Origin: Opitutaceae bacterium UBA2377
GTDB taxonomy: Bacteria; Verrucomicrobiota; Verrucomicrobiia; Opitutales; Opitutaceae
Direction of reading: 5' to 3'
NCBI GenBank assembly: GCA_002344205.1
Contig: DDSZ01000042.1
Location: 277-45,163 of the forward strand
Length of the DNA stretch: 44,887 nt
The notes below the pieces were generated by a model that did no database searches, was not told where the DNA came from, and worked only from the letters and a program-made list of their open reading frames with translations. A program made the translations under genes and the position numbers. Of this stretch, positions 1 through 44,887 are shown one piece after another. Each line of letters opens with the position of its first letter. Within the stretch, counting starts at the first letter, position 1.

Positions 1-17
1 AGAACCGGGCCTCTTTT

Positions 18-1025
18 TTATCCAGATAGCAATGCATTCACTTGCGTGCGAACACGCGGCCAGTGCACGTCAGGGATGGCGGCTCCGAGGTGTTGAACGG
101 TTTCGCAGCCCATGACAGAGCCGATGGCACCAGCGGTGGCGATTGGGGAACCGCTGAGGTGGCCGAAGAGAAAACCGGCGGCCCATGAATCGCCGGCACC
201 GGTGGTATCTATAACGCGTGGGGCACGAACGGGAGCTATACGATGAAGCTCTTTGCCTTGGGCGATCCAGGCACCTTCCGCGCCCAGCTTGACGGCGGCT
301 ATACCACCGAAGCCGGCGAGTTCGCGGGCAAAGCTTTCGAAGTCATCGCGGCGCTGGAAAAGCGCACTGGCTTCGTCTTCGTTGGCGAAGACAATATCTA
401 CGCCTTGGCTAAGCTGGTGAAAGATCCAGTCGCGGGCGGCGTGGACGACCTCAAAGGAGGCAAGATCAATGCTCAAAGTGCAGCCGGCATCCCGGGCGCA
501 GGTCATGACCTTGTCTGCGAGCGCGGGATTAAAGAGGAGGTAGCCTTCGATGTGGGCGTGGCGGGCACCTTGGAAGTCGGCGACTGATATCTCGTCAGCG
601 TGGAGGGTCATGGCGGCACCCAGATGGGTGCGGAGCGTGCGCTGTCCGTCAGGGGTTACCAAAGAAAGGCATCGGCCATTGGGGAGACTGGTGCGCTTGA
701 AGCGTGAGCCGTCGCCACCTGCCCCCGTAAAGTTGCTGTAGTAGTGCTCGGCCGTGATATCGCCGCCGATTTTCCCGAGAAACGAAGTGCGAAGGCCGAG
801 ACGAGCGGCGCCGAGGGTGGCGTTGGCCGCGGCACCGCCCGGCTGGGTGGCGACTTCGCCGTGGACCTTGCGCACGAGGCTCGCGATATCGTCGTCGTCC
901 ACGAGGATCATGCCGCCCTTGTCGCCGGCGACATTGGTTCGGAGGAATGAATCATCCACATGCGCGAGCAAATCCATGATGGGATTGCCTACGCCGAGGA
1001 GATCGAAGGTGTGGGTGCTGGTCAT
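18..1025 (-). CDS. PfkB-family carbohydrate/nucleoside kinase (adenosine kinase-like)
   Basis: A 335-residue protein of the ribokinase/PfkB superfamily, which phosphorylates sugars or nucleosides with ATP. The N-terminal part has the family's glycine-rich signature (PGGAAANATLGAARLG). The C-terminal signature DTTGAGDSWAAGFLFG contains the catalytic Asp (GAGD) and the anion hole. The opening GVGNPIMDLLAHV resembles bacterial adenosine-kinase-like members, but substrate cannot be read from sequence. The frame stays open upstream to about 1553, overlapping the next gene. I chose the ATG ending at 1025 because PfkB homology begins there and it leaves 13 bp to the upstream DUF6941 gene, so the two are probably co-transcribed. 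The alternative longer start would add over 170 proline/serine-rich residues with no family match. Confidence 0.88.
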   Translation of the reverse strand: MTSTHTFDLLGVGNPIMDLLAHVDDSFLRTNVAGDKGGMILVDDDDIASLVRKVHGEVATQPGGAAANATLGAARLGLRTSFLGKIGGDITAEHYYSNFTGAGGDGSRFKRTSLPNGRCLSLVTPDGQRTLRTHLGAAMTLHADEISVADFQGARHAHIEGYLLFNPALADKVMTCARDAGCTLSIDLASFEVVHAARDWIFHQLSQGVDIVFANEDEASALFQRRDDFESFARELAGFGGIAAVKLGAEGAWIAQGKELHRIAPVRAPRVIDTTGAGDSWAAGFLFGHLSGSPIATAGAIGSVMGCETVQHLGAAIPDVHWPRVRTQVNALLSG

Positions 1026-1038
1026 AGGGTGGAGGGCG

Positions 1039-1422
1039 TTACTCGGTGATGTGCAGACTGGTGGCCAGGATGGGTTCCTCGTCCACTTCGATGAGGATGG
1101 AGTATTCGCCCGGCTGGGGGAAGGTAAGGTTGCGCAGTTCGTTGATGAGATTGATGCGCTGGAGCGGGCCGGGTGATTCAAAGCTGCGCTCGAGCAGGGG
1201 CTGCATTCGGGTGGGGTCGAGGCCGAGCGAGATGCGGACGTGATGCGGTCCGGGCGAACAGTCACAGAGGGTGATAAACCACACCATAAACGGGTGGGTG
1301 ACGGGGAACCGGTGCGCTCGGATGTTGGAGAACACGCCGAGGATGGTGTGCTTGCCGGTGGCAGGATCGATGTGCACGCCGTCGCAGGTGAGCCAGGCAA
1401 GCAACTGCGGTTTCGATTGCAT
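1039..1422 (-). CDS. DUF6941-type conserved hypothetical protein
   Basis: A 127-residue soluble protein with no signal peptide or membrane segment. It begins with an ATG in the context MQSKPQLLAWLTCDGVHIDPATG and reads as a beta-rich domain ending in GEYSILIEVDEEPILATS. I recognise the pattern (an N-terminal 'CDGVHxDPxTGKxTILGVFSNI' block and a C-terminal 'PGEYSI' block) as the DUF6941 type, whose function is unknown. It lies 13 bp upstream of the PfkB kinase on the same strand, so the two probably form one transcript. It is divergent from the small membrane protein and pyrG. Confidence 0.75.
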   Translation of the reverse strand: MQSKPQLLAWLTCDGVHIDPATGKHTILGVFSNIRAHRFPVTHPFMVWFITLCDCSPGPHHVRISLGLDPTRMQPLLERSFESPGPLQRINLINELRNLTFPQPGEYSILIEVDEEPILATSLHITE

Positions 1423-1498
1423 CGGCCCAGTGGGGCGGCGGCGGCGGGGCGGGGCAAATCATTTTGCTTGGAGGCCTGCGTGCAGCACGGCTTAAACG

Positions 1499-1705
1499 GT
1501 GCCGTCCATGGAGCCTCTGCCGCCTTTTTTCGATTCGCTCGCGGAATACCCACGGTGGTTTGTCGCGGCCTGTCTCACGGTGGTGGCGTCGCTGGTCGTC
1601 TGGGGTTTGATCAAGATGCTCAAGTGGACGCTTTACCTGCTGCTGGCGTTGGTGCTGGTCGGCGGCGGGGCGCTGGTGGTGTGGCTGCTGTTGAACCCGC
1701 GGTGA
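1499..1705 (+). CDS. Small single-helix membrane protein upstream of pyrG
   Basis: A 68-residue protein starting at GTG (1499), or at the in-frame ATG at 1508. Residues 20-65 are strongly hydrophobic (FVAACLTVVASLVVWGLIKM, then LYLLLALVLVGGGALVVWLL), giving one long or two short membrane segments. It is not recognised beyond that. It is 61 bp upstream of pyrG on the same strand and may share its transcript. The reading frame is supported mainly by the coherent membrane profile. Confidence 0.5.
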   Translation: MPSMEPLPPFFDSLAEYPRWFVAACLTVVASLVVWGLIKMLKWTLYLLLALVLVGGGALVVWLLLNPR

Positions 1706-1757
1706 GTCCCGGCGAAACCGGACTCTTTTCTTGTCACCGCGAAAGCGCCCCGCTTAA

Positions 1758-3389
<1,632 letters not shown>

Positions 3390-3433
3390 TTCCGAGGTTT
3401 GCGTCCGGGCGCGGATGGCGTTTCACTCGTTCC

Positions 3434-4228
3434 ATGCTGCACGACCCTTTCCGCCTCACGCTCATTGCCGGTCCCTGTTCGCTGGAGAGTGAAAACGTCT
3501 GCCGTGCCGTGGCTGGAAAACTCGCGGAGCTGCGCGTGGCGTATCCGGAACTCAACGTCGTCTTCAAGGGCTCGTTCGACAAGGCCAACCGCACTTCGGC
3601 CGCGGGTCCGCGCGGCACCGGGCTGGAGGAGGGGCTGCAACTGCTGGCGCTGATCAAGCGCGAATACGGTTTTCCGGTGCTGACCGATGTGCATGAGCGG
3701 GAGCAACTGCCGGCGGTGGCCGCGGTGTGCGATATCGTGCAGATCCCGGCTTTCCTCTGCCGGCAGACCGACTTGCTGCTGGCCGCGGCGGCCACCGGCC
3801 GGATTGTCAACGTGAAGAAGGGCCAGTTTCTCTCGCCGCCGGAGATGGTGCATGTGACCGGCAAGCTCCGCGAAGGTCGGGCCGCCGAGATCTGGCAGAC
3901 GGAGCGCGGCACGACCTTCGGCTACCAGAACCTCGTCGTGGACATGCGCGCCTTCGCCATCATGAAGCGGAACGGCCATCCCGTGATCTTCGACGCCACC
4001 CACAGCGTGCAACTGCCCGGCGCCGCCGGCGGCAAAAGCGGCGGGCAAAGGGAGTTCGTGCCGCCGCTCGCACAGGCTGCGCTCGCCGCCGGCGCCGACG
4101 GGCTGTTCATCGAGACACATCCCGACCCGGCCAACGCCATATCCGACGGTCCCAACATGGTGCCGCTCGACGAATTGCCGGGACTCATCGGCCGCGCCCT
4201 CGCCGTCTGGCAAGCCGTGCGGCGTTGA
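3434..4228 (+). CDS. kdsA: 3-deoxy-8-phosphooctulonate (Kdo-8-P) synthase
   Basis: A 264-residue class I aldolase-fold enzyme that condenses phosphoenolpyruvate with arabinose 5-phosphate to Kdo 8-phosphate, the first committed step to the LPS inner-core sugar. Visible motifs are [10 protein letters not shown] near the N terminus, [12 protein letters not shown] (PEP/phosphate binding), [34 protein letters not shown], and the C-terminal [18 protein letters not shown] start at the ATG at 3434, which matches the family start; the open frame extends back into pyrG. It sits between pyrG (44 bp) and a lipoyl-domain gene (34 bp) on one strand, probably one operon. Its presence supports a Gram-negative envelope with LPS. 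Confidence 0.96.
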
Positions 4229-4262
4229 CCCGCCCGGATTCCGGATCACACTGGAGAAAAAC

Positions 4263-4733
4263 ATGGATACCTTCATCATCGATGTGCCCGTGCCCTCCAT
4301 GGGCGCCACCGTCAGCGAGCTGAGCGTTATTATCATCAAGGTGCAGCCCGGCGAGCAGGTGGCCAAGGGGCAGCGGTTGGCCGATCTTGAAAGCGACAAA
4401 TCCACTTTTGAGTTCGAGAGCCCTTGCGACGGCGTGATTCATGCGGTGCATGGCAAAGCCGGTCAGACGCTCAAATCCGGCGACCTTTTCCTGCAGCTTG
4501 AGACCAGCGATGAGAGCCAGTTGCACCTCAAGTCGCAGACGGCGGTGAAAGCGGGCGCAGGTGCGCCTGTCGCCAAGCCGGCCGCCGCAGCGGTGTGGAC
4601 GCCGCGTGCAACCAAGCTGGCGCAGGAAGCCGGGCTCGATCCGGCGACGATCACCGACATTGAGGCGACCGGACCGGGCAACCGCGTGTCCGGCGACGAC
4701 GTTCAGCGCTACCTCGCCAAACGCAAAGGCTGA
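4263..4733 (+). CDS. Stand-alone lipoyl domain plus E3-binding domain protein
   Basis: A 156-residue protein with only two modules. Residues 1-80 form a biotinyl/lipoyl domain with the modifiable Lys46 in LESDKSTFEFESP. After a flexible Ala/Pro/Lys linker (about 90-110), residues 111-152 form a peripheral-subunit-binding domain (TPRATKLAQEAG, then GPGNRVSGDDVQRYL). This is the N-terminal half of a 2-oxo-acid dehydrogenase E2 subunit without its acyltransferase domain. The gene stops cleanly and the opposite-strand GH78 gene ends 21 bp on, so it does not look truncated by a nearby frameshift. It may act as a lipoyl carrier or E3-recruiting subunit; the partner genes are not in the window. It is probably co-transcribed with kdsA. 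Confidence 0.85.
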   Translation: MDTFIIDVPVPSMGATVSELSVIIIKVQPGEQVAKGQRLADLESDKSTFEFESPCDGVIHAVHGKAGQTLKSGDLFLQLETSDESQLHLKSQTAVKAGAGAPVAKPAAAAVWTPRATKLAQEAGLDPATITDIEATGPGNRVSGDDVQRYLAKRKG

Positions 4734-4754
4734 AGTCCGGCCCAAGCTGGTTGG

Positions 4755-6683
4755 TCAGTCTTGCGGCACGCGCAAGTCAACGATGACGCCGGGCGGGACT
4801 TGGCAGTCAACCTCCCAGCCGCGCGTGGAGGAGCGGACGGCATCAACCCGGATGGGGCCGCGGATGGTGGGCACGGTGCCATGCAATTCCTGCAGCGGGC
4901 CCGGCTGGGGTGCGATCAGCACCCGGCCGTAAGCGGGTGAGAGCGGACGCACGCCGAGGACGTAGCGGGGTATGATGTTGGCCGGCGCGGCGCCCCAAGC
5001 ATGGTTCCAATCTTGGTTGGGCTTGAAGCGATTGTCCCACGCTTCCCAGGTGATGGTCGCGCCCTGCCGCAGCATGTTGTGCCAACTGCGATCGCCGCGG
5101 GAGGTCATGAGTTCGATGGCGTGCATGGCCTCGCCGGCCTCGAAGAACGCTTCCAGCAAGTATTGCGCGGCATAGACGCTGCAGGCCATGCCACGGCCTT
5201 TGAGAAAATTAACCACCCCGCGGCGTGCCTCCGCCGGCACGAGCCCGAAGGCGAGGGCGAAGAGGCTGGCGTGAAAAGCTTCGTGCGCGCTGCCTTCACC
5301 GTCGCGGTAGCGGCCGGTGGCGGGATTGAAAAATACACGGTGAAAACTGGCGCGAGCGGTGGTGGCGGCGGTTTCGAACTTCGTCGCGTCCGCGTTATGC
5401 CCCAGCACCCGGGCTATGCGGCTCATGAGCGTCAACGTGTGACAGTGAAAGGCATTCACCACCGTGTTGACGGGCCGGAAGTCGTAATCGTCGCGTTCGC
5501 CCGGGGGCCAGTCCACGAGGTCGCGCAGGTCGCTCGTGTTCACAAGCCCATCTGCTCGGGCGTGGTCGAGATAGATCTTTTCGCGGCTCAGGATGTCGTA
5601 ACTGCGGTTGAGCGAGCGCGTGTCGCCGGTGGCCTCGTAGTCGGCCCACGCCATCATCACCGAGTGCGATTTCCACTCGGTGGGCCAGGTGGGTTGGGCG
5701 AGCAGATATTCATGGCTGTGGCGGGCCAGGGCGAATTCGCGATCCACCGCGTAGTGGCCGAGCTGGTTGATGTAGGCGTCGGCCTCGTAGGGGATGCGCT
5801 CGCGGTCGCCGTCCACGTAAACGCCGCAGAACGTGGTGGCACGAATGGAGTATTTACAGAACTCCCAGACGGCATCCAGATCCGGGGCGGAGGAACGGAA
5901 TGAGGCTGCGCTGTCGTCAAAAGGGTATTCCAGCCGCACCTGCACGAGATCGTTGGCCGCCGGCGGAGCGGCGGCTCCGATGATCTCGACATAGCGGAAA
6001 GGCAGGACGACGCCGAATTCCGGCTGCAGAAGGACGGCGGCACCCGAGGTGTTGCGCTCGTCCACCGGGGTTTCGACCCGATACCGATGGCGGCCCGGCC
6101 GGAGCGCGAGCATCACGCTGGCGGCGCGGATGGTGCCGCCGGGCTGAAGATCAACGGCTTCACCCCGGTGTTTTTCGCCAAGGCGAATTTCGACCGTGCC
6201 GGCGGTGGCGGAGTCCAGCGTGATCTCCAGCCAGCCGAAGGCATGCTGGCCGAAGTCGGCAAACCAGTGCTCCGGCCTGGTGGCGCGCAAGGTCTTGGCG
6301 GGATGTCGGAAGGGCAGCACCGGATGCCGGCTGGTGGCGGCGGGATTGAGGTTGGCGGCGAGCGTGAAACGTTGGATCTCCGACCAAGGCCCGGGCTGCC
6401 GGTCGCGGCCCCAGACGCGCACGCGCCAGCCATACGAGGCGCCGGGCGCGAGCGGCGGTCCGCCATAGGGCAGGTTGATGGATTCGCTGCGCTCAAGTTT
6501 TCCGCTGTCCCAGGTATCGCCCTCGCCACGCTCCAAGCGGGCCGTGTCCCGGCCGACGATTACCTGACAGGCGGTTTGTGGATCACCGTTAACGATCCAG
6601 CCCAAGGTGGGCTGCGGGGTGGCGATGACAGCCAATTCGGGCCGACTGAGCAGATCGCAAAGCAGGCCGGTAGGTGCGGTCAT
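4755..6683 (-). CDS. GH78-type alpha-L-rhamnosidase
   Basis: A 642-residue glycoside hydrolase of the GH78 alpha-L-rhamnosidase type, releasing terminal L-rhamnose. An N-terminal fibronectin-like/beta region (about 1-120: PTLGWIV...YGWRVRVWG...WSEIQRF) precedes a beta domain and the (alpha/alpha)6 barrel. The putative general acid lies in GDRERIPYEADA (Glu300). The putative base is in TITWEAWD (Glu547), followed by the family's 'NHAWGAAPANIIPRYVLG' block. It is shorter than the common 900-1000-residue members and has no signal peptide, so it probably acts inside the cell on imported oligosaccharides or glycosides. The start ATG is the first in frame and fits the homology. Confidence 0.85.
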   Translation of the reverse strand: MTAPTGLLCDLLSRPELAVIATPQPTLGWIVNGDPQTACQVIVGRDTARLERGEGDTWDSGKLERSESINLPYGGPPLAPGASYGWRVRVWGRDRQPGPWSEIQRFTLAANLNPAATSRHPVLPFRHPAKTLRATRPEHWFADFGQHAFGWLEITLDSATAGTVEIRLGEKHRGEAVDLQPGGTIRAASVMLALRPGRHRYRVETPVDERNTSGAAVLLQPEFGVVLPFRYVEIIGAAAPPAANDLVQVRLEYPFDDSAASFRSSAPDLDAVWEFCKYSIRATTFCGVYVDGDRERIPYEADAYINQLGHYAVDREFALARHSHEYLLAQPTWPTEWKSHSVMMAWADYEATGDTRSLNRSYDILSREKIYLDHARADGLVNTSDLRDLVDWPPGERDDYDFRPVNTVVNAFHCHTLTLMSRIARVLGHNADATKFETAATTARASFHRVFFNPATGRYRDGEGSAHEAFHASLFALAFGLVPAEARRGVVNFLKGRGMACSVYAAQYLLEAFFEAGEAMHAIELMTSRGDRSWHNMLRQGATITWEAWDNRFKPNQDWNHAWGAAPANIIPRYVLGVRPLSPAYGRVLIAPQPGPLQELHGTVPTIRGPIRVDAVRSSTRGWEVDCQVPPGVIVDLRVPQD

Positions 6684-6814
6684 GATGGGAGCGGATAAAA
6701 AATATCAACCAATCGCAGCTTGTTGTGATAGCTCGAATGGCTTTGGGATTGAGATCATCCGTGCCAATCCAGGTTTGATCCGTGGTTAAATTTTGTCTGT
6801 TTGAACAGCAGTAT

Positions 6815-7570
6815 TCAGGCGTTCTGCAGCTCGTAGCTCAGGATGCTGAGCGCGTAGGTGGCGGCGGTTTCGCAGCGGAGGACAAGCGGACCGAGCGTGA
6901 TGAATTCGAAGCCACAGGTTTTGGCGTGGCTGAGCTCGGCGGGTGTGAAATCGCCTTCGGGGCCGACCAGCCAGAGCACGTTGCGCGGCGGGCGGTTTTG
7001 GGCGGATTGAAACGCGGCCAGAACCGTTTTCAGCGAACGCGCGCCGGGCTGCAGGCTGGCGATGAGCTTCAGATCATGGCCGCGGGCGGACTCCATAAAC
7101 GCGGCGGCTGCCTGCACGGGCTGCACCTGCGGCACGAAGGGATTGCCGCATTGTTTCGCGGCTTCGAGCGCGGCGGTCTGCCATTTTTCGATTTTCCGGT
7201 CCTGCCGGCTGTCGTCGAGATGGACCTGGGTGCGTTCGCTTTCCAGCGGCACGATGTGCGCCGCGCCGATCTCGGTGGCCTTGCGCACGATGGCGTCCAT
7301 GAACTGGCCCTTCGGCAGCGCCTGCCCGAGGGTGATGGTGTAAGGCAGGGGTTTCATCTTTTGCCGGAAGCGCACGGTCAGCACCGCGGCGTTTTTCCGG
7401 TCGCTGCTGAGCTCGCAGATCCACTCGGTGCCGCGGCCGTCGAAGGCCACGATGGTGTCGCCCGGGCGGGCGCGGTTGACGGCGACGAGGTGGTGCGATT
7501 CCTCCGGCGAGAGCGTGATGGCGGTGGGCTCGGCCTCGGCGGGAGAGCAAAAAGCGCGAAAATCGGGCAT
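6815..7570 (-). CDS. rsmE: 16S rRNA (uracil(1498)-N(3))-methyltransferase
   Basis: A 251-residue SPOUT-family methyltransferase (family length about 240-250) that methylates U1498 of 16S rRNA using S-adenosylmethionine. Visible features are an N-terminal PUA-like region (LSPEESHHLVAVNRARPGD), the block ALPKGQFMDAIVRKATEIG, and the knotted SAM-binding C terminus with LVGPEGDFTPAE and LGPLVLRCETAATYAL. The frame is open farther upstream, but homology begins at the ATG ending at 7570, and extension would run across the divergent oxidoreductase start. It is 131 bp upstream of GH78 on the same strand. Confidence 0.94.
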   Translation of the reverse strand: MPDFRAFCSPAEAEPTAITLSPEESHHLVAVNRARPGDTIVAFDGRGTEWICELSSDRKNAAVLTVRFRQKMKPLPYTITLGQALPKGQFMDAIVRKATEIGAAHIVPLESERTQVHLDDSRQDRKIEKWQTAALEAAKQCGNPFVPQVQPVQAAAAFMESARGHDLKLIASLQPGARSLKTVLAAFQSAQNRPPRNVLWLVGPEGDFTPAELSHAKTCGFEFITLGPLVLRCETAATYALSILSYELQNA

Positions 7571-7638
7571 GGTGCGGCAGTCAAACCAAGCGCGCGGGAT
7601 ACTGTCGAGGGTTGAAAGAAACATCCCCGGTCCCTTGC

Positions 7639-9513
7639 ATGGCCGCAATGACGACGACCGGCGACCGGCTGCAAACCCGTGTGATTGAAACCGATGTTTT
7701 GGTGGCCGGCGGCGGCTTGGCGGGCGTGGCCTGCGCGCTGGCGGCGGCACGACAGGGTGTGCGGGTGATTTTGTGTCAGGACCGGCCGGTGCTCGGCGGT
7801 AATGCCAGCAGCGAGATCCGCATGCATGTCGTCGGCGCCAACACGGGCCGGCCCTGCCGGGCGCTCGAGCTGGAGGCGCGCGAAACGGGCATCGTGGAGG
7901 AAATCCGCCTGGAGAATGCGATGCGCAACCCGCAGCGCTCGCCGTCGATGTTCGACCTCATCCTTTACGAGAAATGCCGCGCCGAGCCGCGGCTCACCGT
8001 GCTGCTCAACACCACCGTGCTGGACGTCCGTGCGTCCGGCCGGCGGGTCGAAGCGGTGGAGGCGATCCGTCCCGCCACGGAGGAGCGCTTTGCCATCACC
8101 GCTGCGGTGCACGTGGACTGCACGGGTGACTCCGCGCTGGCGGCGGCGGCCGGCGCGGCGTGGATGGAAGGCCGCGAGGATCGCGCGGCCCACGGCGAAA
8201 CGCTCGCGCAGCCGGCACCCGACCGCAAGCGGCTGGGCTCGACCCTGCTTTTCATGGCGCGCAAGCATGACCGGCCCATGCCCTTCATCCCGCCGCCGTG
8301 GGCGCGGAAGTTCACCGAGGACGATCTGCGGCTGCGGCCGCACGCGACCGGGGACGTGGATTACGGCCTCGAATACGGCTTTTGGTGGGCGGAGTGGGGC
8401 GGGCAGTTCGACACGATCCGCGAGGGCGAGGCCATCCGGGATGAACTGCTGGCAATCGTGATGGGCATCTGGGACCACATCAAAAACAGCGGCAACCACG
8501 GCGCGGACAACTGGGCCTTGGAGTGGTTCGGTGCCGTGCCCGGCAAGCGCGAGAGCCGCCGGCTCATCGGCCGACACATCCTCACCGAGGGCGACGTGCT
8601 CGGCTCGCGGGCCTTTCCGGATGCCATTGCCTACGGCGGCTGGCCGATCGACCTGCATCCCCCGGAGGGGGTGGACCGGCCCGGTGAACCGCCCTGCACG
8701 CAGCACCCGGTGCCGTGGCTCTACGACATCCCGCTGGGTTGCTGCCTCGCGCGCGATTTCGACAACCTGATGTTCGCGGGCCGCAACCTCTCCGCGACCC
8801 ATGTCGCGTTTGCCTCGACGCGGGTGATGGCAACCTGCGCGGTCGTCGGCGAAGGCGTGGGCGTCGCCGCGGCGCAGGCGGTGCGCACCGGCCGCACCCC
8901 CGCGGCCATCCGCGATGATCCGGCGGCCATGGCCGCGGTGCAGCAGGCGCTGTTGCGGCAGGATGCGTTTCTCATCGGCCGGCGGTTGGATGATGCGGAC
9001 GATTTAGCGGGCCGGGCACGAATCACCGCGGCCAGCGAGACGCCCGGGAGTGAAGCGCTGGCTGTGGTTTCAGGCGTGAACCGCACCGTGACGGGTCCGC
9101 GCGGCGTGCCGGCCGGCCGGGAGCTGCCCGGCGCGCACCGCTGGATCAGCGACCCGGCGGCCGGCCTGCCCGCCTGGATCGAGCTGCGCTGGCCCGCGCC
9201 GGTGGCCGTGGGCGCAATTGAGCTGGTCTTCGACTCCGGGCTGCACCGGCACCTGACACTGACGCAGTCCGACGCCTACCACCGGCTCATGTGCTGGGGT
9301 GAGGGCCAGCCGGAATTGGCCCGGGATTATGAAATCGCGTTGGAGCGGGCGGGCGCGTGGCAGACCGTCGCGCAAGTGACCGGACACTGGCAGCGCCGGG
9401 TGCGGCACGAGCTGGCCGGCGCGGCCTGCACCGCGGTGCGGGTGACGGTGAAGGCCACCTGGGGCGGCCCGGCGGCGCACATCGTGCGGATCGGGGCCTA
9501 TGCACCCGGATAA
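7639..9513 (+). CDS. FAD-dependent oxidoreductase with C-terminal beta-sandwich domain
   Basis: A protein of about 624 residues of the FAD_oxidored (PF12831) type. A Rossmann FAD-binding motif (VLVAGGGLAGVACALAAARQ) is followed by the family block LGGNASSEIRMHVVGAN, and a second FAD contact lies in LMFAGRNLSATHVAFAS. The C-terminal 150 residues (from about 470) look like a discoidin/F5-8C beta-sandwich (GLPAWIELRWPAPVAVGAIE ... RVTVKATWGG). Substrate is unknown; relatives often occur in Verrucomicrobiota and Planctomycetota carbohydrate loci. No signal peptide is visible. ATG starts at 7639 or 7648 are preferred over an upstream TTG at 7612. A strong hairpin follows the stop codon. Confidence 0.85.
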   Translation: MAAMTTTGDRLQTRVIETDVLVAGGGLAGVACALAAARQGVRVILCQDRPVLGGNASSEIRMHVVGANTGRPCRALELEARETGIVEEIRLENAMRNPQRSPSMFDLILYEKCRAEPRLTVLLNTTVLDVRASGRRVEAVEAIRPATEERFAITAAVHVDCTGDSALAAAAGAAWMEGREDRAAHGETLAQPAPDRKRLGSTLLFMARKHDRPMPFIPPPWARKFTEDDLRLRPHATGDVDYGLEYGFWWAEWGGQFDTIREGEAIRDELLAIVMGIWDHIKNSGNHGADNWALEWFGAVPGKRESRRLIGRHILTEGDVLGSRAFPDAIAYGGWPIDLHPPEGVDRPGEPPCTQHPVPWLYDIPLGCCLARDFDNLMFAGRNLSATHVAFASTRVMATCAVVGEGVGVAAAQAVRTGRTPAAIRDDPAAMAAVQQALLRQDAFLIGRRLDDADDLAGRARITAASETPGSEALAVVSGVNRTVTGPRGVPAGRELPGAHRWISDPAAGLPAWIELRWPAPVAVGAIELVFDSGLHRHLTLTQSDAYHRLMCWGEGQPELARDYEIALERAGAWQTVAQVTGHWQRRVRHELAGAACTAVRVTVKATWGGPAAHIVRIGAYAPG

Positions 9514-9521
9514 AAATCAGA

Positions 9522-9553
9522 AAGGGCGCCGGACTTGGAAGTCCGGCGCCCTT
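9522..9553 (+). terminator. Intrinsic terminator-like hairpin after the oxidoreductase
   Basis: A perfect 15-bp inverted repeat (AAGGGCGCCGGACTT and its complement, separated by GG) begins 8 bp after the oxidoreductase stop codon. It ends in TT, with no long T tract following, so efficiency is uncertain. Confidence 0.6.
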
Positions 9554-9796
9554 GCCGACTGATAACACTACAAACTGTAACCAAGCAAAGAACGGGTAAC
9601 TGACAGGGGGTGAGACGGGTCGGCGGCGGGACTGTTCAAAATATGACAGAGGCGCGCCGCGGCCGTTGGGAGCTTGCCTGACGACGGGCAGGGGCCTTTG
9701 CTCCGGCAACCTGATGCCGCCCATGCTCCGAGCTTTTTACCTGCTGGTGGGTTGCGCGATGGCCACTCGGGTTCCGCCGTTTTGCGGCGGCCGTCC
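9554..9796. other. Intergenic leader before the MFS gene, no gene seen
   Basis: About 240 bp between the hairpin and the MFS start. An open frame runs through much of it in phase with the MFS gene, but it is low-complexity and lacks a membrane or family profile. I see short GC-rich inverted repeats near 9670-9710 and no convincing promoter or riboswitch. Confidence 0.4.
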
Positions 9797-11089
9797 ATGT
9801 CCGCCCCGGCCCGTCTGAACAAACAGGAGACGCGCGAGTCGCTGGGCTGGTTCAACTGGAACGTGAGCCTGCGCGGAGCGTTCGAGACCATCGGCGGCGG
9901 CACCACGCTGGTCTTCACGGCGTTTGCGCTGGCGATCGGCGTGCCGCGGGATGCGATGGGCTATTTCACGGCGGTCATCAGTTGTGCCTGCATCGTGCAA
10001 TTGCTGGGCATGCCGGTGGCGGGGCGGGTGCGGCGGCGCAAACGCTTCATCCTGGCCGTGGCGGTGGCGGAGCCGTTGCTGATTGTCGCGGCGGTGCTGG
10101 TGACACCGTTGCTCCCGCCGGAGCTGCGCCCGTTGTCGCTGGGCGTGGCGGTGTTCACCGCGGCGGCCTGCCTGCATCTCACGCGGCCTTTCTCCGACGA
10201 CTGGCTGGCGACGACGATCCCGAGCGGCCTGCGCGGCCGCTACATCGGCCGGCGCATCCGGATCTCCAGTTTCGCCATCGTCGCCTCGACGCTGGCGGTC
10301 GGGGCCGGCGTCGAGGTCCTGGGCAAGGACAATGCCGACGGGCTGGCCCTCCTGCTGGTCTTGGGCGCGCTGTTTGGCGTGGGCGCGGCCCTGACGCTCG
10401 CCCGCGCCACCAAGCCGGTGGTGCGGGAGCCCGCGACCTTTGCCATGAGCGACCTGCTGGTCGTGTGGCGCACCCGGCCTTTTGTGCGCCTGACGGCCGG
10501 GACCGTCCTGCTGATGCTGCCCTTCTATTTTGCCGGGGCCTACTATCAGGTTTTCAACCTGGAGGTCGCGCGCATGCGGCCGTGGCTGATTGCCGCGATG
10601 GGCGTGGGTTACCTGTTGGTCAAACTCCTGCTGACGCCCGCGCTGGGCCGGATCTGCGACCGGGTGGGGGCACGACCCCTGCTGTGGGCGATGTGTCCGA
10701 TCTACATGGCCTTCTTCCTGTGTTTTCCGCTGGTGGAGCCCGGCCGGGTGTGGCCCCTGATCGCGGCCTGGGCTTTCGTGGGCGTGGCGGACGGCATCTA
10801 CGGTGTCGCGGCGCCGGCGGCGCTCTACGGCACGATTCCCGCCGAGGGATCGCGGCCGGCCTATTTCGCCGTTTATAATCTCATCAGCCTGGGCTGCTTC
10901 GCCATCGGCGGTGTGCTGGCGGTGCCGTTGCTGGGGGTGCTCCACACGATCGACTGGAGCTGGGGCCCGGCGCAACTGGGCGGCTATCATCTGTTTTACA
11001 CCCTGTGCGGTTTGGTGATGATCCCGTGCACGGCGGCCGTGCTGCTGTTTCCGGCCGCGCGTAACACCAAGGCCAGGTCCGCCGGATAA
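9797..11089 (+). CDS. Major facilitator superfamily transporter
   Basis: A 430-residue inner-membrane protein with about 12 hydrophobic segments. The cytoplasmic loop after TM2 (GRVRRRKRFIL) matches the MFS loop pattern, and the loop after TM8 is LGRICDRVGARPLLW. A central cytoplasmic stretch (about 200-235) separates the halves. Conserved SLRGAFETIGGGTTLVF at the N terminus and the Verrucomicrobiota-style 'LGWFNWNVSLRG' opening point to a family of unknown substrate. Its location near a rhamnosidase and an oxidoreductase makes a sugar or sugar derivative plausible but unproven. The ATG at 9797 is chosen because the membrane profile starts soon after. An NTF2-like gene follows at 11 bp, so the two are probably co-transcribed. 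Confidence 0.85.
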   Translation: MSAPARLNKQETRESLGWFNWNVSLRGAFETIGGGTTLVFTAFALAIGVPRDAMGYFTAVISCACIVQLLGMPVAGRVRRRKRFILAVAVAEPLLIVAAVLVTPLLPPELRPLSLGVAVFTAAACLHLTRPFSDDWLATTIPSGLRGRYIGRRIRISSFAIVASTLAVGAGVEVLGKDNADGLALLLVLGALFGVGAALTLARATKPVVREPATFAMSDLLVVWRTRPFVRLTAGTVLLMLPFYFAGAYYQVFNLEVARMRPWLIAAMGVGYLLVKLLLTPALGRICDRVGARPLLWAMCPIYMAFFLCFPLVEPGRVWPLIAAWAFVGVADGIYGVAAPAALYGTIPAEGSRPAYFAVYNLISLGCFAIGGVLAVPLLGVLHTIDWSWGPAQLGGYHLFYTLCGLVMIPCTAAVLLFPAARNTKARSAG

Positions 11090-11100
11090 ATTTTACAGCG

Positions 11101-11484
11101 ATGATGAACCTGCAAAACCCAGATCCCGCCGCGGTCGTGCAACGCCAGCTCGCAGCCTACAATGCCCGCGACCTCGACGCCCTGATGGCGATCTACGCAG
11201 ACGATGCGGTGATGTATGAACATCCCGACAAACTTCTCGCCCGTGGCACGGCGGCGCTGCGCGAGCGGTTTGCCGCGCGCTTTCGCGAGCCCAATCTGCA
11301 CGCAACCTTGCTGCACCGCATTGTGGCCGGACCGCTAGTGCTCGACCACGAGCGGGTCACGCGGACATTTCCCGAGGGTCCGGGCGAAGTGGAACTCGTG
11401 ATGACCTACGAAGTGCAGGCCGGCCGGATCGTCCGCGCCTGGATCATCACCGGGGCGAAGAGATTATATACCACGCGGTGCTGA
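11101..11484 (+). CDS. NTF2-like / SnoaL-like small protein
   Basis: A 127-residue cytoplasmic protein of the NTF2-like cone fold (SnoaL / steroid delta-isomerase-like group). It starts with a helix and the typical 'QLAAYNARDLDALMAIYADDAVMYE' pattern and ends in a beta strand (VELVMTYEVQAGRIVRAWII). Members bind or convert small hydrophobic ligands; no specific reaction can be assigned here. It lies 11 bp after the MFS gene and is followed at once by a terminator hairpin, so it closes that transcript. Confidence 0.8.
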   Translation: MMNLQNPDPAAVVQRQLAAYNARDLDALMAIYADDAVMYEHPDKLLARGTAALRERFAARFREPNLHATLLHRIVAGPLVLDHERVTRTFPEGPGEVELVMTYEVQAGRIVRAWIITGAKRLYTTRC

Positions 11485-11486
11485 CG

Positions 11487-11524
11487 GCCCGCCTTCGCCA
11501 AGGCTTCGGCGGGCATATTTCTTT
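11487..11524 (+). terminator. Rho-independent terminator after the NTF2-like gene
   Basis: Stem GCCCGCC / GGCGGGC (11487-11493 with 11508-11514) with an inner GCC/GGC pair-stem, followed by the T-rich stretch ATATTTCTTT. It starts 2 bp past the stop codon. Confidence 0.75.
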
Positions 11525-11540
11525 CCAAGATGGAAAGAAA
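11518..11540 (-). terminator. Hairpin downstream of tRNA-Leu
   Basis: A perfect 10-bp inverted repeat TTTCTTTCCA-aga-TGGAAAGAAA begins 3 bp after the tRNA 3' end on the minus strand. It is AT-rich and overlaps the T tract of the opposing terminator. It probably ends or shapes the tRNA transcript. Confidence 0.55.
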
Positions 11541-11542
11541 TT

Positions 11543-11630
11543 TGGTGCCCGGGGTGGGGGTCGAACCCACAAGCCTTTAGAGGGCGGTGGATTTTGAGTC
11601 CACTGCGTCTGCCAATTCCGCCACCCGGGC
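11543..11630 (-). tRNA. tRNA-Leu (anticodon CAA)
   Basis: An 88-nt tRNA including an encoded CCA. The acceptor stem GCCCGGG pairs with CCCGGGC. The anticodon stem GTGGA/TCCAC encloses loop CTCAAAA, giving anticodon CAA for UUG codons. The long variable arm expected of a class II tRNA is present, and the T arm carries GGTTCGACC. An open downstream hairpin lies at 11518-11540. Confidence 0.96.
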
Positions 11631-11702
11631 AGGGGTGCGAAGAGCGGAAGGTAAATTCAGCCCCGAAGTTGTAAACCTGAAAGTAGAGGCGCGGGGCCGG
11701 GC

Positions 11703-13151
11703 TTAATCGACGTTAAGCCCGAGCCGCGCAAGGGTGACGCCGGTCTCGCGGTCGTAGTTGGCCTGGGCGCGGCGCTGGTCGGCCTGGGCGCGGGCATGGC
11801 TGTTTTGCGCGGCGGCGAGGAGTTCCTGCTGCTGGAGGACGAAGAAGGTGCTGCTGGTGCCGGCTTTGAAGCGTTTCTCCTCGGCGTCGAGCGAGGCTTG
11901 GGCGAGTTCGAAGGCGAGGCGGGTGGCGGCGACACGTTCGCGCGTGGTCTCCAACTGGCCGGCGGCGGCGGCGATGGCGACGGCGATGTCCTGCTCCAGG
12001 CGGACAAGGTCGGCCTCGGCTTGCCGGACGTTCAGCCGCGCGGCGCGGGCCCGGCCGCGGCCTTCCGCGAAGGTGAGCGGGATGCGGACGACCACGCCGG
12101 CGGAGTAGGCGCGCGCTTCCTTGTCGCGGACCTGCTGGCGGGCGGCCGGGAAATCCGGATCAAAGCCGGCGTAGCCGTAGCTGCCCACGAAATCGAGGCG
12201 CGGCAGAAGGGAGTTGGTGGCGACGGCGAGGCTCGCGCGATCAATGGCGAGCCCGAGGCGCGCGGCTTGGTAATCGGGGCGGAGATCGAAGGCGCGACGG
12301 GCATCGTCGGCGGCATTGACGGTGAGATCGGTCGCGGGCGGCAGCTCGCTGATGGGCAGGGCGGGAGCGGCGGGGCCGATCGCGTCATCGCCGATGAGCA
12401 CGCGCAATTGGTTTTCCAGGTCGCGGACGCTGCGTTCGGCGATGAGGATGGACTCCTCGCGGTTGGCCACGCGGGCGCGGGCCTGCGTGACGTCGGCATC
12501 GGAGATGGCGCCGACTTGGTGGCGCTTTTGGTTTTCCTCGTAGAGCCGGGCGGCGAGGTCGCGGGAGAGGCGGGCGATGCGCAGGTTGGCGTGGGCCTGC
12601 TGGAGGTTGTTGAAGGCGAAGATGACGTTGGTGACGGTGTCGATCACCGTCTGGCGATGCTGCCAGTCGGAGATGCCGCGGCCGGCCTTGGCGATGCGGA
12701 GGCCGGCGAGGTTGGCGCCGAAGCCGAAGCCGCGCAGCAGGGGCTGGGTGACGGTGAGGCCGCCGAAGGTGTCGTATTGGTCGGCGAAGGCGTTGCCGGT
12801 GCCGCGGGCGTTGATGGCGGTGGCGCCGAGGCTGTAGGTGAGGCCCCAGGGGGTGAGGCCTTCGAGCGCGAGGCCGAAGCGGTCGGTCTGGCTGAGCGGG
12901 CGCGCGCCGGGCGGCACGAAGACGCCGGGCTGATCCGCCTCGCCGTAGGAACGGTTGAAGGTGAGCGCGGGGTCGAAGCGGCCGGTTTCGGCGAGCACGT
13001 TGGCCCGGGCGATGTCGGGCGAGTAGGCGCTCACCTTGATGCGCTGGTTGTTTTCCAGCGCGAGCCGGATGGCGTCATCGAGCGCGAGGGGCGCGGCGAC
13101 GGCCGGCAGCACGGCGAGCAGGAGGCAGGGCAGGAAGCGGGAGGGAGACAT
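11703..13151 (-). CDS. TolC-family outer-membrane efflux channel
   Basis: A 482-residue outer-membrane efflux protein, the exit duct of tripartite pumps. A signal peptide is visible (MSPSRFLPCLLLAVLPAVAA, cleavage about residue 20), followed by LALDDAIRLALENN, the usual start of the first OEP repeat. Two OEP repeats are rich in long Ala/Arg/Gln helices; the second carries 'RPDYQAARLGLAIDRASLAVATNSLLPRLDF'. The start ATG at 13151 gives the signal peptide; earlier in-frame starts would hide it. It is third in a leftward unit: ATPase, 56-residue membrane peptide, TolC. The unit is preceded by a sigma-54 promoter. Its adaptor and permease partners are probably the genes at 15.9-33.5 kb. Confidence 0.9.
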   Translation of the reverse strand: MSPSRFLPCLLLAVLPAVAAPLALDDAIRLALENNQRIKVSAYSPDIARANVLAETGRFDPALTFNRSYGEADQPGVFVPPGARPLSQTDRFGLALEGLTPWGLTYSLGATAINARGTGNAFADQYDTFGGLTVTQPLLRGFGFGANLAGLRIAKAGRGISDWQHRQTVIDTVTNVIFAFNNLQQAHANLRIARLSRDLAARLYEENQKRHQVGAISDADVTQARARVANREESILIAERSVRDLENQLRVLIGDDAIGPAAPALPISELPPATDLTVNAADDARRAFDLRPDYQAARLGLAIDRASLAVATNSLLPRLDFVGSYGYAGFDPDFPAARQQVRDKEARAYSAGVVVRIPLTFAEGRGRARAARLNVRQAEADLVRLEQDIAVAIAAAAGQLETTRERVAATRLAFELAQASLDAEEKRFKAGTSSTFFVLQQQELLAAAQNSHARAQADQRRAQANYDRETGVTLARLGLNVD

Positions 13152-13167
13152 GAAGCGGATGGAGGAC

Positions 13168-13338
13168 TCAGCGCTGGCTGGTGGCGGCGGCCGGCACGGG
13201 GGCGCGAAGGGCCGGGGCAGGTTGATCGGCCGCGGTGTCGTCGGGCGTGATGGCGAGGTGTGTGACGAAGACAGGATTAACCAAGGCAAACAGCAGGGCG
13301 AAGGTGGCGGCGATGAGGGGCAGGCGGAGCAGGTTCAT
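13168..13338 (-). CDS. 56-residue membrane peptide in the ATPase-TolC operon
   Basis: A small frame between the ATPase (stop 6 bp upstream of its ATG) and TolC (17 bp downstream). It encodes a hydrophobic N terminus, MNLLRLPLIAATFALLFALV (about residues 4-26), and a Pro/Ala/Asp-rich tail (TPDDTAADQPAP). Tight packing in the operon and one clean membrane helix argue for a real gene: a small inner-membrane protein or a lipid-anchored accessory without the lipobox Cys. I do not recognise the family. Confidence 0.6.
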   Translation of the reverse strand: MNLLRLPLIAATFALLFALVNPVFVTHLAITPDDTAADQPAPALRAPVPAAATSQR

Positions 13339-13343
13339 GGTGA

Positions 13344-14009
13344 TCAGGGGACGAGCAACCCGTCGGCGAGGCGCACCGTGCGCGTGCCGTAGGCGGCGTT
13401 TTCGAGGGAGTGGGTGACTTGGACGATGGTGACGCCATCGTCGCGGTTGAGCCGGCGGAAAAGCTCCATGATCTCGCGCCCTTGGTCGGAGTGGAGGTTG
13501 CCGGTGGGCTCGTCGGCGAGGATGAGCCGCGGCTGGGCGACCAAGGCGCGGGCGATGGCGACGAGCTGCTGCTGGCCGCCGGAGAGCTGGTTGGGGTAGA
13601 GGTCGCGCTTGGCGACGATATTGAAGCGGTCGAGCGCGTCGCAGACGATGGCCTCGCGCTCAGCCTTCGGCACGTTGCGGTAGGAGAGCGGGATTTCGAG
13701 GTTCTCGTAAACCGTGAGATCGTCGAGCAGGTGATAGCTCTGGAAGACGAAACCGAGGCTCTGCTTTTGCAGTTCGAAACGCTGTTTGCGGTCGAGCCGG
13801 TGGACCGGCTGACCGGCGAAGTGATACTCGCCTTCCCAGGCCTGGTCGTGGAGGCCGAGCGTGTGGAGCAGGGTGCTCTTGCCGGAGCCGGAGGGCCCCA
13901 TGATGGAGAGAAAATCGCCCTCGGCGATGTCGAGGTTGATGGCGCGCAAGGCGTAGAACGGGCCGCCTTTGAGGGCATAAACGCGACTGAGATTGCGCAG
14001 GGAAATCAT
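13344..14009 (-). CDS. ABC transporter ATP-binding protein (MacB/LolD type), ATPase 1
   Basis: A 221-residue cytoplasmic ATPase of the MacB/LolD type that powers FtsX-like permeases. Visible motifs are Walker [10 protein letters not shown], the Q-loop in [19 protein letters not shown], signature LSGGQQQ, Walker [12 protein letters not shown] and the H-loop in VQVTHS. The ATG at 14009 gives the normal MacB-type beginning ([13 protein letters not shown]). A sigma-54 promoter ends 17 bp upstream, predicting an mRNA leader of only about six bases. It heads the unit ATPase, small membrane peptide, TolC. No permease is in the unit, so it must work with permeases encoded elsewhere, most simply the array at 15.9-31.2 kb. 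Confidence 0.93.
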
Positions 14010-14025
14010 GATGTGCGCCCGATAT

Positions 14026-14041
14026 TGCAGGGGTTGTGCCA
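14026..14041 (-). promoter_or_regulatory. Sigma-54 (-24/-12) promoter of ATPase 1-TolC
   Basis: Minus-strand TGGCACAACCCCTGCA matches the sigma-54 consensus TGGCAC-N5-TTGCW, with the GG and GC doublets at the required 10-base separation. It lies 17 bp upstream of the ATPase ATG. The flanks (C before, AT after) are the same as in the adaptor promoter at 33536-33551. Confidence 0.82.
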
Positions 14042-14138
14042 GCCGCACTGGATTTTCTTATCAATTTTTCAATCAGTGATTTAAAATAGTCGTCCGAATG
14101 CCGGGAGTCGGATATTGTCCGGCATTGGAATCAGGGCG

Positions 14139-14152
14139 TCCCAATAATGGGA
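14139..14152. promoter_or_regulatory. Putative activator site (UAS) for the sigma-54 promoter
   Basis: TCCCAATAATGGGA, a palindrome TCCC-N6-GGGA, lies 98 bp upstream of the sigma-54 element. The identical 14-mer, with the preceding GCG also shared, stands at 33650-33663 before the adaptor gene. The position suits a bacterial enhancer-binding protein. Confidence 0.72.
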
Positions 14153-14180
14153 AGCGGGTTGCGGCGGGCGATTGCTGGAA

Positions 14181-14416
14181 ATTGGCCACGGAGGCGCGGA
14201 GACGCGGAGAACTGCTGCGGCGCGCCCGGCGGTCAAAAGATCTTCGAACACGATCGAAAGCAAAGGAATCAGGAGTTTCCACAAAGTGGCAGTCCCGGCT
14301 CGCGAAGCTCGGCAAGGTAGGGGCGGTTATCCTTAACCGCCCGGTTCGCGTCCCACGGGCCGTTAAGGATAACGGCCCCTACCGGCGCTGCTGTGCCTCC
14401 GCGTCTCCGTGGCCAA
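14181..14416. repeat. Inverted repeat pair with nested hairpins in a gene-free stretch
   Basis: The outer arms begin at 14181 (ATTGGCCACGGAGGCGCGGA) and end at 14416, with the complement of a close variant. Inside, arms at 14316-14343 and 14356-14383 are inverted copies of a 28-base unit. Each inner arm is itself a 9-bp hairpin around GTTATCCTTAAC. No coding function is apparent in 14153-14448. Confidence 0.7.
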
Positions 14417-14448
14417 TCCTTGGTCGAAGCGGGATCGCCGACGGCGAA

Positions 14449-15672
14449 CTACCAAATCTCCTCGCCGCGATCGAAGACGCCCTGCAGCGCGGCCGCCCAG
14501 GCGGCGGGATCGCGCTTTTTGAGAATTTCTCCCGCAGTCGAGAACGAGACGAAGGCCATGCCGGACGCGAAGTCGTTCGCATAAAGCCCGTAGTAGAGCT
14601 TGCCCGCGTTGGTCGCCATGAAGCGGAGTTGCTTCGCGGCGATGGGTTCGAGCCAAGCGTTGCCCTCGGTGCGCACGGCGGCGTCGAGCAGCAGCCCGGC
14701 GACGAGCGGCTCGTAGCAGCGGAAGTGGTCGGACGGCGGATGTTCGAAGGAACCGTCGGCCATCTGGTTTTGATGAAACCATTCCGTGAATTCCGCGAAG
14801 CGCGCGACGAGGCGCGACCAGATGGTATCGCCGGCGGCGGCGCGGGCGGTTGCGAGTTCGGTGTGCACCTGGTTCGGGGCTTGGGCGGGCACTAGGGTCT
14901 CGGGTTCCGCCTTCGGGCTGAACTGGATGACGTGGCGCAGCGGGACGCTGAGGCGCTTTTTCATCTCCGGGCTGGCGAGGGCGGCGATGAGGCCTTCGGA
15001 GGTGTAGATGAGGATCTGCTGCGGCGCGCTCTTCGCCCATTCGCCCCACAGGGTGTTCTTGTAGTCAAAGGTGGCGATATACTCCACCATGGGCACGGCG
15101 GCGTCATAGTATTTGGTCTCGCCGGTGAGATCGGCGTAGCGGATGAGCGTCGCGGCGAAGAGCGCGTCGGCGCACCAGTATTCCTCCATGCCGTTGGGGT
15201 TGACCTGATGGTTGAGGATGCCGACGCCCATCACGCCCTTGGCGGTGAGATAATTGGCCAGACAGTGATCGAGGTAACGCTTCACGCTGGCGAGCACGGC
15301 CGGATTTTCCGGGAGATGCGGAAAGAGGCGGACGCCCTCCAGCATGCCGTTGGCGGTGGAGGCGTTGTCGGCGACGCAGGAGCAGTTCACCATGCCCTTG
15401 GCGTCGCGATTGTAGCCGTAGCCCATGTCGAACATGTCCGGGTAGTGCACGCCCTGGAATTCCATCATGCGGGCATGGAACCGGCGGCAGATGGCGGTCA
15501 TCCGCGCATCGCCCATGAGATCCATGGTGCGGGCGGCCCCCATGACGACATAGGACTCTTCGAAGCAGGCCTGCATGGGGTGCGCCATGCCGGGGCTCGC
15601 GATGATGTGGTGCGAGAAATAATTCCAGAGCTTGACCAGCCCGCGGGCGGTGACGTTGGGATCGAGTTGCAT
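14449..15672 (-). CDS. Hypothetical protein, probable (alpha/alpha) barrel
   Basis: A 407-residue soluble protein without a signal peptide. The text is dominated by helices with regularly spaced aromatic/acidic pairs (WNYFSHH, EESYVVMGAARTMDLMGD, MEEYWCADALFAATLIRYADLTGETKYYDAA, ADGSFEHPPSDHFRCYEPLVAGLLLDAA), the look of a six-hairpin glycosidase-like toroid (GH88/GH105/GH127 type). I cannot assign a family or catalytic pair. It lies downstream of the permease array on the same strand, 202 bp after permease P6, with a GC hairpin between, and upstream of a repeat-rich gap. It may be independent of the transporter genes. Confidence 0.7.
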   Translation of the reverse strand: MQLDPNVTARGLVKLWNYFSHHIIASPGMAHPMQACFEESYVVMGAARTMDLMGDARMTAICRRFHARMMEFQGVHYPDMFDMGYGYNRDAKGMVNCSCVADNASTANGMLEGVRLFPHLPENPAVLASVKRYLDHCLANYLTAKGVMGVGILNHQVNPNGMEEYWCADALFAATLIRYADLTGETKYYDAAVPMVEYIATFDYKNTLWGEWAKSAPQQILIYTSEGLIAALASPEMKKRLSVPLRHVIQFSPKAEPETLVPAQAPNQVHTELATARAAAGDTIWSRLVARFAEFTEWFHQNQMADGSFEHPPSDHFRCYEPLVAGLLLDAAVRTEGNAWLEPIAAKQLRFMATNAGKLYYGLYANDFASGMAFVSFSTAGEILKKRDPAAWAAALQGVFDRGEEIW

Positions 15673-15766
15673 GGATGGGGGTGTGCCGGATTGGGCGCAC
15701 CCGTCTCGCCGGGTCTTTGCCGGGGGTCAACCCCGATAAATTCCTACCGGGATGAAGCGACGGCCG

Positions 15767-15795
15767 CAGCCCGGCACCCGACCGCGGCCGGGCTG
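15767..15795. terminator. GC-rich hairpin between permease P6 and the barrel protein
   Basis: Perfect inverted repeat CAGCCCGG / CCGGGCTG with a 13-base loop. No T tract follows on either strand, so it may be a transcription pause or attenuating structure rather than a strong terminator. Confidence 0.35.
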
Positions 15796-15874
15796 TCGCA
15801 ATTGATGCCCATGTTTTTCGGAAATCGCAGCCGGGTCGATTCGTGAAGGCTGAGAGAATGAGAACGCTAAAAGT

Positions 15875-18277
15875 TCACTCTGCGCGCAGTGCCTCGGTCG
15901 GGTTTACCCGGGTGGCCTTGTGGGCTGGCAGCCAACTCGCCCCGAGTCCGATGATCACCAGCACAAGCGAGACGGCGACCAGGCTGGTGCCATCATGGGG
16001 CGAGACTCCGTAGAGCAGGCTGCCCAGCAGATGGGCTGAGGCGAGGCAGCCCGCCACCCCGACCACCAGGCCGGTGGCGGCGAGCCGGAGGCCTTGGGTG
16101 AGCATCAGTTGGCGCACGGCGGCGGCGGTTGCACCGAGGGCCATGCGGATGCCGACCTCACGCGTGCGCTGGCCGACGATGTAACTGAGCACGCCGTAGA
16201 GACCGATGGCGGCGAGCAAAAGCGCCAGCCCCGCGAAGATGGAAAGCAGCGTCAGCATGATGCGCTGGTTGGTCACGGTGTTGTCGAAGAGCTCGTCCAT
16301 CGTCCGCACGGCGAAGATCGGCAGCGTGGGCTCCACCTCGCGCATGGCGGTGCGGATGGCCGGGGTGAGCGCGGCCGGCTCCAGCGCGGTGCGGAGCACA
16401 AAGCTCACGAAGCCCGGCCCGATTTGCCGGTAGGGGTAGTAGAGCTGCACGCGCGAATCCTCGGCGATGCCGTAGTTCTTCACATGTCCGGCCACGCCGA
16501 TGATGGTGAGAGGGGTCGGGTTGGCGGGGTCGCCAAACATCACGCGTTTCCCGAGGGGATCCTGCCCGGCGAAGTGGGTTTCCGCGAAAACGGTGTCGAT
16601 GATGCAGACGCGCGGCTCGTCCAGTTTCTCCTCGTCAGTGAAGGTGCGGCCGCGGATGAGCGGGATGCGCATGGTCTCAAAATAGTCGCGGCTGGCGGCG
16701 TTGTTCTCGGTCGAGAACCGCCGCCCGGGGCCGGGGTCGGGCATGCCTTCGGGGAGGAAGCTGGTCTGGTTGCCGCCGCCGCCCAGCGGCAGCGGGTTGG
16801 TGAGCGCGGCATGGGTGACACCGGGCAAGCCACGCAGCCGGTCCAGGGCGCGGTCGAGCACCTGCACGCGCTTCACCGGATCGGCCCACTCCTGCCCGGG
16901 CAGGACATAGCCGAAAGTGATGACATGATCCGTCTGCAGACCGGTGTCCGCCTCGTAAAGATTTTGGATCGTGCGCATCATCAGGCCCGAGACGAAGAGC
17001 AGCATGAGCGTCAGCGCGAATTCACCGGTGACCAGCACGGAACGCCAGCGGGTGCTGATGCCGCCGCCGCCGGTTCGCCCGCCGGCGGCGAGCGCCTCGT
17101 TGAGATTGGTCTTCGAAGCGGTCAGCGCGGGAACCAGACCGAAGAGCGTGGTGACGCCGACCCCGACCAGCACGGCGAAGGCAAAGACGGTGGCATCCAT
17201 GCCGACCTGGGTGACGAAGGGCGAATTGGCGGGGATGAGGGTCTTGATGCCCTGCATGGTGGCGTAGCCGACGAGCAGCCCAAGTCCGGTGCCCGCCAGC
17301 CCAAGCAGCAGACTCTCGGCGAGCAGCAGGCGGATCAGACGACTGCGACTGGCACCGATGGCGGCACGCAGGGCAAACTCGCGGGAGCGGGCCGCGGCCC
17401 GGGCAAGCAGGAGATTGGCGACATTGGCGCAGGCGATGAGCAGCACGCCGAACGCCGCGCCGAACGAGACCCACACAGCCGTCCGGGCCTGGCCGATCAC
17501 GCGGTCCACCACCGTGGTGAGCGTGACGGAGTTGCCGGTGTTGGACAGCGGATGCTCCTGCTCAAGCTGGCGGGCGATCGCGAGCAGATCGGTGCGCGCG
17601 GTCTCCAGGGTGGCTCCGGGCTTGAGCCGGCCGATGGCGTAGAGTCCCGGGTGGTTGCCGCGATTCATGTTCTGATCGGCGAAAAGCCCGAAGGGCATCC
17701 ATATTTCCGGGCCGTTGGCGGGGAAACGGTAGGAGGCCGGCATCACGCCGATGATGGCATAAAGCTCGCCGCTGAGGATGATCTTTTCCCCCATCACGTC
17801 CGCCCGCCCGCCGAAGTGGCGTTGCCAGAAACCCTCGCTGATGAGCACGGTGCGCTCGGCACCGGGCTTGTCCTCGTCGGCGCCGAACCAGCGGCCGAGC
17901 TTGGGCGCAACCCCGAGCGCGGGAAACATCTCATGGGTGAACTGGGCGCCCGCGACCCGTTCGGTTTCGGTCGGACCGACGTAGTTGAAACTTTGCCCGC
18001 GAAAGACGCCGAGGTGGGTGAAACTTTGCTGGCGTTCGCGCCAATCGAGGAAATTGGGATAGGCCACCGACATGTTCGGCACCTGCTGCGAGTGTTCGCC
18101 GATGAAGACCAGCGAGCGGACTTCCGGCAGGGGCAGCGGCCGCATGAGCATCGCGCTCAGGAAGCTGAAGACGCCGGAGTTGGCACCAATCCCGAGCGCA
18201 AGCGTAACGATGGCAACGGCGGTAAAGCCGGGAGCCTTGCGCAGGCTGCGCAAGGCAAAGCGGAGGTCGGAGATCAT
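15875..18277 (-). CDS. MacB/FtsX-type ABC permease (ADOP type), P6
   Basis: An 800-residue inner-membrane permease made of two fused MacB-like halves, without an ATPase domain. An N-terminal membrane helix (about 17-42: GFTAVAIVTLALGIGANSG) is followed by a periplasmic MacB_PCD domain and a first FtsX block (about 270-345, with [20 protein letters not shown]). A second helix (about 410-435) leads to another periplasmic domain, and a second FtsX block ends in ATRVNPTEALRAE. The C terminus has PAHKATRVNP where sister proteins have [10 protein letters not shown], so it is the more divergent copy. It is last of six tandem permeases and 134 bp after P5. No sigma-54 site precedes it, so it probably depends on upstream transcription. 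Confidence 0.92.
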   Translation of the reverse strand: MISDLRFALRSLRKAPGFTAVAIVTLALGIGANSGVFSFLSAMLMRPLPLPEVRSLVFIGEHSQQVPNMSVAYPNFLDWRERQQSFTHLGVFRGQSFNYVGPTETERVAGAQFTHEMFPALGVAPKLGRWFGADEDKPGAERTVLISEGFWQRHFGGRADVMGEKIILSGELYAIIGVMPASYRFPANGPEIWMPFGLFADQNMNRGNHPGLYAIGRLKPGATLETARTDLLAIARQLEQEHPLSNTGNSVTLTTVVDRVIGQARTAVWVSFGAAFGVLLIACANVANLLLARAAARSREFALRAAIGASRSRLIRLLLAESLLLGLAGTGLGLLVGYATMQGIKTLIPANSPFVTQVGMDATVFAFAVLVGVGVTTLFGLVPALTASKTNLNEALAAGGRTGGGGISTRWRSVLVTGEFALTLMLLFVSGLMMRTIQNLYEADTGLQTDHVITFGYVLPGQEWADPVKRVQVLDRALDRLRGLPGVTHAALTNPLPLGGGGNQTSFLPEGMPDPGPGRRFSTENNAASRDYFETMRIPLIRGRTFTDEEKLDEPRVCIIDTVFAETHFAGQDPLGKRVMFGDPANPTPLTIIGVAGHVKNYGIAEDSRVQLYYPYRQIGPGFVSFVLRTALEPAALTPAIRTAMREVEPTLPIFAVRTMDELFDNTVTNQRIMLTLLSIFAGLALLLAAIGLYGVLSYIVGQRTREVGIRMALGATAAAVRQLMLTQGLRLAATGLVVGVAGCLASAHLLGSLLYGVSPHDGTSLVAVSLVLVIIGLGASWLPAHKATRVNPTEALRAE

Positions 18278-18411
18278 GCGACGGTGGAGTTGGAACGTTC
18301 CTGCAACGTGATCAAAACACCTCGAAGGCGGCCGCGGTTACAGAAAATCGCCGCTGCGTCGCAATTTCGCCGCCTTGCGCCCGATTCAGCCGGAATGGGG
18401 TGACAAATTGA

Positions 18412-20835
18412 TTACTCCGCGCGCAGCGCCTCCATCGGGTCCACCCGCGTGGCGCGGCGGGCGGGAATGAGGCTGGCGAGGGTGCCGACGATCGCCAGCA
18501 CCATGGAGATGATGATGAACGTGCCGGGATCGTTCGGGCTGACTTCGTAGAGCATGCTGGCGAGCAGCCGCGATCCGGCGAAGGCGATCATGAGGCCGAG
18601 GATCAGGCCGAGGCTGAGCAGCCGTGCGGTTTGCCCCAACACCAGCCGGAGAATATCCCTGCGTTGCGCGCCCAAGGCCATGCGCACGCCGATTTCATTG
18701 GTGCGTTGGCTGACGGTGTAGGACATCACGCCGTAGATACCGAGCGCGGCGAGGAACAGCGCCACGACGGAGAAGACGCCGAGCAGAAACAGGGTGAATT
18801 TTTGCGGTGCGATGGAGTGAGCGTCGAAATCCCCTGAAAGGGGCATATGCCGCGGAATGGGCATGGCGGGATCCACCTTCTGGATGCCTGCGGCGACGAT
18901 CAGGCCGGGATTCGGGGTGCCTACCCTGACGCTCACAATCGGCATGAAGTGCGACCAGATGGAGCTTTGCCGAAAGGGTGTGTAAACAGCCGGCCGGGTT
19001 TCCTTGGCGGCCCCGTCCAGTTTCAAGTCAGCCACGATGCCGACAATTTCCAGCCATTCGCGGTTGGCATCGCGGACCAGCGCGATGCGTTTGCCGACGG
19101 GGTTTGCTCCCGGGAAATGTTGCGCGGCCAACTGCTCGCTAACGATGGCGACGCGCGAAGTGTTCTCGCGATCGTGCTCATTGAACCAGCGGCCGCTGAG
19201 GAGCCGGTTGCCGATGACTTTGAAAAAATCCGGGGTAACGGCCGACTGGGTGACGTAGGTCAGCCGACTGGGGTCTGGCTCCGGGCGATCCTCAATATCA
19301 ATTCCAAACATTGCCGCGCCATGATGCGGGAATCCCGTGGTGAAAGCGGCTCCGACCAGCCCGGGTTGCCCGGCGAGCTGGGCCAGCGCTCGATCGGCGA
19401 AATCGATCCGCGCCTGATTGTCGGGATATCTGTCGGGCAGCAGCATGACCCGGCAGACATGGACTTGGCTGGCATTGTAGCCCATTTCCACTTTCTGCAG
19501 ATTGGCATAGGTGCGGGTGAGCAGTCCGGCGCCCACCAAGAGCACAAGGGCGAGGGCTACTTCCGCGACGACGAGGGTATTGCGCAAGCGGGAGCGTTGC
19601 CGGCCATCACCCGCACTGCGGCCGCTGCTCTTCAACGCCAGTGTCAGATCGACCTTGGTGGCCTGAAGCGCCGGCACCAGGCCGAACCCGATGCCGGTCA
19701 ACATGGTCACGACGCTGCTGACGAGCAGGGCGAAACCATCCAGCCGGACCTCGTCGAGGCGGGGCATATTTACCGGCGCAAGGGTCAGGAGCGCGTTCAT
19801 GCTCCAGTAAGCCAGCAGAATACCGAGCACGCCGCCGATCAGCGCGAGCAGGACGCTTTCGACCAGCAGTTGCCGCACGACCCGACTGCGGCTGGCCCCG
19901 AGCGCCGCGCGGAGGGCGATTTCCCGCTGCCGTGAGCTGGCCCGCGCCAGCAGCAGGTTGGCGACATTGACACAGGCGATCAGCAGGAGAAAGCCGACCG
20001 CACCCATGAGAATGTAGAGCGTGGGGCTGGTGTCGCCCACCAGATGGTCATGCAGCGGGACAACCCGCAGTTGGAGATTTTGCCACAGGTCGGGGTTGGT
20101 CCCGGCGAGACGTTCCGCCATGACATTCATTTCCGCCTGCGCCTGGGCGAGCGTCACGCCGGGTTTGAGTTGCCCGACCACCTCGCGCAAAAACTGGGGA
20201 TTGGGCAGGACAGTGCTGGCGACCAAGGGGGAGAATGCCTTGGGACTGCTCATTTGACCAGTCATTGTGCGAAAGCCCGGCGGCATCACCCCGATGATGG
20301 TGAAGGGCTGGTCGTTCAGCAGAATCTCCCGGTTGATGACCGACTCGCTGCCGTTGAACTGCTCCAGCCAATACGCGTGATTTAGGATCACCACATGGGC
20401 CTTACCCTCGATGCCTTCCTCGGGCAAAAAAGTGCGCCCGAGCAGAGGTTGCACCCCGAGGGTTGAAAAATAGTTGAGTGATACCGCGAAGCCAAAGACG
20501 CGAACGGGGAAATCGACACCCGTCAGATGGCCGTGCATCCCGGTCGAGGCTGCCACGCGGTCAAAGACGGTCGCTTGTTTCTGCAACTCCTCGACGGTAT
20601 TCCACCGCGGGGCGAAGGCCCGTTGGTCAGAGGGCCGGACTTGGAGGATCGCGACCAGGCGTTCCGGATTCGCGTAGGGCAATGGCCGCAAGGCGACACT
20701 GTTGACGATGCTGAAGATCGCGGTCGTCGCGCCGATCCCGATGGCGAGGGTGAGGATCGCCACGATCGCAAACCCCCGGGCCTTGCTCAACTGGCGTGCA
20801 CTGTAACGGAGATCCTGGAGAAGATCGTCAAACAT
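18412..20835 (-). CDS. MacB/FtsX-type ABC permease (ADOP type), P5
   Basis: An 807-residue two-module permease. It opens with [20 protein letters not shown], the characteristic amphipathic lead-in of this group, then helix [20 protein letters not shown]. The first FtsX block holds [20 protein letters not shown]; the central helix is [18 protein letters not shown]; the second FtsX block ends [17 protein letters not shown]. The frame is open 42 codons upstream, but I start at the ATG ending at 20835 because sister proteins begin there. A 295-bp gap precedes it, holding an inverted repeat (21023-21124) and no promoter I can name. The last 52 bases before its stop codon are identical to those of P4. 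Confidence 0.92.
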
Positions 20836-21022
20836 GGAGGGAGTGGCGGGGTGCAGCGGGCCGGATGGGGAGTGCTTTGTGGGGGAAGACCAAGGCAGGA
20901 GCCGGGGCGCCTTGGAGTGACCCGGGAACGGGCCGGGATCAGTTCCGGGCCGCCAGCCCATCCATCGGGTTCAGACTAGACAACACTGATTTTGTGCCGA
21001 ACCCCGCCGGCAGGGCGTGCTT

Positions 21023-21124
21023 CAGATTTTCGATTTTGGATGACGAACTGCGACGAGGAGGCGTCGGGCGGAGTGCAGCTTTGGCGGCGGTGCCGCATGA
21101 GGACGGAGGAATCGAAAATCGAAT
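21023..21124. repeat. Inverted copies of an ATTTTCGATT motif between P4 and P5
   Basis: CAGATTTTCGATTTT at 21023 and GAATCGAAAATCGAAT ending at 21124 are inverted relative to each other around about 70 bp without a gene. The 20836-21130 gap holds nothing else I recognise. Confidence 0.5.
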
Positions 21125-21130
21125 AACCCG

Positions 21131-23545
21131 TCACTCCGCGCGCAGCGCCTCCATCGGGTCCACCCGCGTGGCGCGGCGGGCGGGTATGAGGCAGGCGGCC
21201 ACGCAGGCGAGGGTGAGAATCAGGCCGGCCGGCAGGTAGGCCAAGGGATCGATGAGCGGGATGCCGTAAAGCAGCCCTGCGATGCCGCGTGAGGCGACCA
21301 GCGCCAGCAGCAGGCCGCCGAGCAGACCGGGCAGGATCATGCGCATCGCATCCTTCAAGACCAGCCGCGCGACCGTTGCCGGAGCGGCGCCGAGGGCGAG
21401 ACGCACGCCGAATTCCGCGGTGCGGCCGGCCACGGCGAACGCCTGCACGGCATACACTCCCATCAGACAAAGCGTGACCGCCAAGCCGGCAAATATGCCG
21501 ACGAGAACCAGGCTGAAACGGGTTTGCCAGGCACTGTTGGCGAAGAAATCGGCCACGCGGACCTGAAGGTAGGCGCTGGCCTCCGGATCCACCGCCTGCA
21601 CCGCCCCCGCGATCTGATCGGGGGTCAACGGCAGGGAGCCGTGCAGGCGAATGAGAATGCCCGTGTCGGCCGGCGTGGCCTGGGTGTGGGGCAGAAAAAA
21701 GGAATCGATCACGGCGGGCTGGTTGCCGTGGCTGACAATGTCGCTGACCACGCCGACCACCTCCCACCAGCCGCCCGGCGCGCCCTCGATGCGGACACGA
21801 CGGCCGAGCGGATCCATGTCGGGCCAGTATTTGTCCGCCAGACTGCGGCTGATGACCACGACCCGGGCGGTGTCGGCGCGATCGTCCTCCCCCAGCCAGC
21901 GCCCGGCGAGGAGGCGGAGCTGCAGGGTTTCGAGCAACCCGGCCGAAACGTAGCGGCGCGCGGCGCGCTTGGGGGTCTCGTTGAGCTGGAGTCCGTCGCC
22001 TTCCTGGACGAATCCGAAATAGCTGGCCGGAACGGCGGCAAAGGCGAAGTCGGTGGCGGCGCCGGCCGCGACGTGCGGCAGTTCCCGCAGCCGGTCGATG
22101 ACGGCTTCAAAATACCGCACGCGGGCGGCGGGGTCGCCGTAGGCTTCGCCGCGGGTGCCCAGGCGGAACGAATGGAGTTGTTCGACGGGAATGCCGTGGT
22201 CAACGGACCGGATGGCCTGGAAGCTGCGCACGAGTTGCACGGCGCCGATGAGCAAGGCCAGGGCCAGCGCGACCTGGATGGAAACCAGCAGACGGATCGC
22301 AACCCCACCGGTGGCCGCGCCCGCCTGCCGGGCGCCGTTCCGCAGGGTGGCCTCGAGGTTCAGCCGGGCGGCTTGCCACAGGGGAACGAGACTGAAGCCG
22401 ACGGCGATGACGGCGGCCAACAGGACGGCGGCGGCGACCACCGGCAGGCCGATGGTGGGCGTGGGCAACTGGCGCAGACCGGCCGTCGGCGGCAGCAACT
22501 GGACCGCCAAGGGCGCCAGCCACACCGCCAGCAGGAGGCCGAGGCCGGCGCCGAGGGCGGTGAGCACAAAGGATTCGGCGAAAAACTGCCGGAAAAGCCG
22601 GCCCGGGCCGGCGCCGATGGCCAGCCGCACCGCGAACTCGCGGCGGCGGCGGATGGCCTGCACGAACAGCAGGCAGCCGGCGTTGACGCAGGCGACGGCG
22701 AGCACGAGGCCGACCGTGGTCTGCAGGATCAGCAACTGGCGCCGGAAATTTCCCAACAAGGCATCGCGCAGGTTGACGGCCGTCAGCCCTTTGTCGGCGT
22801 TGGTGGCCGGATGGTCGCGGCCGAGCGTGTGTGCGAGGGCCGCCAGCTCGCCGCGGGCCGTCCCGACGGAGGCCCCGGGCGCCAGCTCGCCAAACATGAA
22901 GTGCCGGCGCACGCCGCGTTCGTTGCGCTCGAAATCCGCGGGGAGCATGGCGACCCAGGCCTGCTGCTGGTCGCCGACAAGCGGCAGCACCGTATCCGGC
23001 GGCAGCACGCCGACGATCCGGCAACTGCGGCCATCAAGGGTGACACTGGCGCCGAGCACGCCACGATCGGCACCGAAGCGGCGCTGCCAGAACTCGTGGC
23101 TCAGGACGAGCGCCCGTTCGCCGGCCAGCTCGGCGTTGGCTGCGTGGATGGTTTCACCGACGTGGGCGGACACGCCGAGCATCGGGAAAAATTCCGGCGT
23201 CACGCGCTGGACAAAGGCCACTTCAGCCCCGCCCGGGGTCCGCACCGTGAAAGATTCGTTGCGCACAATCGCTGTCCGGGAAAAGGCGCGGACATGGTCG
23301 TGGATGTCGGCGGCGTTGCCGAAGGTGGTCCGCCAGAGGCTGCCGGGGCCGGTCGTGAGCGGATACTCGTGGATGGAGACGATCCGGCCGGGCTGGCCGT
23401 AGGGCAGTGGCCGCAGCAGGTAGGAATCGAGCAAACCCAGGACCAGCAGCGTGGCGGCCAGGGCCAGCCCCAGCGTCAGGATTATTCCGCCGGAGAAAAG
23501 CGGCCGGCGCAGAATGACCGAGAAACTATGTTGCAGGGCATGCAT
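21131..23545 (-). CDS. MacB/FtsX-type ABC permease (ADOP type), P4
   Basis: An 804-residue two-module permease whose beginning differs from its neighbours: MHALQHSFSVILRRPLFSGG, then helix IILTLGLALAATLLVLGLLD instead of the usual 'LTLALGIGANTAIF'. The FtsX blocks are present, with VLAVACVNAGCLLFVQAIRR in the first (VANLLLAR replaced by AGCLLFVQ), and the C terminus is [17 protein letters not shown]. The divergent first block suggests it is specialised or partly degenerate, while its C-terminal tail is nearly identical to P5. It starts 27 bp after P3, which implies co-transcription. Confidence 0.9.
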   Translation of the reverse strand: MHALQHSFSVILRRPLFSGGIILTLGLALAATLLVLGLLDSYLLRPLPYGQPGRIVSIHEYPLTTGPGSLWRTTFGNAADIHDHVRAFSRTAIVRNESFTVRTPGGAEVAFVQRVTPEFFPMLGVSAHVGETIHAANAELAGERALVLSHEFWQRRFGADRGVLGASVTLDGRSCRIVGVLPPDTVLPLVGDQQQAWVAMLPADFERNERGVRRHFMFGELAPGASVGTARGELAALAHTLGRDHPATNADKGLTAVNLRDALLGNFRRQLLILQTTVGLVLAVACVNAGCLLFVQAIRRRREFAVRLAIGAGPGRLFRQFFAESFVLTALGAGLGLLLAVWLAPLAVQLLPPTAGLRQLPTPTIGLPVVAAAVLLAAVIAVGFSLVPLWQAARLNLEATLRNGARQAGAATGGVAIRLLVSIQVALALALLIGAVQLVRSFQAIRSVDHGIPVEQLHSFRLGTRGEAYGDPAARVRYFEAVIDRLRELPHVAAGAATDFAFAAVPASYFGFVQEGDGLQLNETPKRAARRYVSAGLLETLQLRLLAGRWLGEDDRADTARVVVISRSLADKYWPDMDPLGRRVRIEGAPGGWWEVVGVVSDIVSHGNQPAVIDSFFLPHTQATPADTGILIRLHGSLPLTPDQIAGAVQAVDPEASAYLQVRVADFFANSAWQTRFSLVLVGIFAGLAVTLCLMGVYAVQAFAVAGRTAEFGVRLALGAAPATVARLVLKDAMRMILPGLLGGLLLALVASRGIAGLLYGIPLIDPLAYLPAGLILTLACVAACLIPARRATRVDPMEALRAE

Positions 23546-23572
23546 CCGACTGAGGTGCAGTTTGCCTGAGCT

Positions 23573-25999
23573 TTATTCCGCGCGCAGTGCTTCCATGGGA
23601 TCCACCTGCATCGCGCGGCGGGCGGGGATGAGGCAGGCGAGGGTGGCGACGGCGGCGAAGAACAGCGCCACGAGGCCGAAGACCGCCGGATCGAAGGGCT
23701 GCACTTGGTAAAGGATTTCCTGGAGCAACCGGCTGGAGGCGTAGGCGCCCACGAGCCCGAGCACCAGGCCGAGGCCGACCTGCACCGCCCCGCTGCGGAG
23801 GACGAGGTTGCGGATGTCGCCGGCGGCCGCGCCGAGCGCCATGCGCACGCCGATCTCGCCGGTGCGCTGGGTGACGTTGTAGGCCATCACCGAATAAACG
23901 CCGACCGTGGCCAGCAGTGCGGCGATCGCGGCAAAGGCGATCAGGAGCGACATGGTGAGGCGCTGCACACCGATGGAGTCGCTCACCAGTTGCTCCAGGG
24001 TCTGGGGATTGGCGAGGGCAATGGTGGGATCGATTTCCTTCAGCACACGGCGCAGCACGGGGATGGCAGCGGCGGCAGACAGTTCGGGCCGCACCTGCGC
24101 AACGACGGTCATGAAGGCGCCGCCGCGCTGTGATCGGGCATAGTAGATTTCGTCGAGCGGTGGCGTGGCGAGACCATCGGCCCGCACGTCGCGGATCACA
24201 CCGACAATACGCACCGGCACGTTGGCATTGGCACCGGTGAGAAAGTGCTGGTCGAGGGCGGACTCGCCGGGGAAGAGCTTCTTGGCGAAGGACTCATTGA
24301 CGAGGGCCACATCTTCGCCACCAAAACGATCTCCGGAATTGATGAAGCGGCCTTCGCGAAGCTGGATGCCCATCGTTGGGAAATAGCCGGGGGTGACGAA
24401 GCGGATGAAGGAAAGCGGGCGTTCGTGCACCGGCAGGATCGGGCGGCCTTGGATGGAATAAGGCGAGATGGAGCCGATGCCGGCGAGAGGCAGACCGAAG
24501 ATGGCGCCGCCGTGCGTGAGCTCGGGTGCCTGATCGAGCTTCTCCTGCAGTTGGTGATAGAATTCGCGGGTGAGCTCCGGGGTGTTGTAGCGCGCGGCGG
24601 GCAGGTTGATGAGCCCGTAAACGCGACCCTCGGTTTGGAAGCCGAGGTCGGTCTGCTGCAGCTTGTGAAAGCTCAACACGAGCAGCCCGGCGCAAATGAG
24701 CAGGGTGAGGGAAAGCGCGACCTGCACCACGACGAGCCCCTGGCGAAAGACCTTGGCGGCCCGGCCGCCGCCGGCCCCGCGGGCGTTGTCCTTGAGGACG
24801 ACCTGCACGTCGGTGCGCGAGGCCTGCAGGGCCGGGTAGAGTCCGATGACCAGGCTGGCGAGCAGCGCGGTGCCCAGGGCGAAGAGCAGCACGAACGGAT
24901 CGAGCCCGAGCTCATCGCCGCGCGGCAACTGCGAGCCGGCGAGCACCTGGATGCCCCGCAGCGACCACCAGGCGAGAAGGACGCCGAGGCCGCCGGCGAC
25001 GACGGAAAAGAGGGCCGTCTCGGCGAGGAATTGCCGGACGATCTCGCGGCGGGTGGCGCCGAGCGACAGCCGCACGGCGATTTCCTTCTGGCGCGTGCTG
25101 ACCCGCGCGAGGAAAAGGTTGGCGATGTTGGCGCAGGCGATCAGGAGGACCGCGGCCACGGCGCCGGCGAGGGTCCAGAACGTGCGGGTGAGGTTGCCGA
25201 GGACCTGGGTGGTGACGGTGCGCACCTCGTTGTCGTTGTTGGCGTCGATGTGCGTGGGATTGGCGGTCTTGAACTGGGCGGCCATCTCGCGGACGCGGAG
25301 CGTGGCGACCTCGGCGGTGACACCGGGAACGAGCCGGCCCACGGCCTGGTGCACGATGGCATTGGCCCGGTTCTGCGGGTTGAGGAAAGGCAGTTCGAGC
25401 GGCCGGGGCACGAGGACGTTCACGCCGGCGAAGGGCGGAGGCATGGTGACCGGGAGGATGCCGACGATCTCGCGCGGCACCCCGTCGAGCTGGATGACCC
25501 GGCCGATGATGCCGGGATCGGTGGAGAAGCGGTTCTGCCAGAGCTGGTGACTGATCATCGCGACCAGCGGTCCGCCCTCGCGGTCCTCCTCGGCGGTGAA
25601 ATGCCGGCCCTGCGAGGGGTTGAGCCCGAGGACGGTGAGGAAGTTGGCCGTGACATGCTGGCCGAAGACCTGCTCGGGATCGCCCGTGCCCTCGGTCAGG
25701 GTGAAGCCGTTGCCCGCCGACATGGCGAGATCGGCGAAGACATCCTTGCGCTCCCGGTAGGCCTCATACTTGGCCCAGGAGAGGGCCGGGGCCTCAAAGT
25801 TGCGCTCGGTGTTGACGCCCCAGATGGAAACCAGCGAGTCCGGGTTCGGGTAGGGCAGGGGACGCAGCACGACGGCCTGCAGGACGCTGAACAGGGAGGT
25901 GCAGGCGCCGATGGCCACCGCCATGGTGAGCACCGCGATGATCGTGAAGCTGGGTGCCTTGAGGAGGGAGCGGAGGGCGAACTTGAGGTCGGAGAGCAT
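23573..25999 (-). CDS. MacB/FtsX-type ABC permease (ADOP type), P3
   Basis: An 808-residue two-module permease. MLSDLKFALRSLLKAPSFTI leads into helix IIAVLTMAVAIGACTSLFS. The first FtsX block contains LIACANIANLFLARVSTRQK. The central helix is VVVQVALSLTLLICAGLLV. The second FtsX block ends [17 protein letters not shown]. Periplasmic MacB_PCD-like regions occupy about 45-240 and 440-650. It begins 30 bp after the P2 stop and is followed 27 bp later by P4, so P2-P3-P4 almost certainly share a transcript started at the sigma-54 promoter at 28593-28608. Confidence 0.93.
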   Translation of the reverse strand: MLSDLKFALRSLLKAPSFTIIAVLTMAVAIGACTSLFSVLQAVVLRPLPYPNPDSLVSIWGVNTERNFEAPALSWAKYEAYRERKDVFADLAMSAGNGFTLTEGTGDPEQVFGQHVTANFLTVLGLNPSQGRHFTAEEDREGGPLVAMISHQLWQNRFSTDPGIIGRVIQLDGVPREIVGILPVTMPPPFAGVNVLVPRPLELPFLNPQNRANAIVHQAVGRLVPGVTAEVATLRVREMAAQFKTANPTHIDANNDNEVRTVTTQVLGNLTRTFWTLAGAVAAVLLIACANIANLFLARVSTRQKEIAVRLSLGATRREIVRQFLAETALFSVVAGGLGVLLAWWSLRGIQVLAGSQLPRGDELGLDPFVLLFALGTALLASLVIGLYPALQASRTDVQVVLKDNARGAGGGRAAKVFRQGLVVVQVALSLTLLICAGLLVLSFHKLQQTDLGFQTEGRVYGLINLPAARYNTPELTREFYHQLQEKLDQAPELTHGGAIFGLPLAGIGSISPYSIQGRPILPVHERPLSFIRFVTPGYFPTMGIQLREGRFINSGDRFGGEDVALVNESFAKKLFPGESALDQHFLTGANANVPVRIVGVIRDVRADGLATPPLDEIYYARSQRGGAFMTVVAQVRPELSAAAAIPVLRRVLKEIDPTIALANPQTLEQLVSDSIGVQRLTMSLLIAFAAIAALLATVGVYSVMAYNVTQRTGEIGVRMALGAAAGDIRNLVLRSGAVQVGLGLVLGLVGAYASSRLLQEILYQVQPFDPAVFGLVALFFAAVATLACLIPARRAMQVDPMEALRAE

Positions 26000-26029
26000 G
26001 GTAAAGGAAAGCTCGGGCGTGGGACGCGC

Positions 26030-28543
26030 TCATTCCGCACGCAGCGCGATCATCGGGTCCACGCGCGTGGCGCGGCGGGCGGGGATGAATGCGGCGACGA
26101 AGGAGACGACGATCAACAGCGCAGCCACGGCGAGGTAGGTGAAGGGATCGCGTGGGCTGACGCCGATGAGCACGTTTTGAATGGCGGAGCCACCCAGCGT
26201 CGCGATGAGCAGGGCGAGGCCGAGGCCAAGCCCGAGCCCGAGCACCAGTTGCCGGGCACCTTGTTGCAGCACCATGCCGAGGATGCGATTGGCATCGGCG
26301 CCGAGAGCCATGCGCACGCCGAATTCCTGCGTGCGCTGGTTGACCGAGAAGCTGGTGACGCCGTAGAGCCCCACCGAGGCCAGCACCACCGCTACGATGC
26401 CGAAGATGGAGAACATCGTGGCGAGGATGCGGTTTTGGGCGACGAAGCCGTCGAGGTTGCGCGCGGGCGTATCCACGAAATAGAGCGGGAGATTGGGATC
26501 CAGCTTGGCGACCTCGCGGCGCAGGGTGTTGGCCAGCGCGGTCGCAGGCACGCCGCCGCGCGGCTTCACGGCGATGGTGGCGAATTGCGGGGCGCTCGGC
26601 TCGGGCGGCACCGGCCCGAAGGGCAGGGCATAGAACGGCAGGTAGAAGCCGGAGTCATCCACGTTGGGATTGTTGAAAGGCCCGAGCATGCGGACGGTCG
26701 TGACCACGCCGACGATGGTGCGCCACGGGCCGAGCTGCGTGCCGCCATTGCCAGAGGTGCGGAACCGGCGGCCGAGGGCGCTCTCGGCGCCGAAATGCTT
26801 GCGGGCAAAGGCGGCGTTGACGACGGCCACCGGCAGCCGCTGGTCGAGATCATCGGTGTTGAAGGTGCGGCCCTCGATGAGGCGCTGGCCCGTGAGGGTG
26901 AAGAAATCGCCGGTGACGCTCTCGAAGTTGGTATTGGGCCGGTCGCGGTCGTCGTTGTAGGCGAGGCCCTCGATCTCGATGGGACCGTTGCCGGAAAAGA
27001 CCATGCGAAAACGGTTGGTGAGCGCGGCGGCCTCGAACTCGGGGCTGGCGCCGAGCTCGCGCACGAGCCGGTCGTAGAAGAGCCGGCGGGCCTCATTACT
27101 GGGATAGTCGCCGTCCATCAGGCCCATGCGCGCGGTCATCAGGCCGTGGGTGTCGTAGCCGTAGTCGATGTTCTGCTGCGCGATGATCGAGCGGACCTGC
27201 AGGATCGAGCCGATGAGCAGGATGCAGGTGACCAGGATCTGAAAGACCACGAGCCCGCGGGTGATGAGGTTGACCGTGCGGGAGGTGTTGCCGCGGCCGC
27301 CTTCCTTGAGGGCGTCGGCGGCGCTGGCGCGGGACGACATCCAGGCGGGAATGAAACCCGACACGAGGGCGGCCAGTAGGGTGGCGCCGATGGTGAAGGC
27401 CAGCACGGGTCCGTCGATGTCGAAGGTGATCCACGAGGGCGGCGGGTTGTCCATGTTGCGCACGGTGGCGCCGAGCAGGTCCACCAGATAAAACGAGGCG
27501 CCGACCCCGAAGACCGCACCGAGGGCGGCCACCAGCAGGCTTTCGGTGAGCATCTGGCGGATGAGCCGGATGCGGGTGGCACCGAGCGAAGACCGCACGG
27601 CGAGTTCCTTGCCGCGCAGGGCGGCGCGGGCGAACTGCATGTTCATCACGTTGACGCAGGCGATGAGCAGCACACCCGCGCAGAAACCGAGCATCGTGAG
27701 CAGGATGCCGGTGAGCTGGCTTGGAGTGAAGGCTTCAAGCAGTGTGCGCACCTGCGCGGTGGCGAATTGTTTGTTGGTGTCGGGGTAGGCCTCGGCGAAG
27801 CGGCGGGCGATACCCGCCATCTCGACATTGGCCTGGTCGAGCGAGACGCCGGGCTTGAGCGTGGCGAGCACGGCGGGAGCGATGGCGCGGGCTTCGGCGC
27901 GCGGCTGGACGGGGAACTCGCTGTAGAGCGGAATCCAGAACTGTTCGTTCTGCGGAAAATTAAACCCCTGCGGCATCACGCCGATGACGGTGGCGGGCTT
28001 GCCGTTGACGCGGAAGGCGCGGCCGATGATGTCGGGCCGCCCGCCGAAGTTGGTCTGCCAGACTTGGTGACTGATGAGCGCGACCTTTTCGGCACCGGGG
28101 CGGTTGTCCTCGGCGGTGAAGTCGCGGCCCAACGCCGGTGCGACGCCGAGCGCGCGCAGGAAGTTTTCGGTCATGTAGGCGCCGGTGAAACGCAGCGGCT
28201 GGCCGTCGATGGTCACGTTGACCGTGGAGCCGTTGAGGTAGGCGGCCATGTGCTCGAAGGACTGCTGCTCCGCTTTCAGCTCCTCGAAGTCCATCGCGGT
28301 GATGCGTCCGTTGACGCCGAAAGCATTCGCGGTGGACGGATCGATGAAGTTGACGTCCACCAGCCGGGTGGCGTTGGGGAACGAGAAGCCGCGGAGCATC
28401 GTGCCGTTGACGACGCTGAACATCGTGGTGACGCCGCAGATGCCGAGCGCGAGGACGAAGACGGCGAGGGCGCAGAAGGATTTTTCCTTGATGAGCACAC
28501 GGGCACCGACGCGGAGATCCTGGAGGAAAGTTTCGATGATCAT
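26030..28543 (-). CDS. MacB/FtsX-type ABC permease (ADOP type), P2
   Basis: An 837-residue two-module permease, longer than its neighbours mainly through its first periplasmic domain. It opens MIIETFLQDLRVGARVLIKE, then helix FCALAVFVLALGICGVTTMF. The first FtsX block has LIACVNVMNMQFARAALRGK (VANLLLAR changed to VMNMQFAR). The C terminus is [18 protein letters not shown] start at the ATG ending at 28543; an upstream in-frame extension has no counterpart in sister proteins. It has its own sigma-54 promoter 50 bp upstream, with a UAS 99 bp beyond that, so it heads a second transcription unit inside the array. Confidence 0.93.
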   Translation of the reverse strand: MIIETFLQDLRVGARVLIKEKSFCALAVFVLALGICGVTTMFSVVNGTMLRGFSFPNATRLVDVNFIDPSTANAFGVNGRITAMDFEELKAEQQSFEHMAAYLNGSTVNVTIDGQPLRFTGAYMTENFLRALGVAPALGRDFTAEDNRPGAEKVALISHQVWQTNFGGRPDIIGRAFRVNGKPATVIGVMPQGFNFPQNEQFWIPLYSEFPVQPRAEARAIAPAVLATLKPGVSLDQANVEMAGIARRFAEAYPDTNKQFATAQVRTLLEAFTPSQLTGILLTMLGFCAGVLLIACVNVMNMQFARAALRGKELAVRSSLGATRIRLIRQMLTESLLVAALGAVFGVGASFYLVDLLGATVRNMDNPPPSWITFDIDGPVLAFTIGATLLAALVSGFIPAWMSSRASAADALKEGGRGNTSRTVNLITRGLVVFQILVTCILLIGSILQVRSIIAQQNIDYGYDTHGLMTARMGLMDGDYPSNEARRLFYDRLVRELGASPEFEAAALTNRFRMVFSGNGPIEIEGLAYNDDRDRPNTNFESVTGDFFTLTGQRLIEGRTFNTDDLDQRLPVAVVNAAFARKHFGAESALGRRFRTSGNGGTQLGPWRTIVGVVTTVRMLGPFNNPNVDDSGFYLPFYALPFGPVPPEPSAPQFATIAVKPRGGVPATALANTLRREVAKLDPNLPLYFVDTPARNLDGFVAQNRILATMFSIFGIVAVVLASVGLYGVTSFSVNQRTQEFGVRMALGADANRILGMVLQQGARQLVLGLGLGLGLALLIATLGGSAIQNVLIGVSPRDPFTYLAVAALLIVVSFVAAFIPARRATRVDPMIALRAE

Positions 28544-28592
28544 GACGAGAGAGGGAGGAGGGTTTTGGCTGCGGTGGCTTGGTAGCATCCTT

Positions 28593-28608
28593 TGCAGGAG
28601 CGGTGCCA
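28593..28608 (-). promoter_or_regulatory. Sigma-54 (-24/-12) promoter of permease P2 and following genes
   Basis: Minus-strand TGGCACCGCTCCTGCA has both invariant doublets at correct spacing. The predicted start is near 28582, giving a leader of about 39 bases before P2. It lies between P1 and P2, so it acts as an internal promoter of the array. Confidence 0.8.
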
Positions 28609-28706
28609 AGTGGAGTGAAGTTGCGTTAGTGTCAGGCGGGAAACGGGATAAAAAAATCGTTGCCGATCGGGTGCATGGCCGATGGTGCGAAACTGAAACC
28701 CACCGG

Positions 28707-28720
28707 TCCCGGGAATGGGA
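28707..28720. promoter_or_regulatory. Putative activator site (UAS) before permease P2
   Basis: TCCCGGGAATGGGA shares TCCC-N3-AATGGGA with the three other sites and lies 99 bp upstream of the sigma-54 element. It sits just past the end of the P1 gene. Confidence 0.7.
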
Positions 28721-28740
28721 TGGCGGAGATAAAAGCCGTT

Positions 28741-31152
28741 TTAGCCATGGCGGATGGCATCGAGCGGATTGATCCGCGCGGCGCGACGGGCGGGCAGCCA
28801 GCAGGAGATCAGGCCCACGATCGCAAGCACAGAGGTCAGGGTGAAATAGGTCGGCGGATCGCTGGGGCTGATGCCGTAGAGCAGCGCCGCCATGAGACGG
28901 GTGAGCGTGAGGGCGGCCGCGAGGCCGAGGGCCAGTCCGGTGGCGACAATGGCCAGGCCCTGGCGGCCGACCAGCCGCAGCACATCGCCCTCCGTGGCGC
29001 CGAGTGCCATGCGCACGCCGATCTCGGGCACGCGCTGGGCGACGTTGTAGGCCATCACGCCATAGACGCCGAGAGCGGCGAGGAAAAGCGCACCGGCGCC
29101 GAAGGCACCGAAGATCTGGCCGAAGAACCGGCGATTCCAGTAGGCGAGCGATTCGATGCGCGCTTGCGTCATCACATTGTAGATCGGGATGCCCGGTTTG
29201 GCGGCGATCACGGCGCGCTGCAACGCGGGGCCGTAGGTGGTCGGGTCGCCGTTCACGCGGACGACATAGGAGATAAAATTGTGGTCGCCCTGTTCGGTCA
29301 ATTGGTAGAGCGCGCCGCGTTCGTAGGGGCGGTCGATGCGCGAGGGCACGTTGCCGACCACGCCGACGATGGTCATCCAGCGGATGGTGTCGTCCGGCGA
29401 AAACCCGAAGCGCACGCGCTTGCCGATGGGATTTTCACCGTTGCACCAACGGTCCACGAACTGCTGGTCCACCACGGCCACGCGCGGGGTGTCGCGCGTG
29501 TCGGTGGCGGCGAAGCCGCGGCCGCGCAAAACGGGGATACGCATCGTGGAAAAATAATCCGCCGAGACGGTGCGCGCGGTGGTCTGCGTCGATTCGTGGA
29601 GGTTGCGCGGGAAATCCTGCCCCTCGAAGAGGAAGGAGTTGCTGTTGCTGCCGGCGCTCGGCAACTGCGAGGTCGAGCCGACCGACACGACTCCCGGCAC
29701 CTCGGCGAGCCGGGCGTTGACCTGCTCGAAGAAGCGCCGGTTCTCCGCCGCATCGGGGAACTGCCCGGGCGGGAGGCCGACGCGGAACGTGATCAGGCCG
29801 GCGGCATCGTAGCCGGACGGGGTGGCCTGCAGCTTGAGGAAGCTGCGGACGAACAGGCCGGCCCCGATGAGCAACACGGTGGAGAGCGCGACCTGCGCAA
29901 TCACCAGCGCCTGATGCAGCGTGCGCGAGCGCCGGCCGCCGGTGGAGCCGCGCGAGCCCTCCTTGATTTCCAGCGCGGTGCTGCGACCGGCCTGCAGGGC
30001 GGGGAAAAGACCAAACAGCAACGACGAGACCATTGCGGCTGCGGCCGCGAAACCGAAGACCCGCCAGTCGAAGTCGAACGACATCCAGAACGGAATCTCC
30101 ACGTCCGGCACGGCGCTGAGGATGAGGCTGTTGGCCCAGACGCCGACCAAAAGGCCAAGCCCGCCGCCGAGCAGCCCGAGCAACAGGCTCTCGGTCAGCA
30201 CCTGCCGGATGATGCGCGGCCGCGTGGCGCCGACCGAGACCCGGATGGCGATCTCATGGGAGCGGCCGGCGGCCTTGGCGAGCAGGAGATTGGCGACGTT
30301 GGCGCAGGCGATGAGCAGGACGAAGATCGCCGCGCCGAGCATGAGGTGCATGAAGAGCGCGGTGTCCGCGACGGCTTCCTCGCGCACGAGGCGCAGCGCG
30401 AAACCCTTGCCCTCGTTGGTGGTCGGGTGCTCGAGGGCGAGCCGGGCGCCTATGGCGGCGACCTCGGCGCGGGCTTCGTCGAGCGTCACGCCATCGCGCA
30501 AACGCGCCCAGCCGCTGAGATTGTGGCTGCCGCGATCCGTGGCGTCCGACTTGTAGAAGATGGGGGTCCAAATTTCGTGGTTGTCGGGAAAGCCGAATCC
30601 TGCCGGCAGCACGCCGATGATGGTCGTGGGCTTGCCGTTCATGTTTTCCGTGCGGCCGATGACGTCGTCGCTGCCGCCAAACCGGCGTTGCCAGACGGCG
30701 TAACTGAGGATGGCGGTCGCGGGCGCATCCGGCTCGACGTCGGCCGGCGTGAACACGCGCCCGCGCACGGGACGCACGCCGAGCATCGTGAACGCTTCGG
30801 CGGAGATGTCGGCGCCCATGAGGCGCTCGGGTCTGTCGCCTTCGCCCAGGATGACCGTCTTGCCCGTGGCCGTGGTGAGGCCGGTGAGCGTCTGCGCCTG
30901 CTCACGCAGGTCGAGGAAGTCGGGCATCGACAGCTCGTAGTAGCCGTCGGGCTGGTTCAGCGCGTGGCTGTTGACGAAGACCAGCCGGTGCTCGTCCTGG
31001 ATGTGCGGGAAGGGCCGCAGCATCACCGCGCTGAACGCGTTGAAGATGGCGGTCGAAAGACCGATGCCGAAGCCGAGCGCGATGATCGCCCCCAGCGTGG
31101 TGCCCGGATTTTTCAGCAGCAGCCGGAGCGCGAAGCGGAGGTCGTGGAGCAC
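28741..31152 (-). CDS. MacB/FtsX-type ABC permease (ADOP type), P1
   Basis: An 803-residue two-module permease, first of the array and third gene after the adaptor and ATPase 2. MLHDLRFALRLLLKNPGTTL leads into helix GAIIALGFGIGLSTAIFNAF. The first FtsX block holds [20 protein letters not shown], the central helix is VIAQVALSTVLLIGAGLFV, and the second block ends PARRAARINPLDAIRHG, unlike the EALRAE ending of the others. Context (adaptor, ATPase 2, P1) makes this the likeliest cognate permease of a conventional MacB-like pump; P2-P6 would be extra variants. A repeat-filled 165-bp gap separates it from ATPase 2. Confidence 0.93.
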   Translation of the reverse strand: MLHDLRFALRLLLKNPGTTLGAIIALGFGIGLSTAIFNAFSAVMLRPFPHIQDEHRLVFVNSHALNQPDGYYELSMPDFLDLREQAQTLTGLTTATGKTVILGEGDRPERLMGADISAEAFTMLGVRPVRGRVFTPADVEPDAPATAILSYAVWQRRFGGSDDVIGRTENMNGKPTTIIGVLPAGFGFPDNHEIWTPIFYKSDATDRGSHNLSGWARLRDGVTLDEARAEVAAIGARLALEHPTTNEGKGFALRLVREEAVADTALFMHLMLGAAIFVLLIACANVANLLLAKAAGRSHEIAIRVSVGATRPRIIRQVLTESLLLGLLGGGLGLLVGVWANSLILSAVPDVEIPFWMSFDFDWRVFGFAAAAAMVSSLLFGLFPALQAGRSTALEIKEGSRGSTGGRRSRTLHQALVIAQVALSTVLLIGAGLFVRSFLKLQATPSGYDAAGLITFRVGLPPGQFPDAAENRRFFEQVNARLAEVPGVVSVGSTSQLPSAGSNSNSFLFEGQDFPRNLHESTQTTARTVSADYFSTMRIPVLRGRGFAATDTRDTPRVAVVDQQFVDRWCNGENPIGKRVRFGFSPDDTIRWMTIVGVVGNVPSRIDRPYERGALYQLTEQGDHNFISYVVRVNGDPTTYGPALQRAVIAAKPGIPIYNVMTQARIESLAYWNRRFFGQIFGAFGAGALFLAALGVYGVMAYNVAQRVPEIGVRMALGATEGDVLRLVGRQGLAIVATGLALGLAAALTLTRLMAALLYGISPSDPPTYFTLTSVLAIVGLISCWLPARRAARINPLDAIRHG

Positions 31153-31197
31153 GGAGGGAAAAGGCGGAAGGACTGAAAGCCTGAATGGCCGAACGGG

Positions 31198-31291
31198 ATC
31201 GTTCTCGTTCTCTTAATCGTTCCCGTAATCTTGGCCGAGCGGCCTCGAGGGGAGAGAACGGAACGATCAAGATTACGATAACGAGAACGAT
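31198..31291. repeat. Imperfect inverted repeat between ATPase 2 and P1
   Basis: The arm at 31198-31232 (ATCGTTCTCGTTCTCTTAAT...) and the arm at 31269-31291 (ending ACGAGAACGAT) are inverted, with extra bases in the first. Low-complexity units of ATCGTT/AACGAT make up most of the gap. It could fold in the operon mRNA. Confidence 0.6.
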
Positions 31292-31317
31292 TTAACCCGC
31301 TTTGAGCAGGTCGGTCG

Positions 31318-32016
31318 TCAGGCTGTGGCCTCGACCTGCTCCTCGACGACGCGGCCGTCGAAGATGTGGATGGTGCGGTCGGCGTGGCGCGCGAAGCGCA
31401 CGTCGTGGGTCACCATCACGATGGTCGCGCCGCCCTTGTGCAGCTCGGCGAGGAGCTGCATGACGGCGTCGCCGTTCTTCGAGTCGAGGTTGCCGGTGGG
31501 CTCGTCGGCGAGGAGGACGGCGGGCTTGCCGGCGAGGGCGCGGGCCACGGCGACGCGCTGCTGCTGGCCGCCGGAGAGCTGGGAGGGCAGGTGCTTGGCG
31601 CGGTGCGCCATGCCGACCTTCTCGAGAGCTTCGGTGACGGCGGCCTTGCGCTCGGCCGCGGGCATGCCGCGGTAGGTGAGCGGCAGCTCGACGTTCTCAT
31701 ACACAGTGAGGTCGCCGATGAGGTTGAAGGATTGGAAAATGAAACCGATCTCGCGGTTGCGGATGCGGGCGCGCTCGGGGAGCGAGAGGCCCTGGACGGG
31801 CCGGCCGTTGAGGAGGTAGGTGCCGTCCGTCGGCGTGTCGAGCAGACCGAGGATGGAGAGCAGGGTGGACTTGCCGCAGCCGGAGGGGCCGGCGATGGAG
31901 ACGTATTCCCCCTGCCGGATTTCCATGTGGATGCCGGAAAGGGCGTGGGTCTCGACCTCGTCGGTCAGGAAGACCTTGGTGACACCGTCGAGTTTGATCA
32001 GGGTTTCAGTATTCAT
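31318..32016 (-). CDS. ABC transporter ATP-binding protein (MacB/LolD type), ATPase 2
   Basis: A 232-residue cytoplasmic ATPase. Walker A is GPSGCGKST, the Q-loop lies in IGFIFQSFNLIGDLTVYEN, the signature is LSGGQQQRVAVARAL, Walker B is [13 protein letters not shown], and the H-loop is in VMVTHDVRFA. The start ATG at 32016 gives the usual MacB-type opening (MNTETLIKLDGVTKVF). An upstream in-frame extension is proline/serine-rich and not family-like. It lies between the adaptor (about 250 bp upstream, with a 26-residue small frame between) and permease P1. It resembles ATPase 1 but keeps the canonical RVAVARAL after the signature, where ATPase 1 reads LVAIARAL. Confidence 0.94.
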   Translation of the reverse strand: MNTETLIKLDGVTKVFLTDEVETHALSGIHMEIRQGEYVSIAGPSGCGKSTLLSILGLLDTPTDGTYLLNGRPVQGLSLPERARIRNREIGFIFQSFNLIGDLTVYENVELPLTYRGMPAAERKAAVTEALEKVGMAHRAKHLPSQLSGGQQQRVAVARALAGKPAVLLADEPTGNLDSKNGDAVMQLLAELHKGGATIVMVTHDVRFARHADRTIHIFDGRVVEEQVEATA

Positions 32017-32137
32017 TGTGGGATGGAGTGGGTTGCGGCGGAGGCGCGGAGGGAGGTTGTGGTTGGGATCAGGCGTTTGATACAGGAGATTTGGGCGACA
32101 GATGGGGCTCCGGGTGTTGGTGTCTCTTTGGCAAAAA

Positions 32138-32218
32138 TCACCGCTCGTCCGCCCCGTGGTCGGGGTCGGTGGCCACGAGGGCGGACAGCAATACCAGGAT
32201 GATGACGGCGGGAAGCAT
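32138..32218 (-). CDS. Possible 26-residue hydrophobic peptide
   Basis: A small ATG frame between the adaptor and ATPase 2 encodes MLPAVIILVLLSALVATDPD followed by a short charged end. Its position, a one-helix peptide next to an efflux ATPase, parallels the 56-residue peptide after ATPase 1. There is no clear ribosome-binding site, and at this length chance is a real possibility. Confidence 0.3.
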   Translation of the reverse strand: MLPAVIILVLLSALVATDPDHGADER

Positions 32219-32266
32219 CTTGAACGAAAACACGGTGAAAGTGTGAAAGTTACAGGGCGGGTGAAA

Positions 32267-33520
32267 TCAGCGCAGCTTGATGCGGTCGGCGCTGTCCCAC
32301 TGGGACATGTCGGAGAGAATGACGCGGTCGCCGGGCTGGAGGCCGCTGATGATTTCGATGGTGTTGACCGAGCTGCGGCCGAGCTGGACCTGCGTGCGGG
32401 TGGCATGGCTGCCGTCGGGATCGAGCCGGAAGATGCCGACCGTGCTGCGCTCCTGGCCGAAGGCCGGCCGGCCGACGTTGACGACGTTGTCGAGCCGCTC
32501 GAGTTCGATGGTGCCGTCCACCGAGAGGTCGGGGCGCGAACCGCGGGGCAGGGGGCCGTCGATGATCACGTCCACCGTCACGGTGCCGGCCTGGACGGAG
32601 GGGTCGATGCGGGCGACGTGGCCGGGAACGACGCCATTGCGCGTGTCGATCGTCGCGGGCAGGCCGATGGCGATGTCCTTGGCCTGGGTCTCGGCGATGC
32701 GGATCTCGGCCTTGAGGCGGGTGGGGTCGGCGACACGGGCGAGGTTGGTGCCGGGCTGCACCTGCGCGCCGACCTCGACCGGGAGGGCGGAGAGCACGCC
32801 GGTCATCGAGGAGCGGACCTGCAGCGCGTCGAGCTCGTCGTGGCGCAACCGGGCCTGCGAACGCAGGCGGGCGACCTCGGCCTCCTGCACGGCGAGCTGG
32901 GGCTTGATGGACTCCTGGGCGAAGGCGAAGCGCTTCTGCTCGATGGCATGGCGCGTGGCGGCCTGCTCGGCGGTGACCTGCGAGAGGCGCAGCTCCAGCT
33001 GGGAAACGAGGCCGTCCTTGAAGAGCTGTTCGTTCACCTCGGCGCGCAGGCGGGACTGTTCGAAATCGGCCTTGGCGTTGGCGGCGGCGGCCTCGGCGGC
33101 GAGCACGTCGCGCTCGAGCTGCACGCGCAGGTTGGCGAGGGCGGCCTCGGCGGCGCCGAGCTGCGAGTCGGCGTTGGCGGCGGCCTGCTCGACATCGGGA
33201 TTGGCGAGGATGAGAATCACGCTGTCGGGGGTGACCTCGGCGCCGGGGCGCAGGATGATGCGGTCCACCCGGCCCTGGGTGCGGGCGGCGATCCAGCGGA
33301 TCTCCTCCGGCACGAGGGTGCCGAGGCCGCGGACCTGCCGGAGCATCTGGCCCTGCTTGACGGTGTCCACCCACACGAGGTTGCGCTCGACGGTGGGGGC
33401 GGCGGGCTTCAGCCGGCCGAGGAGGACGGTGATGCCAACGAGCGCGATCGCGGCGACGCCGCCGTAGATGATGCGCTTTTTGCGTTTGGCCTTGGATTGG
33501 TCGGGGCGCGGGATGTCCAT
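32267..33520 (-). CDS. Periplasmic adaptor (HlyD / membrane fusion protein)
   Basis: A 417-residue adaptor linking the inner-membrane transporter to TolC. It has a basic N terminus (PDQSKAKRKKR), one membrane helix (about 17-36: IIYGGVAAIALVGITVLLG), and a split barrel-sandwich/lipoyl region (GRVDRIILRPGAEVTPDSVI ... VRSSMTGVLSALPVEVGAQV). Between these is a long Ala/Glu/Arg coiled-coil hairpin (about 105-215), and a beta-barrel and membrane-proximal domain follow. The ATG ending at 33520 gives the membrane anchor directly. A sigma-54 promoter lies 16 bp upstream. It is the only adaptor in the window, so it probably serves both ATPases, all array permeases and the TolC at 11.7 kb. Confidence 0.92.
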   Translation of the reverse strand: MDIPRPDQSKAKRKKRIIYGGVAAIALVGITVLLGRLKPAAPTVERNLVWVDTVKQGQMLRQVRGLGTLVPEEIRWIAARTQGRVDRIILRPGAEVTPDSVILILANPDVEQAAANADSQLGAAEAALANLRVQLERDVLAAEAAAANAKADFEQSRLRAEVNEQLFKDGLVSQLELRLSQVTAEQAATRHAIEQKRFAFAQESIKPQLAVQEAEVARLRSQARLRHDELDALQVRSSMTGVLSALPVEVGAQVQPGTNLARVADPTRLKAEIRIAETQAKDIAIGLPATIDTRNGVVPGHVARIDPSVQAGTVTVDVIIDGPLPRGSRPDLSVDGTIELERLDNVVNVGRPAFGQERSTVGIFRLDPDGSHATRTQVQLGRSSVNTIEIISGLQPGDRVILSDMSQWDSADRIKLR

Positions 33521-33535
33521 TGTTGGCACCCTGAT

Positions 33536-33551
33536 TGCAGGCCCTGTGCCA
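33536..33551 (-). promoter_or_regulatory. Sigma-54 (-24/-12) promoter of the adaptor operon
   Basis: Minus-strand TGGCACAGGGCCTGCA differs from the ATPase 1 promoter only in the spacer, and the flanking C and AT are also shared. The predicted start at about 33525 leaves a five-base leader before the adaptor ATG. Confidence 0.82.
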
Positions 33552-33649
33552 GCGGATGAAATATTGCGCAAAGCATTGGGATTTATGATGATAAAATTAT
33601 ACACATGTTTTTGGACTACAGGTGCCGCGTCGAACGCGGGATTGTGGCG

Positions 33650-33663
33650 TCCCAATAATGGGA
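33650..33663. promoter_or_regulatory. Putative activator site (UAS) before the adaptor operon
   Basis: TCCCAATAATGGGA, identical to 14139-14152, lies 99 bp upstream of the sigma-54 element. In both cases the site begins exactly 130 bp from the first base of the start codon. Confidence 0.72.
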
Positions 33664-33729
33664 TGTCGGGCAGGGAAGTCGGACCTGCAGGCTTGTGCCC
33701 GTGCTCGGGTGCGGCCTTTTAAGCCGGTC

Positions 33730-34446
33730 ATGGAATCCTTCGGCAAAATCGCGATCGTTACGGCCGCGAGCCGTGGCATTGGCACCGCCTGCGCCCGGGC
33801 CCTCAAAGCGCGCGGGTATCGGCTGGCCGTGATGTCGCGCAGTGAACGAATTCATGACATCGCGCAGGAACTTGATGCGCTGGCGGTGCAAGGCTCGGTG
33901 AGCGTGCAGGCGGACTTGGAGCGGTTGGTGCGGGAGACGCATGCGTGCTACGGCCGGATTGATGCCGTCGTGAACAATTCCGGTCACCCGGCGGGAGGTG
34001 AATTGTTGTCCATCCCTGACGAGCAGTGGCAGGAGGTTTTCGAGATGTATGTCCAGAGCGTGATCCGCATGAGCCAGCTGGTGACGCCGATCATGCTGGC
34101 GCAAGGTGGCGGGGCGTTCGTGAATATTTCCGGATCGGACGGCAAAGAGCCCGACCTGCGCTTTCCGGTGGCCAGCACGATGCGCGCGGCGCTGTCGGCC
34201 TACACGAAACTGTTCGCGCAAAAATTCGCCGAGAAGAACCTCCGCATGAACTGCGTGGCGCCTAACGTCGTCTTCGATCACGACCCGGCCAACGTGCGGG
34301 AGGACATCCGGCGCGAGGTGCCGATGCGCCGGCCCGCCCACCAGCGCGAGGTGGCCGACGTGGTGGCGTTTCTCCTCTCGGACGAGGCCTCCTATGTCAC
34401 CGGCCAGACCCTCGCCGTGGACGGCGGCCAGTCGCGGGCGCTGTGA
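33730..34446 (+). CDS. Atypical SDR-family protein lacking the YxxxK motif
   Basis: A 238-residue Rossmann protein of the short-chain dehydrogenase/reductase superfamily. The cofactor loop is TAASRGIG near residue 10, the NNAG-type motif is NNSG, the substrate-side Ser is in VNISGSDG, and the C-terminal part reads NLRMNCVAPNVV and YVTGQTLAVDGG. Where typical members have YSASKAAL this protein reads ASTMRAAL, so both the catalytic Tyr and Lys are replaced. It may have a different chemistry or only bind NAD(P). I start at the ATG at 33730, where homology begins; the frame is open upstream. It is divergent from the adaptor operon. Confidence 0.85.
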   Translation: MESFGKIAIVTAASRGIGTACARALKARGYRLAVMSRSERIHDIAQELDALAVQGSVSVQADLERLVRETHACYGRIDAVVNNSGHPAGGELLSIPDEQWQEVFEMYVQSVIRMSQLVTPIMLAQGGGAFVNISGSDGKEPDLRFPVASTMRAALSAYTKLFAQKFAEKNLRMNCVAPNVVFDHDPANVREDIRREVPMRRPAHQREVADVVAFLLSDEASYVTGQTLAVDGGQSRAL

Positions 34447-34452
34447 GGGATT

Positions 34453-34582
34453 GGCCGCAAAAAAGCGCAGAAAGCGCAAAACTGAACAGGGCCGCAGCCA
34501 TTCGCTCACGCTCATGGCTACAGCGGTAAATCTTTCGCCGAATCAATTGGCCTGATTTTGCGCATTCTGGGTCTTTTGCGGC
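34453..34582. repeat. Mosaic of dispersed short repeats after the SDR gene
   Basis: A GGCCGCAAAAAAGCGCAGAA-type unit (34453-34481) and a partial inverted copy (34556-34582, TTTTGCGCATTCTGG...TTTTGCGGC) enclose a unit with TTCGCTCACGCTCATGGCTA (34501-34520). The first unit recurs at 39235 and 39666, and the middle unit recurs near 37780. Confidence 0.65.
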
Positions 34583-34602
34583 TACTCTGTTTCCCGCCTT
34601 GA

Positions 34603-34650
34603 CAGTCTAGGAGAGACTGCGTTTCTGGATCACGCCTAGATGGACTAGGC
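34603..34650. promoter_or_regulatory. Tandem inverted repeats, probable PadR operator
   Basis: Two perfect 6-bp inverted repeats, each with a 5-base spacer: CAGTCT-aggag-AGACTG (34603-34619) and GCCTAG-atgga-CTAGGC (34634-34650), spaced about three helical turns centre to centre. A -35-like TTGACA at 34599-34604 overlaps the first. The padR ATG is 12 bp after the second. This layout fits autorepression by the PadR protein. Confidence 0.65.
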
Positions 34651-34661
34651 ATCTATTCATT

Positions 34662-34994
34662 ATGGCCAAAGAAAAACCCGATCTCGTTTACGGCACGCTC
34701 GACATGCTGATCCTGAAGGCAATCCAGCTCGAGCCGCGTCACGGCCTCGGCATCGCCGACCGCATCCAGCAAATGTCCGACGAAGTGCTGCGCGTGGAGC
34801 AGGGTTCGCTCTACCCGGCGCTTTACCGGCTGGAGGCGCAGGGCTGGATCAAGGCGGAGGAAGGAATTTCGGAATCCAACCGCAAAGCGCGGTTCTACCG
34901 GCTGACCGCCGCCGGGAGGAAACAACTGGAGGCCGAGACGGAGCACTGGGCGCGCATGACCGCGGCGATCAACCAGGTGCTGGCGAAGGTGTGA
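34662..34994 (+). CDS. PadR-family transcriptional regulator
   Basis: A 110-residue winged-helix regulator. The PadR pattern is clear: LVYGTLDMLILKAIQLEPRH, then GLGIADRIQQMSDEVLRVEQ, the recognition segment GSLYPALYRLEAQGWIKAEE, and the wing RKARFYRLTAAGRKQLEAE. PadR proteins usually repress a neighbouring membrane or transporter gene until a ligand binds. Here the gene stands 56 bp before permease P7 on the same strand, preceded by two palindromes. Co-occurrence of PadR with prefix-domain permeases is a known arrangement in Acidobacteria and Verrucomicrobiota. Confidence 0.93.
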   Translation: MAKEKPDLVYGTLDMLILKAIQLEPRHGLGIADRIQQMSDEVLRVEQGSLYPALYRLEAQGWIKAEEGISESNRKARFYRLTAAGRKQLEAETEHWARMTAAINQVLAKV

Positions 34995-35036
34995 AGCGCT
35001 GAAAGCGGTAAGCTTTAAGCGATAGGCGGTAAGCCA
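34994..35036. repeat. AAGC-type short repeat between padR and P7
   Basis: The unit AGCGGTAAGCTTTAAGCGAT with a trailing GGCGGTAAGCC fills the gap between the two genes. Related units lie at 37731-37764 (just after P7) and 39154-39185 (before the kinase). Confidence 0.6.
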
Positions 35037-35050
35037 ATAACCCAAACTCC

Positions 35051-37726
35051 ATGAATCTCTGGTCCAAGCTGCGCTCACTGTTTTCGCGCAGCCGCTTAGA
35101 GCGCGAGATGGCCGCAGAGATGCAGGCGCATCTCGACGGGCTGACGGAGCGCAATATCGCGGCGGGGATGTCGCCGGAAGAGGCGCGATACGCGGCGCGG
35201 CGGGCGTTTGGCGGGGTGGAGCAGATCAAGGAGCGGGCGCGGGATGAGCGCGGCTGGGGCTGGTTGTTCGATATGGGTCGCGATCTGCGTTTTGCCTTTC
35301 GCCAGTTGGGCAAGGAGCGCGGCTTCGCGGCAGTGGCGGTGACCACGCTAGCGCTCGGCATCGGTGCGAGCACGGCAATATTTAACATCACCTACAATGT
35401 CGTCCTCGATCCGTTTCCGTATAAGGACTCGCGTGGGATATGGGCGCCATCGATCCGGGATGTCGAGGGCCAGCGCAGCTTTGCCACGCGCTACACCGAC
35501 TATCCGGAGGTGGCGAAACTGCCGTGCGTGCAGGAGGCGATGGCGTCGGGATGGACAACGGCGAACGCCACCGGCGACATCAATGCCGAATCGATCCGGG
35601 TGGTGTTTATGTCGGATAGTGCCTGGCAGTTTCTCGGGATGCCGGCCTTGCTTGGCCGCGGCATCGGCCCATCGGACATCTCTTCCAGCGGTGATCCGGC
35701 GCAGGTGTGTGTGCTCACTTACCGGGCGTGGCAACGGCTCTTTCAGGGCGACCCGGACGTGCTGGGCCGCACGCTGAAACTCAACGATGAAGTCTATACC
35801 ATTATCGGTGTCTCGGCATCGCGTTTCAAGTGGGAGACCCACGACGGCTTGTTTATCCCGCTGGGACCGAACTCCGATGCCCGGTGGATTCCGGTGGGGC
35901 CAGACGCAGGCTCACTATGGATCAACACCAACATCCGCCTCAAACCAGGTTACACCCCGGAAGTGGCCCGCGACCAGTTGGCCACACTCTATCAGCGGCT
36001 GGCGCGGGAGAACCCCAAGCGCTTTGGCTCTGGGGAGGTGTCGGTGCAGTTACCCAACGTGATCGACATTTCCATCGCCCAAGGCAATTTCAGCGCGAGC
36101 CTCTATCTGCTGCTGGGCGCCGTTGGCTTTCTCTTGCTGATCGCTTGCACCAATGTGGCCAATTTGCAGTTGGCCCGCGGCAGTGCACGCCGGCGCGAAC
36201 TGGCCATCCGCCTGTCGTTGGGGGCGGGCCGCGGCCGCATCGCGCGGCAGTTGCTCACCGAGAGTGTCGTGCTGGCCCTGGCCGGTGGCGTATTGGGCTG
36301 TCTGCTTTCATGGGGTTTGACGAACGGCATCATGCATCTGGTTCCGGAACAGTTTATCCCGCCCTCGGCCATGGTGAGGATGAACGGCCAGGTGCTTGCC
36401 TTTGCCGTCGGGGTCTCCGTGTTGACCGGCATTCTTGCCGGGCTGGCTCCAGTTTTCCAATGCAGCCGAGCCAACCCCAACGAGGCCTTGAAGGAAGGGG
36501 GGAGTGCGGCGGGCACGAGCCGGCGTCAGCGCGTGGTTGGTCGCTCGCTCGTCGTGTTCGAGGTCATGCTTTCGGTCGTCCTGCTCTTTGGCGCCACCCT
36601 AACGATACGTGGCTTCGTCAAGCTCACGAGTGTCGATCCCGGGTTCCATAGCGACCATACGTTGGAGTTTATCGTGCCGCTGCCGGCGAAGGAGTTTACG
36701 ACCCCTGAATCGCGTCACGCAATCGCCGGCAGGTTGCGCGACAGCGTGGCCAGCCTGCCCGGTGTGACCGACGTGGCGATCGGAGTCACCCCCTACCGGG
36801 CGTGGAAAACGGATTTTACGATTCCCGGAGTCCCGTCGATCGAGACACGACAGGCGGCGTTTGGTGTCATGAGCGCCAACTATCGCGCCATGATGGGCAT
36901 CCCGTTGCTGCGGGGGGCTGACCTCGAACCGCGCGACATCATCGGCGCTCGCCCGGTCGCACTGATCAACGAGACCTTGGCCCGGCTGTGGCCGCAGGGC
37001 GAGGACCCCGTTGGTCGGACCATGCACCTTAGCATGCTGATGCCGCCCGGCAGCACGCCCGAGTCTCCGTCCACGCCCGACGCGGGCATCGTTACGGTCA
37101 TCGGCATCATGGGTGACACGCGCAACCACGACCTGCTCGGCAAGGTGCCTCCCAGTGTATTCATACCCTATACCTTGTTCAGGCGGGGATCGCCCGGGTT
37201 CACGGTCCGAAGCCGCGTCGATCCGGACAGCCTGTTCAACGTCATTCGTGCTCAGATGCGCGAGATCAATCCCAACCTGCCGCTTTCCAGATCGACGACG
37301 GCGGCAGCGCTGCTTGACGAGCAAATCAAGCAGCCGCGGTTCAACATGACGCTCTTTACCGGCCTGGCGGCGCTCGGTCTGGCGATGGCCTGCGTCGGCA
37401 TCTACAGCGTGCTGGCCTATCAGGTGGCGCAGCGCACGCGTGAGTTCGGTATCCGCATGGCGCTCGGCGCGCAGCCCGGCGACGTGTTGCGCCTCGTGTT
37501 ACGTGAGGGCGGGATGCTGCTTGGTATCGGCCTCCTGCTCGGGGCCGGTATGGTCTTTGCGCTGGCCCGGGTGGTTACGAGCAAGGTGTTCATCGTGCCG
37601 CTGCTCGATCCTGCGGCGTTTGTGGTCACAGTGCTGACACTGGGCTTGACCGCCCAGCTAGCTTGCTGGCTGCCGGCGAGGCGGGCGACGAAGGTCGATC
37701 CGATGGTGGCGCTGCGGAGTGAGTGA
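35051..37726 (+). CDS. MacB/FtsX-type ABC permease with N-terminal prefix domain, P7
   Basis: An 891-residue permease of the PadR-linked subtype. Residues 1-75 form a cytoplasmic helical prefix domain (EREMAAEMQAHLDGLTERNI, then AGMSPEEARYAARRAFGG) absent from P1-P6. Then come helix AAVAVTTLALGIGASTAIFN, a periplasmic domain, an FtsX block with LIACTNVANLQLARGSARRR, the central helix VFEVMLSVVLLFGATL, and a second FtsX block ending PARRATKVDPMVALRSE. It lies 56 bp after padR, so the two form one unit separate from the sigma-54 genes and transcribed oppositely. No ATPase is adjacent, so it must borrow one. Confidence 0.93.
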   Translation: MNLWSKLRSLFSRSRLEREMAAEMQAHLDGLTERNIAAGMSPEEARYAARRAFGGVEQIKERARDERGWGWLFDMGRDLRFAFRQLGKERGFAAVAVTTLALGIGASTAIFNITYNVVLDPFPYKDSRGIWAPSIRDVEGQRSFATRYTDYPEVAKLPCVQEAMASGWTTANATGDINAESIRVVFMSDSAWQFLGMPALLGRGIGPSDISSSGDPAQVCVLTYRAWQRLFQGDPDVLGRTLKLNDEVYTIIGVSASRFKWETHDGLFIPLGPNSDARWIPVGPDAGSLWINTNIRLKPGYTPEVARDQLATLYQRLARENPKRFGSGEVSVQLPNVIDISIAQGNFSASLYLLLGAVGFLLLIACTNVANLQLARGSARRRELAIRLSLGAGRGRIARQLLTESVVLALAGGVLGCLLSWGLTNGIMHLVPEQFIPPSAMVRMNGQVLAFAVGVSVLTGILAGLAPVFQCSRANPNEALKEGGSAAGTSRRQRVVGRSLVVFEVMLSVVLLFGATLTIRGFVKLTSVDPGFHSDHTLEFIVPLPAKEFTTPESRHAIAGRLRDSVASLPGVTDVAIGVTPYRAWKTDFTIPGVPSIETRQAAFGVMSANYRAMMGIPLLRGADLEPRDIIGARPVALINETLARLWPQGEDPVGRTMHLSMLMPPGSTPESPSTPDAGIVTVIGIMGDTRNHDLLGKVPPSVFIPYTLFRRGSPGFTVRSRVDPDSLFNVIRAQMREINPNLPLSRSTTAAALLDEQIKQPRFNMTLFTGLAALGLAMACVGIYSVLAYQVAQRTREFGIRMALGAQPGDVLRLVLREGGMLLGIGLLLGAGMVFALARVVTSKVFIVPLLDPAAFVVTVLTLGLTAQLACWLPARRATKVDPMVALRSE

Positions 37727-37730
37727 GGAG

Positions 37731-37804
37731 CAGCGGTAAGCCATAGGCTTTAAGCGGTAAGCTTGCAGACCGTTGGGTCCACTCGCTCACGCTCGTGGCT
37801 ACTG
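37731..37804. repeat. Composite of two dispersed repeat units after P7
   Basis: An AAGC-type unit (AGCGGTAAGCCATAGGCTTT, from 37731) is followed by CACTCGCTCACGCTCGTGGC near 37780. The latter matches the unit at 34501 with few changes. It lies between the convergent P7 and kinase genes. Confidence 0.6.
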
Positions 37805-37807
37805 GCT

Positions 37808-39151
37808 TCACGCCGGCAGGCGGAGGGAGGCGATGGTGCCGGAGGCGTCGGTGCGGTTCTTGAGCACGAGCGAGCCGCCGTGGTTTTCGGCGATCTGGCG
37901 GCAGAGGACCAGGCCGATGCCGGAGCCGGCGGGCTTGGTCGTGAAGAAGGGCACGAAGAGGTTGGTGGCGTTGGCGATGCCGGGCCCGTCGTCCTCGACC
38001 CGGAGTTCAAACACCTTGCCCTGCCGGCTCCAGGCGATGCGCACGCCGGCCTCCGGGTGGCCGGCGGTGCGCATTTCCAGCGCCGCCTCGACCGCGTTCT
38101 TCACGAGGTTGATCAGCACCTGCTCGATCTGGGCCGCGTCGCACCCAATGGTGAGGTCGTCGCCGCCGAGGATGGTTGCGGACAAACGCGTTTCCAGAGC
38201 GGTGATGCGCTGCACGAGCGGGGCGATCTCGCAGGGCGCGATGGCGGGCGCGGGCAGCTTGGCAAACTTGGCGTAAGCCTGCATGAAGCGGCTGAGGCCC
38301 TCGGAGCGGGATTCGATGATCTCGAGGCCGGAGCGCATGTCGGCTTCCCAATCCGGGGCGCGCTTTTCCCGGCGGAGCAACGCGCCGAGGCTGCCGGCGA
38401 GCGACTTGATGGGCGCGAGCGAGTTGTTGAGCTCGTGGCCGAGCACGCGCACGAGGCGTTGCCAGGCCTTGAGCTCCTCCTCGCGGAGCGCCTGGCTGAG
38501 GTCGCCGATGACGACGAGCTGGTGGGGGCGGCCGCCTTCGCGGAAGAGCGTGCGGCGCATGCCCCAGCGGCCGGCTTTGCCGGGAAAGTTGATGTTGATG
38601 ATGCGGCCGGTCTCGCCTTCGAGACATTCCGTGAGGCCGAGTTCGGCGGCGGCGCGGCCGAGGATGCGTTCGGCGGGTTTGTCCAACAGGTTTTGGGCGG
38701 CGGGATTGGCGAGGCGCAGGGTGCCGGATTCGTCGAAGGCGAAGATGGCCACGTCGATCTCCTCCATCACGGTGCGGAGCAGCGCGGTGGCCTCCATGGC
38801 GCCAATGCGCTGGTCCTGCAGGGTGCGGCTGAGAATGTTGATCTCGGCAAGGACATCGCCGAGCGGCTCGTCGCGCCGGGCGCCGCGGGCGCGGACGGAG
38901 AAGTCGCCCTCGCGCAGCGCGGAGAGCAGGTTGGCCATGGTCTGGAGCGGGCGCACCACGCGCATGCGGGCGGCGGCGGCGAAACCCAGCCAGGAGCCGA
39001 AGACGAGCACGCCGAGCGTCCACTGCACGCGCGCGGGAAAATCACCCTGCCAGATGAGGACCGTGGCGACGATGATCGCCGGCAACCCGGCAAGGAGCGC
39101 CTGCGCGAAGACGGCGTTTTCGTGGGAGAGGCGGCGGGATGGCTTTGCCAT
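37808..39151 (-). CDS. NtrY-like sensor histidine kinase
   Basis: A 447-residue membrane kinase. Two helices (about 16-34 and 44-62) flank a very short periplasmic loop, so it probably senses the membrane or a cytoplasmic signal. HAMP-like (about 63-115) and PAS (about 120-220) regions follow. The phosphorylated His239 lies in VLGHELNNSLAPIKS, the N-box in NLVKNAVEA (Asn352), and the G boxes are DDGPGI (387-392) and GSGIGL (409-414). I start at the ATG ending at 39151 rather than the TTG 15 bases earlier. It is last in a leftward cluster with the NtrC-type regulator, its probable partner, separated by a GxxExxY gene. Confidence 0.93.
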   Translation of the reverse strand: MAKPSRRLSHENAVFAQALLAGLPAIIVATVLIWQGDFPARVQWTLGVLVFGSWLGFAAAARMRVVRPLQTMANLLSALREGDFSVRARGARRDEPLGDVLAEINILSRTLQDQRIGAMEATALLRTVMEEIDVAIFAFDESGTLRLANPAAQNLLDKPAERILGRAAAELGLTECLEGETGRIININFPGKAGRWGMRRTLFREGGRPHQLVVIGDLSQALREEELKAWQRLVRVLGHELNNSLAPIKSLAGSLGALLRREKRAPDWEADMRSGLEIIESRSEGLSRFMQAYAKFAKLPAPAIAPCEIAPLVQRITALETRLSATILGGDDLTIGCDAAQIEQVLINLVKNAVEAALEMRTAGHPEAGVRIAWSRQGKVFELRVEDDGPGIANATNLFVPFFTTKPAGSGIGLVLCRQIAENHGGSLVLKNRTDASGTIASLRLPA

Positions 39152-39153
39152 GG

Positions 39154-39185
39154 CAGTAAGCAGCAAGCGCTAAGCTTTAAGCTTT
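39154..39185. repeat. AAGC-type short repeat before the kinase
   Basis: CAGTAAGCAGCAAGCGCTAA and a following GCTTTAAGCTT belong to the same family as 34994-35036 and 37731-37764. Immediately upstream of the kinase start on its own strand. Confidence 0.5.
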
Positions 39186-39234
39186 TGGATGAAGCTGCCG
39201 GGCATGCGACGATGGGGCTTGGGCATGGTGAGAT

Positions 39235-39264
39235 GGCCGAAAAAAGGCGCAGAAGGCGCAAAAG
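39235..39264. repeat. GGCCGCAAAAAGGCGC-type repeat after the GxxExxY gene
   Basis: GGCCGAAAAAAGGCGCAGAA plus GGCGCAAAAG ends at the stop codon of the GxxExxY gene. The same unit, in an inverted pair, bounds the other end of that gene at 39666-39748. Confidence 0.6.
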
Positions 39265-39648
39265 TCAGAGAGGATCGGAGAGGGCGTATTTGCGGACTTC
39301 GAGCTTGGGAGAACCGAAATTGATGAGAAGACCATGCTCAATGCGGGAAGCGCGTAAATAACCGAGGAGCTGGGCAACGTGTTCGTCAACCAATGTGCGC
39401 ACCGCCTTCAGTTCGATGACAAGATGCTGATCGACGAAAAGATCAGCGAAGAATTCGCCCAGCAAGGTGCCATCCTCGTCCAGGACATTGAGCGGGTGCT
39501 GCTGGATGACGGGGAGGTGTTGCTTGCGCAGACGATGGGCGAGGCCGTTCTCGTAAACTTTTTCAACATGGCCGTGGCGGAGATGGCGGTGCAGGGCGAA
39601 GCTGGTTTCGCGGACTTGATCGCAGAGCTGGAATATGGGGTCTTTCAT
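39265..39648 (-). CDS. GxxExxY protein
   Basis: A 127-residue protein of the GxxExxY family (TIGR04256 type), related to PDDEXK nucleases. The name-giving motif is GHVEKVYENGL. The conserved FFADLFVDQHLVIELKAV contains the Asp and ExK of the PD-(D/E)xK-like core, and LLGYLRASRIEHGLLINFGS closes the family pattern. Function is unknown. I start at the ATG ending at 39648; the open frame extends into a repeat upstream. The gene is wedged between the response regulator and kinase genes and bounded by copies of one intergenic repeat, as if inserted there. Confidence 0.88.
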   Translation of the reverse strand: MKDPIFQLCDQVRETSFALHRHLRHGHVEKVYENGLAHRLRKQHLPVIQQHPLNVLDEDGTLLGEFFADLFVDQHLVIELKAVRTLVDEHVAQLLGYLRASRIEHGLLINFGSPKLEVRKYALSDPL

Positions 39649-39665
39649 ATTTTGGGGTGCAGAAT

Positions 39666-39748
39666 GGCCGCAAAAAGGCGCATAAGGCGCAAAACAATCC
39701 CAAGGCAGGTTGGATTGTTTTTTGCGCTTTCTGCGCCTCTTTGCGGCC
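39666..39748. repeat. Long inverted repeat between regulator and GxxExxY genes
   Basis: Arms of 35 and 37 bases (39666-39700 and 39712-39748), beginning GGCCGCAAAAAGGCGC and ending in its near complement, flank an 11-base loop. The outer arm is the same unit as at 34453 and 39235. On the minus strand it follows the regulator stop and could fold as a pause or terminator within the cluster. Confidence 0.75.
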
Positions 39749-39752
39749 AAAC

Positions 39753-41120
39753 TCAGAGTCCGTATTTTTCGAGCCGGCGGTAGAACGCGCTGCGGCTGAG
39801 CCCGAGTTCCTCGGCGGCCTGGCGGGCGTTGCCGTTGCAGCGGGCGAGGGTCTTCTTGATCAGGAAGGCTTCGACCTCCTCGATGCTCATCTCCTCCAGC
39901 CTCGGCGCGGCCTGGCCGGCGTTGAGCCCGAGGTCGGCGGCGCGGACCACCTTGCCCTGGGCCATGAGCACGCCGCGCTCGACGGCGTGGTCGAGTTCGC
40001 GGACGTTGCCAGGCCAGGCGTAGGCGCGCATGGTTTCAAGCGCGGCGTCGTCGAAACCGGTGATGGCCTTGCGGTAGCGCTCCACGTGGGCCTTGAGAAA
40101 ATGCTGGGCGAGCAGGGCGATGTCCTCGCGGCGGTCGCGCAGCGGCGGCAGATGGATGTGGATGGTGTTGAGCCGGAAAAGCAGATCCTGCCGGAAGCGG
40201 CCGGCGGTCACCTCGGCCGGCAGGTCGGCATTGGTGGCGGAGATGAGGCGGACGTTGGCGTGATGGGTCTTCGACGAGCCGACGCGCTCAAACTCCCCGG
40301 TCTCGATGGTGCGCAGGATCTTTGCCTGCTGACTCATGGGGATGTTGCCGATCTCGTCCATGAACAGCGTGCCGCCCTCGGCGAGCTCGAAGCGGCCGGC
40401 GCGGTCGGCCTTCGCGTCGGTGAAGGCGCCGCGCACGTGGCCGAAGAGCTCGCTCTCGAAGACGCCCTCGGGGAGGCCGCCCATGTTGACGGAGATGAAA
40501 GGCTGGGCGCTGCGCACGCTCACGGCGTGCAGGGCGCGGGCGACGACGCCCTTGCCGGTGCCGTTTTCGCCGGTGATGAGCACGTTGGCGTCGGAGGGGC
40601 CCACCCGGGCGATGATCTCGAGCACCGGGCGCATGGCGGCGGAGCCGGCGATGAGGGTGGGGCCGTCCTTGCCGCGCAAAAGCTGGTTTTCCTGTTCGAG
40701 CCGGCGGTAGGCGCGCACGGCGCTGCCGAGCTCGATCTGGTTTTTGACGATGGCGAGCAACCGCGGGTTGTCCCAGGGCTTGGTCACGAAATCGCGGGCG
40801 CCGCGGCGCATGGCCTCGACGGCGACATCCACGCTGGCCCAGGCGGTCATCACGACCACGGGCAGGGAGGAATCAATGGTCTGGAGCTTGTTGAGGAGGT
40901 CCAGGCCCTCCTGCCCGCTGGTGGTGTCGCGGGCGTAGTTCAGGTCGATCAACGCCATCGCGAAATCGCGGGCCTCGACGGCCTTGATGACGGCGGCGGG
41001 AGATTTGACGGCCTCGATCTGGTAACCCTCGCACTTCAGCAGCAACCGCAGGGCCTCCAGCACATCGGGCTGGTCGTCGGCGATGAGGATGCGCGGGGCG
41101 GAGGATTCCGGGGCGGCCAT
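39753..41120 (-). CDS. NtrC-type response regulator, sigma-54 activator
   Basis: A 455-residue bacterial enhancer-binding protein. The receiver domain (about 9-125) has acidic residues in IADDQPD, phosphoacceptor Asp59 in ALIDLN, and Lys in VTKPWD. The AAA+ domain (about 155-390) has Walker A GENGTGKG, Walker B TLFMDEIG, and the sigma-54-contact loop GAFTDA (231-236), a variant of GAFTGA. A Fis-type HTH follows (NGNARQAAEELGLSRSAFYR). It should remodel sigma-54 holoenzyme at promoters with upstream binding sites. It is second in a cluster headed by a sigma-54 promoter and UAS, so autoactivation is likely. Its probable targets are the three other promoter/UAS modules found here. Confidence 0.95.
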   Translation of the reverse strand: MAAPESSAPRILIADDQPDVLEALRLLLKCEGYQIEAVKSPAAVIKAVEARDFAMALIDLNYARDTTSGQEGLDLLNKLQTIDSSLPVVVMTAWASVDVAVEAMRRGARDFVTKPWDNPRLLAIVKNQIELGSAVRAYRRLEQENQLLRGKDGPTLIAGSAAMRPVLEIIARVGPSDANVLITGENGTGKGVVARALHAVSVRSAQPFISVNMGGLPEGVFESELFGHVRGAFTDAKADRAGRFELAEGGTLFMDEIGNIPMSQQAKILRTIETGEFERVGSSKTHHANVRLISATNADLPAEVTAGRFRQDLLFRLNTIHIHLPPLRDRREDIALLAQHFLKAHVERYRKAITGFDDAALETMRAYAWPGNVRELDHAVERGVLMAQGKVVRAADLGLNAGQAAPRLEEMSIEEVEAFLIKKTLARCNGNARQAAEELGLSRSAFYRRLEKYGL

Positions 41121-41174
41121 GGACGGGAGCGAGTGACGCGGCGGGGCGCGGACCTGTCAAGCTGCCGGGGCGGC

Positions 41175-41423
41175 TCAGGCGGCGACGAGGGCGGCGACGC
41201 GGCGACGGCAAGCGGTGCGCTTGGCCGGGGCGGCGATCCGGGCCGGTTCGAACCGGGATTCGCGGGGTTGCCGGTAATCGTGCAGGATGATGCCGATGAG
41301 GCCGGAGATGGCGAACAGACTGATGGCCGTCTCGGCACTGAGGCTCGTGTAGGTAAACACCGCGAACGCGAGGGCGCCGGTGGCGAGATTGAACGTGAGG
41401 TTCTTGATGAGGGAGTGGTTCAT
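41175..41423 (-). CDS. Two-helix small membrane protein heading the regulator cluster
   Basis: An 82-residue protein with two adjacent membrane helices (about 10-28, FNLATGALAFAVFTYTSLSA; and 31-48, TAISLFAISGLIGIILHDY) and a basic cytoplasmic-type tail (PAKRTACRRRV). I do not recognise a family. It is the first gene after a sigma-54 promoter (27 bp upstream) and is followed 54 bp later by the NtrC-type regulator. Its prime position in the activated unit suggests a role in sensing, feedback or membrane protection. Confidence 0.7.
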   Translation of the reverse strand: MNHSLIKNLTFNLATGALAFAVFTYTSLSAETAISLFAISGLIGIILHDYRQPRESRFEPARIAAPAKRTACRRRVAALVAA

Positions 41424-41449
41424 GATGAGTTTGAAGTTGCCACCATGAC

Positions 41450-41465
41450 TGCACGGGCCGTGCCA
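41450..41465 (-). promoter_or_regulatory. Sigma-54 (-24/-12) promoter of the regulator cluster
   Basis: Minus-strand TGGCACGGCCCGTGCA matches the consensus including the G after CAC. The predicted start, about 41439, gives a leader of about 16 bases before the two-helix protein gene. Confidence 0.8.
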
Positions 41466-41573
41466 ACTGATTTTTGTTTTCGCAACTCAATGAAAACCAA
41501 TGGATAAAATTTTTCCACAACTTTTCAGACCGGAGAATCACCGACGTTTGCTTTCGTAAACGGGAGGCGCGAT

Positions 41574-41587
41574 TCCCGGAAATGGGA
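41574..41587. promoter_or_regulatory. Putative activator site (UAS) before the regulator cluster
   Basis: TCCCGGAAATGGGA lies 109 bp upstream of the sigma-54 element. That is one helical turn more than the 98-99 bp at the other three promoters, so it keeps the same DNA face. Confidence 0.7.
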
Positions 41588-41601
41588 TGGAACTGGGGCA
41601 C

Positions 41602-41636
41602 AAAAAAGCCGCAGACGGAAATGCAACCGCTGCGGC
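41602..41636 (-). terminator. Rho-independent terminator of tRNA-Pro
   Basis: On the minus strand, stem GCCGCAG / CTGCGGC with a 15-base loop is followed by six T residues. It begins 4 bp after the tRNA 3' end and insulates the tRNA from the sigma-54 promoter region beyond. Confidence 0.85.
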
Positions 41637-41640
41637 AAAA

Positions 41641-41717
<77 letters not shown>

Positions 41718-41839
41718 AAACAAGAGAACGGTCACAAAGCGGGATGCGGGCGGTGGTGGCAAGTGGTATTTTTGGCGGCTTCCTGCGGCAGGATTGGCTT
41801 GTCGGCCCGGGCGGGTCCGCGAACGTGGCAGGGCGCACC

Positions 41840-44469
<2,630 letters not shown>

Positions 44470-44481
44470 GCGCGCCGCGGC

Positions 44482-44887
44482 TCAGTCCGCTGCGGTGGTG
44501 AGTTCGCGTTTGGGGCCGGTGTAGCGATCGAAGACCGCGCGGTGGCCGCGCAGCGACATCGGGCCGTCGCGGTGGTAGTAGTCCGTCACCCAATCCAGCA
44601 GGAAGGCCAGTTTTTCGTCCTGCTCGGCCTGGGTCGCATATTTGTGCGGCTCATGGGGACGCGACTCGCAGTGTCGGCGGCAAACCGCTTCGCCGGGGTT
44701 CAGAAAAATCAGCTCGGGCCGCCGGGTGAGCGCAACGGTGATCAGGTCGCCGTAGCAGCCCTCGATGATCCAGTGCTCGTGCGCATCGAGCCACGCGGCG
44801 AGGTCACGCTGCACGGTCGCCGGATCGCGCGGCACGGCGACTTGGTCCGGCGCCCAGACCAAGGTGTCCAAGTCCAGCACCGGCCGG
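44482..44887 (-). CDS. P-loop kinase-like protein (5' end outside window)
   Basis: At least 134 C-terminal residues of a small P-loop NTPase related to adenylate-kinase-like proteins (the DNA-topology-modulation/FlaR-like group). Visible are LDLDTLVWAPDQ, HEHWIIEGCYGDLITVALT and PELIFLNPGEAVCRRHCESR, matching the strand-2, WI-EG and lid regions of that group. The Walker A loop would lie beyond the window edge, so the gene is incomplete here and its true start is not seen. It is convergent with ligA, 12 bp away. Confidence 0.7.
   Translation of the reverse strand, partial: RPVLDLDTLVWAPDQVAVPRDPATVQRDLAAWLDAHEHWIIEGCYGDLITVALTRRPELIFLNPGEAVCRRHCESRPHEPHKYATQAEQDEKLAFLLDWVTDYYHRDGPMSLRGHRAVFDRYTGPKRELTTAAD

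Follow-up and report, generated by a model that had tools for sequence, protein, structure and literature searches.

The window analysed here, a stretch of 44,887 nucleotides from an Opitutaceae genome, carries an ABC export locus and an NtrC-family response regulator on the same strand, raising the question of what controls the exporter genes and whether the regulator is part of the answer. We propose, with a probability of about 0.87, that four short modules in the window are sigma-54 promoters activated by the regulator encoded at 39753-41120, a proposal drawn from sequence comparison.

An export locus with four paired motifs

By homology the locus (Table 1) probably functions in efflux. 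It shares with the MacAB-TolC and Dar exporters an adaptor, MacB-core/FtsX permeases, LolD/DarD-like ATPases and a TolC-type protein, and differs from them in its separate ATPases and its six duplicated permeases on the minus strand. Two of the six permeases were run against NCBIfam and both were confirmed as ADOP. The equivalog cut-offs for Dar and MacB proteins were not reached (DarD 254.4 and 236 of 375 bits, DarC 85.3 of 450, MacB below 966), and 14449-15672 had no Pfam or NCBIfam match.

Table 1. Modules and genes of the export locus and regulator operon, in window coordinates
Feature	Position	Strand	Details
Module 1	14026..14152	-	palindrome 14139-14152; second half-site 14120-14130 (TTCCAATGCCG); -24/-12 element 14026-14041; gap 97; predicted transcript start 14015; precedes ATPase 1; profile 56.4 bits
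Module 2	28593..28720	-	palindrome 28707-28720; second half-site 28688-28698 (TTTCAGTTTCG); -24/-12 element 28593-28608; gap 98; predicted start 28582; precedes permease array; profile 53.8 bits
Module 3	33536..33663	-	palindrome 33650-33663; second half-site 33631-33641 (TCCCGCGTTCG); -24/-12 element 33536-33551; gap 98; predicted start 33525; precedes HlyD-type adaptor; profile 66.2 bits
Module 4	41450..41587	-	palindrome 41574-41587; second half-site 41555-41565 (TCCCGTTTACG); -24/-12 element 41450-41465; gap 108 (long class); predicted start 41439; precedes small membrane protein and regulator; profile 46.0 bits
TolC-type outer membrane efflux protein (OEP)	11703..13151	-
ABC ATPase 1	13344..14009	-	behind module 1
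Five MacB-core/FtsX permeases	15875..28543	-	behind module 2; members 26030-28543 (first; ADOP by TIGR03434, 765.5 bits, cut-off 622.3), 23573-25999, 21131-23545, 18412-20835, 15875-18277
ADOP permease	28741..31152	-	MacB core and FtsX domains; TIGR03434 869 bits, cut-off 622.3
ABC ATPase 2, LolD/DarD-like	31318..32016	-
HlyD/RND-type periplasmic adaptor	32267..33520	-	behind module 3
Sensor histidine kinase	37808..39151	-	HATPase and PAS above Pfam cut-offs, HAMP below; H-box by eye
GxxExxY / PDDEXK_3 protein	39265..39648	-	between regulator and kinase
NtrC-family response regulator, proposed activator	39753..41120	-	receiver, sigma-54 AAA+ (GAFTDA), Fis-type HTH
Small membrane protein, 82 aa	41175..41423	-	ends ALVAA; first gene of regulator operon

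A preliminary description of this DNA had placed four minus-strand 16-mers, each paired with a palindromic 14-mer, in front of these genes. Scanning the window returned TGGCAC-N6-TGCA exactly at all four 16-mer positions, and TCCC-N3-AATGGGA, which reads TCCCATT-N3-GGGA on the transcribed minus strand, exactly at all four 14-mer positions. The pattern of spacings also held, but each value had been one too large: the two motifs are separated by 97, 98, 98 and 108 bases in modules 1 to 4, where 98, 99, 99 and 109 had been counted. The -24/-12 element, written as TGGCAC-N5-NTGC, is present exactly at the four places; a fifth exact 16-mer, on the plus strand at 33524-33539, overlaps the third. If transcription starts 12 bases past the -12 GC, the leaders of the adaptor and ATPase 1 genes would be only 5 nt and 6 nt long.

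The 16-mer by itself is not rare in the genome (12 matches, against 7 for the reversed pattern), and the 14-mer with up to two mismatches occurs in the window at chance frequency (11 found, 10.5 expected); the specificity therefore resides in the pair. Frequent occurrence of the pair at random genomic positions had been named as one of two observations that would speak against the proposed regulon. The 3.46-Mb genome contains four matches to the pair, all within the window and on one strand, and none to the reversed control. A register-shifted pattern (N5 for N6) likewise gave none in this genome, and one match in 200 genomes of the family.

A profile built from 56 modules, 53 fetched from relatives and three of the window, ranked the four window modules at the top of the genome (E 9e-18 to 1.7e-11), three of the four being profile input. 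Its fifth match (G000:C44:8543-8645, E 6e-5) aligned only to model positions 25-129 and precedes a 115-aa secreted-looking protein; no TCCC-N6-GGGA was seen in the 170 bases upstream, and the match may belong to another activator. A relaxed pattern had 13 matches across this genome, four of them the known ones, against 9 for its reverse, and so gives no sign of a wider regulon here. Taken together, the exact pair, the relaxed pattern and the profile show no sign of targets beyond the window in this genome.

Second site, spacer and helical phase

Searching 252 genomes of the family for the pair, over gaps of 85-115, gave 271 matches in 90 genomes, against 5 for the reversed pattern. From these 271 matches we fetched 120 distinct modules (122 before two duplicates were dropped), picked among the matches listed, with genus g40 thinned and some rows of other genera skipped. 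A second element, for which the search had not selected, stands 22 bp after the first. In the 119 modules of relatives that remain without one module of gap 88, this element has T in 99%, C two bases on in 99% and then R, followed further on by C in 78% and G in 82%. Of its five key positions, 82 of the 120 modules match all, 24 match four, 12 match three and 2 match two. The four modules of the window lie outside that logo, and all four have the second half-site (Table 1). The TCCC-N6-GGGA palindrome put forward as the enhancer in the preliminary description is thus upheld, but as the first of two tandem sites rather than as a single site. An NtrC-type activator works as an oligomer and usually requires a pair of sites spaced roughly two turns of the helix from each other.

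Between these sites and the promoter element, 36 of 119 spacers contain an IHF-like box with at least 8 of 9 matches, against 10.4 from shuffles. The box resembles the consensus of E. coli IHF, given as WATCAR-N4-TTR in excerpts of PMC7962754, and 19 of the 36 boxes are centred 24-25 bp before TGGCAC. A true IHF site would fit both the box and its position, but the genome search found a single HU/IHF-family gene, which makes true IHF doubtful, and we therefore call the box IHF-like. The same genome encodes one RpoN, found as one Sigma54_DBD match of 193 bits in a 494-aa frame.

The gaps between palindrome and -24/-12 element fall into two classes. Among the 120 modules, 94 have gaps of 93-100, 25 have gaps of 107-111, and none lies at 101-106; the single module at 88 (L146) is inside an rpoN reading frame and is counted as chance. 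Regulator loci searched over the wider range of 70-130, in genomes partly shared with the first set, had all 70 gaps at 96-102, 107-111 or 120. Phase clustering at 10.5 bp was 0.78, whereas 20,000 uniform draws never exceeded 0.27. The predicted activator sites stand at a helically fixed distance upstream of -24/-12, and the short and long classes differ by one helical turn. With two helix-phased gap classes, the earlier suggestion that the fourth site of the window keeps to the same face of the helix is well supported. The window fits the rule, its three exporter modules being short-gap and its regulator module long-gap. Shared ancestry of the promoters may account for the classes in part.

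The neighbouring regulator and its rivals

The product of 39753-41120 had been named as the enhancer-binding protein acting on these sites. Its NtrC-family architecture is confirmed by PF00072, PF00158 and PF02954, all above cut-off, but its sigma-54 loop reads GAFTDA, in place of the canonical GAFTGA, here and in 80 of 80 orthologs. With the NtrC, ZraR, AtoC and PrsR models it has in common the receiver, AAA+ and Fis-type HTH domains and sites distant from -24/-12. Among the NCBIfam equivalogs listed, none reaches its cut-off for this protein (the best, AtoC, scores 387 of 714 bits). It also differs from NtrC-type regulons in the GAFTDA loop and in its predicted targets, which are small envelope proteins and a system for ABC export.

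The distribution of the pair follows that of the regulator. A close ortholog, defined by at least 75% identity, is found in 82 of the 252 family genomes, and the exact pair occurs in 81 of these 82 versus 9 of the other 170 (Fisher p 2e-54, kinship of genomes ignored). The lone exception (G043) has a variant module before the regulator, with GGAA for GGGA, found by profile search. Within the genus, G000 and G073 have regulator and pair, and G115, G095 and G039 have neither. The profile matched 53 of 54 close-ortholog loci among named records, with 91 matches, every one in the orientation of the regulator; L088 had no profile match. Loci L053-L132 overlap the family genomes (the coordinates of L053 are those of G073), and the two sets are not independent. 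Gene order is also kept. Of 80 loci, 75 have a kinase no more than 1.5 kb behind the regulator and 58 have an adaptor on the regulator's strand, many loci being cut by contig ends.

These data bear on the possibility that the sigma-54 promoters are real but the tandem sites are used by another enhancer-binding protein, the neighbouring regulator being a bystander. Querying this genome with the regulator gave 61 candidate stretches, 6 of them scored, so other proteins of its kind probably exist, and nine genomes have the pair with no close ortholog found. We nonetheless regard this alternative as improbable, given the association of pair and close ortholog across the family, its recurrence within the genus, and the presence of the pair before the regulator's own operon. 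As to the nine genomes, the contig of one (G010) stops 390 bases behind one module, and in two (G012 and G057) the regulator is a more distant one, at 55% identity. The remaining six have no such explanation.

More distant relatives of the regulator extend to other Verrucomicrobia and to Acidobacteria. Among regulator loci at 59-72% identity, the profile matched 12 of 26 at E <= 1e-3. L123, L124, L126 and L128 have the palindrome, but a sequence like -24/-12 lies 133-134 bp away from it, and the distance in L121 is 64 bp; the spacing rule thus fails in these loci. Nine of 12 loci in which the regulator is more distant or lacks a module were matched by the profile at E <= 1e-4, and L290, L292 and L293 had no match. 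The pair was present in 26 of 387 genomes sampled across the phylum, 18 of them within the family; when the rows of the eight outside it were read, three had the second site (two in f12, one in f17) and the other five look like chance.

A second alternative accepts binding by the regulator but supposes that with GAFTDA it has lost contact with sigma-54, working instead as a repressor or with another sigma factor. This we consider highly improbable. The loop is invariant in the 80 orthologs, and according to passages of PMC10714721 sigma-54 was not recovered in a pull-down with VfmH, whose loop is likewise GAFTDA; excerpts of PMC4641369, however, count GAFTDA among the variants that would keep activation, the genome encodes RpoN, and the -24/-12 element keeps the fixed helical phase to the sites that looping activation needs. 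An origin of the pairs in chance or shared coding repeats has a negligible probability: the frequent bare 16-mer and the one module in 120 inside rpoN are outweighed by the reversed control (5 against 271), which together with the register-shifted control rules out chance, and by the unselected second site, the two sharp spacing classes and the position of all four window modules between called genes.

Activation by the neighbouring regulator, now likely from these comparisons, and a single regulon that includes the regulator's own operon had both been suggested before, and both agree with the co-occurrence, the gene order and the restriction of the pair to this locus. We infer the following course of events. 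On a presumed signal, the histidine kinase would probably phosphorylate the regulator into its active form, which would bind the tandem sites 22 bp apart, TCCC-N6-GGGA and then TYYCR-N4-CG. The AT-rich spacer would bend, so that the regulator meets sigma-54 RNA polymerase at -24/-12, about 98 or 108 bp away. Transcription of the adaptor/ATPase 2/permease operon, the permease array and the ATPase 1/TolC operon would be switched on, for export of a presumed substrate, as would that of the regulator's own operon, headed by the small membrane protein.

The regulon in relatives and the small membrane protein

Exporter genes stand behind 66 of the 120 modules (gene classes being partly hand-assigned and 11 modules unclassified), and all 66 are short-gap: the adaptor in 23, a permease in 18, ATPase 1 in 12, TolC in 8, and a TPR/SGL protein with permease in 5. 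The regulator is the first gene behind 17 modules (12 short, 5 long), a small membrane protein behind 11 (10 long), a secreted TonB_C-like protein behind 8 (4 long), other small secreted proteins behind 4, all long, and TonB behind 3, all short. Two of the TonB_C-like proteins were run on Pfam, one scoring above the cut-off and one just below. Modules before small secreted and membrane proteins imply that the regulon in relatives is wider than efflux, and we read it as a probable autoregulated export and cell-envelope response. The preliminary description had reported no pair before non-transport genes in this DNA; in relatives, small envelope and secreted proteins are preceded by it too. Of the supporting outcomes that it named, conservation of the pair in relatives was borne out, whereas confinement to efflux and regulator genes was not.

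The fourth module does stand before the regulator cluster, as had been proposed, but the first gene there is the 82-aa membrane protein. In 39 of 43 loci, namely those with a profile match upstream of the regulator, listed by hand, a comparable small protein follows the module and precedes the regulator. Characteristic of these proteins are a signal-like stretch at the N-terminus, another hydrophobic stretch and, in most, a D-Y motif followed by basic residues. Their C-terminus is AA in 32 of 39, and LAA or VAA in 26 of 39, compared with about 1.4 and 0.6 predicted from composition. The small proteins run, 41175-41423 included, had no Pfam or NCBIfam family; a profile search gave 30 homologs without a Pfam domain, those that carry a name from their source being annotated as hypothetical. 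SsrA-type degrons are C-terminal, and the LAA/VAA endings resemble them, the location of the tail being judged here from the hydrophobic segments only. In the tmRNA of this genome, our own reading gives a tag ending NYEEMPLAA, and ARAGORN calls a different tag. A role in feedback, with fast turnover of the small protein, is a reasonable guess but nothing firmer.

That ABC genes of this type are under sigma-54 control is partly known. According to passages of PMC12316311 (PLoS One 2025), predicted sigma-54 promoters are enriched before COG0577 permeases and COG1136 ATPases in Opitutia, and the authors regard this as the first evidence for a link between sigma-54 and such genes. The ABC permease and ATPase groups and the bacterial class are the same as for the modules described here. 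Those passages give enrichment by gene group only and name no activator for these systems; the words IHF, palindrom and upstream activator are absent from the main text. Searches of the openly licensed PMC literature listed no paper recognisable as describing this regulator or its enhancer, the spacing classes, the shape of the regulon or the small protein.

A broader picture, which we offer tentatively and hold to be doubtful, is an undescribed circuit for envelope stress in Verrucomicrobiota, related circuits occurring in Acidobacteriota. One two-component sigma-54 activator would read the two-site enhancer at both helix-phased distances, the short gap for export machinery and the long gap for a self-limiting branch headed by an undescribed family of small membrane proteins with an SsrA-like degron, whose fast ClpXP-type turnover would set or reset the kinase.

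With regulation by the neighbouring protein, an NtrC-family activator without known role would gain a predicted motif for binding, a rule for its promoters and a list of testable targets, and the published statistical link between sigma-54 and FtsX-like ABC genes in Opitutia would become a defined circuit. The two gap classes, one turn apart and sorted by gene type, would be a natural experiment on DNA looping, and the family of small membrane proteins ending in Ala-Ala may open a new way to study feedback within envelope signalling.

Predicted leaders and mirrored elements

If transcription starts 12 bases after the -12 GC of the sigma-54-type promoters, the ATPase 1 and adaptor transcripts would be nearly leaderless, and a ribosome-binding site would have no space before either gene because the predicted leaders span only 6 and 5 nt, respectively. 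On the plus strand, mirrored -24/-12-like elements share their TGCA with module 3 (adaptor) and module 4 (regulator); they may represent a divergent promoter or else chance.

Interrupted gene order

Kinase and adaptor genes are near each other in many relatives but are separated in the window by three plus-strand genes. The GxxExxY gene looks like a mobile insertion: its placement is common to the window and the relatives' regulator loci L055, L056 and L090, but differs in L053. The 407-aa reading frame has no match in either Pfam or NCBIfam.

Coordinates of features in the window and, where a locus is named, elsewhere in its genome (G000)
Feature	Position	Strand	Remark
Predicted ATPase 1 leader	14009-14015
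407-aa reading frame	14449-15672	-	between permease array and ATPase 1
Predicted adaptor leader	33520-33525
Mirrored element, module 3	33524-33539	+	exact
Short-chain dehydrogenase, PadR regulator, additional MacB-core permease	33730-37726	+	between kinase and adaptor
GxxExxY gene	39265-39648	-	between regulator and kinase
Mirrored element, module 4	41438-41453	+	one mismatch
Promoter half, L281	G000:C44:8543-8645
tmRNA	L298 1501-1853

The wider genome and relatives

The tmRNA tag called by ARAGORN for this genome looks wrong; read in another frame, the tmRNA gives NYEEMPLAA followed by a stop. A profile match at L281 identifies a sigma-54-like promoter half, lacking the enhancer palindrome, in front of a gene for a 115-aa secreted-looking protein. 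In relatives, small secreted proteins are encoded behind modules at eight loci (L143, L149, L153, L158, L175, L186, L189 and L217). Pfam, run on two of the eight, placed one above the cut-off and one just below; these proteins resemble a lone TonB C-terminal domain.
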